Of a DNA stretch of 64,000 nt, positions 1 to 64,000 are shown piece after piece. The stretch is from Dermabacter sp. p3-SID358 (GTDB lineage Bacteria; Actinomycetota; Actinomycetes; Actinomycetales; Dermabacteraceae). Each line of letters opens with the position of its first letter. The stretch's first letter is position 1. Made by a program: the position numbers and the translations under genes. The stretch lies in assembly GCF_025147465.1 (NCBI RefSeq), contig NZ_JALXOZ010000011.1, forward strand, positions 14,688-78,687, read 5' to 3'. The notes beneath the pieces are model-generated. The model made no database searches, was not told the DNA's origin, and saw only the letters and a list, made by a program, of their open reading frames with translations.

Positions 1-1
1 G

Positions 2-442
2 CGCATCCGCTTTTGCGAGGTATGCGGCAACATCGCGGAGGAAGAACGCTGCGCGATTTGCCTCGACGAGCGCCGCAATGGCGAGCTTTTGTGCGTTGTA
101 GAAGAGCCCCGCGACGTGTTTGCCATCGAGCGTCTTCGCGAGTACCGGGGTCGCTACCACGTGCTCGGTGGTGCGATTGATCCCATTGGTGGCGTTGGGC
201 CGGCCGATTTGCGCATCCAGGAACTTCGTGATCGCGTCGCCGAGGGTGGTGTCACCGAGGTGATTCTCGCGCTCGACCCGAACGTTCAAGGTGAGGCCAC
301 GAGCACGTACATCGCGCGCACTCTCGCCGATACGGGGGTCGAGGTGACGCGGCTTGCCTCGGGCCTGCCGGTTGGTGGAGATCTCGACTACGCAGACGAA
401 ATGACGCTCGGCCGCGCTTTCGCAGGGCGCCGCGCGTTCTAG
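2..442 (+). CDS. recR: Recombination mediator RecR, C-terminal part
   Basis: The reading frame is open from the window edge. It begins in the RecR zinc finger: two CxxC-type pairs are visible (CEVCG near base 16, CAICL near base 52). A Toprim domain follows ([18 protein letters not shown]; later [18 protein letters not shown]) and the usual RecR end, including [17 protein letters not shown]. RecR works with RecF and RecO to load RecA at gapped DNA. The N-terminal helix-hairpin-helix part lies before the window. The next gene starts six bases after the stop, so the two are probably co-transcribed. Confidence 0.95.
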
Positions 443-448
443 GGGGTA

Positions 449-2158
449 ATGGTGGTGCAGGCTGTTCAGCCAGGTGCAATGCCGGGTGGAGAAATGGGAA
501 GTCCGACGCTTCCCGGGCATCCGGTGCAGCCACTTGCTCCCTTGCGCGGCTTGCCGGAGCCGGAAAAGCTGCCGACGGGGGATGACATCGTTGATCTCCC
601 CGAGGAAGTCCTCTTCGATTCGGCTCGCGTAATGCGCAAGAGGGCGGGCTGGAAGATTTGGGTGTGGATGGCGGTTGTTGGGGCCGCGTCTTGGGGGGTG
701 CTCGGCATGGTCTTTCTTAGCTCTCTCACGCCCATCTTCGCGTTCCTTCCCATCTTTGCCATCGCCGAACCGAGCTTCGTGACCTCGTTCCTGAGCGGTC
801 TGGGAGTTTCTCTATGGGAGGTGCTGTTCATAGCTTTCGGTTCTGCGCCTTTCGGCGCGCTCGCGGGCCTTGGCGCGGCGGCACTCGGTTTGCGTTCTGT
901 CGCGAGGCTTCGTCCGCGTGAATATCTCACGGAGAAGCTGTTTCGGCGAGCGATCGGTTGGTCTTTTGCGAAGTGGCTCCTTTGGCCGCAGCTCGCGGTG
1001 CTCGCACTTTCGGTTCTGCTGACAGCGCTTCCCGGCAACACCTTCATGCTCGCCGACTTTTCCTACATTGTGGTCGCGGGATACCTCTCGATGCTCGCTG
1101 TGGCGATTGTGAGCGTGCCGGTCGCGGGCGGTTGTGCCCGCACCGCGAATCCCCTTGGATTGCCGGGGTACAACGAGCTGGAGGTGAAACGGCAAGCGGC
1201 CCTAGGAACACCTAAATACGCTGCCTACACGCGGGTGATGTTTGCGCAGGATCGGCGGCATTTGCCGCGCAATAAGCTTGTTGTCAACACTCGCATGTTT
1301 GTCGAATCCTTCTGCACACTCCTTCGTTACCGCGCATGGCAGATCGTCCTTTTCGCCGCGTTGATCTCCCCGTTTTACTTCTTCGCCGATATCGGGCAGC
1401 TCTTCAGTTACGCGAATGACCTCGAAGAGGTGAGCGATGCGACCGACTTCTCACTCGTGAGCCGTCTCTCCTTCGTTGCACTCGTGATCGCGTGGGGGAG
1501 TGCCCTCGCGTGGCTTCCGCCCCTTGTGCTTTCGCTCTTTCACCTCATTCCTCCGTCGAAGCGAGGTGTGCGAGATGAACGCACCTACCCCACGATTTCC
1601 GAGCGCCTCGCCGTGAATCGGTGGGAACGGGGGGTCGTGTGGGTCACGACCCTCGGTCTCGCAGCGATTGAGGCGGTGTGCCTTTTCGCGTTTCTCGTCG
1701 TGCTGAGTGCTACGGGGGATGCGGGAGAAGCCGGTTCCCTTCACATCGCCGCCCTCGTGTTCGCGGGCTTTGGCGCGAGTGCGCTTGGCATGATCGCCAC
1801 CTACCGCGCTTTAGCGATCGATTTGCGCACGATCGTGTATGGGCCCGCCGGTTGGTACACGCGCCGCGAGGTCCCCTTTTCCGCGATCGCCCCGAAGCGA
1901 GGCACACGTGCGGACTTGGCTGATGACCCGCGCGTGAGGGCAGCGTTGCGCGAACGCCAGGCGATGGCGCTCGGCCTGCCGAAAAACGCGAGCCTGGAAG
2001 AGATCGCGAAAGCCGCCTCACGTACGGGTGTTCTCCCCGATTTTGGTCTTGGTGACGAACAGGCCGCTCCCGCGATCATCGATCCGCCGGCGGTGAGGAG
2101 CGAGCACGACATTCCCGAAAATCTCGAGGAGCTCCACGCGGGACGTCTCACATTGTGA
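449..2158 (+). CDS. Polytopic membrane protein of unknown function
   Basis: This 569-residue protein has a soluble Pro/Gly-rich N-terminus of about 65 residues. About eight hydrophobic segments follow (for example WVWMAVVGAASWGVLGMVFL, LAVLALSVLLTALPG, FVALVIAWGSALAWLPPLVL), and the C-terminal tail is charged and soluble. I recognise no family signature or catalytic motif. The start is set by an AGGGGG stretch just after the recR stop; it could be GTG 452 instead. It sits between recR and lysC and may share a transcript with recR. Bases 501-518 resemble one arm of the family B palindrome described in this window, but the second arm is not recognisable. Function cannot be assigned from the sequence. 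Confidence 0.8.
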   Translation: MVVQAVQPGAMPGGEMGSPTLPGHPVQPLAPLRGLPEPEKLPTGDDIVDLPEEVLFDSARVMRKRAGWKIWVWMAVVGAASWGVLGMVFLSSLTPIFAFLPIFAIAEPSFVTSFLSGLGVSLWEVLFIAFGSAPFGALAGLGAAALGLRSVARLRPREYLTEKLFRRAIGWSFAKWLLWPQLAVLALSVLLTALPGNTFMLADFSYIVVAGYLSMLAVAIVSVPVAGGCARTANPLGLPGYNELEVKRQAALGTPKYAAYTRVMFAQDRRHLPRNKLVVNTRMFVESFCTLLRYRAWQIVLFAALISPFYFFADIGQLFSYANDLEEVSDATDFSLVSRLSFVALVIAWGSALAWLPPLVLSLFHLIPPSKRGVRDERTYPTISERLAVNRWERGVVWVTTLGLAAIEAVCLFAFLVVLSATGDAGEAGSLHIAALVFAGFGASALGMIATYRALAIDLRTIVYGPAGWYTRREVPFSAIAPKRGTRADLADDPRVRAALRERQAMALGLPKNASLEEIAKAASRTGVLPDFGLGDEQAAPAIIDPPAVRSEHDIPENLEELHAGRLTL

Positions 2159-2269
2159 GTGATCTCGGGCGTGCTGCGGTCTTGGTTGCGGGCTCGGCTG
2201 TCACAATGGCAAGAGCTTGACGTATTCATGCCACCATCGCGGAATACCGCACGAAAGAGAAAGTCACCC

Positions 2270-4727
<2,458 letters not shown>

Positions 4728-4762
4728 AAGTGGCGGGCTGTGTCATACTTGTGTTAATTGTT

Positions 4763-4782
4763 GGAAATATTGATAAATTTCC
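4763..4782. promoter_or_regulatory. AT-rich inverted repeat upstream of TetR gene
   Basis: GGAAAT and ATTTCC face each other across eight bases inside the AT-rich 187-base spacer between asd and the following TetR gene. It could be an operator for that regulator or part of the asd 3' end. There is no direct proof of either. Confidence 0.3.
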
Positions 4783-4914
4783 GAAAGTCTTTCTCAGTAA
4801 GTATCTCGGTCATTCCCTAAATGTGCAGGTCCGCCACGAAGGTGCGGTGTGGGTCGGCACGAAAATAACCGCAGGTCTCGAAGCGCCTTCTGAAGATCCT
4901 AGGAGTGTTGACAT

Positions 4915-5583
4915 ATGACCCCCGATCGTCGCGTCGCCCGCCTCACGGTCGATCCTTCGCGCGAATCCGGCACTCGAGTCAACCTCACACGGGCACGCGG
5001 CGAACGCACGCGCGAGGTGATCCTCGAGGAGGCCACCCTCCTGTTCTCCACGTACGGTTACCGCGGCACGTCGCTGCGCGATATCTCTGAGCGCGTGGGC
5101 ATTTCCCACCCGGGGATGCTCCACCATTTCTCGCGCAAGGAGGCTCTGCTTCAGGCTGTTCTGGAGCGTGCTGCGCACTACTTTGAGGAACTGATCGACG
5201 ACTTTGTGAAAACTGCGCAGGATCCTGCGGCGATCCGCGAATGGGATGCGGTACGTCAGTACCAGTCGGTCATGTTCGCGGTCGTGCGGGCCGAGGCTGT
5301 CGAAAAGGATCATCCCGGGCATGACGCTATTGTGGGCATGCAAACGATGGCCGAAGAGAAGCTCACCGCTCTGTTTGAGATGTACGAGGATAAAGGCTGG
5401 CTCGAACAAGGTGCGGACCCGGGCTGGATCGCCCGCTCAATCGTCGCGATGTGGACCGGGGTGTTTATGCGCGATGCACTCATGGAAGACGGTCTCTACG
5501 ACCATGACCTGTCGATCTTCTTGCGAATGTTTATCATCCCTCTGCGCGAGGTTGACCCGTTTCCTTCGAAGAGTGGAAAATAG
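4915..5583 (+). CDS. TetR/AcrR-family transcriptional regulator
   Basis: This 222-residue protein has an N-terminal TetR helix-turn-helix (about residues 25-75: TREVILEEATLLFSTYGYRG, then SLRDISERVGISHPGMLHHF, SRKEALLQAV). The variable helical C-terminal domain would bind a ligand that cannot be read from sequence. ATG 4915 is preceded by CTAGGAG. The spacer before it is AT-rich and carries an inverted repeat that may be its own operator. The downstream PRC-barrel gene starts six bases after its stop and is likely co-transcribed. The targets are unknown; autoregulation is an inference from family habit. Confidence 0.88.
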   Translation: MTPDRRVARLTVDPSRESGTRVNLTRARGERTREVILEEATLLFSTYGYRGTSLRDISERVGISHPGMLHHFSRKEALLQAVLERAAHYFEELIDDFVKTAQDPAAIREWDAVRQYQSVMFAVVRAEAVEKDHPGHDAIVGMQTMAEEKLTALFEMYEDKGWLEQGADPGWIARSIVAMWTGVFMRDALMEDGLYDHDLSIFLRMFIIPLREVDPFPSKSGK

Positions 5584-5588
5584 CGCTT

Positions 5589-5933
5589 ATGGCTACCGAG
5601 GTTGAGCTCGACCGGCTCCGCAACGCTCTCGTGCGGGATTCTTCCGGCGCGCGCCTCGGGAAGGTGTGCGAAATTTTCCTCAATGATCGCACCCAGAAAA
5701 TATCGTTTGTTACCGTCGCACTCGGCCCTTTCGGTACCCGAGAAGTCTATATTCCTTACGAATATATTGATCTCGATAATGGCGTTCCTAAAACTGCTCT
5801 TCGCCGGGAAATCCTCGAGGGGGCGCCGCGCGCCAACGGGCTTGGCCATTTGACGTTCACACAAGAAGAGCAACTGCGCACGTACTACGAGTCTGCCGTG
5901 ATTGCCGACCCGTGCTCCTCCCCGCATGACTGA
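5589..5933 (+). CDS. PRC-barrel domain protein
   Basis: This 114-residue protein has one PRC-barrel fold: RDSSGARLGKVCEIFLNDRT, then KISFVTVALGPFGTREVYIP and YEYIDLDNGVPKTALRREIL. PRC barrels occur in RimM, photosystem subunits and many small actinobacterial proteins, where their role is unknown. No signal peptide or membrane segment is present, so it should be cytoplasmic. It follows the TetR gene by six bases and is probably in the same transcript. Confidence 0.8.
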   Translation: MATEVELDRLRNALVRDSSGARLGKVCEIFLNDRTQKISFVTVALGPFGTREVYIPYEYIDLDNGVPKTALRREILEGAPRANGLGHLTFTQEEQLRTYYESAVIADPCSSPHD

Positions 5934-6073
5934 TTACCAGAGGTGCCACAGGGTTTGAGCTCGCACCGGAAAACCAGACGTTGTTTACAGCCGCGTGAAC
6001 GCCAGAAAGTACCCGGTGAATTCTCGGTGACCCGAGCGAAGGGGCGCATCGCCGCTCGGTAGAGTCGAATCAA

Positions 6074-6087
6074 TGGCAATTTTGCCA
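6074..6087. promoter_or_regulatory. Perfect 14-bp palindrome before ugd
   Basis: TGGCAATTTTGCCA is a perfect palindrome 38 bases upstream of the UDP-glucose dehydrogenase start, within a 191-base spacer. It is a candidate operator. The binding protein is unknown. Confidence 0.4.
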
Positions 6088-6124
6088 GGAAGTATTCGCT
6101 TACTAATTCGGCACGAGGGCACAC

Positions 6125-7459
6125 ATGAAAATCTCGGTTATTGGGCTCGGATATCTTGGCGCGGTTCACGCGGTTTGTATGGCGGAACTGGGGCACGATG
6201 TCGTGGGGATCGATGTGGATACCGAGAGGATTGCCAAACTTGAACGCGGCGAAGCGCCATTCTTTGAGCCAGATTTTCCCGAGAAGCTCTCCGCGGCCCT
6301 CGAACGAGGAACACTCCGTTTCTCGAAGAATCTTTCCGATGTCCGCGATTGCGACGTGCACTTTGTGTGCGTGGGCACGCCGCAAGGTGCCGACGGCTCC
6401 GCTGACCTCGGTGCGCTCCACGCGGTACGCGAGGGTCTTCACGAGATTCTCGCCGGGGCCACCCCCGAGAAGGTTCTCGTCGTCGGCAAGTCAACCGTTC
6501 CCGTCGGGACCGCGCGTGGCCTGAGCGAAGCCTTTGCCGACCTCCCGCACGTTGAGCTCGCGTGGAATCCGGAGTTCTTGCGCGAGGGGTACGCCGTGAA
6601 GGACACGCTCGGCCCCGATCGCCTTGTCTACGGCGTGCACGAGGAGCAAAAATTTGCGATCTCGCATCTCGACGAGGTCTACGCCTCAATCCTCGAGGCC
6701 GGCACGCCGCGTCTTGTATACGGCTATGAAAGCGCTGAGCTCGTGAAGGTCAGCGCAAACGCATTCCTCGCGACGAAGATTAGTTTCGTGAATGCGGTCG
6801 CCGAGATGTGCGAGGCGACTGGCGCAGATGTCGTCGAGGTCGCGGAGGCCATCGGCCTTGATGACCGTATCGGGCGTCGCTTCCTCAAGGCCGGTATCGG
6901 CTTCGGCGGTGGCTGCCTCCCGAAGGATGTGCGCGCGTTCATTGCGAGCGCCGAAGAGCATGGCGTGGGGGAGTCCTTTGAGTTTCTCCGCAATGTGGAT
7001 CGCATCAATCAGAAGCGTCGTGCACGGCCCGTTGAGCTTGCCCTTGAGCATTTCGGCGGAAACCTCCGGGGCGTGCCTGTCACGGTTCTCGGCGCGGCTT
7101 TCAAACCGTACAGCGACGACGTACGCGACTCGCCCGCGATCGATATCGCGCTTTCGCTCTCGCGGCACGGCGCAGATGTGCGCATTACGGATCCGCAAGC
7201 CCTCGACGTCGTGCGTGGTCGCTACGAAGAGTTGACCCTCGTGGACGACCTGGAGGAAGCGATGAACGGGGCGCGTTTGCTCATCCTCGCGACGGAGTGG
7301 CAGGTTTACCGCGATCTCGATCCCGCACGCGTCGCCGAACTCGTCGCGGAGCGCGCAGTGATTGATGGTCGTGGCGTTTTCGATCTCGCTCGCTGGCGCA
7401 AGGCGGGCTTCACGATCATGGCACTCGGTCGCGGTGAACGAGCCGGGCGACTCGCTTAG
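6125..7459 (+). CDS. ugd: UDP-glucose 6-dehydrogenase
   Basis: It oxidises UDP-glucose twice to UDP-glucuronate with NAD, a precursor for cell-surface polysaccharide. The NAD site is MKISVIGLGYLGAVHAVCMA. The active-site cysteine lies in GIGFGGGCLPKDVRAF (about residue 263). The C-terminal nucleotide-sugar domain includes GAAFKPYSDDVRDSPAIDIA. The length of 444 residues is typical. The start codon follows GAGGGCACAC, and a perfect palindrome lies 38 bases upstream. The next gene on the strand is a nucleotide-sugar reductase, which fits a role in envelope glycans. Confidence 0.93.
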   Translation: MKISVIGLGYLGAVHAVCMAELGHDVVGIDVDTERIAKLERGEAPFFEPDFPEKLSAALERGTLRFSKNLSDVRDCDVHFVCVGTPQGADGSADLGALHAVREGLHEILAGATPEKVLVVGKSTVPVGTARGLSEAFADLPHVELAWNPEFLREGYAVKDTLGPDRLVYGVHEEQKFAISHLDEVYASILEAGTPRLVYGYESAELVKVSANAFLATKISFVNAVAEMCEATGADVVEVAEAIGLDDRIGRRFLKAGIGFGGGCLPKDVRAFIASAEEHGVGESFEFLRNVDRINQKRRARPVELALEHFGGNLRGVPVTVLGAAFKPYSDDVRDSPAIDIALSLSRHGADVRITDPQALDVVRGRYEELTLVDDLEEAMNGARLLILATEWQVYRDLDPARVAELVAERAVIDGRGVFDLARWRKAGFTIMALGRGERAGRLA

Positions 7460-7519
7460 CGGATTCCTTCGCCTAGACGTGGCACACTACTAGCGGCTGT
7501 GGTCGCAGCTTCCTCGTTG

Positions 7520-7533
7520 GCGCACATGTGCGC
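7520..7533. promoter_or_regulatory. Perfect 14-bp palindrome before rfbD-like gene
   Basis: GCGCACATGTGCGC is a perfect palindrome 62 bases before the start of the reductase gene, in a 136-base spacer. It is a candidate regulator site and differs in sequence from the palindrome before ugd. Confidence 0.35.
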
Positions 7534-7595
7534 ACGCACGCGAGACATCCTCATTTGCGACCGAAGCGACATACGCGAGAAACGAAAAGTAAGGA

Positions 7596-8510
7596 ATGTC
7601 CGTGTCCAACGGTTTTGCATCCTCGCCCGCTGAGCGCGCATGGCAACAGACCCCTGAAGCACCCGAACGTACTCTCGTTGTGGGGGCCGGCGGGCAGCTT
7701 GGTCGTGCGCTCCAGGGTCTCTGGCTCGGCCGCGACGATGTGGACTTCGTGGAACGCGACGTTCTCGATGTCGGTGCGCACGCCTCGATCTCCGCGTTCG
7801 ATTTTTCGCCCTATTCGGTCATCGTGAATGCCGCGGGCTACACGGATAAGGATGGTGCCGAAAGTGCTGAAGGCCGCCGCGAGGCGTGGGCCGTGAACGC
7901 TCAGGGCGTGGCGCTTCTCGTGTCGGCCGCGCGCGAGGCGGGAGCCGTACTCGTGCACATTTCGAGCGACTATGTGTTCGATGGTTCGGTGGCGTTTCAT
8001 ACCGAGGAGGAGGGATTCGCTCCGCTTGGTGTCTACGGGCAGACCAAGGCGGCAGGCGATGCCGCGGTGTCAACACTTGGAACCCACTACATTTTGCGCA
8101 CGAGCTGGGTTGTCGGTGAGGGGAAAAACTTCGTGGCGACCATGCGCGAACACGCCCGCAGCGGCGAGTCACCCTCGGTTGTGAATGACCAGTTCGGGCG
8201 TTTGACCTTTACGGAGGAGATCGCGCGGGCGGTCGACTTCGTGCTTCGCGAGAAGGTGCCTTTCGGCACGTACAACGTGTCGAATTCCGGCGATCTCGCG
8301 TCGTGGTTCGATATCGCTCAGAGGGTCTATGCGCTTACAGGGCATGATCCTGACATGGTTCAGAGCGTGTCGAGCGCTGAGTACCTCGATGCGCACAAGG
8401 GCGTTGCAGTTCGGCCGATCAATTCAGCACTTGATCTGAGTAAGATCGTCGCTGCAGGCTTCCACCCGCGCGACCAGTTCGAGGCTCTCGCCGCGTACCT
8501 GGCTCAGTGA
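7596..8510 (+). CDS. rfbD: dTDP-4-dehydrorhamnose reductase-like (RmlD family)
   Basis: This extended short-chain dehydrogenase of 304 residues belongs to the RmlD substrate-binding family. The nucleotide site is VVGAGGQLGRALQGL (about residue 31). The region HISSDYVFDG is the family's conserved strand, and the catalytic Tyr-Lys pair is YGQTKAAGD. RmlD makes dTDP-L-rhamnose, a linker or capsule sugar in actinobacteria. No rmlA, rmlB or rmlC genes are in the window, so the exact substrate is inferred from family only. The first 24 residues are an extra tail. A GTAAGGA site precedes ATG 7596. Its last bases overlap the convergent surface-protein gene. Confidence 0.85.
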   Translation: MSVSNGFASSPAERAWQQTPEAPERTLVVGAGGQLGRALQGLWLGRDDVDFVERDVLDVGAHASISAFDFSPYSVIVNAAGYTDKDGAESAEGRREAWAVNAQGVALLVSAAREAGAVLVHISSDYVFDGSVAFHTEEEGFAPLGVYGQTKAAGDAAVSTLGTHYILRTSWVVGEGKNFVATMREHARSGESPSVVNDQFGRLTFTEEIARAVDFVLREKVPFGTYNVSNSGDLASWFDIAQRVYALTGHDPDMVQSVSSAEYLDAHKGVAVRPINSALDLSKIVAAGFHPRDQFEALAAYLAQ

Positions 8511-9706
8511 TTATTGCGGCGCATAAGGACGATTGCGCCCGTAGCGGCGAGGCCTAGGCCCCCGATGACGCCCCCGATGAGCCACGCGACCGAAAGGCCG
8601 AGGGGCTGTCGCGAGGGATCGGTAATGAGCTGAGTCGAGCCTTCGGTCGATTCCTCTTCTCTTTTTGCGGGATTCGCGCTCGGGGTAGGCCCCGGTCGCA
8701 GCGTGCCCCTAGCGCGATTGCCGTCGCTCGTGAGTTTCGAGTAATCACTTCCCACTGCGCCGAAATCGGCTGAGCGGCCGTACCCGTCGCGCCCGGGGAT
8801 GCGCGACATTGCGCTGGCCTTCGGCCGCACGAAATCCGAGCCGCTCGCTTCGGTGGAGGAATCCGTACTTTTGGTGTTCCCGCGTGACGGGGTGGTGCTG
8901 CGACCGCTAGGTTCCCGGTTCGGCTCGGTGGACGCGGAATCGCCCGTGTCTGGGAGCGGAGAAGGCTTTTTCGGCTCCGAAGGAGATGCGCCGGGCTGAT
9001 CCGTGGGCTCGTGTCCCTTGGTGGGGCTAGGTTCGGGATTGTCCGTGGGATCTTTCGAGGGACTGTGTGTCGGTTCCGGTTCTTGCGTGGGTTCCGGTGC
9101 GGGCTTCGGCGTTGGTTTGGGTGTAGGGGTTTCGCTCGGGCGTCCGGTTGGCTCGTCGGTGGGTTCCTTCGTAGGCTCGGTCGAAGGGCTTGGCGCGGGG
9201 TCCGACGGTTCAGAGGGCTTCGTCGTGGGCGGGGCATTATCGGTGATGTCGACTTGCGCCTGTGACGCTGTGCCTCCGTCGATTGGAGCAACGGTGATCG
9301 TGTAGGCACCGGGCTCAGCGATCAAGAAGGTCACGGTCGCGCGCCCATCGGGGCCCACGGTGGCAATATCGCGCGAATACCCGATCGGTGCGGCCTCAAC
9401 GGGTTGTGCTTCGACGGGAGTTGACGTGGCGCCGCTCGCGAGGGAAGGCGTGGCTTTCCGGTATTCACCCCGGACGCGCGTGCCTTCCTTGAGGCCACAT
9501 ACGAGTGCCGTGAACTTCGCGTTCTTTTCTACTCTCTGACTCGAAAGAGTGACGGTACCGGGGGTGCACGCGGGGTCGGCGGCGAATGCGGCCACAGTTT
9601 CGAACGGAAACGACCCCGAAAACGCGAGAGCCGAGGCAAAAACACTGACGCCGACTACGGCACCGCCGAAGCGGCGCTGTTGCGCAGTGCTCCGTTTCTC
9701 CGGCAT
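8504..9706 (-). CDS. Secreted Pro/Glu/Thr-rich surface protein with C-terminal anchor
   Basis: This 400-residue protein begins with a signal peptide (RRFGGAVVGVSVFASALAFS), followed by an Ig-like folded domain of about 110 residues with one Cys pair. A long linker of EPT/PSP/PTKEP repeats follows (about residues 155-330). The last 30 residues hold a membrane segment (AWLIGGVIGGLGLAATGAIV) and a short basic tail. An LPDTG motif occurs at about residue 251, well inside the protein rather than before the terminal helix. ATG 9706 is chosen for its GAGGA site and because it places the signal peptide near the start. Its 3' end overlaps the convergent rfbD by seven bases. A protein of the same design lies at 33694-34971. 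The role is probably surface display; the ligand is unknown. Confidence 0.82.
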   Translation of the reverse strand: MPEKRSTAQQRRFGGAVVGVSVFASALAFSGSFPFETVAAFAADPACTPGTVTLSSQRVEKNAKFTALVCGLKEGTRVRGEYRKATPSLASGATSTPVEAQPVEAAPIGYSRDIATVGPDGRATVTFLIAEPGAYTITVAPIDGGTASQAQVDITDNAPPTTKPSEPSDPAPSPSTEPTKEPTDEPTGRPSETPTPKPTPKPAPEPTQEPEPTHSPSKDPTDNPEPSPTKGHEPTDQPGASPSEPKKPSPLPDTGDSASTEPNREPSGRSTTPSRGNTKSTDSSTEASGSDFVRPKASAMSRIPGRDGYGRSADFGAVGSDYSKLTSDGNRARGTLRPGPTPSANPAKREEESTEGSTQLITDPSRQPLGLSVAWLIGGVIGGLGLAATGAIVLMRRNNH

Positions 9707-9789
9707 GGGGTCCTCAGGGTTGCGGGCGGTTATGAGAGGGCGCGACAAAGGTTCCACGCTCGGTCTCACCCTAGGCGACGTAACGGATG

Positions 9790-9810
9790 TTAAGCGTTTG
9801 GCACGCTTAA
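9790..9810 (-). terminator. Possible hairpin after ndh
   Basis: TTAAGCGT and ACGCTTAA pair perfectly around a five-base loop, 29 bases past the ndh stop. There is no strong T-run after the stem on the minus strand, so it may be a terminator or an operator for the surface-protein gene downstream. Confidence 0.4.
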
Positions 9811-9838
9811 AACCCGTGTAAAACCCGGGCCATGCTCC

Positions 9839-11248
9839 TTAGCGACGCATCCGAGGTTTACCCGGGTCCTTGAAGCGTCTACCGGCCTGGTAGCCGAAAC
9901 GGCGGATCGGCGCGTTTTCCCGAAAGGCCTTTCGCGCTTCCAGGGAATCGACATCGCCCACGACCGGATTTGGCACGCGTGAGATGCCGGTGCCGTTGTA
10001 GAGGTACAGGAGGTTCGCGGCGACCGAGCGACGGTTGCGCGTACCGAGCAACTTCGAAACGTGAACACCGAGCCACGCGAGCCATCCGATCGAACCCTGG
10101 AGGTTGACCCCACCGGGAAGTTCCGCGATCGCGGCACGTCGACCGATTGTTGCCATTGCTCCCAGGTCGGTGTACTTAAACGGTTTCTCGGCTTCTGCAT
10201 CGTTGCCTTCGACGATTGCCTTGATCGCGCGCGCGACATGTTGACCCATTTGGACTGCCGGCTGGGCAAGCTGAGGCTGGGGGTCATCGCCTCCTGCGAT
10301 GTCGCCTGCAGCCCAGACGTTGTGGTAGCCCTTGACGCGCAGGGTGGGATCAACGTCGATTCGGCCGCCGCGCCCCTGCGGGAAGCCCCATGCGTTCACC
10401 GCCGATGATACGCTCACGCCCGCGGCCCAAATCGTGATGTCCGATTCGACGTAGGAACCATCGGCGAGGCGCACGAAGTCGTAGCCGACCTCTTCGACGC
10501 CTTGGCCGAGGCGAAGCTTTACACCTCGCCGTTCGAGCTCCCGGGCCGCATACTCGCGATGCTCGGGCTCGAAAGCCTTGAGGAGTTCGTCGCCGCGCTG
10601 AATGAGGGAGATCTCGAGAGTGCCGGGATCGACCTCGGGGTAGAGCACGTCGAGTTCGCTAATACGGAAATCGGCGAGAGCGCCTGCGATCTCGACGCCG
10701 GTGGGGCCACCGCCCACGATTGAAATTGCGAGGCGATCAGTGAAGCTCATTTCCGTGAGCTGCGTGGCGCGCTCGAGCTCCGCAAAAACCCGCTCTCTGA
10801 TGTCGAGGGCTTGAGAGCGGGTGTACATCGGCATCGCGAACTCTTCCGCGCCAGGTGTGCCGAAATAGTTCGTGGTGGCCCCGCTTGCCAAAACGAGGTG
10901 GTCATAGCGCACCGAGCCGCCGTCGGAAAGTTTCACGACCTGCTCATCGGTGTCGACGCCCGTGACCTCACCCTGGCGGAAACGCATGTTAGGGGCGTGG
11001 AGGGAGAGTCCTCGAAGGAACATCGTGACATCGCCAGAGTTCAGCCCGGCTGTCGCAACCTGATAGAGGAGTGGCTGAAAGGTCTTGTAGACGTTTCGAT
11101 CGATGAGGGTTACCCGCACGCGCGCATTCCGCAGCGCGAGCACGAGGTGAGCGCCGGCAAATCCGCCACCGACGACCACGATATGAGGCCAGCTAGCACC
11201 ATCCTTGGCGGGCACGGTCTTGCGGTAGAACGCGGGCAGCAAGGGCAT
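9839..11248 (-). CDS. ndh: Type II NADH dehydrogenase
   Basis: This single-subunit, non-proton-pumping NADH:quinone oxidoreductase sits at the inner face of the membrane. The FAD motif is VVVGGGFAGAHLVLALRNA (about residue 25). The second dinucleotide fold is ISIVGGGPTGVEIAGALADF, and VWAAGDIAGGDDPQPQLAQP near residue 312 is the conserved FAD-contact segment. The length of 469 residues is normal for actinobacterial Ndh, which carries a C-terminal membrane-binding extension. ATG 11248 has AAAGGA upstream. The VanZ-like gene lies directly upstream on the same strand, about 100 bases away. Confidence 0.93.
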   Translation of the reverse strand: MPLLPAFYRKTVPAKDGASWPHIVVVGGGFAGAHLVLALRNARVRVTLIDRNVYKTFQPLLYQVATAGLNSGDVTMFLRGLSLHAPNMRFRQGEVTGVDTDEQVVKLSDGGSVRYDHLVLASGATTNYFGTPGAEEFAMPMYTRSQALDIRERVFAELERATQLTEMSFTDRLAISIVGGGPTGVEIAGALADFRISELDVLYPEVDPGTLEISLIQRGDELLKAFEPEHREYAARELERRGVKLRLGQGVEEVGYDFVRLADGSYVESDITIWAAGVSVSSAVNAWGFPQGRGGRIDVDPTLRVKGYHNVWAAGDIAGGDDPQPQLAQPAVQMGQHVARAIKAIVEGNDAEAEKPFKYTDLGAMATIGRRAAIAELPGGVNLQGSIGWLAWLGVHVSKLLGTRNRRSVAANLLYLYNGTGISRVPNPVVGDVDSLEARKAFRENAPIRRFGYQAGRRFKDPGKPRMRR

Positions 11249-11351
11249 GAACGATCCGTTCCTTTAGTGAGGCGACTATGCGAGGGCCGACCCCAAGGCT
11301 AGGTCGAGGATGTGAAAGAAAGCTCCATATTCGCTGTCGATTGTTTTGCCT

Positions 11352-11822
11352 CTATCGTGCGTCACGGCGCATGCGGTAGTGCCCGGCGAGCGCAAGCTCA
11401 ACCCAGAGTGCGCCGACGCCGAGGGCGATTCCGGATGCGTCCGCGAGTGCATCAGTGACGTCCGCCGAGCGCGCGGGCATGAACGCTTGGATAACCTCCA
11501 CGGCAACACCCCACAGAATGAGGACCGCGATGAGGGCGAGCAAGCGTCGAACTTGCACGACCCCGAAAACGGTGCCGAGGTGCGCGCGGCCCCGCTCGTG
11601 GGCACCCTGAGTCGGCGTGGACGACCAGGTAAGAACACCTTGGTCCTGAAGCGTCAGGAGTCTCGCAAAAGCCCAGGTGGTGAAGGCAAAAATAAGAACG
11701 TGACCGATCTTGTCGGCACCGGGGAGGCTCACGACGGGTTCAGCGGCGTCGGGAACCCTCGGTACGAAAAATACGGCGTTTGCGAGCGCCGCCACGAGGG
11801 CGAGAAAAGGCGCGGACTTCAT
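11352..11822 (-). CDS. VanZ-like membrane protein
   Basis: This 156-residue protein has about four hydrophobic segments. The family features are DKIGHVLIFAFTTWAFARLL, the helix LIAVLILWGVAVEVIQAFMP, and the typical RSADVTDALADASGIALGVG. VanZ-like proteins are small integral membrane proteins; one member raises teicoplanin resistance, but most have no known role, and resistance should not be inferred here. It is divergent from sbcD across a 42-base spacer, so both promoters must overlap. Confidence 0.83.
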   Translation of the reverse strand: MKSAPFLALVAALANAVFFVPRVPDAAEPVVSLPGADKIGHVLIFAFTTWAFARLLTLQDQGVLTWSSTPTQGAHERGRAHLGTVFGVVQVRRLLALIAVLILWGVAVEVIQAFMPARSADVTDALADASGIALGVGALWVELALAGHYRMRRDAR

Positions 11823-11864
11823 GAGGTGAGTTTAAATGTCCCACCCTCCTTTTAGAGTGAAAGC

Positions 11865-13058
11865 ATGAGAATTCTTCACACGTCGGATTGGCACCTCGGG
11901 CGCACTCTCCACGGCGAGAACCTGCATGTATACCAGCAGGAGTTTCAAGAATTCCTCTTGGCGCAGGTCCGCGAAACCGGTGCGCAGGCGCTCGTGGTTG
12001 CGGGCGACATCTACGATCGCTCGGTCCCTCCCGTCGAAGCGGTCGAGCTTCTCCACACTTCCCTCGCCGCGCTCGCGGAGGAAACCACGGTGATCCTCAC
12101 GCCCGGTAATCACGATTCGGCGGTGCGTCTCGGCTTTGGCTCGAAGCTCATGCGCCCCGGTATCCACATTCTCGCGGATGTCGAGGGCATCGAACACCCG
12201 GTTTCGGTCGCCGATGAGCACGGCGAAGTGCTCTTCTTCGGGCTGCCATTTCTGGACCCGGATATTGCCCGCTACAGCCTTGCACCAGAGGGTGGAGTGC
12301 CGCTCGCGCGCAGTCACGAAAGCGTCATGGCGAACGCGATGAATCGCGTACGCACGAAACTCGAGACACTCGGGCATCCGCGAAGCGTGGTCCTTGCCCA
12401 CACCTTCGTCGCAGGAGGGGACGGTTCGGATTCGGAACGCGATCTGAGCGTAGGCGGCGTCGCTTCCGTTCCGGGGAGCGTGTTTGAAGGAGTCGACTAC
12501 GTCGCCCTTGGCCACCTTCACGGCTGTCAAAACATGAGCGGCCTTGTTCCCGGGGGTCGGCCTGTCGCATGGTACTCGGGAAGCCCTCTCGCGTTTTCGT
12601 TTTCGGAGCGTCACCACACGAAGGCCATTGTGCTCGTGGACATGGATGAATCGGGTGCCGTCGACGTTGAGCGAATCCCCACACCCGTTGGCCGAAAGCT
12701 CGTCGAACTGGAGGGCAGCCTTGCGAGCATCCTCGCGCAGAAAGAAGAGTACGGGCAGGAGTGGATCCACGCGATCGTGCGGGAAGAGTCGCGCCCTGCC
12801 CATCTTCAGCAGACCTTGCGCAGTGCCTTTGAGCACCTGCTTTTCACGGAGTTTCGCTCCACGCGCGATGTGTCGAACACCGAAGCGCCGCTCGTGACGC
12901 GCGAGGCCCCGCCCGCCGAGGTGGTTTCGGAGTTTTTCGACTACCTCACGGGGGCAGAGCCGAACGCCACTCAGCGCGAGATCATTGAGCACGTCCTTGC
13001 CGATGCGCGTGCCCGCGCTAATCTCACCGAGTCGCACTCGCGAAGGAAGGCATCGTGA
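11865..13058 (+). CDS. sbcD: Exonuclease SbcCD, nuclease subunit D
   Basis: This Mre11-type metallophosphoesterase forms a complex with SbcC that cleaves DNA hairpins and blocked ends. All phosphoesterase motifs are present in order: TSDWHLGRTL, VAGDIYDRSVPP, LTPGNHDSAVRLG, VLAHTFVAGG and VALGHLHGCQ. The C-terminal capping domain follows, for 397 residues in all. ATG 11865 matches the family start (MRILHTSDWHLG). The sbcC start is four bases beyond its stop, so translation is coupled. Confidence 0.96.
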   Translation: MRILHTSDWHLGRTLHGENLHVYQQEFQEFLLAQVRETGAQALVVAGDIYDRSVPPVEAVELLHTSLAALAEETTVILTPGNHDSAVRLGFGSKLMRPGIHILADVEGIEHPVSVADEHGEVLFFGLPFLDPDIARYSLAPEGGVPLARSHESVMANAMNRVRTKLETLGHPRSVVLAHTFVAGGDGSDSERDLSVGGVASVPGSVFEGVDYVALGHLHGCQNMSGLVPGGRPVAWYSGSPLAFSFSERHHTKAIVLVDMDESGAVDVERIPTPVGRKLVELEGSLASILAQKEEYGQEWIHAIVREESRPAHLQQTLRSAFEHLLFTEFRSTRDVSNTEAPLVTREAPPAEVVSEFFDYLTGAEPNATQREIIEHVLADARARANLTESHSRRKAS

Positions 13059-13062
13059 GCCG

Positions 13063-16000
13063 ATGAAACTTCATCACCTCAGCTTCGAGGGCATCGGTCC
13101 TTTTAAAGACAGGGTTGACATCGACCTTGATGCGCTCAGTGCGAGCGGTGTGTTCCTTCTCGAAGGGGCCACGGGCTCGGGAAAATCGACCATTATCGAT
13201 GCGATCGTGTTTGCGCTCTACGGTAACGTCGCCGGGGGCGGTTCGAGCGATGCGCGCGTGCGCAGCGACTTCATGCCGAACACGCGTGCGAGCGTCGTGG
13301 ATCTCTTCTTCGAGGTGCCGCGGGGTATCTACCGCGTGCGTCGCACCCCCGCGTACGATCGGGCGCGCCTTCGAGGCACAGGCGCGCCCGTGCATGAAAA
13401 CCAGAGCGCGAAACTCTGGAAGCTCGGTTCCCCCGACGCCCTCGCCGAGGCGATCGAAGGCACCGAGCGCGCCGAGGAAATCGAACCGATCGCGAACCGT
13501 CCCCACGACGTCGGTTCGGAGATTCGCGAACTTCTCGGCCTTACGCACGCGCAGTTCACGCAAACCGTCGTGCTTCCCCAGGGCGAGTTTGCGCGCTTCC
13601 TCAAATGTGACACGAGCGAGCGCAAGGTCGTGCTCGAGCGAATTTTTCAAACCCAGTTTTACGAGCAGATCGAGCAGTCCTTTGGTGAGCTGAGGCGCGA
13701 GGTCCAGCGGGACGTCGATTCATCCAAGGCGGAGCTAGGTGCAGCACTCGAGCGCATGCTCGAAGCGGCCTCGGTAAGCGACGAACAACGAGACCATGCG
13801 CTCACTGATACCAGGGGTTTTACACCCGCCGGCCTCGAGCGCTCCCTCGACATTGGCAGAGAACTCGAAGATGCAGCCGGCGAAGCCCTCGCTCAAGCCG
13901 CGCACGCGCTTACGAAGGCGAAAGCTGCATCGAATGAAGCGGAAGAAGCCGCTAAGGCAGCCTCCGCACATCACGAATTGCTCACTCGCAAGAGCACGCT
14001 CGACGCGCACGAAAAGAAACGTGCAGCGCTCGACGAAGCAGTGCGGGAGGCGAGCGAGAATCTCGCTTCCCACGAGCGTGCCGAGAGGCCGTTCTATGCC
14101 CACGAGCACGAAAAGAGTGCGGCTGAAGCGCTACGCGACACTGCCCTGGCGCTGCCAGAGGCCGAGCGTAGGGATCCTTCGCGATGGGATGCGCTCTTCA
14201 CGAAAGAAAGCGAGCAGGGCGAAGCCGCACTTCGCACGGCAGCCGCGCTCGCGGGACTAGAAAAAGAGGAGGCTGCGCTCCCGAGGTACGCGGCGGAAGC
14301 AAAAGGTGCCAAGCAGAAGGAAGAGCAGGCCACAAACGAGCTGAAAGAGAAAGCGGCCCTTCTCGAGGAACGTCCGGCGGCACGCGAGAAGCTCACGGCG
14401 AAGCTTCGCGAGGCTGGTGAGAGGGCTTCGACTCTCGCTGCGCTCAAAGAAAAGCGAGAGATCCACGCCGCACGTGAGCGCACCGCCGCGGAAGCGCGTG
14501 AGAGCCTCGCGACCCACCGATCGCACATGCAGCGTGAGCGCGACGCACTCGCGGCTCTCAAGCGTGCGAGTGAGGAAGAATCGCTCCTTCGCCGTAAGAG
14601 GATCGACGCGATCGCCTTTGAGCTCGCCGCAAACCTCGAACAAGGCGAGGCGTGCCCCGTGTGCGGCGCGTGCGAGCATCCTGCCCCGGCACATACCGAC
14701 GATGAGCTCGTGAGCGAGGAGCGCATCACGAAGGCCGAGCATGCGCGAATCGCGGCGGAGCAGCGTCTGAGCGAAGCGCGCTCGGCAGCGGCGGCCACGA
14801 AGGCACTCCATATCGATGCGCTCGAACGCGCGTGGGGCGAGAGCGTCGAGGGTGATCTCGCTCGGTTCCAGGAGGGTCTGCCCGCGCTGATCGAACGCCT
14901 CACAAACGAAGGCGCGGCCCTCGCGCTCGAAGAACATGCCGCTCGTGAAGCCGAGGGCGCGCGTGAAAGCCTGAGCACCGAGATTTCGCAATTCGATGAG
15001 CGCACGCGCGCACTTGAGAGAGAGGCGCAAGAAAGCACAGTCACCGCGGAACGTGCGGCCCTCGAAGCTCGGCACCTTGCCAAAAATCTTGCGGAGACCC
15101 GCGCGGCGATCGCCGCCGAACTCAAGAAACACGAAGGCGCCCATGAAACTCTCGCGTCGCTGCGCTCCTCGCTCCTCTCCAAGGGGGAGGGCGCTCGCGC
15201 GCACGCACGCCGCCTCGAGAAAGCTCTCGACGCGCAAAATGCGCACACACAAGCGAAAGCTCGCCTCGCCGAAGCGCTCGAAGCGAGCGGCCTCGAGAGC
15301 GTCGAGGACGTGGCGCGGGCGCGTCTCGAACCCGCACAAAAGCAGGCGCTTGAGGGAATCGTGCGCGAGTACGCCTCGCTTACGGCACTCATTGAGGAAG
15401 CCCGCAAGGATGAGCGCCTTAGGGACATCGAGGCGAGTGAGGAGGCACGCCAAGCGGCGGCGGAGGCCCTCGACGTCACCGCTAAGCATGTGCGCGATGC
15501 GCGCGAGGCCCACACCGAAGCCGCGGGAGAGCACGCGACGCGAGCGAAGGTGCTTGAGCGGGTCAAGCACGCGCGTACGGACTTCATGACTCGCGCCGCA
15601 GCGCACGAGAAACGTTCTGCACGCCAAAGCGAGGTGCTGCACCTCGCGAACATCGCGACGGGAAACTCGGGTGACACTCGAGCCCGGCTCACGCTTTCGA
15701 CCTTCGCGGTCATGCGCCGCTTCGAAAAAGTCATCGAGGCCGCAAACGCGCGCCTTTCGGCCCTTTCCGGCGGAATCTACGAAATCCGCCTCGAGCGTCC
15801 CGAGAAAGCTGGTCGCAAACAGGTTGGGCTCGACCTGGAAATATTCGATCTTCGCAACGACTCGTTCCGCTCGCCCTCAACCCTCTCGGGAGGCGAAACG
15901 TTCTATGTTTCCCTCGCTCTTGCCCTCGGTCTCGCCGACATCGTGAGCGGGGAAAACGGCGGCGTACAGATGAACACCCTCTTCATCGACGAAGGGTTCG

Positions 16001-16203
16001 GCACGCTTGACCAGGAAAAGCTCGAGGAGGTGATCACTGAGATTCGGGCGCTCGCTTCCCACGGTCGCACGGTTGGGATCATCTCCCACGTCGCGGAACT
16101 CAAAACGCAAATCGCGGAAAAGATCCACGTGGAAAGAAAGTCTGACGGTACTTCGCGTATCACCGTGAGTACGGGGCCCGCGAGGATTACGCAATTCTCC
16201 TAA
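13063..16203 (+). CDS. sbcC: Exonuclease SbcCD, ATPase subunit C
   Basis: This Rad50-like SMC-family ATPase has 1046 residues. Walker A is LLEGATGSGKSTIIDAIVFA near residue 35. Long Ala/Glu/Arg-rich coiled coils run on each side of a zinc hook, CPVCGACEHP, at about residue 531. The C-terminal head has the signature STLSGGETFYVSLALALG and Walker B NTLFIDEGFGTLD. ATG 13063 is chosen because the family alignment (MKLHHLSFEGIGPFKDRV) begins there; the frame is open further upstream inside sbcD. The AT-poor coiled-coil region produces long spurious open frames on the other strand. Confidence 0.96.
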   Translation: MKLHHLSFEGIGPFKDRVDIDLDALSASGVFLLEGATGSGKSTIIDAIVFALYGNVAGGGSSDARVRSDFMPNTRASVVDLFFEVPRGIYRVRRTPAYDRARLRGTGAPVHENQSAKLWKLGSPDALAEAIEGTERAEEIEPIANRPHDVGSEIRELLGLTHAQFTQTVVLPQGEFARFLKCDTSERKVVLERIFQTQFYEQIEQSFGELRREVQRDVDSSKAELGAALERMLEAASVSDEQRDHALTDTRGFTPAGLERSLDIGRELEDAAGEALAQAAHALTKAKAASNEAEEAAKAASAHHELLTRKSTLDAHEKKRAALDEAVREASENLASHERAERPFYAHEHEKSAAEALRDTALALPEAERRDPSRWDALFTKESEQGEAALRTAAALAGLEKEEAALPRYAAEAKGAKQKEEQATNELKEKAALLEERPAAREKLTAKLREAGERASTLAALKEKREIHAARERTAAEARESLATHRSHMQRERDALAALKRASEEESLLRRKRIDAIAFELAANLEQGEACPVCGACEHPAPAHTDDELVSEERITKAEHARIAAEQRLSEARSAAAATKALHIDALERAWGESVEGDLARFQEGLPALIERLTNEGAALALEEHAAREAEGARESLSTEISQFDERTRALEREAQESTVTAERAALEARHLAKNLAETRAAIAAELKKHEGAHETLASLRSSLLSKGEGARAHARRLEKALDAQNAHTQAKARLAEALEASGLESVEDVARARLEPAQKQALEGIVREYASLTALIEEARKDERLRDIEASEEARQAAAEALDVTAKHVRDAREAHTEAAGEHATRAKVLERVKHARTDFMTRAAAHEKRSARQSEVLHLANIATGNSGDTRARLTLSTFAVMRRFEKVIEAANARLSALSGGIYEIRLERPEKAGRKQVGLDLEIFDLRNDSFRSPSTLSGGETFYVSLALALGLADIVSGENGGVQMNTLFIDEGFGTLDQEKLEEVITEIRALASHGRTVGIISHVAELKTQIAEKIHVERKSDGTSRITVSTGPARITQFS

Positions 16204-16266
16204 ACTGAAGTTTCTACTCGCGACGAGCACCCTGACCTTTGACCGCCACGCACCGAGGAGAGCACA

Positions 16267-16773
16267 GTGCCCGTGGACATCATCGTCACCATCATCGCCG
16301 CGCTTTGCTTCGCGGTGGGCATCACGGGCATCGTGCTGCCTGTGCTTCCCGGTTCCTTCCTGATCCTCGTGGGGATGCTTGTGTGGGCCATCGGGATCGG
16401 CGGTTGGACGGGCTGGATCGCGTTCGCGCTCGTCGCGCTCTTCTCGATCGCGGGTATGACCAGTAGCTACGTGCTTACAGGCCGTAAACTCAAGCAGAGC
16501 GAAGTGCCCACGTGGGCGATCTTCGTCGCGATCGGATGTGCGGTCCTCGGGCTTTTCCTTATCCCCGGCCCGGGCTTGCTCATCGGCTTCATTCTCGGTT
16601 TTTTCCTCGTGGAGCTGAGCCGTAAGCGTGAATTTCAGGAGGCGCTCAATTCGACGCTCTCAACCATGAAAACCCTCGGGATTGGCATTCTCGTGGAGCT
16701 CTTGCTTGCGATGGCGAGCGGAACCGTGTTCATCGTTGCGCTTGGCATTCATCTCTTCTCGAGGGCGGGCTAA
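16267..16773 (+). CDS. DUF456 membrane protein
   Basis: This 168-residue protein has four to five membrane segments and the DUF456 pattern: GITGIVLPVLPGSFLILVGM, WAIGIGGWTGWIAFALVALF, and the glycine-rich helix IPGPGLLIGFILGFFLVELS. The function of the family is unknown. GTG 16267 has GAGGAG upstream. The ABC exporter gene begins five bases after its stop, so it is probably part of that operon and might assist export, which is an inference. Confidence 0.85.
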   Translation: MPVDIIVTIIAALCFAVGITGIVLPVLPGSFLILVGMLVWAIGIGGWTGWIAFALVALFSIAGMTSSYVLTGRKLKQSEVPTWAIFVAIGCAVLGLFLIPGPGLLIGFILGFFLVELSRKREFQEALNSTLSTMKTLGIGILVELLLAMASGTVFIVALGIHLFSRAG

Positions 16774-16778
16774 CTCTC

Positions 16779-18866
16779 ATGAAGGCGAGCGCAGTGAAGG
16801 CCCGGCAGGTGTCGGAATCCCGCCCAAACCCTGTGGATGCACGCGAGGCCGCAAAGCTGTGGCCGGGCCTGAAGCGGCTTTTCCGCCTCACGTGGATGGC
16901 GAAGCAGTACTTCCTCGTCGCGATCGCGGGCGGTATTTGCTACGCGCTCTTGCAGATCCTTACGAGCTCCCTCATCGGCGAGGCCACCGAAAAGGCGATC
17001 GTGCCGAGCTTCGCGCAAGGCAAGGTCGTTGTGGGCGCAACCTGGACTCTCGCGGCAGCGCTCGTGGGTGTCGCGGTCTTGCGCGCCGCGACGATCGTGG
17101 GGCGCCGTGCCTTCACCTCCTTTGGGATGTATGAGCTGCACTGGCAGTTCCGCACGAAACTCCTTCGAGTCTTCTCCCAAACCCCGCTCCAGTGGCACCG
17201 CAATCGCTCGACCGGCACGCTGCTCTCCGCCGTGTATGCCGATACGGAAGCCGCCGTTCAAGCGATCATCTCGTGGGCCTATGCCCTCTCGACGGGCGTC
17301 ATGGTCATCTACGTGACCGTCATGGTTGCCCTCATCGACTGGGTCATGTTGAGCGTCCTTGTGCTTGTGTTTGGCCTGCTCATTGGGCTCAACCTCGTGT
17401 TCCAAACGATGATCACTCCCGTGGTCATCCGCATGCAAGAGCTGCGCGCGGAGGTTTCCGACATCGCCCATGAGAGCTTTGACGGTGGCAACGTCGTCAA
17501 GGCGCTCGGGCGCGAAGACGACGAGGACGAGCGTTTCGGAACCGCCTCGGAGGAGCTGCGCGATGTCGGCATCAAGTTCGGGTACTTGCGTGGCTGGTTC
17601 GACCCGCTCATCGATGCCCTCCCCAATATCGGGATCATTCTTTTCGCGCTCCTCGGTGCGTGGCGCATGAGCGAAGGGCACCTGACAACAGGCGAGCTCG
17701 TGCAAGTCTCGTACCTCTTCACGCTCATGGCGGTACCGATTCGTTCCTTTGGTTGGGTTCTCGGGAATCTCTCGCGTACGGTCGTGGGCACCGATCGCGT
17801 TGAAGCGATCGTGAACACCGAAACCGATCAGCACCGCGGAACTGATGAGGTTGAGAAAATCGCCGCCCCCGCGCGCCTCGTATTCGAGAACGTGAGCCTC
17901 GAATACGACGACGAGGCCGGGCGCGCAAGCTCGAGTGACCCAGCGCTTCACGACGTGAGCTTCGCGGCGGATCCGGAAGAGGGCTCGCGGGTTCTCGCCG
18001 TTGTGGGATCGACAGGCAGTGGGAAGTCGACCCTCACGCTGCTCGCGTCGCGCTTGCTCGACCCCACGAAAGGGAGAATTCTCCTCGACGGCCACGACAT
18101 GCAGGCGCTTTCCACCGAATCGCTCCACAGCTCCGTTGCGCTCGCCCTCCAGCAGGCATTCATCTTCGATGAATCTGTGCGGGAAAACATTGCGCTCGGC
18201 GGGACCTTCACTGATGAACAGATTTGGCGGGCCCTCGAGATCGCGCAGGCTCGCGAGTTCGTGGAAGGTCTCGGCGAGGGGCTCGAGACCGTGCTCGGTG
18301 AGCGAGGCGGCTCCCTCTCGGGAGGGCAACGCCAGCGTCTCGCTCTCGCGCGTGCCCTCGTACGAGAGCCGCGCCTGCTCATCCTCGACGACGCGACCTC
18401 GGCGTGCGACCCCGCGATCGAGGCGGCGATCCTACATGGCATTCGCACACACATGACAAGCTCGACCCTGCTCGTCGTGGCCTATAGAAAATCGACGATC
18501 TCGATTGCCGATCGCGTCGTGTTCATGAGCGGCGGGACCGTCAAAGGAATCGGCACGCACGAAGAACTCAGTGCGAGCGATCCCGAATACTCGTCGCTCG
18601 TGAACGCCTACGATGAGGCGGCGATTGCCCACAATCTTCTCGAAACGGACAACGGCCCGAGGCGCGGGGGAGGCCACTACAACATGGGCACGAAGACCGA
18701 TGCCGATCGCGAGGCCCGCCTCGCGAACGAAAAGCGCGCAACGACGGGCACCATTCCCGCGGTCGATCCCTACCAGCTCGGGGAGAGCACGGGACTCGAA
18801 ACCGGGCAGATCCCCGCCCTGAGTGAAGACGATTTGCGCGAAGATGATGGGGGAGGTGCGACATGA
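16779..18866 (+). CDS. ABC exporter half-transporter, degenerate-site subunit (pair 1)
   Basis: This 695-residue half-transporter has an N-terminal six-helix domain and a C-terminal ATPase. Walker A is VVGSTGSGKSTLTLLASRLL near residue 408 and the signature is LSGGQRQRLALARALV near 512. Walker B is LLILDDATSACDP, with Asp where the catalytic Glu normally stands. The switch histidine is replaced by Tyr (VVAYRKSTI, about 567). These changes mark the subunit carrying the inactive ATP site of a heterodimeric exporter. The partner starts four bases before its stop (ATGA overlap). A hydrophilic tail of about 90 residues follows the ATPase. The substrate cannot be told: lipid, peptide or drug are all possible. 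Confidence 0.9.
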   Translation: MKASAVKARQVSESRPNPVDAREAAKLWPGLKRLFRLTWMAKQYFLVAIAGGICYALLQILTSSLIGEATEKAIVPSFAQGKVVVGATWTLAAALVGVAVLRAATIVGRRAFTSFGMYELHWQFRTKLLRVFSQTPLQWHRNRSTGTLLSAVYADTEAAVQAIISWAYALSTGVMVIYVTVMVALIDWVMLSVLVLVFGLLIGLNLVFQTMITPVVIRMQELRAEVSDIAHESFDGGNVVKALGREDDEDERFGTASEELRDVGIKFGYLRGWFDPLIDALPNIGIILFALLGAWRMSEGHLTTGELVQVSYLFTLMAVPIRSFGWVLGNLSRTVVGTDRVEAIVNTETDQHRGTDEVEKIAAPARLVFENVSLEYDDEAGRASSSDPALHDVSFAADPEEGSRVLAVVGSTGSGKSTLTLLASRLLDPTKGRILLDGHDMQALSTESLHSSVALALQQAFIFDESVRENIALGGTFTDEQIWRALEIAQAREFVEGLGEGLETVLGERGGSLSGGQRQRLALARALVREPRLLILDDATSACDPAIEAAILHGIRTHMTSSTLLVVAYRKSTISIADRVVFMSGGTVKGIGTHEELSASDPEYSSLVNAYDEAAIAHNLLETDNGPRRGGGHYNMGTKTDADREARLANEKRATTGTIPAVDPYQLGESTGLETGQIPALSEDDLREDDGGGAT

Positions 18867-20704
18867 GTAGCTCGAGCCTCACGCGGAAAGCGACGAACGA
18901 AAGTTCGCTTTCGATCATCAAACGCGGCTTCTCCATCACTCCCGAGATCAAGAACGGCCTGTGGTTCACGATCCTCCTTGCGGTGCTCGCCACCGTCGGA
19001 AAAATCGTGGTACCTATTGCTGTCCAGTCAGTGATCGACGATGGCATTCTCGCCAAAGGCGAGCCGGATTTCGGGCTCATCGGCCTCATCTCGGGCGTTT
19101 CGATCCTTGTTCTCACCCTCACGATGATCGCGAACATCTGGATGAACAGGCGCCTCTTTAGAGCTTCGGAAACGGCCCTAGCGGTGCTGCGCACGCGCGC
19201 CTTTCGCCACATTCACGACCTCTCCCTCCTCACCCAGGGCACCGAGAAGCGCGGATCGCTCGTCTCGCGCGTGACGAGTGATATTGACACGGTCGCGCAG
19301 TTCATTTCGTTTGGCGGAATCACCCTCGTGATACAGGCGCTGCAGCTTGTGCTCGCGACCGCCGTCATGCTCGTGTACTCGCCCGTGCTGTGCCTGCTCG
19401 TGTGGATCTGCTACCTTCCTGCGCTGTTCCTCATTCGCACGCTCACCGCGATGATCCGCACGCGCTTCCAAAGGATCCGCGCCCGCACGGGCGACATGCT
19501 TGGAACGATCTCCGAATCTCTCGTAGGGGCTGCGACGCTGCGGGCCTACGGCGTTCAAGAGCGCAGCGAGAAGAAGAGCCTCAAGGCCGTGAGGGACGTG
19601 CGCGATGCAAGCTTCGCAGTGCAGACCCCGCAAGCGGGAACGATGGTGCTTTCCGAAATGGGCGACGGCATCACGACCGCCGCCGTGATCGTCGCGGGCA
19701 TTTACCTCGGCACGGGGTTCGATATCCTCACGGCAGGCCAGCTCGTCGCATTCCTCTTCCTTATTTCGCTGTTCTCGGCGCCCGTGCGCATGCTCATTGA
19801 AATGCTCAATGAAGCGCAGAACGCGGTCGCTGGATGGGGGCGTGTGCTCGGCGTTCTCGACACGCCCGCCGACGTTGCCGATCCCGGTGGCAAAATCGAC
19901 CCGTTCACGGGGGAGCGTACCGCCCCTGTCGAGGGCGCGCGGCCCATCCCCGCGGGGCCCATTGGATTCACGGTGCGGAACGTCCGCTACACCTACCCGA
20001 ATGGGCCCGAGGTTCTCCACGGCCTTACTCTTGATATCCCCGCGCGCTCGCACGTGGCGATCGTTGGTGAAACCGGCTCTGGCAAAACAACCTTCGTCAA
20101 GCTCCTCACGCGCATGATGGACCCGACCTCAGGTGAAATCTTCGCGGGCGGCGTCCCCGTGCACAAGGTGCCGTTCTCGTCGCTTCGCTCCCGAGTCGTT
20201 CTCGTTCCGCAAGAGGGTTTCCTTTTCGATTCGACCGTGCGGCACAACCTCGCGTTCGGAAGGCCCGACGCTACCGACGCCGACATCGAACGTGCGCTTG
20301 ATGAGCTGGGCCACGGCCACTGGCTCGAGACGCTTCCCGCGGGTCTCGATACGAGCGTTGGCCAGCGAGGCGAAGCACTCAGTGCGGGGGAGCGCCAGCT
20401 CGTGTCCCTCGCGCGCGCCTATCTCATGGATCCCGACGTGATCGTTCTCGACGAAGCAACCTCGGCAGTTGATCCAGCCGCCGATGTGCGCCTCCAGGCC
20501 GCCATCGAAGGTCTTTCGCGCGGCCGCACGACCATCACGATCGCGCACCGTCTCTCGACGGCGGAGCGTGCAGATTCGATCATCGTTCTCGACAAAGGCC
20601 GCCTCGCCGAGCACGGTACCCACGACGAGATCGTTGGCCTCGAAAACGGCATCTACGCGCGCTTGCACCACTCGTGGGTCGCGCACCGCAATGCGAAGCG
20701 GTAG
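18863..20704 (+). CDS. ABC exporter half-transporter, catalytic subunit (pair 1)
   Basis: This 613-residue half-transporter is the partner of the preceding gene. The ATPase has Walker A IVGETGSGKTTFVKLLTRM (about residue 400). The signature is non-canonical, LSAGERQLVSLARAYL (about 505). Walker B is VIVLDEATSAVDP with the catalytic Glu, and the H-loop is normal, TIAHRLST. The canonical Walker B here pairs with the good LSGGQ signature of the partner, while its own SAGE signature faces the partner's Asp site. This is the known asymmetric arrangement of TM287/288-type exporters. Confidence 0.9.
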   Translation: MSSSSLTRKATNESSLSIIKRGFSITPEIKNGLWFTILLAVLATVGKIVVPIAVQSVIDDGILAKGEPDFGLIGLISGVSILVLTLTMIANIWMNRRLFRASETALAVLRTRAFRHIHDLSLLTQGTEKRGSLVSRVTSDIDTVAQFISFGGITLVIQALQLVLATAVMLVYSPVLCLLVWICYLPALFLIRTLTAMIRTRFQRIRARTGDMLGTISESLVGAATLRAYGVQERSEKKSLKAVRDVRDASFAVQTPQAGTMVLSEMGDGITTAAVIVAGIYLGTGFDILTAGQLVAFLFLISLFSAPVRMLIEMLNEAQNAVAGWGRVLGVLDTPADVADPGGKIDPFTGERTAPVEGARPIPAGPIGFTVRNVRYTYPNGPEVLHGLTLDIPARSHVAIVGETGSGKTTFVKLLTRMMDPTSGEIFAGGVPVHKVPFSSLRSRVVLVPQEGFLFDSTVRHNLAFGRPDATDADIERALDELGHGHWLETLPAGLDTSVGQRGEALSAGERQLVSLARAYLMDPDVIVLDEATSAVDPAADVRLQAAIEGLSRGRTTITIAHRLSTAERADSIIVLDKGRLAEHGTHDEIVGLENGIYARLHHSWVAHRNAKR

Positions 20705-20726
20705 CGCACCGCTAGGGTGAGCACTC

Positions 20727-21584
20727 GTGAACACTGACGACAGGCGCCGCAGCTCCGGGCCGATTCCGAACATCTCGCGCCGCGATGAGCCGAGGTATGG
20801 TTCGCGGGAGCGCAAGGAAGAACTCGCGAAGGGATTTTTAGGCGCGGGTGTCGGCTACGACGAATTGCGACCGGGATACCCCAAAGGGGCGCTCGACGTG
20901 ATGCTGGCAGCCGTCGGAACCGCCGCACGCCCCCGGGTCGTTGACCTAGGGGCCGGAACCGGGAAGCTCTCGCTCGCTCTCGCTGAGCGAGGCTGTCGCG
21001 TCACTGCGCTCGATGCGAGCGAGACCATGCTCGAGGTGGCGCGGGAGAAGGCCGCGGAAATCGGAGTAGGGGAGCGGCTCGAGGCGCGCGTGGCGCCTGC
21101 TGAGGCCACGGGCCTCGAGACACAAAGTGCGGATATCGTGACCGCCGCGCAAGCGTGGCATTGGTTCGAGCGAGATGCGGTGAGCGCCGAAGCGGCAAGA
21201 ATCCTCGCGCCAGGGGGAGTGCTCGCACTCGTGTGGAACACGCTCGATGTGAGCATCCCCTGGGTGCACCGGTATTCGCGGATCGCCCACGCGGGCGACG
21301 TGCAGCGCGAGGGATTTCTCCCCGACGTGGGTGAGGGGCTCGAGCTCGTCGAGCGGCACGTCGAGCACTGGTTGGATGCGCGCCCCACGTGGGATTTCGT
21401 GCGCCTCGCGAGCACGCGCAGCTATTACCTCACGGCTTCGGACAAGACCCGGGCGAAGGTACTCGACAACCTCGATTGGTACCTCCACGAGCACCTCGGA
21501 CACGAACCCGGCCGGGAAATGGCGATGCCATATCGCACCGACCTCTTCCTCTACCGGATCGAGGGTCGCGAAAAGTCGACCTAG
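20727..21584 (+). CDS. Class I SAM-dependent methyltransferase
   Basis: This 285-residue protein has the SAM-binding motif I VVDLGAGTGKLSLALAERG (about residue 72), motif II VTALDASETML, and the later ADIVTAAQAWHWFERDA, which is typical of the Methyltransf_11 group. No membrane segment is present and the substrate is unknown. The start is GTG 20727, 22 bases after the exporter operon, and may be co-transcribed with it. Its end overlaps the convergent DUF6318-type gene by four bases. Confidence 0.87.
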   Translation: MNTDDRRRSSGPIPNISRRDEPRYGSRERKEELAKGFLGAGVGYDELRPGYPKGALDVMLAAVGTAARPRVVDLGAGTGKLSLALAERGCRVTALDASETMLEVAREKAAEIGVGERLEARVAPAEATGLETQSADIVTAAQAWHWFERDAVSAEAARILAPGGVLALVWNTLDVSIPWVHRYSRIAHAGDVQREGFLPDVGEGLELVERHVEHWLDARPTWDFVRLASTRSYYLTASDKTRAKVLDNLDWYLHEHLGHEPGREMAMPYRTDLFLYRIEGREKST

Positions 21585-22207
21585 CCGACCGCCATGGAGG
21601 TCACGCGCCAGCGGCCCTCAACAAAATGCATCCCCACGGTGAATTTTCCGCTCGAGGCGCCGCGCGTGGCGGGCTCACGGGTAGGGTCGTCAATAAGCTT
21701 TGCGGGCGCTTCGTGGAACGTCGCCTCGACCTTCGCGGTTGTCGCATCGCCGTCACTCGCGCCGCCCTTCGTGAGCGTCACCTTCTCATCGCTGAGGGTG
21801 ATTTCGCCGCCCACGATCCAGCCTCCCGAGGCGTGGAGCTGCTCGGCGTTATCGGCGAAGCGCATGCACTCTTCGCAGGATGGGTCCATGAGTTCGCGCC
21901 ACGCGGCTGTATCGCCCGTGCCGATCATGTAGGCGTAGACGGCAAAGAGATAGGTCGCTGTTGATTTTGCCCCGGCTTCGCTTTCGTCGTCGATGCCGGG
22001 GTAGTCGGCGCGATTCGGCTTCGTCGTATTCGTGGGTGTCGGCTGGCTCGCCGGATCCACCTTTTTGCGGGTGTCTTGCGCGGAATCGGCCACCTGCTGC
22101 TCGCCCTGATTGTTCTGCGAGAACTGCCCGAGTCCCACGAGCCCCGCGGGGATGATGAGGGCGAGGGCAAAGATCAAGACGACGATGCGCTGGGTCGTTT
22201 TACTCAC
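21581..22207 (-). CDS. DUF6318-like membrane-anchored protein
   Basis: This 208-residue protein starts with a single membrane segment (IVVLIFALALIIPAGLVGL). It has no lipobox cysteine, so I read it as an uncleaved anchor. A Thr/Pro-rich linker follows, then an NTF2-like folded domain with ATYLFAVYAYMIGTGDTAAW and the Cys pair in DPSCEECMRFAD, features of DUF6318. The fold should face outside the membrane. It is divergent from the second ABC exporter across 161 bases and convergent with the methyltransferase. The function is unknown. Confidence 0.72.
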   Translation of the reverse strand: MSKTTQRIVVLIFALALIIPAGLVGLGQFSQNNQGEQQVADSAQDTRKKVDPASQPTPTNTTKPNRADYPGIDDESEAGAKSTATYLFAVYAYMIGTGDTAAWRELMDPSCEECMRFADNAEQLHASGGWIVGGEITLSDEKVTLTKGGASDGDATTAKVEATFHEAPAKLIDDPTREPATRGASSGKFTVGMHFVEGRWRVTSMAVG

Positions 22208-22368
22208 CGCTCAAGGCTAATACAGCGCTCTCACGCGAGTCAGAATCGGCCGAGGGCGAAGAACCATCTACCGACTATCTCTCGCCGGGCGGTACGCTTG
22301 AGTAGTTATCACCGTGGGCGTGGCAGGCGTCGGCCCGCAGGAGCCCAAGCCGGCTGGAAAGGTGCCCC

Positions 22369-24138
22369 GTGACCCTCCTGAGGCTCTTGTGGCGTTACGC
22401 GAAACCGTCGTGGCTCTCACTACTACTCGTTATCGTGTTCCAAGTGTGCGCGCAGCTCGCAGCGCTCTACCTGCCTACGCTCAACGCCGACATCATCGAC
22501 GATGGCATCGCGAAGGGCGATATCGACGCGATCTGGCGGCTCGCGGGATGGATGCTCCTCGTGAGCCTCGCGAACATTACGGCACTCGTGGCCGCGAACT
22601 ACTTTTCGGGCCGCGCCTCGATGCGGCTCGCGCGCGATGTGCGCTCCGACGTGTTCGACCGCGTCCAGTCGTACAGCGCGAAAGAGATTAGCCACTTCAC
22701 TCCGGCGTCGCTCATTACGCGCAACACGAACGACGTGCAGCAGCTTCAGAACCTCGCGTTCTTTGGCCTTCAGTTCCTCGTGTCGGCGCCGATCACGGGT
22801 ATCGGAGGCGTTGTGCTCGCCCTGAGGCAAGAGGCGCAGCTCGCGTGGCTCATCGCGGTGATGGTGCCGCTCATGCTCGTCGCGATCGGACTGATCGTCT
22901 TGCGCGCTGCGCCCCTGTTTCGCGAGATGCAGGAGAGAATTGACGAGCTGAACCTCATTCTCCGCGAGCAGATCACGGGTATTCGCGTGGTGCGGGCGTT
23001 CGTGCGTGAGCCGTTCGAGCGCGACCGATTCGAGGTGTCGAATGAGCGCTTTACGCACATCAATCGGCGCGTGGGGCATCTGATTGCGCTCATCAACCCG
23101 ATCATCATGTTCCTCCTCTCGTCCAGCTCGGTGCTCGTGCTCCTCGTGGCTGCGGGGCCGATCGATCGCGGCGAGATGCAGGTCGGCTCAATCACGGCCT
23201 TCATTTCCTACCTCATTCAGATCCTCATCGCGGTCATGATGGCGACGTTCATGACGATGATGATCCCGCGTGCAATGGTCTCCGCCGAGCGCATCACGGA
23301 GGTGCTCGAGACGCCGAGCTCGGTTCTTCCGCCCGAGGCGGATGTGGCTGTGCACCCGGGAGACCCGCGCGTGAGTGAGCGCCCCGAGCTCGAATTCGAG
23401 AGCGTGACGTTCACGTATCCCGGGGCTGAGCGTCCCGTTCTCGCGGACGTGTCGTTCAAGGCCCACGCGGGACAGACCGTCGCCATCATCGGCGGCACTG
23501 GTTCCGGCAAGACGACGCTTCTCGGTGCGATCTCGCGGCAGTTTGATGTCACCGAGGGAGCGGTCAAAGTCAACGGCGTGGACGTGCGCGAAGCGGCGCC
23601 CGAACTCCTTCACGGTGCGCTTGGTTACGTGCCGCAACGCCCCTACCTGTTTAGCGGAACGGTCGCCTCGAACGTGAAGTTTGGCCGCCCCGAGGCAAGC
23701 GAGAATGACGTGTGGCACGCCCTCACGATCGCGCAGGCTCGCGACTTCGTTGGCGAAATGCCCGAGGGGCTCGAGTCTCCCATCGCGCAGGGCGGCACGA
23801 ACGTCTCCGGTGGTCAGCGCCAGCGCCTCTCGATCGCGCGTGCGCTCCTCGCAAAGCCGGATATTTACCTGTTCGACGATTCGTTCAGCGCGCTCGACTT
23901 GCAGACCGATGCTCGGCTTCGCGCAGCCCTCGCGCCGGAAACCCGAGATGCGCTCGTCGTGATCGTCGCGCAGCGCGTTTCGACCATTACGAGCGCCGAT
24001 CTAATTCTCGTGCTCGATCACGGGCGCGTCGTTGGCCGCGGCACGCACGAAGAACTCCTCGCGACGAACGAAACGTACCAGGAAATCGTGGCCTCGCAGG
24101 GCGCGGCTGAGGAGACCGAGGAAGGGGCGACGCGATGA
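22369..24138 (+). CDS. ABC exporter half-transporter, degenerate-site subunit (pair 2)
   Basis: This 589-residue half-transporter begins directly at the first helix (MTLLRLLWRYAKPSWLSLLL). The ATPase has Walker A IIGGTGSGKTTLLGAISRQF (about residue 374) and the canonical signature VSGGQRQRLSIARALL. Walker B IYLFDDSFSALD has Asp in place of the catalytic Glu, and the switch histidine is Gln (VIVAQRVSTI). It is therefore the inactive-site half of a heterodimer, as in pair 1. Start GTG 22369 is adopted because the first helix follows at once. The partner overlaps by four bases. The substrate is unknown. Confidence 0.9.
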   Translation: MTLLRLLWRYAKPSWLSLLLVIVFQVCAQLAALYLPTLNADIIDDGIAKGDIDAIWRLAGWMLLVSLANITALVAANYFSGRASMRLARDVRSDVFDRVQSYSAKEISHFTPASLITRNTNDVQQLQNLAFFGLQFLVSAPITGIGGVVLALRQEAQLAWLIAVMVPLMLVAIGLIVLRAAPLFREMQERIDELNLILREQITGIRVVRAFVREPFERDRFEVSNERFTHINRRVGHLIALINPIIMFLLSSSSVLVLLVAAGPIDRGEMQVGSITAFISYLIQILIAVMMATFMTMMIPRAMVSAERITEVLETPSSVLPPEADVAVHPGDPRVSERPELEFESVTFTYPGAERPVLADVSFKAHAGQTVAIIGGTGSGKTTLLGAISRQFDVTEGAVKVNGVDVREAAPELLHGALGYVPQRPYLFSGTVASNVKFGRPEASENDVWHALTIAQARDFVGEMPEGLESPIAQGGTNVSGGQRQRLSIARALLAKPDIYLFDDSFSALDLQTDARLRAALAPETRDALVVIVAQRVSTITSADLILVLDHGRVVGRGTHEELLATNETYQEIVASQGAAEETEEGATR

Positions 24139-26156
24139 GCGACGAAAAGAAGCAAAGCGACAGGGGCCTTCGCCCGGGCCAGACGTCCCGCAATTTTGGG
24201 CCGTCCCTCAAGAGGCTCCTCGGTGAGCTCATGGCCGAGAAGGCGATGCTCATCGGTGCGATGGCGATCGGCATCATTTCGGTGATCCTGAGCGTGATCG
24301 GCCCGAAGATTCTCGGCCGCGCGACCGACATCATCTTCAACGGCGTCATTTCGAAGCGCCTTCCCGCGGGCGTGACGAAGGACCAGGTTGTCGCGGGCAT
24401 GCGCGCCAACGGCCAGTCGCAGCTCGCGGACATGGTCTCCGGGATGGACCTCAACCCTGGGCATGGCATCGACTTCAGCGCCCTCAATACGGTGCTCCTC
24501 ACCGTCACGATCCTGTATGTCATCTCGGCGCTTTTCGCGTGGCTGCAAACGCGCATGCTCATGCGCGTGGTCTACCGAAGCGTGTATCGGCTCCGCCGCG
24601 AGGTCGAGGAAAAACTTCACCGCGTGCCGCTCAGCTACTTCGATTCGCGTCGCCGCGGCGATCTGCTCTCGCGCGTCACGAACGACGTGGACAACATCCA
24701 AAACACGCTCAACAATACGCTCGGCGGCATCATCACGGCGTCCCTCACGGTGCTCGGCACGATCATCATGATGCTCACGATCTCGCCGATTCTCACCCTC
24801 GTGGCGCTCATTGTCATCCCGCTCGCGCTCGTGATCACCGCGGTGATCGGCAAGCGCGCGCAGAAGCTCTTCGGTGAGCAGTGGGACGCGACGGGCGACG
24901 TGAACTCCGAGGTCGAGGAAGCATTCGCGGGCCACGAGATCGTGTCCGTATTTGGCCGCGAGCGGGACGTGCGCGCACGGTTCGAGGAAAAGAACGCCGA
25001 GATGTACAAGGCGAGCTTCGGCGCGCAGTTCGTGAGCTCGCTCATCATGCCCTTCATGATGTTCGCGGGCAACCTGTCGTACGTGGCAGTTGCGCTCGTG
25101 GGTGGCCTCAAGGTCATTTCGGGGCAGCTCTCGCTCGGCGATGTGCAGGCGTTTATCCAGTACTCGCGCCAGTTCACGCAGCCAGTTTCGCAACTCGCGT
25201 CGATGGCCACGCAGCTCCAGTCGGGCGTCGCCTCGGCCGAGCGTATTTTCGAGTTCCTCGACGCGGAGGAGCAGGTACCTGATTCCGGGAACGTTTCCGC
25301 GCTCGCAGGGGAGGGGTCCGACGCTTCCCTTTCCTCAGGCGCTCCGGAGAGCTCGGGTCGTGGCGAGGTGCGCTTTGAGAACGTGCGCTTCTCGTATTCA
25401 CCCGAGAAGCCGCTCATCTCGGATTTGTCGCTCGTGGCGAGTCCCGGCACAACCGTCGCGATCGTGGGCCCCACAGGTGCGGGAAAAACGACCCTCGTGA
25501 ACCTCATCATGCGGTTCTACGAAATCGATGGCGGAGCAATCACGATCGATGGCGTGGATACGCGCGAGATGACGCGCGATGAGCTCCGCAACCGCACGGG
25601 CATGGTGCTGCAGGATACGTGGCTGTTCAAGGGCACGATCCGCGAGAATATCCGCTACGGGCGTCTCGACGCGACCGATGAGGAGGTGCTCGAGGCCGCG
25701 AAGGCAACCCACGTGCACGACTTCGTGCAGCACCTCCCCGAGGGCTATGACACGATCATCGACGACGAAGGCTCGACGGTCTCGGCGGGCGAGAAGCAGC
25801 TGCTCACGATCGCGCGTGCGTTCCTTGCGCGCCCTGAGCTGCTCATTCTCGACGAGGCGACCTCGAGCGTGGATACGCGCACCGAGGTGCTCGTGCAGAA
25901 CGCGATGAATACTCTGCGCGAGGGCCGCACGTCGTTCGTGATCGCGCACCGCCTCTCGACGATTCGGGATGCCGATCTGATTCTCGTGATGGAGCACGGC
26001 GACATCGTTGAGCAGGGCAACCACGAGGAACTCCTCGAGGTGGGTGGCGCGTATGCGCGACTCTATCGCTCGCAGTTCGAGGGCGCGAGCAGCGAGATTG
26101 CCGACCCTCCTGAGCAGGAGCCGTTGGCCCCTGCTCAGGAAGGCCAGATGTTTTAG
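24135..26156 (+). CDS. ABC exporter half-transporter, catalytic subunit (pair 2)
   Basis: This 673-residue partner has Walker A IVGPTGAGKTTLVNLIMRF (about residue 445) and signature VSAGEKQLLTIARAFL. Walker B LLILDEATSSVDTRTE has the catalytic Glu, and the H-loop is normal (VIAHRLSTI). A 70-residue extra stretch lies between the first two helices (about residues 70-115). A Ser/Gly-rich linker joins the membrane and ATPase domains. Inside this linker, bases 25315-25345 resemble a decayed family B palindrome and encode GSDASLSSGAPESSG. The 3' end overlaps the convergent aldo/keto reductase by four bases. Confidence 0.9.
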   Translation: MSDEKKQSDRGLRPGQTSRNFGPSLKRLLGELMAEKAMLIGAMAIGIISVILSVIGPKILGRATDIIFNGVISKRLPAGVTKDQVVAGMRANGQSQLADMVSGMDLNPGHGIDFSALNTVLLTVTILYVISALFAWLQTRMLMRVVYRSVYRLRREVEEKLHRVPLSYFDSRRRGDLLSRVTNDVDNIQNTLNNTLGGIITASLTVLGTIIMMLTISPILTLVALIVIPLALVITAVIGKRAQKLFGEQWDATGDVNSEVEEAFAGHEIVSVFGRERDVRARFEEKNAEMYKASFGAQFVSSLIMPFMMFAGNLSYVAVALVGGLKVISGQLSLGDVQAFIQYSRQFTQPVSQLASMATQLQSGVASAERIFEFLDAEEQVPDSGNVSALAGEGSDASLSSGAPESSGRGEVRFENVRFSYSPEKPLISDLSLVASPGTTVAIVGPTGAGKTTLVNLIMRFYEIDGGAITIDGVDTREMTRDELRNRTGMVLQDTWLFKGTIRENIRYGRLDATDEEVLEAAKATHVHDFVQHLPEGYDTIIDDEGSTVSAGEKQLLTIARAFLARPELLILDEATSSVDTRTEVLVQNAMNTLREGRTSFVIAHRLSTIRDADLILVMEHGDIVEQGNHEELLEVGGAYARLYRSQFEGASSEIADPPEQEPLAPAQEGQMF

Positions 26157-27274
26157 TCCTCGTCGGCGGGGTCGGCGAGGATCTCATCGATCCTCGAGAT
26201 TTCCTCATCGCTGAAGGTCGTTGCCGGAACACTTTGGCCGCCTCGCACGATCGTTTGCGCGGCCGAAATGTTGGCGCGCAGCTGCTGCACGCTCGAGGCT
26301 CCCACGATTGCGGAGGTGACGACCCGCTTGCGCAGAACCCACGCGAGGGCCATTTGCGCGAGGCTCTGCCCGCGTGCCTCGGCAACGCGGCTGAGGGCGC
26401 GTACCTTGTCGAGGTAGCGGGGATCCTTCGCGACGTCTTCCCCGAGGAACACGTTTTGCGCGGCGCGTGACTTCTCGGGGATGCCCGTGAGGTAGCGGTT
26501 CGTGAGGAGTCCCTGCGAGAGCGGGGAGAAGGCGACAACGCCGATGCCGAGCTTTTCGCACACGCCGAGGAGCGAATCTTCCGCGTGCCCGCTCCTGCTC
26601 TGCTCGGGCGTACGTGTAAGCATCGAATAGCTCGCTTGATTGACGACGAGCGGAACACCCATCGTGCGCAGCATCGTTGCGGCCTCGCGGGTTTTTTCGG
26701 GGGAGTAGTTGGAGATGCCGGCATAAAGCGCCTTGCCGCTCTTGACGGCGCTTGCAAGTGCCCCCATGGATTCTTCGAGGGGGGTCGAATCGTCCTGGCG
26801 GTGGTGGTAGAAGATGTCGACGTAGTCGAGGCCGAGGCGTTTCAGTGATTGGTCAAGCGACGCGAGGAGATACTTCCTGCTGCCGCCATCCCCGTAGGGC
26901 CCGGGCCACATGCGAAAGCCCGCCTTCGTGGTCACGAGGATTTCGTCGCGGTGGCCTGCGAGGTCCTTGTGGAAGATTTCCCCGAAGATCTCCTCGGCGC
27001 TGCCCGCGGGCGGCCCGTAGTTATTGGCGAGGTCGAAGTGGGTGATGCCGTGGTCGAAGGCGTAGTGCACGATCTCGCGTTGGCGCGAGAAATCGGCCTT
27101 GGGGCGTTCGCGATTCTCGTGTTCGAAGCCACCCTCGAAGCGTTCGCGCCCGAAGTTGTGCCAAAAACCAAGGGAAATTGGCGGGAGCATGAGCCCCGAG
27201 GTTCCAAGGCGGCGGAAGTGCGCGTAACTTGCCTCATCCATGGTTGCGCGGCTCGTGGGGGTGCTCTCGTTCAT
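26153..27274 (-). CDS. Aldo/keto reductase, YghZ/Gpr-like
   Basis: This 373-residue NADPH-dependent reductase of the AKR superfamily resembles the L-glyceraldehyde-3-phosphate reductase group. The catalytic tetrad is visible: Asp and Tyr in HFDLANNYGPPAG, Lys in LVTTKAGFRMWPG, and His in DIFYHHRQDD. The cofactor-binding end is GASSVQQLRANI. Start ATG 27274 is fixed by AAGGAGG five bases upstream; the frame is open further upstream but without a start signal. It diverges from the solute-binding-protein gene. The natural substrate is uncertain, and detoxification of aldehydes is the family's usual role. Confidence 0.88.
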   Translation of the reverse strand: MNESTPTSRATMDEASYAHFRRLGTSGLMLPPISLGFWHNFGRERFEGGFEHENRERPKADFSRQREIVHYAFDHGITHFDLANNYGPPAGSAEEIFGEIFHKDLAGHRDEILVTTKAGFRMWPGPYGDGGSRKYLLASLDQSLKRLGLDYVDIFYHHRQDDSTPLEESMGALASAVKSGKALYAGISNYSPEKTREAATMLRTMGVPLVVNQASYSMLTRTPEQSRSGHAEDSLLGVCEKLGIGVVAFSPLSQGLLTNRYLTGIPEKSRAAQNVFLGEDVAKDPRYLDKVRALSRVAEARGQSLAQMALAWVLRKRVVTSAIVGASSVQQLRANISAAQTIVRGGQSVPATTFSDEEISRIDEILADPADED

Positions 27275-27400
27275 GGTGGCCTCCTTGCCGAGTGATGCCT
27301 GCCATTCCAGTGTAATGCTCGTCACCGAGTCTTTAGGCCTCGTGCATGTCACAGGGTGCACGCCTTGCGCTAAGCGAATAGTCATGCATACTATTGCAAA

Positions 27401-28363
27401 ATGATTCAAGTGAGTGAGTTTCGGTCCGACGCCAGCCAGGCAAGCGTCGGAACCTCCAGGCGCGCATTCTTACGCGCCATCCCCGCCACCCTCGCGGCAG
27501 GCGCCCTCGCACCGAGCCTCGGGGCGTGTACCCGGGCCTCCGAAACCCTCGCGGCCGAGGCGAGCCTCATCCCCGAAGTCGACTTCAGCGGGATCGAATA
27601 CCAAGAAAGCATCGCCCGGCTCCTTCCCGAAGAGATCCGCGCCCGCGGCGAACTCGTCAACGGTGCAGAGCTGAGCTACGCCCCGGGCGAATTCCTCAAT
27701 AGTGGCAAAGCGGTTGGCTACGACATCGACCTCCTCACCGCCCTCGGCCTCGTTCTCGGGCTCGAGACGCGCACAGAGTCCGCCGTGTTCTCGCAGATCA
27801 TCCCCGCCGTGGGCAGCAAATACGACGTGGGGATCTCAGGGTTCACGATCAACGATGAGCGGCTCGAAACCGTGACGATGGTGAGCTACTTCGAGGCCGG
27901 CATCTCCTACGCGGTCAAGAAAGGCAACCCTTACGGGATTGATCCGCATGATCTGTGCGGTAAACGCCCCGCGGTGCAGGTCGGCTCCTACCAGGAGGAA
28001 ATTGCCCTCGCAGAGGACGAGAAATGCAGAGCTGCAGGAAAGCGTGGCGTCGACATTCTCGCTTACGCCAACAATTCCGACGCCGTCACCAACGTCGCGG
28101 GAGGCAAGGCCGATGTGCTCATCGCCGATTCGCCCGTGACGAGCTACGCGATCGCGCGTTCGCGCGGGACCCTCGAGCACGTGGGCGAGGTTGAAGAATC
28201 GGCGCTCAACGGGATTGTCGTCAAGAAAGGCGAGGATCAGCTCGCCGAAGCACTGTGCGCGGCCGTGCAGCACCTCATCGACACCGATGCGCTGCGCAGC
28301 ATTATGAGCGCGTGGGGGAACGAGGTAGGGATGATCGAGAAAGCAGAGGTCAAGAAGGCATGA
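27401..28363 (+). CDS. Solute-binding lipoprotein of amino-acid ABC importer (with in-frame palindromic insert)
   Basis: This 320-residue family 3 solute-binding protein has a twin-arginine lipoprotein signal: TSRRAFLRAIPATLAAGAL, then the lipobox SLGAC. The folded part has KAVGYDIDLLTALGLVLGLE and GISGFTINDERLETVTMVSY, typical for polar or basic amino acids. Residues about 8-17 (RSDASQASVGT region) are encoded by a family B palindrome at 27423-27454, between every possible start codon and the twin-arginine pair. No clear ribosome site precedes ATG 27401; GTG 27410 is an alternative. It overlaps the permease gene by four bases. The ligand is inferred from family only. Confidence 0.87.
   Translation: MIQVSEFRSDASQASVGTSRRAFLRAIPATLAAGALAPSLGACTRASETLAAEASLIPEVDFSGIEYQESIARLLPEEIRARGELVNGAELSYAPGEFLNSGKAVGYDIDLLTALGLVLGLETRTESAVFSQIIPAVGSKYDVGISGFTINDERLETVTMVSYFEAGISYAVKKGNPYGIDPHDLCGKRPAVQVGSYQEEIALAEDEKCRAAGKRGVDILAYANNSDAVTNVAGGKADVLIADSPVTSYAIARSRGTLEHVGEVEESALNGIVVKKGEDQLAEALCAAVQHLIDTDALRSIMSAWGNEVGMIEKAEVKKA
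27423..27454 (+). repeat. Family B palindrome, copy B1 (in coding sequence)
   Basis: This 32-bp near-perfect palindrome has left arm GGTCCGACGC and right arm GCGTCGGAACC. Read in the frame of the host gene it encodes S-D-A-S-Q-A-S-V-G-T. It matches copy B2 (50259-50290, opposite strand) at about 27 of 32 positions. Confidence 0.85.
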
Positions 28364-29313
28364 GTACGAGTATCGACACCCCGATCCCCAACCGGATCCG
28401 CGCGAAACGTGCCCCGAGGCCCGGAACATGGATCGCCGCGGTGATCGTCGCACTCCTGAGTGTGGCGCTTATCGTGTTCCTTGCAGGGAACGAGGTTTTC
28501 GAATGGGGCGTCGTTGGGACCTACCTGTTCGACGTCAAGGTCATCACTGGCGTCGGTTGGACGCTACTTCTCACGCTCGTGTCGATGGTGATCGGCACCG
28601 TGATCGCCCTGACCGCCGCGATCATGCGGCTTAGCTCCAACCCCGTTTTGCGGGGCGTCTCGTGGGCCTACATCTTCGTGTTCCGCGGCGTTCCCGTGTA
28701 CACACAGCTCGTGTTCTGGGGTCTCATCACCGTGATCATCCCGAAGATTGTGATTGGTGTGCCATTTGGCCCTGAACTCTTCAGCTTTTCGACCCGCGAG
28801 TTTTTCACGGCATTCTGGGCGGCGGTCGTCGCATTGGGACTCAACGAAGGTGCCTACCTCGCGGAAATCATGCGGGCGGGCCTCACGAGCGTCGAGCGCG
28901 GCCAGAGCGAAGCCGCGAAGTCCCTCGGCATGAAGAACTCACTTATCCTGCGAAGGATCGTGATTCCGCAGGCAATGCGCGTGATTATTCCGCCGCTAGG
29001 CAACGAAACGATCGGCATGCTCAAGACCACGTCGCTCGTGCTCGCCGTGCCGTTCACGCTCGACCTCACCTACGCCTCGAACTCGATCGCGAACCTCCTG
29101 TTCAAACCGGTGCCGATGCTCATCGTCGCGGCCCTGTGGTACCTCGCCGTGACGAGCGTGCTCATGGTTGGCCAGTACTACATCGAGCGGTACTTCGGCA
29201 AGGGGTTCGATGACCGCGCTGGCGTGAAACCGGGTTCGCGTGCTTCGCGTCAAACCTCCGTGAACGCCTCGGGAACAACTCCGAAGGAACCGCTACCGGA
29301 GGTGGAACTGTGA
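28360..29313 (+). CDS. Amino-acid ABC importer permease
   Basis: This 317-residue inner-membrane permease belongs to the HisM/GlnP type. It has an N-terminal helix, then the family block ITGVGWTLLLTLVSMVIGTV, and the ATPase-coupling EAA motif AKSLGMKNSLILRRIVIPQA. The motif FVFRGVPVYTQLVFWG is typical of polar amino acid systems. ATG 28360 overlaps the stop of the binding-protein gene; a longer open frame upstream lies inside that gene. It probably acts as a homodimer because no second permease is present. Confidence 0.92.
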   Translation: MSTSIDTPIPNRIRAKRAPRPGTWIAAVIVALLSVALIVFLAGNEVFEWGVVGTYLFDVKVITGVGWTLLLTLVSMVIGTVIALTAAIMRLSSNPVLRGVSWAYIFVFRGVPVYTQLVFWGLITVIIPKIVIGVPFGPELFSFSTREFFTAFWAAVVALGLNEGAYLAEIMRAGLTSVERGQSEAAKSLGMKNSLILRRIVIPQAMRVIIPPLGNETIGMLKTTSLVLAVPFTLDLTYASNSIANLLFKPVPMLIVAALWYLAVTSVLMVGQYYIERYFGKGFDDRAGVKPGSRASRQTSVNASGTTPKEPLPEVEL

Positions 29314-30146
29314 GTGCAGGCTCGGCAGTGGCAACGACCAACGAGAACGGCAAGGAAGAGAACATGACCATGGCGGCGGCTCCGAAAGTGCAGCTCAACA
29401 ACATCCACAAGGCCTTCGGGGACCTGCACGTTTTGCGCGGCGTCGACCTCGAAATTGGAGAAGGGGAAGTATGCGTTCTCATCGGCCCCTCCGGCTCGGG
29501 TAAATCCACGCTCCTTCGATGCATCAATCAACTGGAAGAGCCAACCGGCGGGAAAGTCCTCATTGACGGGGAACTGCAGGGGTACCAGCCGGAGCCCTTG
29601 GCTGACGGCCGCTGGCAAAAGCTTTCCGAAAAGGAGATCTCCGCGCAGCGCTCGCGCATCTCGATGGTGTTCCAGCGCTTCAACCTGTTTCCGCACATGA
29701 CCGCTCTTGAGAACGTGTGCGAGGCGCCGATTCACGTGCGCGGCGTGCCGAAAGCCGAGGCCCGGGCACAGGCCCTCGAGCTTCTGAAGCGCGTGGGGCT
29801 CGGTGACCGTGCCGATCACTACCCGAGCGAGCTATCCGGCGGTCAGCAGCAGCGCGTCGCGATCGCGCGGGCGCTCGCGATGGAGCCCGAGATCATGCTT
29901 TTCGATGAACCGACATCGGCGCTCGACCCCGAACTCGTTGCCGAAGTCCTCCAGGTCCTCAAGGACCTTGCTGCCGAAGGGCAAACCATGGTCGTCGTGA
30001 CCCACGAGATCGCTTTTGCTCGCGAAGTCGCCGACCACGTCGTGTTCATGGACGGGGGGCAGGCCATCGAGGCCGGGGCGCCGAGCGAAGTCCTCGACAA
30101 TCCCTGCTCGGAGCGACTCAAGGAATTTCTTGCAAGCGTGCTCTAG
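29310..30146 (+). CDS. Amino-acid ABC importer ATPase
   Basis: This 278-residue ATPase of the GlnQ/HisP type has Walker A VLIGPSGSGKSTLLRCINQL and signature LSGGQQQRVAIARALAM. Walker B is IMLFDEPTSALDPELV and the switch is VVTHEIAFARE. GTG 29310 overlaps the permease stop and has GGAGG seven bases upstream. ATG 29364, also with a good site (AAGGAAG), would give the usual family length and is a real alternative. With the two genes before it, it forms a complete importer. Confidence 0.93.
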   Translation: MSAGSAVATTNENGKEENMTMAAAPKVQLNNIHKAFGDLHVLRGVDLEIGEGEVCVLIGPSGSGKSTLLRCINQLEEPTGGKVLIDGELQGYQPEPLADGRWQKLSEKEISAQRSRISMVFQRFNLFPHMTALENVCEAPIHVRGVPKAEARAQALELLKRVGLGDRADHYPSELSGGQQQRVAIARALAMEPEIMLFDEPTSALDPELVAEVLQVLKDLAAEGQTMVVVTHEIAFAREVADHVVFMDGGQAIEAGAPSEVLDNPCSERLKEFLASVL

Positions 30147-30925
30147 CGAGCGGAGCGGAAACGCTCTGCCGCTTCGATGATCTCGCTCGGAGTGCGGTCG
30201 AGATACAGGCCGAAATACTGGAGAGTCACGTCCGGGAGATGCACGGCCAGGCCCGTGCCCTCTTGCCAGCGATGCCTCGTTTCCGAAAGGCGCACCTTGT
30301 GCCACGGGAAGGTTTCGCGCTCGCCGCGAGCGACCACGAGCGTGAGTCCCTCGGAGTCCAGCCACAAGCCTTTCCCGTCTAAGGATCGGCCATACGAGGA
30401 GCCAGCGATGTTCGGGACCCGGAAGACCTCGCCAGCGTTGTCGCCGAGTCTGTCGTAGGCCGAGGAAATCCGCTCCGAAAACTTCCTGCTTCGCGGCTTA
30501 GGGTTTGCGAGATCACGCTCATCGAGCGTATACACACCTTCGGCCGCGTAGCCGTCGGAAAACTCGGGCTCACGCACGGGAGTGAAACGCCCGATGCTTC
30601 CGCCCACCCAGCGGATCACGCGCGACACGAAAGGGATGATGGCGAAAGCGAGAACGCCGAAAACGATGAGCACCGTGAAGCGCATGTCCTCGGGCAGCAC
30701 GTTGCTTCGGTAGAGTGCCGCGGCGATAGCGCCGAGACCGAGGATGAGCGCAAACTTCACAATCATGCTGATCGTGTGGAGTGAGGGGAGAACGTTCCCG
30801 AGGGCGTGATTGACGCTGTCACGCGAGAGGCCCGCATCGCCGAGTGATTCTCGCGCGAAGGCGCCGAATTTCGCACGGGCATCCGGCAAACCGTGATCCT
30901 CATAGCCCACCACGACGGGTTCCAT
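30143..30925 (-). CDS. Membrane protein of unknown function, paralog of 31013-31620
   Basis: This 260-residue protein has two adjacent membrane segments at about residues 55-105 (IVKFALILGLGAIAAALYRS; FTVLIVFGVLAFAIIPFVSR). A soluble C-terminal domain contains SLDGKGLWLDSEGLTLVVAR, then GERETFPWHKVRLSE and a Trp-rich strand. The C-terminal domain looks like a small beta-rich PH-like fold, but I cannot assign a family. ATG 30925 is preferred for its GAGGG site. It is convergent with, and overlaps by four bases, the importer ATPase. The frameshifted gene just upstream is a shorter relative. Confidence 0.75.
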   Translation of the reverse strand: MEPVVVGYEDHGLPDARAKFGAFARESLGDAGLSRDSVNHALGNVLPSLHTISMIVKFALILGLGAIAAALYRSNVLPEDMRFTVLIVFGVLAFAIIPFVSRVIRWVGGSIGRFTPVREPEFSDGYAAEGVYTLDERDLANPKPRSRKFSERISSAYDRLGDNAGEVFRVPNIAGSSYGRSLDGKGLWLDSEGLTLVVARGERETFPWHKVRLSETRHRWQEGTGLAVHLPDVTLQYFGLYLDRTPSEIIEAAERFRSAR

Positions 30926-31012
30926 CTTGAGCCCTCTCTCGCGCCCCTGAATCACTGTTAATTCTATGAGAATATGCGTGGAAAAGTCACCCCCTGACCA
31001 GGCGTAACGTGG

Positions 31013-31620
31013 CTACTGCTCCGCCGTGTGAAGGCGAGAGGCGCGCGCAATGATTTCTGCCGCGCTCAACCCGAGTTTGTCGCCGCTATAGCGCAAACGC
31101 CGATGCGGGAGATGCACGATGAGGTCCATGGTTCCGAACCACAGCACCTTCGCAGTCTCGAGTCGCACCTCGCTCCACGGATACGTCTCGCGCTCGCCGG
31201 GATCGGCGACGAGACTCAGTCCTTCGGGACCAAGCCACAATCCCGTTCCGTCGAGTGCGCGGCCCCATTCGAGCGCGTACTCGCCCTTGGGTGGGGCCGA
31301 GGTGTTGGCTAACGCGTTGAAGCGTTCGAGAAAAGGCGTTCGACGATCGCGCGCCCTTCTCGAAAGAGCGCGAAACCGATCAGAAGCAACATCCCTGCGG
31401 AGGTCACGAAAGAGATGAAGAAGAGCTGGAAGCCGGTCGTCTTCTTCACGATGATGTCGGCGAGGATGCCCGCGATAAGCACGACGATCAACACGCCGGC
31501 GTATCGCCTGCAAAAGGCGAGGAGCGCCTGGATATAGCGGCGTGCGCGCGCCTCGCGTGCACTCGCGGCATCGGCGAGATTTCCATCGTCGTAGCGCACG
31601 GTGGAGGTGCTCTCGTCCAT
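31013..31620 (-). pseudogene. Frameshifted paralog of the 30143-30925 membrane protein
   Basis: Two overlapping frames together make one protein of about 200 residues. The first (from ATG 31620, after GAGAGGGG) encodes an N-terminus and two membrane helices (YAGVLIVVLIAGILADIIV; LFFISFVTSAGMLLLIGFAL) and runs into a stop just past AIVERLF. The second, shifted by -1, continues with ERFNALANTSAPPKG and the C-terminal domain ALDGTGLWLGPEGLSLVADP, GERETYPWSEVRLE, matching the intact neighbour. The shift lies at or near a T4 tract (31331-31334, minus strand). It could be a true pseudogene, a sequencing error or ribosomal slippage; the slippery site is poor, so I favour the first two. Confidence 0.7.
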
Positions 31621-31654
31621 GCCTGCCCCTCTCTCGCCCGTCCGTCCCAACTGT

Positions 31655-31721
31655 TCAGGGTGTAGATAACTGCGTCATAGACCCAGTTTCGGCTTTGCCT
31701 TCCCTCTTTTCTACACCCTCA
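31655..31721 (+). repeat. Family A element, copy A1
   Basis: The core is 59 bp with GGTGTAGATAAC at one end and TTTTCTACACC at the other; the flanking TCA is also mirrored. It lies between the frameshifted gene and the DUF2183 gene. Its last three bases are the stop codon of the DUF2183 gene. Confidence 0.85.
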
Positions 31722-33035
31722 CGGGAGTTTTTCTTCGCCCTCACGTGGGTGACGGCCGAGGATCCCAATCGCGCGCGCCGCCCGGATAAGCCCGAAGCCA
31801 TCGGGTGCACTCACCCACGGGACGCCGTGACGCTCGTGCACGCTCTCGTGCGCATGTTCGGATCGGTTGCGACCCGCGCCGCTCGAAGGAGGTCCGACGG
31901 TTGCCGGGCGGGCGTCGGACTCATTCCTCCCAATCGTGCTGCGCCACACTTTCGGTACCGCCCCCACGAGCGCGCGCCCGAAAGCGCCGATGGAAGCGAG
32001 GGGGCGTTCGGCGCCGTGGGCGAGATCCTGCTCGTCGTCGGTGAGTTCGCGTATCGCGACCGCTGCGACCGATTCCGGGTGATCCTCCACGATGCTGCCG
32101 TAGATTGACGGGTCGTGTTGACCGTCGTCGCCCACGAGGAGCCAGCGGGTGTTCGGGAACATTTCGCGCAGCGAGGCGAGGGTGGTGAACTTGTGTCGCG
32201 TGCCAGAGCGGAAGAAGCCCGTGTTCGTGGGGCCCCAATCGGTGAGCAGGAGGGGCCCGGCGGGGTAGCCGTTCTTGAAAAGGAAGCGCTCGAGCACCGG
32301 GGCAACGTTCCACGCCCCTGTCGAAACGTAGATGAACGGGGTGTTTTCGCCGTAGTGGCGGCGAAGCTGCTGGTAGAACACTGGCATGCCCGGGACGATG
32401 CGGCGCGAGGCTTGCGAAATGACGAAGGCATTCCAGCCCGCGATGAGGGGGCGTGGAAGGAGGGTGATGAGCACCGTGTCGTCGATGTCGCTCACAACGG
32501 CGATCTCCTGCGCCTCGTCGTCAAACACGTGGGCGTTCGCCGTGACGGTGTTGGTGCCGTCGGTGCTGAGGGTGATCTCGTGCAGCCCGGGTTCGAGCTC
32601 GACGGGGATGATTTCGTCGATGATGCCTGAGCGGTCCGCGTAGGTTTCAAAAACTTGTGCGCCCTTAGCGGTGTCGACCGTGATTTCGACGCGAACGTGC
32701 GGGTCGATCTGCGACATGAAGTTGCGAAAACCTCGCCGCGCGAGCGAGCGCATGTCGTAAACGGGCTGATCGAAATGATCGGGTTTCGTGCCGGGCCCCG
32801 CAAAGAGGACGCGTCCGAGAACGCGAACCTTCGTGCGTGAACCGTACGCGGTGTAAGGCTGGATTCGGGCCTCGTAGCCGAGAGTGCGAAGCAGCCGAGC
32901 CATTGCAGTGTTCTTCTTATCCTCGAGGCGCGCCGACCAATGGGGTCGATCGGGGCGCGAGAATGTGTGCGAACCCAAACTCACACCTCCCTGCACCTCG
33001 GATCGCGACAAAGCCCCCGGCGGGAGCTCATTCAT
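31719..33035 (-). CDS. DUF2183 (App1-like phosphatidate phosphatase domain) protein
   Basis: This 438-residue protein has the DUF2183 core, a HAD-like domain named after yeast App1. The nucleophile motif is VVSDIDDTVLITLLPRPL (about residue 195). FIYVSTGAWNVAPVLERFL, LLTDWGPTNTGFFRSGTRHK and LLVGDDGQHDPSIYG follow in family order. A phosphatase activity on lipid or phosphoprotein is possible but unproven for bacterial members. The start is uncertain; a site near MARLLRTLGYEA would also leave the domain intact. The C-terminal tail after the domain contains a family B palindrome (31891-31922, encoding SDARPATVGP), and the stop codon lies at the edge of repeat A1. Confidence 0.82.
   Translation of the reverse strand: MNELPPGALSRSEVQGGVSLGSHTFSRPDRPHWSARLEDKKNTAMARLLRTLGYEARIQPYTAYGSRTKVRVLGRVLFAGPGTKPDHFDQPVYDMRSLARRGFRNFMSQIDPHVRVEITVDTAKGAQVFETYADRSGIIDEIIPVELEPGLHEITLSTDGTNTVTANAHVFDDEAQEIAVVSDIDDTVLITLLPRPLIAGWNAFVISQASRRIVPGMPVFYQQLRRHYGENTPFIYVSTGAWNVAPVLERFLFKNGYPAGPLLLTDWGPTNTGFFRSGTRHKFTTLASLREMFPNTRWLLVGDDGQHDPSIYGSIVEDHPESVAAVAIRELTDDEQDLAHGAERPLASIGAFGRALVGAVPKVWRSTIGRNESDARPATVGPPSSGAGRNRSEHAHESVHERHGVPWVSAPDGFGLIRAARAIGILGRHPREGEEKLP
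31891..31922 (-). repeat. Family B palindrome, copy B3 (in coding sequence)
   Basis: Arms GGTCCGACG and GCGTCGGAC flank the centre GTTGCCGGGCGG. On the minus strand, in the frame of the DUF2183 gene, it encodes S-D-A-R-P-A-T-V-G-P. This is the same phase as copies B1 and B2. Confidence 0.85.
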
Positions 33036-33097
33036 CCTAGTGGACGCGCCGCACGCGACCCTTAACGCGCGCCTCGAAAATGCGGCAAGATAGTGCC

Positions 33098-33625
33098 GTG
33101 AGCAAGTATCGAGTGTTGACGGTGTGCACGGCGAACATCTGTCGTTCGCCTGCCGCCGCCGTCATGCTCAAAACCGGTCTTGAACAGGCGGGGCTTGAGG
33201 ATCTCGTCGAGGTTGAGAGCGCGGGAACAACCTATGAATCCGAGGGCTTTCCCATGGACGATCGCATCGTTCTCGCCTTGGAACGTGCCGGCTACAGTCC
33301 CGAGGCGCACGCGGCCCGCACCGTTCTCGTGCATCAGCTCGGTGAATGGGACCTCGTTCTTACGATGAGCACAAAGCACCTTGCGGAAATGAACCGCAAG
33401 CTCGAGGCGATTCCCGAAGGCGTTGAACCGCCCACGCTTCACATGTGGGGCGAGTTCGATCCGGCTAAGCCCGCTGTCGCTGAACCCGAGGACCTCGAGG
33501 TGCCCGACCCCTTCTACGAGGGGCAGAAGTTCTTCGACCGCACCGTGCTCAAAATGGAGCGCGCGGTCCCGTCGATCCTGCTGTTCATTAAGTCGCGCCT
33601 TCGAGAGCGCGGAGAGATCGCTTAG
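33098..33625 (+). CDS. Low-molecular-weight protein-tyrosine phosphatase
   Basis: This 175-residue LMW-PTP has the P-loop VCTANICRSPAAAVML (C-x5-R-S) at about residue 8. The catalytic Asp loop is VPDPFYEGQKFFDRTV near residue 142. Such enzymes act on tyrosine-phosphorylated proteins, often tied to polysaccharide export or arsenate reductase relatives. GTG 33098 is chosen because the family begins with SKYRVLTVC; ATG 33080 would add six residues. It is divergent from the DUF2183 gene. Confidence 0.9.
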   Translation: MSKYRVLTVCTANICRSPAAAVMLKTGLEQAGLEDLVEVESAGTTYESEGFPMDDRIVLALERAGYSPEAHAARTVLVHQLGEWDLVLTMSTKHLAEMNRKLEAIPEGVEPPTLHMWGEFDPAKPAVAEPEDLEVPDPFYEGQKFFDRTVLKMERAVPSILLFIKSRLRERGEIA

Positions 33626-33693
33626 CCCCGAGCCATGAGCAAAGAGGCGATCCGAGTGCGCAGCGATTTCTGAGCGCCGCGAACCGCGGGTAT

Positions 33694-34971
33694 TTACGGC
33701 TTCTTCGCGCGCGCCCTGAGCGTCAGGGCGCCGAGGCCACCGGCTACGGTCACGCCCACGGCAACGGTACCCGCAAGGATGGTCTTGAGTGAACCGAGGG
33801 CGCTGCCATCAGGGTTGGTCCACACCGAAAGGATCGTGTCGACCTTTTCGTCCTCATCACCGAGAATGTCGTTCGCGCGCGGTGTCGAACCATCCGTGGG
33901 GGCCGCGGTTGGGTTGAGGCGAACGCCAGGAGGAGCGCTTTCAGGCTCGCCCCCGTCAGGCATCGTGAGAGCGGGAATCTCGGTGGGGTCGCCTCCCGGG
34001 GAGGGCGAAGGCTCGGGTTCTGGCGCGGGAGCGGGGGGAAGCGGCTCCGATTCTGGCTCGGGTTGGGCATCCCTTTGCGCTGGCGTGTTCCGTTCGGGAT
34101 GCTCTGCTTCTGGTGAGGGCTCGGTCTGTCGCGAGGGCGAGGACTCCGGCTTCGGCTGAGCCTCCCGGGTGGGATTAGCTTCTGGGTCGGCGGTTTCGAG
34201 CCGCTTTTCGGGCGCGGGGGCCTCGGCGGGGGGCTCCGCGTGAACCGTTGGTTTTGCCTTCTTCGCCTCGTCTTTAGGCTCGGATTGGGGTTGCGGCTTG
34301 GGTGACGCCTCGCGCTCGAGCTCCGGCTTTTCGGAAGGAGCCGGTTTTGGCTCAATCTGGGGCTCGGTTATCGTTGGCGCCTCAGTCGATGGTTCCGGAT
34401 GCGGCAAGGATTCTTGTGTGGGTTCCGGTGTTGGCTCGTCGCTCGGCTCCGGCTCGGGCGTAGCCTCATCCGTGGGCTCGGGCCCGGGCGTTGGGGCTGG
34501 TTCCTCTGAAGGGTCGGCGGTGGGTTCTGGAGTTGGAGTCGGCTCGTCGGTTGGGCTTGGTTCTGCCTCGCCGCTTGGCTCCGGCTCGGGTTGAGTCGCA
34601 TCGCCCGGCTCCGGTTCCGAGCGATCATCGAGACACGGCACTTCATCCGGGTGCTCAATCCACCACTTGACCCATCGGAATCCCGCGAAGAAGAAGTACT
34701 CCGGTCCCGGTACCACGCACGTGGGGGCCTCGATTTCCGACGGTTCAGCCACCACAGTCGAGTTCTCATTTGTGGGCTGTGCGGAGCTGGTGGTGGTTGA
34801 AGGTGTGCTCTCTCCAACCGCGAAGGCGAGTGGTGCCGCGGGCACGCTAAAAACGGAGAGGGCGAGAAGGAGTGCGCCCACTCGCTTGACGAAAGAGTGA
34901 GGGCGCGAGGGCAGACTGCGAGCCGGCGTTCGATGCGCCGAGTGGCGCACGCCGCTGCGTGAAGTTGACAT
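33694..34971 (-). CDS. Secreted Pro/Glu-rich surface protein with C-terminal anchor
   Basis: This 425-residue protein has a signal peptide (RVGALLLALSVFSVPAAPLA). A short Cys-containing domain follows (CVVPGPEYFFFAGFRWVKWW, with a second Cys in VPCLDDRS). A linker of about 250 residues is made of PEP/PTPEP/EPSDEP repeats. The C-terminus has a membrane helix (ILAGTVAVGVTVAGGLGALT) and basic tail. No LPxTG is seen. ATG 34971 has GGGAGA upstream; a longer open frame exists. The layout matches the protein at 8504-9706, although the small N-terminal domains differ. The repeat DNA is low in complexity, so its length may vary between strains. Confidence 0.8.
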   Translation of the reverse strand: MSTSRSGVRHSAHRTPARSLPSRPHSFVKRVGALLLALSVFSVPAAPLAFAVGESTPSTTTSSAQPTNENSTVVAEPSEIEAPTCVVPGPEYFFFAGFRWVKWWIEHPDEVPCLDDRSEPEPGDATQPEPEPSGEAEPSPTDEPTPTPEPTADPSEEPAPTPGPEPTDEATPEPEPSDEPTPEPTQESLPHPEPSTEAPTITEPQIEPKPAPSEKPELEREASPKPQPQSEPKDEAKKAKPTVHAEPPAEAPAPEKRLETADPEANPTREAQPKPESSPSRQTEPSPEAEHPERNTPAQRDAQPEPESEPLPPAPAPEPEPSPSPGGDPTEIPALTMPDGGEPESAPPGVRLNPTAAPTDGSTPRANDILGDEDEKVDTILSVWTNPDGSALGSLKTILAGTVAVGVTVAGGLGALTLRARAKKP

Positions 34972-35133
34972 GCAGTCTCCCGAGAGTAAAGCGCTTGTGG
35001 GGAAATCGGATAGAGGCCTAAAAGCCACGGAACCCAGACTACGCGGTAGTAAATGCGCGTGTCACCCCTGTTATCGATTTGTAATAAAAAGTGCACCGAC
35101 TGGTGTAGTAATCGCCGAATGGCGACAGCAGAA

Positions 35134-35165
35134 GCGGGAGTAACCGCTCACACGAATACTCCCGC
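35134..35165. terminator. Hairpin 3' of pgm
   Basis: GCGGGAGT pairs with ACTCCCGC across 16 bases, 32 bases past the pgm stop. A second inverted repeat, AGTAACCGCT/AGCGGTTACT (35139-35148 with 35192-35201), spans the pgm stop codon and would compete with it. There is no clear T-run, so its role as terminator is tentative. Confidence 0.4.
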
Positions 35166-35196
35166 CGTTGAGATAGAAAAGAGGGCTGATCAGCGG

Positions 35197-36837
35197 TTAC
35201 TCACTGAGGGCTGCGTTCACGACGTCCTTTGCCGCGGCCTGGACACTCGAGAGGTGATCTTCGCCCTTGAAAGATTCGGCGTAGATCTTGTAGATGTCCT
35301 CCGTGCCGGAAGGGCGCGCGGCGAACCACGCGTTCTCGGTTGTCACCTTGAGGCCGCCGATCGGATCGCCTGAGGGGGCGTTCGTCATGATCGAAGAGAT
35401 CTCCTCACCGGCGACGCTCGTGGCTGAGACGGCTTCGGGAGAGAGATTTTTGAGCTTTGCTTTTGCCTCGCGATCGGCCGGGGCGGAAATACGCGCGTAG
35501 GCGCTCGCCCCGAACTCTCCAATGAGCTCTTCGAGATGTTCGTGCGGGTTCTTGCCCGTGACCGCGGTGATCTCCGAGGCGAGGAGCGCGAGGATGATGC
35601 CGTCCTTATCGGTCGTCCACACATCGCCGTTCATGCGCAGGAACGACGCCCCCGCGCTTTCCTCGCCGCCAAAACCCACCGAGGAATCGAGAAGGCCGGG
35701 CACGAACCACTTAAAGCCCACGGGAACTTCGAGTACGTCGCGACCGATCTTCTTCCCGACGCGGTCGATGAGTGAGCTCGAGACGAGGGTCTTGCCGATC
35801 TTCGCGTTTTGAGGCCACCCGGGACGGTTGTTGAACAAGTAGGTAATTGCGACTGCGAGGTAGTGATTCGGGTTCATGAGCCCGCCCTGCGGGGTGACGA
35901 TGCCGTGGCGGTCAGAATCAGTGTCGTTGCCCGTTGCGATATCGAATTTATCGCGCTGCTCAAGAACCGAGGCCATCGCCCACGGGCTCGAACAATCCAT
36001 GCGGATGATGCCATCAGCATCGAGGGTCATGAAGGAGAAGGTTGGGTCAACCTCGGGGTTGACGACCGTGAGGTCGAGACCGTGACGCTCGGCGATGCGG
36101 GCCCAATATTCGACGGCGGCGCCGCCGAGAGGATCCGCGCCGATCTTCACGCCCGCCTTCGCGATCGCCTCCACATTGACGACCGAGGGCAGATCGTCGA
36201 TGTAGGTCGTTGTGAAGTCGTAGCGCCCGGCGCCCTCGCGGGCCTTGGCTGAATCAACGCGACGCACGTCGCGAATCCCGCCCGCGAGGATCTCATTCGC
36301 GCGCTTCGCGATCCACGACGTCGCATCGGTATCGGCCGGCCCGCCGTGCGGCGGGTTGTACTTGAATCCGCCGTCGCGCGGAGGATTGTGGCTCGGCGTC
36401 ACGACGATGCCGTCGGCACGCGAGTCATCGCTCGCAACCTTGCCGCGGTTGTGCACGAGGATCGCGTGCGAAACCGCGGGCGTGGGCGTGTAGCCATCGC
36501 CTGAGTCGATCAGTACGGCGACGCCATTGCCGACGAGCACCTCGAGGGCCGTCTCGAACGCGGGCTTGCTCAGCACGTGCGTATCGCGGCCCATGAAGAG
36601 CGGGCCGCGAATGCCTTGACCCGCGCGGTATTCGACGATCGCCTGGGTCGTGGCCGCGATGTGGTCTTCGTTGAACGCCGTATCGAGCGAACTTCCGCGG
36701 TGACCCGACGTCCCGAAACTCACGGCCTGATCCGGGTTTTCGGGATCCGGGTGCAGCGAGTAGTACGCGTCGATGACCTGTGACGGGTCGATCAGGTCAG
36801 AGGGAAGCGGGAGCTTCCCCGCCCTTTCGTGAACCAT
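35197..36837 (-). CDS. pgm: Phosphoglucomutase (alpha-D-glucose phosphate specific)
   Basis: It interconverts glucose-1-phosphate and glucose-6-phosphate, supplying UDP-glucose for Ugd and glycogen. The N-terminal substrate motif is VSFGTSGHRGSSLDTAFNED. The phosphoserine loop is VVTPSHNPPRDGGFKYNPPH. The metal loop is the FDIATGNDTDSDRHGIVTP segment, and the sugar-ring loop ends with FAARPSGTEDIYKIYAES. The length is 546 residues, as for the E. coli Pgm type. ATG 36837 has GAGGAG seven bases upstream. The spacer to the upstream gene is only 34 bases. Confidence 0.95.
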   Translation of the reverse strand: MVHERAGKLPLPSDLIDPSQVIDAYYSLHPDPENPDQAVSFGTSGHRGSSLDTAFNEDHIAATTQAIVEYRAGQGIRGPLFMGRDTHVLSKPAFETALEVLVGNGVAVLIDSGDGYTPTPAVSHAILVHNRGKVASDDSRADGIVVTPSHNPPRDGGFKYNPPHGGPADTDATSWIAKRANEILAGGIRDVRRVDSAKAREGAGRYDFTTTYIDDLPSVVNVEAIAKAGVKIGADPLGGAAVEYWARIAERHGLDLTVVNPEVDPTFSFMTLDADGIIRMDCSSPWAMASVLEQRDKFDIATGNDTDSDRHGIVTPQGGLMNPNHYLAVAITYLFNNRPGWPQNAKIGKTLVSSSLIDRVGKKIGRDVLEVPVGFKWFVPGLLDSSVGFGGEESAGASFLRMNGDVWTTDKDGIILALLASEITAVTGKNPHEHLEELIGEFGASAYARISAPADREAKAKLKNLSPEAVSATSVAGEEISSIMTNAPSGDPIGGLKVTTENAWFAARPSGTEDIYKIYAESFKGEDHLSSVQAAAKDVVNAALSE

Positions 36838-36871
36838 GGAAAACTCCTCACTCGTGCCCCTGCGGGCCGTC

Positions 36872-37717
36872 TTAGTTCCTGCTGCGGCCGATTGCGCGAA
36901 CGATCATCACGATGACTCCCACGAAGAACAGGAAGCCGCCGATGAGTCCCGTCGCGAGTGCACCAATGCCCCAGCCAGCGCTGTTCGTGAACATGTTAAA
37001 GACATTGATCGGCCCCATGACGGAGACAGGCGCACTTACGTTTTCGCACGTGAGCGTTCCCTTGCCCTTGAGGTTTTCAGCAAAGAATGAGTCCTTGTAG
37101 GGAACGTACTTCTTGCCGTCGATCGTCATGCCCTCGGAGTCTGAGGTGTCCGTCTGTGTTTGGAGCTCGGTGCCATCTTCGAGAACGGCCTTGCAGGTCG
37201 CATTTTCCCCATCTTCCTCAGGAACGTACAGCACCATGATCTCGAAGCCATCGACCTCGAAATCATAAGTCGCCGTACCGTTCTCGAACTTGGAGTTGGT
37301 CTTATCAAGATTGCTTAAGTTGCCGATCTCATTGAATGCGCCCCCGAAGAATTGCCATACCGCGACGACGGTGAGGATCGCCGAGATGATCATGAGGACG
37401 ATACCGATGAGTGTGAGAACGATGCCGATAGGCTTCTGCTTTGGCTTGGCGGCCGCGCCTCCGTATCCGTAGGGGGTGCCGTAGCCGCCGAAGGCACCTT
37501 GCTGCGTTTGCGGCGTGTACTGGGGCTGCGAATACTGGTTCTGCTGCTGGTACTGCTGGCCGCCCTGCGAGTACTGAGGCACACCCTGGTTTTGGTTTGA
37601 CCCCTGTGCTCCGGGGGCTACCTGTTGGCCGTACGGGGAGTACTGCCCTTGCGCTTCGTTGGCGCTCTGCCCGTAAGTGGGGCGCGGGCGATCGTTGCCG
37701 TTGTAGGGATCGGACAC
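36872..37717 (-). CDS. Membrane protein with Gln/Tyr/Gly-rich N-terminus
   Basis: This 281-residue protein starts with about 95 disordered residues rich in Q, Y, G and P (for example QQYQQQNQYSQPQYTPQTQQ). A membrane helix follows (IGIVLTLIGIVLMIISAILT), then an outer domain of about 120 residues containing two Cys (NATCKAVLEDG; GTLTCENV). A second helix (GALATGLIGGFLFFVGVIVM) precedes a basic end. GTG 37717 is supported by GGAGG five bases upstream. The topology puts the two-cysteine domain outside. No family is recognised. It may be co-transcribed with pgm. Confidence 0.75.
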   Translation of the reverse strand: MSDPYNGNDRPRPTYGQSANEAQGQYSPYGQQVAPGAQGSNQNQGVPQYSQGGQQYQQQNQYSQPQYTPQTQQGAFGGYGTPYGYGGAAAKPKQKPIGIVLTLIGIVLMIISAILTVVAVWQFFGGAFNEIGNLSNLDKTNSKFENGTATYDFEVDGFEIMVLYVPEEDGENATCKAVLEDGTELQTQTDTSDSEGMTIDGKKYVPYKDSFFAENLKGKGTLTCENVSAPVSVMGPINVFNMFTNSAGWGIGALATGLIGGFLFFVGVIVMIVRAIGRSRN

Positions 37718-37819
37718 GTGTGCCTCCAGATAAGTAGGGACCGCAATCACGGGCGTGACGCTTTACACGCCAAGCCTACAAGGTTCCCCTCAGGCGTTTG
37801 TGGAAACGTGCGCACTCCC

Positions 37820-38887
37820 TTACGAGAGGGACAGAAAGACCGTTCCCCATCCAAGACCAGCGCACGCGAGCGGTGTGAAGACCCACCACAGCGCGATACC
37901 ACCGAGCACATTCCACGCGACGGACTTCTTCGAGGCCGCAAGCGAGGAGCCGACGATCGAGCCAACAATCGTGAACGATGACGAGATGGGGAGGCCAAGC
38001 CACACGCTCGCGCTATAGAGCAAAGCCGCGGTCGAGGTTTCGGCCGCGAGACCCTGGCTCACCGTGAGGTCGGTCAGGCGCCGGCCGAGTGTGCGCACGA
38101 TTTCGCGGCCACCCACGAACGTGCCGAGGGCCATCGCGCCCGAGAGAAGCAGCGCGATCCACAGGGGGAGGGTGGCGATTCCCGAGTGAGACGAGAGGAG
38201 GTGGCCGAGGGAGCCGTCGGACTCCGGGGCGTGCGTGTAGGAGTCGAGTGCGGCAGACCTGTCGATTTCTGCGAGGGCGACGATGACGATCCCGAGCGGG
38301 AGGCGAATATTGCTGAGTCCGTGTCCAAACGCGACGAGGCCCGCGGTCAGGGTTTGAGTCCACCGCACCGTTTCAGTCGTAAGCCGACGTTTCGACTGGA
38401 GACCACTGACCGCGCGGGTGAGGATGAAACTCAAACCGAAGCCGAGGAGTGGGCCCGCGAGGACAGGGATGAAGAGAGTCGCGATGCCACCTAGCTGACT
38501 CACATTGCCGAGGGCTCCCGCGAACGCGCCTGTGAGTGCCGCGAGAGTTGTGACCCACCCCGAGAGGGGAATGCCGCGCCACCATCCGACGAGAAGGAAG
38601 ACGATGGCGGTCGCGAGTCCGCACGCGAGTGCAACTCCGAGCGAATGCGGCTCATCGAGAAGCGCCCCGGGAACGCCCAGAACCTGGACAAGCGAGAAAT
38701 GCAGAAATACCCCGCTCGCGAGCCCAAACAAGGCGCCCGCACCGTTCATGATCGCCGCGTAGACGAGAGCGAGCCGCTCGGGAAGAACTCGCGTGACGAT
38801 TGTGGTGGTGACCGCGTTCGGGGCGTCCTGGGCGCCGTTTGTGAACGCCCATACGGATGCGAGCGCAACGATGCTCCAGCTGAGCAT
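37820..38887 (-). CDS. PiT-family phosphate transporter-like permease
   Basis: This 355-residue protein has about ten membrane segments. The N-terminal PiT signature is FTNGAQDAPNAVTTTIVTRV. The second, C-terminal signature is changed to FGHGLSNIRLPLGIVIVAL, where most PiT proteins have GxNDAQ. It therefore lacks one of the two conserved Asp residues. ATG 38887 shares one base with the stop of the upstream DUF47 gene (TAATG), indicating coupled translation. The pairing with DUF47 is normal for PiT transporters. Phosphate is the likely substrate, but the altered motif leaves another anion possible. Confidence 0.8.
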   Translation of the reverse strand: MLSWSIVALASVWAFTNGAQDAPNAVTTTIVTRVLPERLALVYAAIMNGAGALFGLASGVFLHFSLVQVLGVPGALLDEPHSLGVALACGLATAIVFLLVGWWRGIPLSGWVTTLAALTGAFAGALGNVSQLGGIATLFIPVLAGPLLGFGLSFILTRAVSGLQSKRRLTTETVRWTQTLTAGLVAFGHGLSNIRLPLGIVIVALAEIDRSAALDSYTHAPESDGSLGHLLSSHSGIATLPLWIALLLSGAMALGTFVGGREIVRTLGRRLTDLTVSQGLAAETSTAALLYSASVWLGLPISSSFTIVGSIVGSSLAASKKSVAWNVLGGIALWWVFTPLACAGLGWGTVFLSLS

Positions 38888-39516
38888 TAGACGTCCTTGA
38901 CGCGCAACAAGTCGACGCAGCGCGAGAGATTCTGAAACGCGAGAAGCACGCACTCGAGCGCCCCGATCACCTCGCGCATGCGCGCGCACGCGGGAAATTC
39001 CGACGGGGTCGTGCAGCTCTCCCATAGTTCCGCGATCGCTTTGCGGGAATGCTCTGAAGCGTGGGTCGTGAGTCGCCGCATGTCCTCGTCGAATGCGGAA
39101 AGTTGCTTGGGGGCCTCAAGTTTCCAGGCGCACTGCACAACGAGCTCCGAAGCGCGCTCGACGACAGAGAGGATCTCGAGCAAACGGTTCGGGAGCTTCC
39201 CAATCTCGAGCCGAAGGGTGAGATCGGCTGCGCGCTCCATCTCGCTCACGCACAGCTTCATTGCAGCCGCGACACCGTGAAGGGCGTCGGCCTGGAACGG
39301 GGTAATGAGGCTCGTGGCGAGCCTGTTCGCGATCCTGTGGTTGAGTTCGGAGGCATCGATCGCGTGGGCCTGGAGCCGTTCGAATGCCTTCGCCCGAGCC
39401 TCATCTTCGAGAGCGAGGGTTTCGGCGAGCGTCTCGGAGCTGGTCTGCACGCACTGCGCGAGGTCCGTGAAGATGTGGTACACGGATCTTTCGCGAGGAG
39501 GGGAAAACAGCGGCAT
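38887..39516 (-). CDS. DUF47/PhoU-like protein, partner of the PiT transporter
   Basis: This 209-residue all-helical cytoplasmic protein matches the DUF47 (TIGR00153) pattern: a start such as PLFSPPRERSVYHIFTDLAQ, then ITPFQADALHGVAAAMKLCV in the middle and a helical bundle to the end. DUF47 proteins are encoded next to PiT transporters and are thought to regulate them. ATG 39516 is chosen because the family begins near there; its ribosome site is weak. The stop overlaps the permease start by one base. Confidence 0.82.
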   Translation of the reverse strand: MPLFSPPRERSVYHIFTDLAQCVQTSSETLAETLALEDEARAKAFERLQAHAIDASELNHRIANRLATSLITPFQADALHGVAAAMKLCVSEMERAADLTLRLEIGKLPNRLLEILSVVERASELVVQCAWKLEAPKQLSAFDEDMRRLTTHASEHSRKAIAELWESCTTPSEFPACARMREVIGALECVLLAFQNLSRCVDLLRVKDV

Positions 39517-39577
39517 GGGCTCAGGGTACCGCCCGAAAGTAACCAAATTCGGCGCGTGAAGCGTCGATCATCTCACG

Positions 39578-39685
39578 ATGAAAAAGGGGTTGAGGCGCCG
39601 GACCGGGGGCGCCTGTCGGCGCGAAGGCCGCTCGTAGCGGCAAATGTTGGAGCCCGGGGCCACCACGGCCCGGCGCGCGTTTTAA
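39578..39685. other. GC-rich structured spacer, possible leader RNA
   Basis: Between the DUF47 gene and the next gene lie several strong inverted repeats: GGCGCC/GGCGCC, GCCGCT-CGT-AGCGGC and GGGCC-ACCAC-GGCCC. On the minus strand the last stem is followed within eight bases by a T5 run, and on the plus strand one stem is followed by TTTT. It could be a bidirectional terminator or an attenuating leader for the DUF47-PiT operon. It matches no RNA class I know. Confidence 0.4.
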
Positions 39686-39759
39686 GCCTAACAGTGAAGG
39701 GGGAGGGGGCTTCAAACCGCTCCCGTGCGTTTTCGGCGAACTTCTCCTACGGAGCCCGG

Positions 39760-40407
39760 CTAGGCGAGGGTGCCCGCGGCTGCCGAGCGGGCCGCCTCGC
39801 TGAGGGCCTCGCCGGTCTTGAGGAGGCGCTCGGCGCGCATCGTGAGCTCTTCGGGAGTCGCGGGCCGGCCGAGCGAATGCGTGAGCTCCGCGCGAGCCTC
39901 GGGGGAGTCAGCAGCGTGGGCCGAGCCATAGGCGGCGAGCATGGAAACGGCCGCTGCGCGCGAGAGCGCGACCGAGAGATCGCCCGTGAAGGCGCCCGAG
40001 AGGATCGCATCGAGAGTGACGCGCATCGAGTCGATCGTGGGCGGGTCGCTAAAACCCACGAGGTATGTGAGCCCCGGCGCCGTGGTACGGCCAAGCTCGA
40101 ACAGGCGCCGCACTTCGTCGGTATCGCGCTGGACCCACGTGTGCAGAACGTACAGCCGCCAGAACGCGCCGGGAAGCGATGTGGGCTCCGCGCCCGACCA
40201 CAGTGCCGCGAGGTCCTCGAGGCCCTCGCGTTCCACGAGTCGGAGCACGCGCTCAACGACTTCGGGGCGCGCATTTTCACGCGTCTCGCGAAGGAGCGCC
40301 GCTGCGCTCTCATGCGCGGCTTCGTTCTTGAGAGCGGGATCGACACCCCCCTCAATCGCCTCTTGACGCTGCGGAGAAAGTGATGCGGGACGCCTGAACT
40401 TTGCCAT
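39760..40407 (-). CDS. Conserved-looking hypothetical cytoplasmic protein
   Basis: This 215-residue protein has no membrane segment or signal. It starts MAKFRRPASLSPQRQEAIEG and is mainly helical (EVVERVLRLVEREGLEDLAA; YVLHTWVQRDTDEVRRLFEL), ending in Ala-rich helices. I recognise no catalytic motif. ATG 40407 is preferred; an upstream extension of the frame would read through a family B palindrome and has no start signal. It is divergent from the DUF4126 gene. The function is unknown. Confidence 0.7.
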   Translation of the reverse strand: MAKFRRPASLSPQRQEAIEGGVDPALKNEAAHESAAALLRETRENARPEVVERVLRLVEREGLEDLAALWSGAEPTSLPGAFWRLYVLHTWVQRDTDEVRRLFELGRTTAPGLTYLVGFSDPPTIDSMRVTLDAILSGAFTGDLSVALSRAAAVSMLAAYGSAHAADSPEARAELTHSLGRPATPEELTMRAERLLKTGEALSEAARSAAAGTLA

Positions 40408-40452
40408 ATACACAACCCTACTCGTGAAGGCTTGCCCTGCTTTGGGTACGGT

Positions 40453-40484
40453 AGTTCCGACGGTTGCTCGGCAAGCGTCGGACC
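40453..40484. repeat. Family B palindrome, copy B4 (intergenic)
   Basis: Arms AGTTCCGACG and CGTCGGACC flank the centre GTTGCTCGGCAAG. It lies in the spacer between two divergent genes, 36 bases before GTG 40520 and 46 bases before ATG 40407. Read on the minus strand it would encode S-D-A-C-R-A-T-V-G-T, the same phase as the coding copies. Confidence 0.85.
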
Positions 40485-40519
40485 CCGAACTTCCCCGCAG
40501 CCCACCCAAAGGAGTCGCA

Positions 40520-41128
40520 GTGGAAGCCTTCATGATGACGTTGAGCTCCGGAGTTGTGAGCGGCGTGCGGCCTTACTTCATGCTGTTCGTGCTGGGCCTT
40601 GCGGGCCGACTCCTTGAGGTGCAGGAGATCCCACAGGTCATGCAGCGCACGGACGTGCTCGTGATTGCCGCGATCCTCGTGATTGTCGATTTTCTCGCGG
40701 ATAAGGTGCAGTTTCTCGATTCGGTGTGGGATGGCATCAACACGATCGTGCGCCCTGTTGCCGGCGGTGCAATCGGCTTTCTGCTCGGCGGTGAAACCGA
40801 CACGACGACCGCGGTGATCTATGCCGCTGTGGGAACGGTTGCGGCGCTCGGCACGCACGGCGCGAAGGCCGCCACGCGCGCCGCGGTCAACGTTTCGCCC
40901 GAGCCGGTTTCGAATGTGCTCGTGAGCGTCATCGAGGACATTGCCGCGGTGATCCTTGCAATTCTCGCGGTATTGCTCCCGATTCTCGCGGGCATCGCCG
41001 CGGTATTCATCCTTATCGGGGCCATCATCGCGATCGTTGTTCTCGTGCGTTTTGTGCGCAAGTGGCGCGCGCGTCGGGAAGCGAAAAATGGGGCGGTACC
41101 CCAAGGCACCGCCCCAACACTGAGGTGA
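40520..41128 (+). CDS. DUF4126 membrane protein
   Basis: This 202-residue protein has about five membrane segments and the DUF4126 features: SSGVVSGVRPYFMLFVLGLA at the N-terminus, LVIVDFLADKVQFLDSVWDG (containing the conserved D-K), and a hydrophobic C-terminal pair of helices before a basic tail. The function of the family is unknown. GTG 40520 is chosen for AAAGGAG five bases upstream; a longer open frame passes through repeat B4. Its last 13 codons also contain the terminator of the opposing peptidase gene. Confidence 0.82.
   Translation: MEAFMMTLSSGVVSGVRPYFMLFVLGLAGRLLEVQEIPQVMQRTDVLVIAAILVIVDFLADKVQFLDSVWDGINTIVRPVAGGAIGFLLGGETDTTTAVIYAAVGTVAALGTHGAKAATRAAVNVSPEPVSNVLVSVIEDIAAVILAILAVLLPILAGIAAVFILIGAIIAIVVLVRFVRKWRARREAKNGAVPQGTAPTLR
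41083..41115 (-). terminator. Rho-independent terminator of dcp, inside opposite gene
   Basis: On the minus strand, GGGGCGGT pairs with ACCGCCCC around ten bases and is followed at once by ATTTTTCG. The hairpin begins 17 bases past the peptidase stop (41132) and lies wholly within the 3' end of the opposite-strand DUF4126 coding sequence. Confidence 0.75.
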
Positions 41129-41131
41129 GGA

Positions 41132-43177
41132 TCAGATCAGACCGCGCCGCTTGAGGAGCGGCTCGTACTGGGCCTCACGGCCCGTCATCTCCTTGAAGGC
41201 CTCGGGAATCGGGCGCGTCGCACCGATCGAGAGCACGTGCGTGCGGAACTTATCGCCGTTTTCTCGCTTGAGCCCGCCGTTTTCCTCGTACCACGCGACT
41301 GTGTCGGCATCGAAAACCTCGGCCCACAGGTAGGAGTAGTAGCCGGCCGCGTACCCGCCAGAGAAGGTGTGGTTGAGGTAGCTCGTGCGATAGCGGGACT
41401 CGACAAGCGGGTGCATGAGGCCCGCGTCCTCGAGCGAGGCCTGCTCAAACACGACCGGATCCTCGATCGGCTCGGCCTCGAGCGAAGCCGGAAGGCGGTG
41501 CCACGCCCAGTCGAGAGCCGCGGCACGCAAATACTCGACGGTGCCGAAGCCCTCGCCCCACTGCTGCGAGGCGGTCACGGCGTCGATGAGGTCTTGAGGA
41601 ACGACCTCGCCGGTCTCCACGTGCTTTGCGTAATTCGGCAGGATCTCCGGGTGGAACATCCACATCTCGTTGACCTGGCTCGGGTACTCGACGATGTCAC
41701 GTTCGACCGAAAGGCCCGAGAGGGTCTCGTACGTGACGTTCGAGAAGAGCCCGTGCAGGGCATGCCCGAACTCGTGGAAGAGGGTGCTCACCTCATCCAG
41801 CGATACGAGCGCCGTGTCGCCATCGGCGGGGGCGCTGATGTTGAGGTTGTTGACGACGACGGGCTTCGTGCCCTCCGAGAGCGACTGGCTGACGATGTTG
41901 TTCATCCACGCGCCACCACGCTTCGTGTCGCGCGTGAAGTAGTCGCCGAGGAACAATCCGAGACCCTCACCGCTCTCGTCGAAAACTTCCCACACCTTGA
42001 CCTCGGGGTGGTAGCCCACGAGGTCCTCGCGGCGCTTGAAGGTGATGCCATAGAGCTTTTCGGCTGCGTAGAACACGCCGTCTTCGACCACGCGATCGAG
42101 GGCGAAGTAGGGGCGAAGCGCCGCGGTGTCGACACTGAATTCCTCGGCCTTGACCTTGTCGCTGTAAAACGCCCAGTCCCACGGCTCGAGAGTATTGATG
42201 CCATCCTTCTTTGCGCGGGCCGCAATCTTTTCTGCCTCGCGGTCGGCGTTCGCCATCGCGGGCGCGCTCGTCTTCGCGAAAAGCTCATCAACAGCGGCAG
42301 CCGTGCGGGCCGTACGATCGGCAACGGCGAGCGAAGCGAAATCCTCGAAGCCGAGCATCGCAGCCTTGCGGGCACGCAGCGCCGCAATCTCCGCGGCCAT
42401 TTGCCACGTGCGATCGCCGCGCTCGATGCTCGCCTCGTAAAGGCGCTTTCGCACGTCGCGGTTCGTGAGCGAGCTGAGTGCCGGTTGATTCGTGGGAAGG
42501 ATGAACGTGAGAAGCCAGCCCTCGCGGCCAGCTTCCTTCGCGGCGCGCGCGGCGGCAGCCTTCGAATCTGCACTGAGTCCGGCAAGATCATCCTCGTTCG
42601 TGAGGTGAAGGGCCGCGGCGTTCATGTCGCGCGTGATCTGCTGGCTGAATTCCGTTTGCGCTTTCGAGATCTCGAGGTTGAGTTTTGCGAGATCCTCGCG
42701 CTCCTTCTCACTCAGAGCCGCACCCGCGAGGGTGAAGCGCTGATGGAATTTCTCGGTGAGGTGCACTTGCTCGGCGTCGAGCCCCGCCGCTTCGCGGTTC
42801 TCATACACGGCGTTGAGGCGTTCGAAAACCTGCGGGTTAAGGTGCAGCTCGTTATCAAGCTCGGTGAGTAGTTCGGAGACTTTCGATTCGATCTCGAGAA
42901 GCGGCTCGGTTCCATCGGCGCTCGCGACGTTGTAGAACACGGTCGCGGCGCGGTTCAGGGTTCGGCTCGGCTGGTCGAGCACGGCGACGACATTCTCGAA
43001 GGTCGGCTCCGAGGTGTCGTTCGCGATCGAAGCGTAGGCCTCGCGTGCTTCGCGAATGCCTTGCTCGATCGCGGGGAGGTAGTGCTCGTCGCGGATCGCG
43101 GCGAAGTCGGGAAGGTTGTAGGGGAGAGGCGATGCCTCAAGGAGCGGATTTGACGTCACTGTTGCTTCTTCACTCAT
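41132..43177 (-). CDS. dcp: M3-family peptidyl-dipeptidase / oligopeptidase
   Basis: This 681-residue zinc peptidase of the thimet/Dcp family degrades short peptides in the cytoplasm. The zinc site is STLFHEFGHALHGLFSN (HExxH), with the third ligand in the ERDIVEYPSQVNEMW region. The end of the family domain is ALDWAWHRLPAS ... SYLNHTFSGGYAAGYYSYLW. No signal peptide is present. The start MSEEATVTSNPLLEASPLPY suits the family. A terminator follows just past the stop. Whether it releases dipeptides (Dcp) or acts as oligopeptidase A cannot be settled from sequence. Confidence 0.93.
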   Translation of the reverse strand: MSEEATVTSNPLLEASPLPYNLPDFAAIRDEHYLPAIEQGIREAREAYASIANDTSEPTFENVVAVLDQPSRTLNRAATVFYNVASADGTEPLLEIESKVSELLTELDNELHLNPQVFERLNAVYENREAAGLDAEQVHLTEKFHQRFTLAGAALSEKEREDLAKLNLEISKAQTEFSQQITRDMNAAALHLTNEDDLAGLSADSKAAAARAAKEAGREGWLLTFILPTNQPALSSLTNRDVRKRLYEASIERGDRTWQMAAEIAALRARKAAMLGFEDFASLAVADRTARTAAAVDELFAKTSAPAMANADREAEKIAARAKKDGINTLEPWDWAFYSDKVKAEEFSVDTAALRPYFALDRVVEDGVFYAAEKLYGITFKRREDLVGYHPEVKVWEVFDESGEGLGLFLGDYFTRDTKRGGAWMNNIVSQSLSEGTKPVVVNNLNISAPADGDTALVSLDEVSTLFHEFGHALHGLFSNVTYETLSGLSVERDIVEYPSQVNEMWMFHPEILPNYAKHVETGEVVPQDLIDAVTASQQWGEGFGTVEYLRAAALDWAWHRLPASLEAEPIEDPVVFEQASLEDAGLMHPLVESRYRTSYLNHTFSGGYAAGYYSYLWAEVFDADTVAWYEENGGLKRENGDKFRTHVLSIGATRPIPEAFKEMTGREAQYEPLLKRRGLI

Positions 43178-43238
43178 GCGGCAACCGTACCGAACGCCAC
43201 GTGCCTGCGCACCGGCGTACCAGAGTCCAAAACGACGA

Positions 43239-43275
43239 CGTCCGCCCCGACGGATAGAGCACGGTGGGACGGACG
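43239..43275 (-). terminator. Possible terminator of alpha-galactosidase gene
   Basis: CGTCCG and CGGACG, extended by CCC/GGG, form a stem 24 bases past the stop on the minus strand. A TTTT follows six bases further on. The fit is moderate. Confidence 0.45.
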
Positions 43276-43298
43276 CGTGATGGGGGCGCGAGCGCGGG

Positions 43299-45617
43299 TT
43301 AGCTGACGCGCGTGAGCTGGAAGAGCACCGTGTTTTCAGGGTTCAGGATCGGGGTTGTGATTCCGACGCTTGCCCACGCCCTACCGCTCAGCACCTGGTC
43401 CGCGATCCCGCGCTCGTGGAGTTCGGCGTTGAGGCGCTCGTAGTCGCGCGCATTGCCCGGCGTGGGAGCGAGGAAGCCCGAAGCGTTGCTCATGACGGGG
43501 GAGGGAACATAGCCAGAGGGCTTCGCGCCCGGCATGAGGACTTCGAGCTTGTAGCGCGCATCGTCCTCGAGGCCCGGGAAGTAGAGCCGACCCGTCTGGT
43601 AGGCGTCGCTCCTCGAAAGCGCGGTGAAGGCAAAGAGGGCCCGGGAAGCGTCGGACGCCACGACCCCGTGCAACGCAACCGATTCGTCGCCGAGATCTAC
43701 ACGCACACGATCGCCCGTGAAGAGAAGCTCGCGCTGGTTCTTGTAGAGGCGAACCCACGCGCCGAGTTCTTCCATCTCCGCATCTGTCGCAAGGCGAAGA
43801 TCCCACTCGATGCCGAAGTGGCCGAAAAGCGCAGTTGCCGCTCGGTAGCCGATCGAGTGGAGGCGGCCCGTCGTGTGCGAAGCGCCCGAAGCGACGTGCG
43901 AGCCCATGAGCTCGAGCGGGATGAGCTGATTGGTCCAGCGGTTCATCATCTGTCGCTCGAGAGGGTCGATGCAGTCCGAGACCCACACGCGATCGGTGCG
44001 TTCGAGAACGCCAAGGTCGATGCGGGCGCCGCCCGAGCCACACGCTTCGATTTCGAGGCCGGGGAAGCGCTCCTTGAGCTCGTCGAGAAGGCGGTACGCG
44101 GCGAGAGTCTGCGCGTGAGTTGCGGGCTGGCCGGTTTCGCGGAATCCTGCCTCGATGAGGTCGCGGTTGTGATCCCACTTGATGTAGTCGATGTCGTAGG
44201 TCTCGAGAATTGCGACCATCTGATCGCGCACATGCGCATACGCCTCGGGAATCGCGAGATTGAGGACCTGCTGGTGGCGTGACTGCTCGGGCAGGCGCTC
44301 CATCGTCGTGCCCATGATCCACTCGGGATGCTCGCGCGCGACATTCGAATCCTCATTCACCATCTCGGGCTCGAACCACAAGCCAAACTGCATGCCGAGG
44401 CCCTTGACGTGCTCGATGAGCGGCGTGAGTCCGTTCGGCCACACGTCCTCACTCACAATCCAATCGCCGAGGCCCGCGTAGTCGTCGCGGCGATCGCCGA
44501 ACCAGCCATCGTCGAGAACGTAGCGCTCGACACCAAGCTCGGCCGCCCGGTCCGCGAGGTCTTTCAGTCGGTCGAGGTCGTGATCGAAGTACACGGCCTC
44601 CCACACATTCAGCGTGACCGGGCGATCCGTGTCCACGTGGTTGTCGCGTGAGCGCAGCCACGCGTGGAAGCGCTGCGCGACCTCATCGAGGCCCACACCG
44701 TGGCTCGCGTACACGTACGGCGATTCATAGCTCTCGTTTTCCGCAAGCACGACCTCACCCGCGAACAGCCCCTCGCCGCCCGCGAGGATTGTTTCGCCCG
44801 CACTCGTACGCTCAACGATGTGCCTGTGCTGGCCGGAAAAGCCCGTGTGCAGTGCCCACACTTCACCGGAGGAGTAGGTGAATCCGCGCTCGCCCACGTG
44901 CAAGAGGAACGCCGAATCGGCGCCCGTGCGGCCGCGGCGGTTCTCGCGCATGTGCTGGCCCACGCGCACCGGTAGGCGCTGGGGTTCGCGCTCGCGGGTC
45001 CAGCGGCCGGCAAAGTCAAGGATCTCGTTCGCTTCCGACGGCACCGGGAGCGCCATCGTGAACGACTGCAGGCGGTAGTTTCCCGCTCCTCGATTCGTGA
45101 GGGTCCCCCTCATGCGCACGAGACCTGAATTCAGGAGCTCGAGGGTGAGAACCACCTTGAGGCCGAGCGGGGCATCCTCGAGTGTGAGGGTGAGAACGTC
45201 CTTTTCGCCGGAACCGTCGGACACGCTGTGCTCAATCGTGTGGGTCGTGAGCCCGAGGCGAGGAGCAAATCCAGCGCCGTTATCGCGCCCGCCGAGGAGG
45301 CCTGGTTCACCGAGCCAGCCGTCGGCGTCCTGGGGCAGGAGGCCCAGTCGCGGCGGGATGTCGAGGGCGTTCTGGTTAGGGGCGACCGTGGCGGCTTCGA
45401 GGAGAAGCTCGAGTTCGGCGTTCGTGAGGTCGCCGAGGTCGGAGCCCCAGTAGACGACGGCGGGCACGCGGCCCGCGGTGAGATCGAGGGCGATGCTGAC
45501 TCCCGCGCGGCTCAGGTAGAGGGCGTTCTCGGTTTCGAGGGCACGAGAGTCGGCTGCGCGGAACGCGCGGAAGGAGCGAGAGGCGGCGGGGGCGTGGGCA
45601 GTGCGGGCGAGTGACAT
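43299..45617 (-). CDS. Alpha-galactosidase, GH36
   Basis: This 772-residue glycoside hydrolase is of the large bacterial GH36 type, which removes alpha-galactose from melibiose, raffinose or galactolipids. The nucleophile Asp is in YDIDYIKWDHNRDLIEAG and the acid/base Asp in RVWVSDCIDPLERQMM. The substrate pocket includes YVLDDGWFGDRRDD and WFEPEMVNEDS. It has no signal peptide, so it acts on imported sugars. ATG 45617 is preceded by AAAGGACTTCCTTC. The leader carries a 15-bp tandem repeat and, further up, an AT-rich inverted repeat. Bases 43352-43366 equal the right arm of family B and encode ASVG. Confidence 0.92.
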   Translation of the reverse strand: MSLARTAHAPAASRSFRAFRAADSRALETENALYLSRAGVSIALDLTAGRVPAVVYWGSDLGDLTNAELELLLEAATVAPNQNALDIPPRLGLLPQDADGWLGEPGLLGGRDNGAGFAPRLGLTTHTIEHSVSDGSGEKDVLTLTLEDAPLGLKVVLTLELLNSGLVRMRGTLTNRGAGNYRLQSFTMALPVPSEANEILDFAGRWTREREPQRLPVRVGQHMRENRRGRTGADSAFLLHVGERGFTYSSGEVWALHTGFSGQHRHIVERTSAGETILAGGEGLFAGEVVLAENESYESPYVYASHGVGLDEVAQRFHAWLRSRDNHVDTDRPVTLNVWEAVYFDHDLDRLKDLADRAAELGVERYVLDDGWFGDRRDDYAGLGDWIVSEDVWPNGLTPLIEHVKGLGMQFGLWFEPEMVNEDSNVAREHPEWIMGTTMERLPEQSRHQQVLNLAIPEAYAHVRDQMVAILETYDIDYIKWDHNRDLIEAGFRETGQPATHAQTLAAYRLLDELKERFPGLEIEACGSGGARIDLGVLERTDRVWVSDCIDPLERQMMNRWTNQLIPLELMGSHVASGASHTTGRLHSIGYRAATALFGHFGIEWDLRLATDAEMEELGAWVRLYKNQRELLFTGDRVRVDLGDESVALHGVVASDASRALFAFTALSRSDAYQTGRLYFPGLEDDARYKLEVLMPGAKPSGYVPSPVMSNASGFLAPTPGNARDYERLNAELHERGIADQVLSGRAWASVGITTPILNPENTVLFQLTRVS

Positions 45618-45630
45618 GAAGGAAGTCCTT

Positions 45631-45660
45631 TGTGCTCGTGTGTGCTGTGCTCGTATGTGC
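45631..45660. repeat. Tandem 15-bp direct repeat in alpha-galactosidase leader
   Basis: TGTGCTCGTGTGTGC is followed directly by TGTGCTCGTATGTGC, which differs at one position. It sits 14 bases upstream of the alpha-galactosidase start codon on the opposite strand. It may be a protein binding site, a translational control region or a slippage product. Confidence 0.6.
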
Positions 45661-45681
45661 TCAGGGTCGTCCGTGACCCAC

Positions 45682-45701
45682 TTATTTTCACACCAAAATA
45701 A
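45682..45701. promoter_or_regulatory. AT-rich inverted repeat, candidate operator
   Basis: TTATTTT and AAAATAA are perfect inverted repeats separated by CACACC. This is an AT island in the spacer between the divergent alpha-galactosidase and aminotransferase genes. It is a candidate operator or promoter core for the alpha-galactosidase gene. Confidence 0.4.
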
Positions 45702-45720
45702 ACGCGCGTCTACCTCCCGT

Positions 45721-45786
45721 TCAGGGTGGAGAAAAACGACATTGCACCCCTGATTTCGGGCATCCCCATGCAGTTTTCTCCACCTA
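45721..45786 (+). repeat. Family A element, copy A2
   Basis: The core is 60 bp with ends GGTGGAGAAAA and TTTTCTCCACC (a GGAG variant of GTAG). It aligns without gaps to copy A3, with interior matches such as CCCCTGATT and GCAT. It ends 39 bases before the aminotransferase start. Confidence 0.85.
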
Positions 45787-45824
45787 TACGATGGGGGATT
45801 GCGCTTGGGGTTACACTCGGCGAC

Positions 45825-47036
45825 ATGGAATTCACGCAGGCGGCGAAGCTACAGAACGTCCTCTACGACATCCGCGGGCCGGTCCTCGACGAGGCCGCGC
45901 GCATGGAGAACGAGGGGCACCGCATTCTCAAGCTCAACATCGGCAACCCCGCGCCGTTCGGCTTCGAAACGCCCGACGAGATCCTCGTCGACTTCATCCG
46001 CCAGGCTCACGTCTCCCAGGGCTACACCGATTCCAAAGGCATCGTCGCGGCCCGTCGCGCCGTTGCCCAGCACTACCAAACCCGCGGCCTGCCAGGGCTC
46101 CACCTCGACGACATCTACCTCGGCAACGGAGTGAGCGAGCTGATCCAGCTCACCGCTCAAGCACTCGTCAACGACGGCGACGAGGTGCTCATCCCCATGC
46201 CCGACTACCCGCTGTGGACCGCGTGTGTCACCCTCGCGGGCGGGACTCCCGTGCACTACCGCCTCGATGAAGATAACGACTGGTTGCCCGACCTCACCGA
46301 CATCGCCGACAAGGTCACGCCCCGCACCAAAGCCATCGTCGTCATCAACCCCAATAACCCCACCGGTGCGGTGTACACGAAAGAGAACCTCACGGGCATA
46401 GTCGACATCGCCCGCAAGCACGGGCTCATGATCCTCGCCGACGAGATCTACGACAAGATCCTCTACGACGACGCGACCCACACCTCGATCGCCTCGCTCG
46501 CCCCCGACCTCTTCACGATCACCTACAACGGCCTGTCCAAGGCCTACCGGGTCGCGGGTTTCCGTGCCGGCTGGATGGCGCTGTACGGGCCGAAAGAACA
46601 TGCCAAAGGCTTCATCGAGGGCCTCGACATGCTCTCGAACATGCGCCTATGCGCCAATGCTCCCGCGCAGCACGTGATCCCCACTGCGCTCGGCGGCTAT
46701 CAAACGATCAAAGACCTCGTGGCCCCAGGTGGTCGGCTGCGTGAGCAGCGCGATGTCGCCTACGAGGCCCTCGCACGGATCCCCGGCGTAAGCGTCAACA
46801 AGGCGAAGGGGGCGCTCTACATGTTCCCGAAGATCGACCTCGACATGTACAAGATCGAGGACGACGAAGAATTCGCACTCGGCCTGCTTCGCCAGAAGAA
46901 AATCCTCATCACAAAAGGCACGGGATTCAACATCCCCACGCACGACCACTTCCGCGTCGTGACCCTGCCCGACGCGGACGTGCTCGAGAACGCGATCGAC
47001 CGTATCGCCGACTACCTCGCGAGCATCCGCCGCTAG
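45825..47036 (+). CDS. Alanine-type PLP aminotransferase (AlaA-like)
   Basis: This 403-residue class I aminotransferase starts EFTQAAKLQNVLYDIRGPVL, typical of the AlaA (alanine-pyruvate) group. It has LNIGNPAPFGFETPDEI, the pocket VIPMPDYPLWTACVTLAGGT, and the PLP-anchoring NPNNPTGAVY. The Schiff-base Lys lies in ITYNGLSKAYRVAGFRAGW. ATG 45825 suits the family start; the open frame extends upstream through repeat A2 without homology. The likely reaction is glutamate + pyruvate to alanine + 2-oxoglutarate, inferred from the group. It is convergent with fprA. Confidence 0.9.
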   Translation: MEFTQAAKLQNVLYDIRGPVLDEAARMENEGHRILKLNIGNPAPFGFETPDEILVDFIRQAHVSQGYTDSKGIVAARRAVAQHYQTRGLPGLHLDDIYLGNGVSELIQLTAQALVNDGDEVLIPMPDYPLWTACVTLAGGTPVHYRLDEDNDWLPDLTDIADKVTPRTKAIVVINPNNPTGAVYTKENLTGIVDIARKHGLMILADEIYDKILYDDATHTSIASLAPDLFTITYNGLSKAYRVAGFRAGWMALYGPKEHAKGFIEGLDMLSNMRLCANAPAQHVIPTALGGYQTIKDLVAPGGRLREQRDVAYEALARIPGVSVNKAKGALYMFPKIDLDMYKIEDDEEFALGLLRQKKILITKGTGFNIPTHDHFRVVTLPDADVLENAIDRIADYLASIRR

Positions 47037-47054
47037 CAGCGTGTGGTGCGCCGG

Positions 47055-48506
47055 TTATTCGCCGCGCGCAATCCGGATCATCTGCTCGCGGTCGATCTCC
47101 TTGAGCGATGGGCGTGCGTTACCGTCGGAATCCTTCCGCTTCGCACCCGCCTGGATCTCGTGTTCGTGTAGGCGCAGCCACCCGTCCCAGTCGACGTAGC
47201 GAATGCCGCGCTCGTTCAGTAGGCGCACGATCGAATCGGGATCGCGGTCGGCGCACGGCTCGAGCACGCCACCTTCGATGTCTTCGATCATGTGGGTGAC
47301 GGTCTCGATCGCGTCGGATTTCGTGGCGCCGATGAGGCCCACGGGCCCACGCTTGATCCAGCCGTTCGCGTAGCACGCGGGCACAACAGCGCCCTCGGCG
47401 GTCGTGACACGGCCCTCGTCGTTGTGGATAACGCCGCGCACCGGGTCATAGGGAACCCCGGGCAACTCCGAGCCGAAGTAGCCGACGGCGCGGTAGACCT
47501 GCTGCACGTCGTACTCGACCATCTCGCCCGTGCCCTCGAGCGAGCCATCCTCCGCGAGACGCGTGCGTTCGAACCGCATGCCGGTCACGCGGCCGTTCTC
47601 GCCGAGCACCTCCACGGGGCGGTGCCAGAAATGAAGATGGAGCCGACGCTTCACCTCACCACCATCGCGATCTGTGGGCTCTGCCCCGCTCGTCTCGCGC
47701 TCTTTTTGCGCCTCGAGCCAGCTCTCGAACGTGCTTACGACCTGATCGATGCGTTTATCCGAGCGGATTCGCTCCCATTCCTCATCGGTGATCTGAGCGA
47801 AATCGCGTTCGTCTACAACGACCTGCACGCCCTTCGGATGGGCGAGCTCGCGCGTTTCGAGCGGGGAGAATTTGGCCTGTGCGGGGCCGCGGCGACCAAA
47901 CACGTGTACGTCGGTGATCCGGGAGGCCTTGAGGCCCTCGTACACGTTGTCGGCGATCTCGGTCGAGAGAAGTTCGTCGGCGCTCTTGGTGAGCATGCGC
48001 GACACGTCGAGCGCGACGTTGCCATTGCCGATCACGGCGACGGATTCGGCATCGAGGTTCCACTCGCGCGGGTAATCGGGGTTGGAGTCGTACCACGCGA
48101 CGAAATCGGCAGCGCCGAGGCTGCCCTCGAGGTCGATTCCTGGGATGTCGAGCTGGGCGTCCTTGAGGGCGCCGGTCGCGAAAATGATCGCGTCGTAACG
48201 TTCGCGGAGGTCCTCGATACTCAGATCTTTTCCAAACGCGACGTTGCCGAAGAAACGCATATCGCGGCGATCGAGGATACGGTGGAGCGCGGTCGTGATG
48301 CCCTTGATGCGCGGATGGTCGGGCGCGACGCCGTAGCGGATGAGTCCAAACGGTGTCGGGAGCGCATCGAAGATATCGACCTCGATCTTCAGGCGCCCCT
48401 TCTTCGCATGCGGCGTCTTGTTGAACGTCTCCGCCGCATACACGCCGGCCGGGCCGGAGCCAATCACGGCGATGCGAAACGGGATGTCTGTGAAAGTGCT
48501 GGTCAC
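47055..48506 (-). CDS. fprA: Ferredoxin/NADP reductase, FprA type
   Basis: This 483-residue adrenodoxin-reductase-like flavoprotein moves electrons between NADPH and ferredoxin. The FAD fold is RIAVIGSGPAGVYAAETFNK. PTPFGLIRYGVAPDHPRIKG is the family hallmark. The NADP fold is VAVIGNGNVALDVSRMLTKS, and the C-terminal FAD contact is GWIKRGPVGLIGATKSDAIE. GTG 48506 is chosen because AAGGA lies upstream and the family starts there; the longer open frame would run through repeat A3. The ferredoxin partner is not in the window. Confidence 0.93.
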   Translation of the reverse strand: MTSTFTDIPFRIAVIGSGPAGVYAAETFNKTPHAKKGRLKIEVDIFDALPTPFGLIRYGVAPDHPRIKGITTALHRILDRRDMRFFGNVAFGKDLSIEDLRERYDAIIFATGALKDAQLDIPGIDLEGSLGAADFVAWYDSNPDYPREWNLDAESVAVIGNGNVALDVSRMLTKSADELLSTEIADNVYEGLKASRITDVHVFGRRGPAQAKFSPLETRELAHPKGVQVVVDERDFAQITDEEWERIRSDKRIDQVVSTFESWLEAQKERETSGAEPTDRDGGEVKRRLHLHFWHRPVEVLGENGRVTGMRFERTRLAEDGSLEGTGEMVEYDVQQVYRAVGYFGSELPGVPYDPVRGVIHNDEGRVTTAEGAVVPACYANGWIKRGPVGLIGATKSDAIETVTHMIEDIEGGVLEPCADRDPDSIVRLLNERGIRYVDWDGWLRLHEHEIQAGAKRKDSDGNARPSLKEIDREQMIRIARGE

Positions 48507-48874
48507 GGAGGTCCTTATGCTCGGCGGGTGTGCGTGCAGCGCGCCTATTGCGCCGCGGGCTTTTCGACACTCGAGACTAGCGTTAAAGCGTCCCCCGGGC
48601 GAGGGAGGTGTGAGCAGCGCGCGGAGATTGGGCAGTGTGGTCAAAGGGGCGGTCACGGGGGCGAAGTGCGACGGTTGCCCTCTCCTCAGTTCGCCCCACG
48701 TGCATGCACACATGCTTGAGGGTGGAGAAAAATGACGCGACGCCCCTGATTCGAGGCATGCCTGGTCACTTTTCTCCACCCTCATACAGTTGTCGTGCTT
48801 TTCGGTTCGGGTCGGGGCGAGGCGGGGCGCCCGAGCACGCCTCTAGGGGCGTGCCCGGCCGACTTAGCGAAGGT
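48507..48874. other. 368-base spacer holding repeats
   Basis: There is no credible gene here. It holds a possible half copy of family B (GTGCGACGGTTGCC, 48666-48679) and, about 40 bases on, the full family A copy A3. The remainder is GC-rich, without clear hairpins. Confidence 0.6.
48718..48783 (+). repeat. Family A element, copy A3
   Basis: The 60-bp core has ends GGTGGAGAAAAA and CTTTTCTCCACC, with GAG/CTC mirrored outside. It is closest to A2 and lies between the fprA start and the end of the AIM24 gene. Confidence 0.85.
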
Positions 48875-49540
48875 TTAGTACTCGGCCGGCTGCACGATCA
48901 CGAAGCCGGGGCCGTGGAAGGCGAGCTGGAAGGTTTCACCCGAGCCGCGGCCGATGAGCGCGCCCGCGTTGAAGTCGTTCTTGATCTGCGGTTGGAGGTT
49001 CGCCGACCAGCACACGACCGCCTGCGGGTCCACGTACGTGGGCTGCTGCGAGCAGTCGAGAAGAAGAGGCTCGCCGTGCGAGGTGATCGCGACCATGCCG
49101 TGGCCCTGGAGAAAAAGGTTGGTAAAGCCGCCCGCGACGAGACCTGCGCCGAGGCCGCCGCCGATCATCTTGATGTCCCATTCGATGCTCGAGTCGAACG
49201 CGAGCATCTTCGTTGTATTGAGCGAGAGGGCTTCGCCCTCGAGTTGAATGAGGAAGATTTGCGAGCCGTTCTTCGCGAAGAAGATCTCGCCATTGCCGGT
49301 GGTGCGCATCATGTTGGCGCCCTCGCCCGTGGCCATCTTCTTCACGAGCCTCATGCCGCCGCCCGAGCCCTGGTACTTGAACTTCATCTCGCCCTGGTAG
49401 GCGACCATGGCGCCCGCGGAGGAGACGATCTCGGGTGCGCCCGGGTTAAGACGGCAGCGCAGCATGCGCTTGGACTGGAGTGCCCAGCGGTCTTGGGTCT
49501 GGACTTCTTGGTGCTCAGGTGAAAAGAGTTCAGATCTCAT
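48875..49540 (-). CDS. AIM24-family protein
   Basis: This 221-residue beta-rich cytoplasmic protein belongs to the AIM24/TIGR00266 family. Its features are SAGAMVAYQGEMKFKYQGSG, the glycine patch MIGGGLGAGLVAGGFTNLFL, QGHGMVAITSHGEPLLLDC, and the terminal region YVDPQAVVCWSANLQPQIKN. The family is named after a yeast mitochondrial protein; the bacterial role is unknown. ATG 49540 fits the family start. It is separated from copA by 61 bases on the same strand and could be read through from it. Confidence 0.85.
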   Translation of the reverse strand: MRSELFSPEHQEVQTQDRWALQSKRMLRCRLNPGAPEIVSSAGAMVAYQGEMKFKYQGSGGGMRLVKKMATGEGANMMRTTGNGEIFFAKNGSQIFLIQLEGEALSLNTTKMLAFDSSIEWDIKMIGGGLGAGLVAGGFTNLFLQGHGMVAITSHGEPLLLDCSQQPTYVDPQAVVCWSANLQPQIKNDFNAGALIGRGSGETFQLAFHGPGFVIVQPAEY

Positions 49541-49601
49541 GCCCTCACCATAGGTTGTGGCGGCTCCCACTTTCCTGGAGGTCATGAGATCAGAACAATT
49601 G

Positions 49602-51935
49602 TTATTGGAATCGTTTGAGGCGAAGCGAGTTGCTCACGACGAAAACGCTCGAAAACGCCATCGCGGCGGCCGCGATCACGGGGCCGAGAAGGCCGATCAT
49701 GGCGAGCGGGATCGCGATGACGTTGTAGATGAATGCCCAGAACAGGTTCCAGCGGATCGTGCGCACGCACGCGCGCGAAAGCCGAATCGCGGTGGGGATT
49801 TGTGCAATGTCGCCACCGGCGAGCACGATGTCGCCCGAGTTCATTGCGGCATCGGTGCCCGTGCCCATCGCGAAGCCGAGATCAGCCTCGGCGAGGGCCG
49901 CGGTGTCATTGATGCCATCGCCCACCATGGCTACGCTCGAGCCTTCGCTGCGAAGTGATCGCACGAGTTCGAGCTTCGCCGCAGGCGTGAGTGACGCATG
50001 GACCTTCTCGATGCCGACCTCGCGCGCGATGTGCCGCGCCGCAGCGGGGTTGTCGCCCGTAGCCATGACGGGCTCGATGCCGAGCGCGCGAATCTCCTCA
50101 ACGACCTTCGTCGCTTCGGGCTTCACGGTGTCGCTCACGCGCACGAGCCCCGCAACCTCGCCGTTGACGCGCACGAGGGAGGTCGTGTGCCCCGCCTGCG
50201 CGGCTTCGCGGAGGGAAGCGGAGAGGGGTGCTGGCAGGGCGGGTGCGCTCGGGTTTTCGGTTCCGACGCTTGCTTGGCCAGCGTCGGAGAACGCAGAGAT
50301 GTCAATCTCCCACGGGCCTTTACGCTCACCGAGCGACCCGCTCACGCGCGCCGTGATTCCCCGACCGGCGTGCGCCTGAGCCTCCTCGAGGATGAGCGCA
50401 GCGCTACCGCTGCCCGCAGCCTCGACGATCGCCCGCGCGATGGGGTGCTCCGAGCCAGATTCGGCGGCGCCCGCGAGCGCAAGAACCTCCTCTTCGCTCC
50501 AGCCGCTCGCCGGCGTTACCGAGTGCACGCGCATCGCGCCGCTCGTGAGCGTGCCGGTCTTGTCGAGAACGATAGCCGCGATTTCGCGCGAGGCTTCGAG
50601 CGTGCTCGCCGAGCGAATGAGGATGCCGAGCTCGGCGCCCCGTCCCGTGCCTACCATGATCGCCGTAGGTGTCGCGAGGCCGAGTGCGCACGGGCACGCG
50701 ATGATGAGCACGGCAACGGCCGCGGTGAATGCTTGCTCGGCGGTGTTGCCGAGGGCAAGCCACGCGATGAGCGTGAGGACGGCGAGCACGATGACGACGG
50801 GCACGAAGATGCTCGCGACCTTGTCGACGAGCTGCTGCACTGGAGCTTTGGAGGCTTGCGCGTCCTCGACCATCTTCGCGATATGGGCGAGCTCGGTGTC
50901 GGCACCCACGCGCGTCGCGCGTACGAGAAGTCGGCCCGTGGTGTTGACGGTCGCGCCGGCGACCTCGCTTCCCGCGCTCACCTCCTCGGGTACGCTTTCG
51001 CCCGTGAGCATCGAGCGGTCGATCGCGGAGGAGCCCTCGAGGATCACGCCGTCAGTCGCGATCTTCTCCCCGGGTCTCACGACGAACACGTCGCCGACGC
51101 GCACCTTGCCGATCGGGATCTCGACTTCGGCGGTGGTGCCGTCGGACCGAAGCTCCACGATGGTGGCCCTCTTCGCGCCAAGATCGAGCAGCGAGCGGAT
51201 CGCCGCGCTCGACTGGTGGATGGCACGAGCCTGCGCGTAGCGACCCACGAGCACGAGGGTCGTGATGACCGCCGCCGATTCAAAGTAGATTTCGTGCGCG
51301 CCGTGGTCGCCCCGGCTGAAGGCTGCGCCGAGACTCATGTCCATCTGCATGCCGATCTCGCCCGCGCCCCCGAAAAGGAGCGCCCAAATCGACCACAGAT
51401 AGGCGGCGAACGTGCCCATCGTGACGAGCGTGTCCATCGTGAAGCCACCGTGCTTGATGTTCACCCAGGTCGCGCGGTGGAATGGGGCACCGCAGTACAG
51501 CACGACAGGCGTTGCGAGGACGAGCATCGCCCACTGCCAGCCTGGAAACTGGAGCGGCGGGATCATCGAGATGAGGAAGATCGGCGTGGAGAGGATTGCC
51601 GCGAGGATCGTGCGGTTCAGCGTTTCGCGCTTGTCGCGCGCGGCGCGTTCCTCGGCGCTCGTGTCCGGACCTGCGTTGGTTGTGCTTTCGGTAGCTGCCT
51701 CTCGCACGTGTGCCCCGTAGCCACCTTTCTCTACGGCTTCGACGAGCTGCGCATCCGTGATGGATGGGTCATTCACCTGCACGCTCGCGCGTTCGAGCGC
51801 GAGGTTCACGACCGCATCGACCTCGCCCACGCGCCGCAGCTTCTTCTCGACGCGCGCAACGCAACTTGCGCACGTCATGCCGGTGACGTCGAGGGTGACG
51901 GTTCGCGGTTCGGTAGGTGGTTTGGTGCTGGTCAC
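49602..51935 (-). CDS. copA: Copper-exporting P1B-type ATPase (with in-frame palindromic insert)
   Basis: This 777-residue heavy-metal pump has one N-terminal HMA domain (VTGMTCASCVARVEKKLRRV) and the metal-channel motif IIACPCALGLATPTAIMVGT in helix 6. The phosphorylation site is IVLDKTGTLTSGAM, the His-Pro motif is SEHPIARAI, and the hinge is VGDGINDTAALAEADLGFAM. The CPC motif and the copZ neighbour point to Cu(I) export. Residues about 549-559 (FSDAGQASVGT) are encoded by family B palindrome B2 and fall in the nucleotide-binding domain between the HP motif and the hinge. GTG 51935 has GAAGG upstream. It lies 48 bases after copZ. Confidence 0.94.
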   Translation of the reverse strand: MTSTKPPTEPRTVTLDVTGMTCASCVARVEKKLRRVGEVDAVVNLALERASVQVNDPSITDAQLVEAVEKGGYGAHVREAATESTTNAGPDTSAEERAARDKRETLNRTILAAILSTPIFLISMIPPLQFPGWQWAMLVLATPVVLYCGAPFHRATWVNIKHGGFTMDTLVTMGTFAAYLWSIWALLFGGAGEIGMQMDMSLGAAFSRGDHGAHEIYFESAAVITTLVLVGRYAQARAIHQSSAAIRSLLDLGAKRATIVELRSDGTTAEVEIPIGKVRVGDVFVVRPGEKIATDGVILEGSSAIDRSMLTGESVPEEVSAGSEVAGATVNTTGRLLVRATRVGADTELAHIAKMVEDAQASKAPVQQLVDKVASIFVPVVIVLAVLTLIAWLALGNTAEQAFTAAVAVLIIACPCALGLATPTAIMVGTGRGAELGILIRSASTLEASREIAAIVLDKTGTLTSGAMRVHSVTPASGWSEEEVLALAGAAESGSEHPIARAIVEAAGSGSAALILEEAQAHAGRGITARVSGSLGERKGPWEIDISAFSDAGQASVGTENPSAPALPAPLSASLREAAQAGHTTSLVRVNGEVAGLVRVSDTVKPEATKVVEEIRALGIEPVMATGDNPAAARHIAREVGIEKVHASLTPAAKLELVRSLRSEGSSVAMVGDGINDTAALAEADLGFAMGTGTDAAMNSGDIVLAGGDIAQIPTAIRLSRACVRTIRWNLFWAFIYNVIAIPLAMIGLLGPVIAAAAMAFSSVFVVSNSLRLKRFQ
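50259..50290 (-). repeat. Family B palindrome, copy B2 (in coding sequence)
   Basis: Arms GGTTCCGACGCT and GCGTCGGAGA flank the centre TGCTTGGCCA. In the copA frame it encodes S-D-A-G-Q-A-S-V-G-T, nine of ten residues identical to the product of copy B1. Confidence 0.87.
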
Positions 51936-51983
51936 GGGGGCCTTCGCGGGTTTGTGCGGGTGGGGGAGGTGTTCGGGAGGGGG

Positions 51984-52205
51984 TTATCCGATGATCGCGT
52001 AGCTTTCGCCGGCTTCTTCGATTGCGGGGGTGATGTCGGCCTTCGTGAGGGCGCGATCCGCTTCGATCGTTAGGGTCGATTCGCCGCCCTTGACGAGGTC
52101 AACCTCGGCGCTCTCGACGCCCGCGAGTTCCGAAACCTCTTCCTTGACGGCGTTGACGCAGTGCCCGCACGTCAGGCCAGTGATCTTGAATGTCGAGGTG
52201 GTCAT
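51984..52205 (-). CDS. copZ: Copper chaperone CopZ
   Basis: This 73-residue single HMA domain has the copper site GLTCGHCVNAVKEEV and the fold end ITPAIEEAGESYAII. It delivers Cu(I) to CopA. ATG 52205 is fixed by AAGGAG six bases upstream. A CsoR-type palindrome lies 57 bases before the start, which implies copper-induced expression of copZ-copA. Confidence 0.95.
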   Translation of the reverse strand: MTTSTFKITGLTCGHCVNAVKEEVSELAGVESAEVDLVKGGESTLTIEADRALTKADITPAIEEAGESYAIIG

Positions 52206-52261
52206 GGTGTGCTCCTTATTGTCGTTGTCTGCGTGGGCGCGGTGGGCGCCACGCATCCACG

Positions 52262-52278
52262 ATACCCCCTAGGGGTAT
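52262..52278 (-). promoter_or_regulatory. CsoR-type copper operator
   Basis: ATACCCCCTAGGGGTAT is a palindrome with the AT-ends and G/C-tracts typical of CsoR/RcnR-family sites. It stands upstream of copZ. A second half-like GGGGTAT follows at 52289-52295. No csoR gene is in the window. Confidence 0.75.
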
Positions 52279-52331
52279 GAGATTCAAGGGGTATCCGCAG
52301 CTTCAGGGCGACGAATTCCCGGATCGGTAGC

Positions 52332-54572
52332 ATGGGGCGCATGAGCACCCCCACGAGCCCAAGCGAACATTTTGGCGAAAGCCAACCTCAGCGCCGCCCC
52401 AGTTTCTACGATTCGCACCTTCGTGAAATGCTCGCCGACTCCGGATACACGCTCCAAGAGCGCATCGGCAGCGGCGGCATGGGCATCGTGTATCGCGCAA
52501 CGGATGCGGCTGGCCTCGACGTTGCTCTCAAGGTTCTGCGCCCCGAAATCGCGGGCGATGAACATGCCCGTGCCCGCTTGAGCCGTGAGATGCGCGCCCT
52601 GCAACGCGTCAATCACCCGAATGTCTCGCGAGTTCTCGACGCCGAATTCGATCTCGACGTCGCTTTTCTCGTCACCGAGTACATCCCCGGACCCACCTTT
52701 CAGCAGGTGATCGACCAGTGGGGGTATCTCTCCCTCGAGCACGTCCGCAACATTGCCCTGCCTCTCGGAAGGGCACTCCTCGAGGTGCACGACAAGGGTG
52801 TGGTGCATCGCGACCTCAAGCCAAGCAACATCATGCTCCGCAATGTCAACGGGCCGAACGTCGACTTCGATTTCGACCCGATCGACCCCGTCATCATCGA
52901 CTTCGGCATTGCGCAGGCCGCGGAAGAATCGCGCATGACCTCGACCGGCCTCATGATGGGCACGATCGCCTACCTTGCCCCCGAGGTCATCAGCCACAAC
53001 ACCGTGGACGCCGCCGCCGACTGGTGGGCCTGGGCAGCGATGCTCGCGCACGCCGCGACTGGTTTCCCGCCCTTCGGTAAGTCGCGCCTGCACAGTGTCT
53101 ACAGCAACGCCATGTGGGGTGGCCCGAGCCTCGAAGGGCTACCCGAGCCATGCATCGCATGGTTCGAGGGGGCCTTTGCACCGGAGCCTGGCGACCGCAC
53201 GCCGCCCGAGCAGCTCATCGAGGCGCTCGAGAATCCTCTGGTGTGGGGAACTGGGGGATACGACCCGGTGGGTCGGGAGGCCACTTCTTCCGGCTCCTCC
53301 CCCTCCCGCCCCTCCGACGCTTCCTCCTCCCCCCACCCCTCTCAGATTGACGTAGGTAAACGTGTGAAACCCGCCGAGCTGAATGCTGCAGGAGCCGCAG
53401 GGTTGGGAGGCGCTGCGGCCGTGACGGGCTCGTCCGGTTTGGCCCAGTCGGGCGGGTCGAGCGCGGCTAGTTCGGCTTTCGCGGATGTTTCAACTCCGAC
53501 GCCTCCCACTGACCCCGAGGCCACCGCGCCATTACAGCCGAATAGCTACCTCAATCCAGAGGGGAAAGGGATTGGGAAAGGGGTTGGGGAAGGTGTTAAG
53601 GAATGGGAGGGGGCTGGTTCGCCCGCCCCGGGTAGCGAGGGAAGCCCCTATGACGAGGGTGATACCGATGAGTGGGATGTGGCCGACGAAGAGCCGACCC
53701 AGGTCATACCCGTCCACGATGAAACACCCACAGCGAAATTTGCGCCCATCTCAACCCCCGCGGCGCCCCCCACGGGACCGGCAGCCCCCCACCACGGGGG
53801 AGCGATGCCGAGCTGGCAACCGTCGGATCCTGCTCCGCAGAACCTCGGACCAAGCCCTCAGGGCCCATACCATCAGGCCCCTTACCAGGCCGTCCAGCCT
53901 GGACCTTACGGCGCGCAAGGGTACGGAGTGCCGCCTCAGGGGTTCATGCCGGCGCCCGTGCCATATCACTTGCGTGAACCGGAACGGCGTACCGTTCTCG
54001 TTTTACTCGGCATGGTTCTGTTCACGGCTTTTGGCGCACTTGTGCCGCTCGCAGCACTGATCTTGCTCGTGCTGATGACAGCTTTCGCGCGCACCTGGCA
54101 GCGCTCATGGATCGCGAAAGAAAAGGGCCAAGACAGGGGGAAGGGGGCCGGGAGCATCACAACCGCTGCCGTGCTCTTGGCGGTTCCCCGCTACATTGGC
54201 GCGCTGCTCGAAGCTCTTCTTCAGGCCCTCATTCCGGTGATTGTCACGGCAGGCGTTCTGCTCGCGATCGACGCTGCACTCGTGTGGCTCACGCACTTCC
54301 AGGTGCACTACGCGATCTACGCGGGTGTCCTCGTTGGGCTGACGACCTTGTCCCTGTGGTGGGGGATCGGTGCGCGCACGACGCGATTCGGGGGGCATCG
54401 ACTCGTGCACGCAGCAGCACCGAGCGGGCTGTGGACCGCGGTGATCGCGGTCCTTCTGATCGTGCTTATCGCAGCAGTGTGTTTCACGATCGCCTCACGC
54501 GGTGGCACAATTGACTACTTCCCCTACGTGGGTGAGTTCCGTCTCGAAGACATTTCACCCTGGAGGCGATGA
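52332..54572 (+). CDS. Ser/Thr protein kinase with multi-helix C-terminus
   Basis: This 746-residue protein has a kinase domain at about residues 40-300: IGSGGMGIVYRATD, DVALKVLRPE (Lys), VVHRDLKPSNIMLRN (catalytic loop), VIIDFGIAQAAEES (DFG), and the MGTIAYLAPEV segment. A disordered Pro/Ser/Gly-rich linker follows to about 550. Four membrane segments come at the end (VLVLLGMVLFTAFGALVPLA; LIPVIVTAGVLLAIDAALVW; YAIYAGVLVGLTTLSLWWGI; VIAVLLIVLIAAVCFTIA). There are no PASTA repeats. ATG 52341 could be the start instead. The signal and targets are unknown. Confidence 0.92.
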   Translation: MGRMSTPTSPSEHFGESQPQRRPSFYDSHLREMLADSGYTLQERIGSGGMGIVYRATDAAGLDVALKVLRPEIAGDEHARARLSREMRALQRVNHPNVSRVLDAEFDLDVAFLVTEYIPGPTFQQVIDQWGYLSLEHVRNIALPLGRALLEVHDKGVVHRDLKPSNIMLRNVNGPNVDFDFDPIDPVIIDFGIAQAAEESRMTSTGLMMGTIAYLAPEVISHNTVDAAADWWAWAAMLAHAATGFPPFGKSRLHSVYSNAMWGGPSLEGLPEPCIAWFEGAFAPEPGDRTPPEQLIEALENPLVWGTGGYDPVGREATSSGSSPSRPSDASSSPHPSQIDVGKRVKPAELNAAGAAGLGGAAAVTGSSGLAQSGGSSAASSAFADVSTPTPPTDPEATAPLQPNSYLNPEGKGIGKGVGEGVKEWEGAGSPAPGSEGSPYDEGDTDEWDVADEEPTQVIPVHDETPTAKFAPISTPAAPPTGPAAPHHGGAMPSWQPSDPAPQNLGPSPQGPYHQAPYQAVQPGPYGAQGYGVPPQGFMPAPVPYHLREPERRTVLVLLGMVLFTAFGALVPLAALILLVLMTAFARTWQRSWIAKEKGQDRGKGAGSITTAAVLLAVPRYIGALLEALLQALIPVIVTAGVLLAIDAALVWLTHFQVHYAIYAGVLVGLTTLSLWWGIGARTTRFGGHRLVHAAAPSGLWTAVIAVLLIVLIAAVCFTIASRGGTIDYFPYVGEFRLEDISPWRR

Positions 54573-54652
54573 AGCATTTGCGCTCGTGTCCGCTAGGATG
54601 GCACGCGGTAAACATCCCGATCACTTCGTGATTTGACCTTTCCGGAGGAGAC

Positions 54653-55465
54653 ATGGCCGAGAAGTCCTCAGCTCAAGAGGTGCGCGAAGCGCAACGAGTG
54701 GAACTTCGCAAACAACGCGAAAAAGAGCTGAGCCGCCAAAAGCGTGTGCGTACCGCGGTCATCGCGGCAATCGTGGTCGTAGCGCTCGCCCTTGTCGCCG
54801 GCCTCGGCTACCTCCTCTACCAGGAGTACGCGCCCGAGCCCGATCTCGAGCTCAACCAGCCGACATCGATTAGCAAGGACGAGCCGATGCTCTCCTTCAA
54901 GGCCGACGACACGAAGCCTGTAGTCGACGTCGTTTTCGACTACATGTGCCCGTTCTGCGGCAACTTCGAACAGATCAACAGCGGCGACCTCCACGAGATG
55001 ATCGAAAATGGCGATGCGACCGTGAACTTCCACGTGCGCACCTTCCTTTCCGAAAAGATGTCGACCACGCAGTACTCCGCCCGCGCGGGCGGCGCTGCCG
55101 TGTGCACGTACGAGGATTCCCCTGAGGTATTCCTCAAGTTCCACGAGCTCCTCTTCGCGAACCAGCCTGCCGAGGGCGGCCCCGGGCTGAACGACAGGGA
55201 GCTTGAAAAGTACGCGAAGGAAGCCGGCGCGAAAGACGCCACGATCTCGTGCATCAAGGATCAGAAATTCCGCCGTTATGCGACCGATGTGCTTGAACCT
55301 GCCGCTGCAAAACTTGCGCGCGCAACTCCAGCCGTGATTATCAACGGAAAGGAGTGGGGATCCGACGGTGCCTGGCAGCAGCCGGGAGCTTTGAAGGAAG
55401 CCGTGTCCTCCTCGGGCTCTCCCGGCGCGAGCGACGCTGGCGGGGCGAGCGATTCCGGTAAGTAA
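54653..55465 (+). CDS. DsbA-like membrane-anchored thiol oxidoreductase
   Basis: This 270-residue protein has a charged cytoplasmic start (about 33 residues) and one membrane helix (VIAAIVVVALALVAGLGYLL). An outer thioredoxin-fold DsbA domain carries the active site VFDYMCPFCGNFEQI (CPFC, about residue 100) and the cis-Pro loop ARATPAVIINGKEW. It belongs to the thioredoxin_4/DsbA group that makes or shuffles disulfides in exported proteins. The Ser/Gly tail is disordered. The AGGAG before ATG 54653 fits. It follows the kinase gene by 80 bases. Confidence 0.9.
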   Translation: MAEKSSAQEVREAQRVELRKQREKELSRQKRVRTAVIAAIVVVALALVAGLGYLLYQEYAPEPDLELNQPTSISKDEPMLSFKADDTKPVVDVVFDYMCPFCGNFEQINSGDLHEMIENGDATVNFHVRTFLSEKMSTTQYSARAGGAAVCTYEDSPEVFLKFHELLFANQPAEGGPGLNDRELEKYAKEAGAKDATISCIKDQKFRRYATDVLEPAAAKLARATPAVIINGKEWGSDGAWQQPGALKEAVSSSGSPGASDAGGASDSGK

Positions 55466-55503
55466 ACTCGCGGCGCACGCTATAGTGGTGCGAGTGCCGC
55501 AAC

Positions 55504-55579
55504 GCTGAAGTAGCTCAGTTGGTAGAGCAGCTGTCTTGTAAACAGCAGGTCGTGGGTTCGAGCCCCATCTTCAGCTCCA
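55504..55579 (+). tRNA. tRNA-Thr(TGT)
   Basis: The 76-base cloverleaf has acceptor stem GCTGAAG/CTTCAGC. The D-loop is AGCTCAGTTGGTAGAGC. The anticodon stem GCTGT/ACAGC holds loop CTTGTAA, so the anticodon is TGT (threonine, ACA codons). The T-arm GTGGGTTCGAGCCCCAT follows. The terminal CCA is encoded. Confidence 0.95.
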
Positions 55580-55585
55580 CTAGAA

Positions 55586-55630
55586 GCCCAGGTCGGCACG
55601 ACATTACGTCGTCAGGCCTGGGTTTTCTTT
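55586..55630 (+). terminator. Rho-independent terminator after tRNA-Thr
   Basis: GCCCAGG pairs with CCTGGGT, with an inner ACGAC/GTCGT stem around ATTAC. TTTTCTTTT follows the hairpin, seven bases after the encoded CCA. Confidence 0.85.
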
Positions 55631-55778
55631 TGCCATTTTGGGAATAACGAGCGTCAGGTCGAGGGGGATACGCGCGGGGGTGGCGCGATTCGTCGAAAGT
55701 CCCCTTTTCTAGGGAGGTAGGGGCGTAGTGTGAGTCACAAGTGACTAGTGGCAACCGACACAGGAAAAGGACCCCCTC

Positions 55779-57743
55779 ATGACCGCAACGCCGCAGGTCG
55801 AGCGCACGCTCGCCACCCCGTTCACGATCAACACGGTGGAAATCCCCAATCGTCTCGTGATGACTCCCATGGGAAGCGATCTTGCGAACCCGGATGGAAC
55901 CGTTGGCCCGCGCCTCCTCAAGTACTGGCTCGAGCGCGCCGAAGGCGGTTGCGGCCTCCTCATCACCGAGATCACCCGCGTGAATGATGAGCACGGCGCC
56001 GGAACCCCGAAGCAGCTCTCCGTGACGCGCGACGAGCTCGTTCCACAGCTGGCCGAGGCCATCGAGGCCGTGCACGCGCGCGGATCAAAGGTTTTTCTTC
56101 AGCTCCAGCACCCCGGCAACCAGGGCCTTCCCCAGCTCAATAAGGGGCAGGTCACCGTCGGACCCTCCGCCGTGCGATCCGAGCTCACCAAGGCCCCCGT
56201 GCGTGCCCTCGAAAACGAAGAAGTGAAGAGCCTCGTGCAGGACTTCATCAACGGCGCGCGCCGCGCGAAGGAAGCCGGTGCGGACGGCGTGGAGATCCAC
56301 GGCGCTCACGGCTACCTCGTTGACGAGTTCCTCTCGCCTCGCACCAATAAGCGCGAGGATGAGTACGGCGGTTCGTTCGAGAATCGCTGCCGTTTCCTCG
56401 TGGAGATTCTCGATGGCGTGCGCGAGGTTGTGGGCCCGGACTTCCCGATCTCGGTGCGTCTTTCGATTTCGCAGTGCTACGACCTGATCGGCATGCCCGG
56501 TGTGGGTAACGAGGTTGCCGACGGCGCGCGGATCGCCAAGGTGTGCGAGGAGCACGGTGCCGACCTGATTTCGGTGTCGTCGGGCACGTACGAGACCGGC
56601 GTGACCGTGATCGAGCCCGTGAACACGCCCCGCAACTGGCGCGACCCGCTCATTCGTGCCGTGCGCGACGCCGTGAAAATTCCGGTCATGGGTGTGTCGA
56701 TTGTTCGTGAGCCGGAGCAGGCAGAAAAGATGCTGAACGACGGCCTCGTGGACCTCATCGCGATGGGCCGCTCGTGGCTTGCCGATCCGCAGTGGGGCAT
56801 CAAGGCCATCGAGGGCCGCGACGCCGACATCACGCGCTGCATCGGCTGCATGTACTGCTTCGAGGCGCTCTTCTCGGGCGGCCACGTCGAGTGTGCCGTC
56901 AATCCGCGCTGCGGCTTCGAATCGGAGTTTGCGATCGAACCCGAGCGCAATGCCGAAGGGCGCACGGCCCTCGTGATCGGTGGCGGCCCCGCGGGCTGTG
57001 AAGCCGCGGAAACGCTCGCGAAGCGCGGCGCGAAGGTCACGCTCGTCGAGGCCGAAGATACGCTCGGTGGCCAGGTCGTGCCCGGCACGAACCCTCCCGG
57101 CAAGGAACCGATGGGCTGGCTCGTGGAGAACTACGAGCGTCGCCTCGAGCAGGCTGGCGTTGACGTGCGACTCTCGACGCGCTTCGGCGCCGACGAGGTG
57201 CGCGAGTTCGGTGCCGATGCGGTAATCGTGGCGACGGGGGCCGTTCCGGTTGTGCCGCCCATCCCCGGTCTTGACGGCGAGAACGTGGTCGACGCGATTG
57301 ACGTGCTCGGCGGTACGCGCGAGGTGCGCGGCCGTGCGATCGTTGTGGGCTCGGGTATGACGGGCCTCGAGACCGCGGAGCTCATCGCCGCACGCGGTGG
57401 CGAGGTCGCCGTCTATGAGATGGCTCCTCAGCTCGGCGCGGGCGCATTCCACATGAACCTCATTTCGGTGACCTCGAAGCTCAAGAAAGCTGGGGTTCCG
57501 ATGCTCACGGGGCACCGCCTCGTGGAGGTGAACGGCACGGGTGCGGTTTTCGAGGCCGACGGTTCCCAGGTGAACGTCGAGGCTGAGACCTTTGTGCTCG
57601 CGATCGGTATGCGTAGCGAGAACACGCTCGCAACCGAGCTCGAGGCGGCGGGCGTCGATTTCCGCACCGCGGGCGACGTGTCCAAGGTGGCAAAGGTAGC
57701 GCAGGCGGTGGCATCGGGCTACCGCGTGGGCCTCGACGCCTGA
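55779..57743 (+). CDS. FMN/FAD/Fe-S oxidoreductase, 2,4-dienoyl-CoA reductase / old yellow enzyme type
   Basis: This 654-residue protein has an N-terminal FMN TIM barrel of about 340 residues (EIPNRLVMTPMGSDLANPDG; GADGVEIHGAHGYLVDEFLS; a phosphate-binding DLIAMGRSWLADPQW). Cysteines typical of an Fe-S cluster follow in RCIGCMYCFEALF and VECAVNPRCG, spaced C-x2-C-x2-C-x11-C. Next come an FAD fold (ALVIGGGPAGCEAAETLAKR) and an NAD(P) fold (IVVGSGMTGLETAELIAARG). Such enzymes reduce enoyl-CoA or other activated double bonds. The true substrate is unknown. AAAAGGA precedes ATG 55779. Confidence 0.9.
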   Translation: MTATPQVERTLATPFTINTVEIPNRLVMTPMGSDLANPDGTVGPRLLKYWLERAEGGCGLLITEITRVNDEHGAGTPKQLSVTRDELVPQLAEAIEAVHARGSKVFLQLQHPGNQGLPQLNKGQVTVGPSAVRSELTKAPVRALENEEVKSLVQDFINGARRAKEAGADGVEIHGAHGYLVDEFLSPRTNKREDEYGGSFENRCRFLVEILDGVREVVGPDFPISVRLSISQCYDLIGMPGVGNEVADGARIAKVCEEHGADLISVSSGTYETGVTVIEPVNTPRNWRDPLIRAVRDAVKIPVMGVSIVREPEQAEKMLNDGLVDLIAMGRSWLADPQWGIKAIEGRDADITRCIGCMYCFEALFSGGHVECAVNPRCGFESEFAIEPERNAEGRTALVIGGGPAGCEAAETLAKRGAKVTLVEAEDTLGGQVVPGTNPPGKEPMGWLVENYERRLEQAGVDVRLSTRFGADEVREFGADAVIVATGAVPVVPPIPGLDGENVVDAIDVLGGTREVRGRAIVVGSGMTGLETAELIAARGGEVAVYEMAPQLGAGAFHMNLISVTSKLKKAGVPMLTGHRLVEVNGTGAVFEADGSQVNVEAETFVLAIGMRSENTLATELEAAGVDFRTAGDVSKVAKVAQAVASGYRVGLDA

Positions 57744-57801
57744 AATATGCGCCGTTGCACCGTGCGCGCAAGCGCGGGCATAGGCTCGTGCTGGACCTCG
57801 T

Positions 57802-57868
57802 TCAGGGTGTAGAAAAACGGCGTAATGGACTTGATCTGGGTTCCCCTAAGCAGTTTTCTACACCCTCA
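57802..57868 (+). repeat. Family A element, copy A4
   Basis: The 59-bp core has ends GGTGTAGAAAAA and GTTTTCTACACC, and interior ACTTGAT shared with A6. It lies between two convergent genes and is 26 bases from repeat B5. Confidence 0.87.
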
Positions 57869-57894
57869 ATGTGGTGGGGCGCTTAGACATGTGG

Positions 57895-57925
57895 GGTCCG
57901 ACGGTGACCCGGCCTCCGTCGGACC
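57895..57925. repeat. Family B palindrome, copy B5 (abuts a stop codon)
   Basis: Perfect 10-bp arms GGTCCGACGG and CCGTCGGACC flank TGACCCGGCCT. The base after the element is the first base of the DUF559 gene's stop codon (read on the minus strand). The element lies wholly outside that gene. Confidence 0.87.
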
Positions 57926-58789
57926 TCATGCGTGTCCTCGAACCGGGCGTGTGTGCAAGCCGTTGCGAATGAATTCGTCGAGCAGCTGCTCATACTTCTC
58001 CCACTTGAAGAAGACGTGCTCGTAGGTGAGGCGCACGACCGTGTAGCCGCGAGCGGTAAGGACGGCATCGCGGGCACGGTCGCGATGGTAAGCGGTGCGG
58101 TCGGCGTCGTGGAATTCCCATGAATCGAGTTCAATGACGAGCGAATTGCCGATGAGGATGTCCACCCTCCCCACATCTTCGATGGCAACTTGCTGGCGAA
58201 ATTTGATGTTCTTCCGCGTGAGTCGGAAGGCGAGGGCAGACTCTGTACCCGAGTCAGAGAGTGACCTCGGCGTACCGATTTTCTGTGCTTTCCTCTTGCT
58301 GGCGCCTGCGAGGATTCTTGCCGAGCTGTCTTCCGTGATGAGCCGCTTGGCGAGGGCAGACTCGAGCACGATGAATGCTTGCTCGGGACTTCCGCACCTG
58401 ACGGCTTCGATGAGTGCGTCCTCGAGCCCCATGACAATGCCGCCAGTCTCGTGCGGTTTGCGCTGGAGATGCCTGTGATGCCCGATGGTGTCCGCAGATG
58501 CACGGCCGGATTCGAGTCGCCGTCGAGTCGAGGTGAAGTGCCGCTTCTCGAGATCCATCGGGGGAATCCAGAGGCCGTAGAGCCTCAGGGCATCGAAGCA
58601 GGTCACCCAACAACCAAGCCTCCCTGCCTCAAGAGCGATGGGCGGTGTGCCGTTGCGCGGGAGGTACTCGTGACGGCCGACGCACATCATCTGGCCGGTT
58701 TTAAGTGCGGCATCGAGGGTCTCGACGGTCCAGCCGGCGGCCTGCAACTGGTGGATTGTGGAGATCGGTGCTGGTTGATTGGGATGCAT
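57926..58789 (-). CDS. DUF559 nuclease-like protein with AbiEi-like N-terminus
   Basis: This 287-residue protein has an N-terminal winged-helix-like part resembling AbiEi antitoxins (TIHQLQAAGWTVETLDAALK; VGRHEYLPRNG). The C-terminal PD-(D/E)xK domain of the DUF559 (Vsr-like) type has VGRVDILIGNSLVIELDSWE (Asp and E-x-D), then RDRARDAVLTARGYTVVRLT. The nuclease residues look intact. Many actinobacteria carry several such genes of unknown role, perhaps in DNA repair or defence. ATG 58789 is the best start, but the GGAGG site is only one base away, so the start is uncertain. Repeats A4/B5 and A5/A6 flank it on both sides. Confidence 0.82.
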   Translation of the reverse strand: MHPNQPAPISTIHQLQAAGWTVETLDAALKTGQMMCVGRHEYLPRNGTPPIALEAGRLGCWVTCFDALRLYGLWIPPMDLEKRHFTSTRRRLESGRASADTIGHHRHLQRKPHETGGIVMGLEDALIEAVRCGSPEQAFIVLESALAKRLITEDSSARILAGASKRKAQKIGTPRSLSDSGTESALAFRLTRKNIKFRQQVAIEDVGRVDILIGNSLVIELDSWEFHDADRTAYHRDRARDAVLTARGYTVVRLTYEHVFFKWEKYEQLLDEFIRNGLHTRPVRGHA

Positions 58790-58893
58790 GCCTCCACATT
58801 GGCGCGTACGGCGGCGATGCGCCGGGGGTGAAGACCTCATGGTGGATAGCTGGTCGCTGTGGAGTGCGACTCCGTGGTGAGTGCCGAAAAACT

Positions 58894-58960
58894 TCGGGTG
58901 TAGGTAACAGTGTCAGATGCGCCGATTGAGGGATTGTCTGTGCTTTTTTCTCCACCCTCA
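58894..58960 (+). repeat. Family A element, copy A5
   Basis: The 60-bp core begins GGTGTAGGTAACAGTGT and ends TTTTTTCTCCACC. Its first 17 bases equal those of A7 read on the other strand. Confidence 0.82.
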
Positions 58961-59024
58961 AAAAGAAGCGGCCGGGGAGATTGGCTTAAGTTTGGGCAAC
59001 TATTAGCTCGACCCCCGCACACGA

Positions 59025-59092
59025 TCAGGGTGTAGATAATGGTGTTAGGTGACTTGATTAAGAGGTTACCTATGTGTTTTTCTACACCCTGA
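59025..59092 (+). repeat. Family A element, copy A6
   Basis: The 60-bp core has the longest perfect ends, TCAGGGTGTAGA and TCTACACCCTGA. Its interior includes GTGTTAGGT (shared with A7) and ACTTGATT (shared with A4). Confidence 0.87.
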
Positions 59093-59122
59093 AAAGATGG
59101 GGCAAGAAAAGGGGCAGCTGGA

Positions 59123-59842
59123 TCAGTCGCGGCTCGCCTTGAGCGCTGCCTTCACCATTGCGTGCACGAAGTCGTTGAAGCCCGCCGCGTCGATGAAGCC
59201 TTGAATCTCGAGATGGGTCCAACCGTGGACGCTCGCCCACACGGCGCGCAGGAGTGTCGTGGCATCCTCGGGGGAAGTGTCGCTCGTGGCACCGTACTTC
59301 GTGCGACCTTCAGTCATGGCCTTCGAGAGGTGCTTAGCAATGGATTCGAATGCGTCGATGTTTGTGCCGAGTTCGCGAAATGCTGCGAGTAGGTGGTTGT
59401 CGCGGCGCGAGATGCCAGTGCCGATTGAGCCAGAGGTGACGTCGGACTTCTTCGTGCCCGCTGTGCCCGGTGCACCGTTGGCTTGGGCTGCCCGGTCGGG
59501 GACCTGGTCAGCTTGATTGAAGATGACGTCGAACAGTTCCGGGTTTTCGACAGCCCAGTCATGGAGGGCGATCCCGAGAGCCACGAGGTAGTTTTCCGGA
59601 TCCTGGTCGTGGCTCACCTCGGTGAGATGCGCGGCGAGGTCACCGGCGGAGGTGACGACGACGGAATCGAGGAGCTGCTTCTTCCCACCGAAGAGGGAGT
59701 AGACGGCAGTTGTTGACGTGTTGCATGCGGCGGATACGTCGCGAAGCGAAACTGCCGCGGGACCGCCCTTGGCGAGCGCCTTCGACGCTGCTGCGATGAG
59801 CTCGACACGGAGCTCTTCGTCGTGATGGCGGGGAGTGTTCAT
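59123..59842 (-). CDS. TetR-family transcriptional regulator
   Basis: This 239-residue protein has an N-terminal TetR helix-turn-helix (RVELIAAASKALAKGGPAAV, SLRDVSAACNTSTTAVYSLF, GGKKQLLDSVVV). Its helical C-terminal domain resembles TetR_C WHG-type families (ALGIALHDWAVENPELFDVI). ATG 59842 has GGAG upstream. A near-palindrome lies about 50 bases before the start and may be its own operator. The ligand and targets are unknown. Confidence 0.86.
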   Translation of the reverse strand: MNTPRHHDEELRVELIAAASKALAKGGPAAVSLRDVSAACNTSTTAVYSLFGGKKQLLDSVVVTSAGDLAAHLTEVSHDQDPENYLVALGIALHDWAVENPELFDVIFNQADQVPDRAAQANGAPGTAGTKKSDVTSGSIGTGISRRDNHLLAAFRELGTNIDAFESIAKHLSKAMTEGRTKYGATSDTSPEDATTLLRAVWASVHGWTHLEIQGFIDAAGFNDFVHAMVKAALKASRD

Positions 59843-59889
59843 GCCCGTGGGACTCCAATCAGGTGTGCAGATGTCGGCACTTTCGGTGT

Positions 59890-59905
59890 GTAACGACTTC
59901 GTAAC
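59890..59905. promoter_or_regulatory. Near-palindrome upstream of TetR gene
   Basis: GTAACGACTTCGTAAC has inverted halves with one mismatch pair, in the AT-richer spacer 48 bases upstream of the TetR start. It is a candidate autoregulatory operator. Confidence 0.35.
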
Positions 59906-60098
59906 TATAGGTCTTAATCCTACGAGCGCAACCGGGATAATTCCTAAAGTTGGGCGACCAAAACAAGGTCATTTGGGCGTTAGGCCTGGAGTTTTGCCAA
60001 AACTTTAACGGTTGGTGCAGTTTCGGTGGTGTTAGCGATTTGTTAGTTGGTGGTGGAGGTCACTCGCGCCGAGTTGTTTTCCTCATGAAGCACGGTTG

Positions 60099-60791
60099 CT
60101 ATGGCGTGGCCCAATCCACTTCGCTGACGCCTCGATCCCTCAATAGCGCGTTTGCGCGCGAAAATGGTCGGGACCCAAAAAACCCGCGACGCGCAGATAA
60201 AGGTGAGGGGTGAGCAGACTCGATCACGCTCACGCCGCCCTCGGTAAGCATCGGTGCAAGGGAGCGAGCGTCGCGACCCCACAGGATCGCCACGAGAGGA
60301 CCGCCGCGCTCCACGAGGGCCTCGATCGCGCGCATCGTGATCTCTTCCCAGCCTTTTCCTCGATGCGACGCCGGCGCCCCCGGTGCGACCGTCAAAGCCC
60401 TGTTGAGAAGCATGACGCCTTGACTCTGCCACGCTGAAAGATCCCCGTGCTCACTTGGTGGAATGCCAAGGTCTGCCTCGCGCTCAAGGTAAATGTTCTG
60501 GAGTGACCGTGGCAGGGGTCGCACGTCGCGCTCCACGGCAAAACTCAAACCGATCGGGTGGCCGGGTGTGGGGTAGGGGTCTTGGCCTACGATGAGCACC
60601 CGCACGTCTGCGAGCGGAGCTTCGAATGCGCGAAAAATCCGATCACCGGCAGGCAGGTAGCGGCGTCCGGCAGCGAGCTCAGCACGCAGGAAATCGCCCA
60701 TGGCTCGGATGTTCGGCTCGACACGTGCGAGAGCTTCGGCCCAATCGGCGGCCATGATGTCGGTGAGCGGGGGCTGCGCGATCTCGTTCAT
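60099..60791 (-). CDS. ung: Uracil-DNA glycosylase
   Basis: It removes uracil from DNA, the first step of base excision repair. The catalytic water-activating motif is [20 protein letters not shown]. The uracil-binding part is [15 protein letters not shown], and the minor-groove loop is [20 protein letters not shown] (HPSPLS). The length of 230 residues is normal for family 1. ATG 60791 is chosen by family start. It is divergent from the DUF3263 gene across 36 bases. Confidence 0.95.
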
Positions 60792-60827
60792 GCCACCAGC
60801 GTACGGGGCGCACCTAGACTTGACGCC

Positions 60828-61049
60828 ATGACTGATGAGCCAGAGCTGAGCGAAACCGATCGCGCGATCCTTGATCTTGAGGCGCGCGTGTATCGCAGTG
60901 CGGGCGCAAAGGAACGCGATATTTTGCGGTTCACTGGCCTCACCCCGGCTCGCTATCACGCGCGGCTCGTTCGACTCATGCGGGAGCCGGCGGCGGTGCG
61001 GTATGCGCCAAGTGTGGTCCGACGGTTGCTGGGGCGTACGCGTTCCTAA
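60828..61049 (+). CDS. DUF3263 small protein
   Basis: This 73-residue protein has the DUF3263 pattern: [40 protein letters not shown], and [15 protein letters not shown]. It looks like a helix-turn-helix fold, and DNA binding is possible but unproven. It is a common neighbour of ung and LytR_C genes in actinobacteria. Its last codons run through a left arm of family B (GGTCCGACGGTTGCT, 61016-61030), read in a different frame from B1-B3. Confidence 0.85.
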
Positions 61050-61404
61050 TGTGGTGCACGGTGCGCCTACCCCTTAACTCCTTGTGGTGCGCTGTTGTGC
61101 AATGAAGGCTGCGCTGGTCTTCTATTTCTAGTCTTTTTCGACGCACCTTTCCGACCGATGGAAGAGGTGGGTGATGGGTCTTGGGGCGGCGGTTGGAATG
61201 GCGGAGGTGGATGCTGGGGTGCCGAGGCCCCTCCAAGGTGTAGAGGCGCCCCCCGGGGCGCAGTGAGACCCCCTTAGGGTGTAGAAAAGTGCAGGGGCAA
61301 GCCAAAAATGACAGACCTAACACTGTTACCTACACCTTGGAGTGGGGCGGCGCGCCGTGTCCGTAATTGCGCGTTCGGCGGTCCGCTGCCGATAAAATGA
61401 CCTC
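61050..61404. other. 355-base spacer holding repeat A7
   Basis: There is no credible gene here. It contains a G-rich stretch (61150-61230) and the family A copy A7, with an extra distant arm at 61233-61243. The start codon of the LytR_C gene follows. Confidence 0.6.
61274..61340 (-). repeat. Family A element, copy A7 (reverse orientation)
   Basis: The 59-bp core has ends GGTGTAGAAAAG and GTTACCTACACC on the plus strand. Read on the minus strand it starts GGTGTAGGTAACAGTGTTAG like A5. A further arm, CCAAGGTGTAG at 61233-61243, is a perfect inverse of CTACACCTTGG at its right end. Confidence 0.83.
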
Positions 61405-62055
61405 GTGGCAGAGCAGAGCACGTACCCGTACGAACCGGACCAGTTTGACCGCGAGGCCGATCAGGTGGGCGCACATGGCGCTCACCGCGCAGAGGAGCCG
61501 TTCTTTAAGCGGAACCTTTCAACGATCATTGTGATCGTTGCGGCGCTTGTGGCGCTCGCGCTCGTGCTTTGGGCTGTCTCGGGTCTCGGCAAAGGCAGTG
61601 AAAATACGCCGGCTCCGGTGGATTCCTCGGTGTCTGCGCCTGCCGATTCTGGTGAGAACGGTAGCGACGACCCCGCAGCAAGTGATAGCGGCGGCAACGA
61701 AGGTGCAGCCTCTGAAGAACCTTCGGAAGAGCCCGCTGTCGAGGCCAACCGTGAAGCGCCCGTGCTCCTACTGAACGGCAAGCGAAAGCAAGGGATGGCT
61801 GGCCGCTGGCAGAAGGCTCTCGAGGAGCAGGGCTGGACCCACATCGATACCGACACCGGCAAGCGCTCCAAGACTGCTGGCGTCTACTACAAGAGGGACG
61901 AGGACAAGGCGACTGCCGAGGCCCTCGCGAAGTACGTCGGAGTCGAGGCTGAGCAAAGTGACAAATACAAGGCGAATATCGTGGTCGTCGTTATTGATGA
62001 ACCCGGCGATCTCGCCGAAATTGACGGCGCGGAGCAGGGTGACGACGGCGAGTAA
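61405..62055 (+). CDS. LytR_C-domain membrane protein
   Basis: This 216-residue protein has a cytoplasmic start, one membrane helix (STIIVIVAALVALALVLWAV), a Ser/Asp/Glu-rich linker, and a LytR_C domain at about residues 120-200 (APVLLLNGKRKQGMAGRWQK; GVYYKRDEDKATAEALAKYV; NIVVVVID). The family is found alone or behind LytR-CpsA-Psr wall-polymer ligases, so a wall role is likely but unproven. The start is GTG 61405. It stands between DUF3263 and groEL, an order common in actinobacteria. Confidence 0.87.
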   Translation: MAEQSTYPYEPDQFDREADQVGAHGAHRAEEPFFKRNLSTIIVIVAALVALALVLWAVSGLGKGSENTPAPVDSSVSAPADSGENGSDDPAASDSGGNEGAASEEPSEEPAVEANREAPVLLLNGKRKQGMAGRWQKALEEQGWTHIDTDTGKRSKTAGVYYKRDEDKATAEALAKYVGVEAEQSDKYKANIVVVVIDEPGDLAEIDGAEQGDDGE

Positions 62056-62151
62056 AGACTGCCGCAGCGCGTCAATGGCCCCCGCGATGCGCGTCTCGAG
62101 AGGCGCCGCGGAGGTGTGCCATCACGCTCCCAGAGAAATTCTCAGCAAGCG

Positions 62152-62178
62152 TTAGCACTCTTCGCCTCAGAGTGCTTA
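62152..62178 (+). promoter_or_regulatory. CIRCE operator 1 (HrcA)
   Basis: TTAGCACTC, nine bases, then GAGTGCTTA. This matches the CIRCE consensus at 17 of 18 arm positions, about 190 bases before groEL. It is bound by HrcA to repress chaperone genes without heat stress. Confidence 0.93.
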
Positions 62179-62185
62179 TGATGGA

Positions 62186-62212
62186 TTAGCACTCGCACGG
62201 CGTGAGTGACAA
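62186..62212 (+). promoter_or_regulatory. CIRCE operator 2, degenerate
   Basis: TTAGCACTC, nine bases, then GAGTGACAA, with two mismatches in the right arm. It lies eight bases after the first CIRCE, so HrcA could bind both. Confidence 0.7.
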
Positions 62213-62298
62213 CGGAGGTTTGGCAACCGTCGGACCTCCACCACCCGCGCCGCCGCGAGCTTTCCAGTGAGGTGAGAGCCCCACCGACCCAGACGTGA

Positions 62299-64000
<1,702 letters not shown>

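What the first reader, a model, noticed from the sequence alone, without database searches (positions are those of the whole stretch)
27423..50290. Family B: a 32-bp palindrome inserted in frame in unrelated proteins
Five full copies of one palindrome occur (27423, 31891, 40453, 50259, 57895). Three are inside genes: a solute-binding lipoprotein, a DUF2183 protein and CopA. All three are read in the same phase relative to the element and encode S-D-A-S-Q-A-S-V-G-T, S-D-A-R-P-A-T-V-G-P and S-D-A-G-Q-A-S-V-G-T. Unrelated proteins sharing a nine-of-ten decapeptide encoded by a palindrome points to a mobile or spreading palindromic element tolerated in coding sequence. Rickettsia palindromic elements are the known precedent. 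I do not know this family from actinobacteria.
Basis: partly seen in the sequence, partly recalled or inferred. Interest (0 to 1): 0.85.

Follow-up and report, generated by a model that had tools for sequence, protein, structure and literature searches.

The report
Dispersed uptake-like DNA motif in Dermabacter
The palindromes behave not as inserted mobile elements but as the paired form of a short DNA word kept in place at hundreds of sites in bacteria of the genus Dermabacter, with a related word in most sister genera examined, a pattern that resembles the 'self' tags that some other bacteria use to choose which DNA they take up.

Summary
In detail: five palindromes TCCGACG-N13-CGTCGGA lie at the stated places, three inside genes in one phase. 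Three Dermabacter genomes hold 29, 24 and 28 copies, control 0. The mobile-element reading is not borne out within the genus. The palindrome is two copies of a half-site, TCCGACG-NNN-GCC, present 257-310 times per Dermabacter genome against 12-13 in the reversed control, mostly unpaired, on both strands, in and between genes. The core is intact between two species in 38/42 coding and 19/20 intergenic strong sites, background 45% and 52%. Each palindrome that could be spanned by an alignment has its counterpart in place, perfect or with one arm mismatch. Inner arm positions do not covary, so no hairpin is selected. Sister genera carry a related word, GGCCGACGGG: 40 of 44 genomes have at least 100 copies and 3x control. 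Closest known kind: DNA uptake sequences with dialects, reported for Neisseriaceae and Pasteurellaceae. Uptake itself is not shown; a chromosome-binding protein is the main rival. The shared decapeptide is probably a by-product of the DNA motif.

The parts
27425..27451 (.). palindromic pair 1, inside the N-terminal part (before the twin-arginine stretch) of a solute-binding lipoprotein; both arms perfect in G042, G001 and G002
31893..31919 (.). palindromic pair 2, in a variable linker near the C-terminus of a DUF2183/App1 protein; perfect in G042, one arm mismatch in G001 and one in G002
40456..40482 (.). palindromic pair 3, between divergent genes (48 and 37 bases from the called starts); one arm mismatch in G042; in G002 both arms perfect but spacer one base shorter; no alignable region in G001
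50262..50288 (.). palindromic pair 4, in a length-variable loop of the CopA-type ATPase; both arms perfect in the three other Dermabacter genomes; the encoded residues are missing in the nearest relative outside the genus
57897..57923 (.). palindromic pair 5, 2 bases past the stop of a DUF559-type gene; no counterpart in the other three genomes (locus not alignable)
43362..43374 (+). single half-site TCCGACGCTTGCC, coding; core kept in 2 of 3 other genomes (G042 TCCGATG)
53815..53827 (-). single half-site TCCGACGGTTGCC, coding; core kept in G042, one change in G001 and one in G002
61018..61030 (+). single half-site TCCGACGGTTGCT, intergenic; core kept in the three other genomes
62222..62234 (-). 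single half-site TCCGACGGTTGCC, intergenic; 13/13 kept in the three other genomes while flanks differ
25317..25329 (+). single half-site TCCGACGCTTCCC, coding; core kept in the three other genomes although the alignment has gaps nearby
20906..20918 (-). single half-site TCCGACGGCTGCC, coding; core kept in G042 and G002 (G001 GCCGACG)
38209..38221 (-). single half-site TCCGACGGCTCCC, coding; core kept in the three other genomes
502..514 (+). single half-site TCCGACGCTTCCC between genes; core kept in G001 and G002, the two alignable genomes

Best explanation
A genus-specific recognition word, about [G][G/T]TCCGACG-NNN-GCC, is bound as DNA by one protein. It reads the 7-bp core and a GCC one helical turn further on as a half-site; a dimer reads two half-sites in the fixed 27-bp palindrome. 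The most likely role is a DNA uptake sequence: a self tag that biases natural transformation (ComEA/ComEC with a Tad/Flp pilus) towards kin DNA. Biased uptake plus recombination would then create and restore the word at permissive places, including linkers of proteins. Shown here: the word, its copy number, its two-strand coding and intergenic distribution, per-site conservation, change by substitution within the genus, the fixed pairing, the absence of arm covariation, and related words in sister genera. Inferred: that one protein binds it, that this protein serves DNA uptake, and that drive rather than per-site function keeps the sites.
For: Top 7-mer of a 480-kb sample of G042 (TCCGACG 234 seen, 96 expected). 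TCCGACG-NNN-GCC 257, 310 and 282 copies in G002, G001, G042, reversed control 13, 12, 13; 7-79 copies in the other 44 family genomes. TCCGACGSTTGCC at most 2 copies in each of the other 394 of 396 order genomes. No strand skew: 90 forward, 91 reverse; forward sites 42 and 48 in the two chromosome halves. Coding 36 of 62, random expectation 84%. Core intact in 38/42 coding and 19/20 intergenic strong sites; local flanks 41% and 48%, background 45% and 52%, so sites lie in somewhat less conserved surroundings. No clean presence/absence in spanned loci. Dialects: GGCCGACGGG at least 100 copies and 3x control in 40 of 44 non-Dermabacter family genomes, 5-11 copies in Dermabacter; 4 of 362 genomes outside the family pass that bar (counted by eye). 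Not codon bias: 34 coding copies in G044 against 1.2 after codon shuffling. ComEA, ComEC and two Tad-type loci in G042. Dyad-arranged DUS pairs are reported for Simonsiella muelleri (PMC3630211, section read).
Against: No uptake experiment. ComEC and T2SSE matches occur in all 10 family genomes tested, including G043, which has neither word in excess. Density (one strict site per 7-8.6 kb) is below the roughly 940-5,900 copies per genome of Neisseriaceae DUS. Single changes in the 7-bp core show no clear excess in G042 apart from the first base, whereas DUS genomes hold many one-off copies. Sites are not depleted in unaligned, possibly acquired, segments: 6 in 13 kb against 103 in 286 kb, p=0.48. 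Sites are enriched between divergent genes (12 of 62, expected 3.5%), as a regulator's would be. Palindromes with at most one arm mismatch lean to the dnaA half of the chromosome (31 of 46, p=0.026), as a chromosome-organising site might. Fixed-spacing pairs were not seen in the sister genera sampled.
Confidence: 0.42

Rival explanations
1. The word is the binding site of a chromosome-organising or segregation protein (in the manner of Noc, SlmA or MatP, named from memory) or of another global DNA-binding protein; palindromes are full dimer sites and single words weaker half-sites, each kept by selection.
For: Strict 20-bp spacing of convergent half-sites (14 pairs, no other spacing above 2); two sharp contact blocks one turn apart; no hairpin covariation; strong per-site conservation and no clear excess of core changes; palindromes with up to one arm mismatch 31 to 15 in favour of the dnaA half of G042 (p=0.026; perfect ones 17 to 11, p=0.34).
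Against: Hundreds of unpaired words; exact forward 12-mers 45 and 45 in the dnaA half and the other half; related words of up to 1,536 copies in sister genera, mostly inside genes (34 of 39 in the G044 sample).
Confidence: 0.35
2. Operators of a transcription factor with a large regulon.
For: 5.5-fold enrichment between divergent genes and a dyad of operator-like form.
Against: Over half of the sites are inside genes and are about as well conserved as the intergenic ones; no common distance to starts is apparent in the list of intergenic sites (by eye). Gene-function themes were not tested.
Confidence: 0.1
3. RPE- or MITE/REP-like mobile palindrome that inserts in frame; single words are decayed copies.
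For: Palindrome, many copies, in-frame places in unrelated proteins; CopA of Dermabacter has 12 extra residues over the palindrome relative to its nearest relative outside the genus; single words carry more matches to a second arm than random DNA (mean 2.48 of 7 against 1.92, p=0.002); 57897 is private to the window among four genomes.
Against: No presence/absence in any spanned locus within the genus; cores kept at about twice the background rate, not decaying; no gap at the DUF2183 site against outside relatives; related single words without paired forms in sister genera.
Confidence: 0.06
4. RNA hairpins: transcription terminators or processing sites.
For: Some palindromes follow genes and have T runs, e.g. 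L036:7032 (G042:C1:667032).
Against: Inner arm positions are complementary about as often as chance or less (25 seen and 36.6 expected at the pair 7/19); 11 of 21 palindromes with up to one mismatch are inside genes; coding sites occur in both orientations.
Confidence: 0.03

Closest known systems
DNA uptake sequences (DUS, Neisseriaceae) and uptake signal sequences (USS, Pasteurellaceae)
   Same: Short asymmetric word, among the most over-represented oligomers, both strands, coding and intergenic with a coding deficit, change by substitution, family dialects around a shared core, dyad pairs in at least one genus.
   Different: Different sequence and phylum; lower copy number in Dermabacter; no clear excess of one-off cores; paired form has one fixed spacing without hairpin complementarity; no uptake data.
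HIP1 of cyanobacteria
   Same: Highly repeated short word.
   Different: HIP1 is the 8-bp palindrome GCGATCGC linked to methyltransferases (PMC4390886, abstract start in the listing only); ours is an asymmetric word with a gapped second block.
Rickettsia palindromic elements and MITEs
   Same: Palindromic, in frame in unrelated genes, conserved peptide.
   Different: RPEs are about 150 bp insertions (PMC10969869, passages); ours are 27 bp, mostly unpaired words, at orthologous places across the genus.
Chi and KOPS (from memory)
   Same: Short words with many copies.
   Different: No strand skew here.

Membership tests
DUS/USS | Among the most over-represented words of the genome, in hundreds to thousands of copies | tested here: met
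   in one 80-kb sample of G001 TCCGACG itself is not among the top eight 7-mers, the gapped form is
DUS/USS | Evolves by point mutation at orthologous places, not by insertion | tested here: met
   within the genus; feature as stated in PMC7811141; older origin of the CopA site open
DUS/USS | Dialects in related genera around a shared core | tested here: met
   CCGAC(G) shared by TCCGACG-NNN-GCC, GGCCGACGGG and TGGCCGAC
DUS/USS | Both strands; under-represented in coding DNA | tested here: met
DUS/USS | Large pool of one-mismatch copies | tested here: not met
   7-bp core variants show no clear excess except at the first base; excess lies almost only at the first and inner positions of the 13-mer
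DUS/USS | Under-represented in newly acquired DNA | tested here: inconclusive
   6 sites in 13 kb unaligned, 103 in 286 kb aligned, p=0.48
DUS/USS | Sequence of a known DUS dialect | tested here: not met
   differs from the Neisseria GCCGTCTGAA; the other dialects and USS were not compared letter by letter
DUS/USS | DNA uptake machinery | tested here: met
   ComEA, ComEC and Tad-type loci in G042, not specific to word carriers
DUS/USS | Preferential uptake of DNA with the word | not testable with these tools
   needs an experiment
Rickettsia palindromic elements | A unit inserted into genes, absent from orthologs | tested here: not met
   within the genus 11 of 11 spanned loci hold it; outside it, CopA alone of three hosts shows extra residues at the site
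Intrinsic terminators | Stem complementarity maintained | tested here: not met
KOPS/Chi | Replichore strand skew | tested here: not met

The most novel reading that the evidence does not exclude
Dermabacteraceae use a self-recognition DNA uptake code: a family of dialect words (TCCGACG-NNN-GCC in Dermabacter, GGCCGACGGG in most of the rest) read by an uptake receptor, in Dermabacter probably a dimer, of a Tad/Flp-pilus competence system. This would be an uptake-sequence system outside the Proteobacteria, evolved independently.
Probability: 0.38. Interest if true: 0.9.

Novelty: new variant of a known kind. Interest (0 to 1): 0.73.

Why it matters
Strong uptake-sequence preferences are described for two proteobacterial families (PMC7811141, passages and one section). 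A word with much of their genomic signature, including dialects, in an actinobacterial family would mean that self-tagging of DNA evolved again in Gram-positives, perhaps with a Tad-type pilus. It also changes the reading of in-frame palindromes: a peptide shared by unrelated proteins can be imposed by a DNA-level motif. The claim is directly testable with labelled DNA.

Tried and rejected
Mobile palindrome: not borne out at orthologous loci. Hairpin/terminator: no covariation. Chi/KOPS: no skew. Pairs at other spacings up to 200 bp: none enriched. Rfam: only a tRNA in 26000-62500 at E up to 0.5. Shared-phase peptide as the selected feature: judged unlikely, since intergenic sites are equally conserved and single words occur in several phases and both orientations. 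ComEC and T2SSE presence: not discriminating. Depletion in acquired DNA: no signal, little power. Literature, in the held library only: 'DNA uptake sequence' with Gram-positive and natural transformation (20 of 48 listed), with Actinobacteria (7 of 7), plural with Neisseriaceae, Pasteurellaceae and Gram-positive (5 of 5), with Micrococcus luteus (1 of 1); Brachybacterium with natural transformation (3 of 3); Dermabacter with genome (15 of 285). The listings and abstract starts name no uptake sequence in an actinobacterium.

Limits: gene calls are from my own codon-usage script. About 746 kb of 2.39 Mb of G042 were held, 480 kb drawn evenly or along the window, the rest around palindromes and pilus/competence genes; so one search is biased towards finding counterparts. 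One search uses the 480 kb, but I placed the G001 stretches by matching palindromes between the genomes, which is a milder bias. The 62 12-mers include both halves of pairs and window/G042 orthologs; the 81 palindromes include orthologs; p-values that treat them as independent are too small.
Full report
What was given. Five copies of a palindrome, three in frame in unrelated genes, read as a mobile element. The window belongs to the genus Dermabacter by similarity: its DUF2183 protein is 88% and 85% identical (best segments) to those in records titled Dermabacter indicis (Helcobacillus massiliensis genome assembly) and Dermabacter hominis, and most of the 64 kb aligns at about 77-89% to three genomes, G001, G002 and G042. 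G001 and G002 are the genomes of those two records; G042 is unnamed.

The observation. All five copies are there, and three are read in phase 0 with the decapeptides given. Exact copies: 29, 24 and 28 in G001, G002 and G042, reversed-pattern control 0 in each; the other 44 of 47 genomes of the family hold 0 or 1.

The unit is the half-site. TCCGACGGTTGC alone occurs 121, 101 and 100 times in G001, G002 and G042, control 0, 0 and 1. TCCGACG is the most over-represented 7-mer in 480 kb of G042 (234 seen, 96 expected). TCCGACG-NNN-GCC reaches 310, 257 and 282 copies per genome, controls 12, 13 and 13; the other 44 family genomes have 7 to 79. In 746 kb of G042 there are 108 against 4.3 expected. 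Only the first base of the core clearly tolerates change (GCCGACG 2.9-fold, CCCGACG 1.75-fold); the other 18 single changes lie between 0 and 1.3 times expectation. In 544 kb (G042 sample plus window) convergent core pairs occur 14 times at a distance of 20 bases and at most twice at any other distance up to 200. Single words are not wholly without a second arm: 42 unpaired 12-mers match the expected arm at 2.48 of 7 positions on average, random DNA at 1.92 (p=0.002), so some are partial pairs.

Conservation. In 285.5 kb aligned between G042 and G001 (87.6% identity), the core is intact in 38 of 42 coding and 19 of 20 intergenic strong sites. Background windows are intact in 45% and 52%, local flanks in 41% and 48%; of 100 permuted 7-mers the best reaches 66%, and TCCGACG as a whole 83% of 142. 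Conserved positions are the core and the GC(C) at +10 to +12; +7 to +9 vary freely. Fisher p against local flanks 9e-11 and 2.5e-5, treating windows as independent. One search lists 53 exact 12-mers; 35 are aligned (counted by eye), of which 31 keep the core and four lost it by substitution, one of them with a 1-base indel at its edge; none is missing as a unit.

Insertion or not. Of 9 perfect palindromes in the G042 stretches, 8 are spanned by an alignment to G001 and all 8 have the counterpart in place (7 perfect, 1 with one arm mismatch). Of 13 in the G001 stretches, 10 are spanned and all 10 have it (7 perfect, 3 with one mismatch). These are 11 distinct loci. One more locus, seen from both sides, aligns through the palindrome but not beyond it; two G001 palindromes have no G042 DNA held. 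A second, partly overlapping and biased set gives 12 of 12 spanned, 4 of 16 not spanned. In the window, 27425 and 50262 are perfect in the three other genomes, 31893 is present in all three with up to one arm mismatch, 40456 in two (one with a mismatch, one with a shorter spacer; no alignable region in the third), and 57897 in none. Against relatives outside the genus the DUF2183 site aligns without a gap in a variable linker (e.g. P0005), the lipoprotein site lies in an N-terminal tail that differs by a few residues from most relatives, and the CopA site falls in a loop where the nearest relative, G041, lacks 12 residues, SDAGQASVGTEN. So an insertion before the genus diverged is possible for CopA. 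In two other relatives (L113, L117) the same loop is longer and holds GGCCGACG, the core of the sister word.

Not a hairpin. In 81 palindromes from three genomes the inner arm pairs are complementary about as often as independence predicts or less (25 seen and 36.6 expected at the outermost inner pair, 46 and 41.7 at the innermost). The two half-sites vary independently. Coding sites occur in both orientations, so recognition is more likely at the DNA than at the RNA level.

Position. Forward and reverse copies are 90 and 91; forward copies are 42 and 48 in the two chromosome halves, and 45 and 45 in the half around position 1 and the other. Position 1 of G042:C1 lies in dnaA, so it is probably near the origin. 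Palindromes with at most one arm mismatch are 31 to 15 in favour of that half (p=0.026), perfect ones 17 to 11 (p=0.34): a weak hint for the chromosome-organiser rival. Of 62 exact 12-mers, 36 are coding (84% expected at random), 12 between divergent genes (3.5% expected), 9 tandem, 4 convergent, 1 at a stretch end. All 7 perfect in-gene palindromes of the sample are in phase 0 (4 distinct loci), while three in-gene copies with one mismatch are in phase 2; since 27 bases are 9 codons, both orientations give the same phase. That codon preference sets it is my inference.

Dialects. Samples of 80 kb from five other family genomes showed related over-represented words: GGCCGACGG in G041, GGCCGACGGG-TYC in G044 (GGCCGACGGG 39 seen, 1.5 expected), TGGCCGAC in G046, a weaker CGTCGGC in G003, and none in G043. 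As a yardstick, the same screen on 80 kb of Dermabacter found 17 and 15 TCCGACG-NNN-GC[CT] in G042 and G001, but TCCGACG was not among the top eight 7-mers of the G001 sample. Genome counts of GGCCGACGGG: 40 of 44 non-Dermabacter family genomes have at least 100 copies and at least three times the control, up to 1,536 (G004); the exceptions are G043, G045, G046 and G047. Dermabacter has 5 to 11. Outside the family 4 of 362 pass the same bar (G242, G268, G333, G369, counted by eye). Codon shuffling leaves 1.2 where 34 coding copies are seen in G044, and copies lie in both orientations and several phases; for GGCCGACG in G003 the contrast is weak (54 against 27). G043 is probably Devriesea agamarum, from its contig length.

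Mechanism. A protein probably reads the word as DNA. Copy number, lack of skew, permissive places, change by substitution and dialects make up much of the signature of uptake sequences (PMC3630211, abstract and two sections; PMC7811141, passages and one section). A dyad arrangement with a suggested dimer is reported there for Simonsiella muelleri. ComEA-ComEC and two Tad-type loci are in G042; Micrococcus luteus is transformed through Flp pili (PMC6370729, passages). Against it stand the missing one-off copies, the lower density, the divergent-gene enrichment, the lean of palindromes to the dnaA half, no depletion in unaligned DNA, a word-less relative with the same machinery, and the absence of any uptake experiment.

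Verdict. The palindrome is real and not mobile within the genus; it is the paired form of a constrained, genus-specific word with family dialects. As an uptake code it works like DUS but is not shown to be one.

Noticed in passing
window about 31657-31720, 45720-45789, 48716-48785, 57799-57869, 58895-58961, 59022-59093: A second repeat family: about 65-70 bp elements bounded by TTCAGGGTGTAGAAAA-like and TTTTCTACACCCTGAA-like inverted ends, six places in 28 kb; no Rfam match at E up to 0.5.
   Followed up: no
G042:C1:1114412, G001:C11:69965, G002:C4:10721: The comEC gene itself carries an exact 12-mer word in all three Dermabacter genomes.
   Followed up: no
G042 sample, L031-L034 among others: Another over-represented word, CCACAACCCCTATGCAAT-like, about 10-12 copies in 480 kb; could be a clustered repeat.
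   Followed up: no
G004:C1:58383-58458, 111877-111916, 185000-185045: In the sister genome richest in GGCCGACGGG, copies also occur in short tandem runs with steps of 22, 15 or 18 bases.
   Followed up: no
81 palindromes of G001, G002, G042: The G/C position next to the core is complementary between arms less often than expected (25 against 36.6), as if perfect inverted repeats were avoided.
   Followed up: partly
window 57897-58789: The one palindrome without counterparts abuts a gene with a DUF559 match (and a REase_MTES_1575 match below its cut-off) in a region that aligns poorly to the other three genomes.
   Followed up: partly
G042:C1 chromosome: Palindromes with at most one arm mismatch are 31 to 15 in favour of the dnaA half, while single 12-mers are even.
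   Followed up: partly
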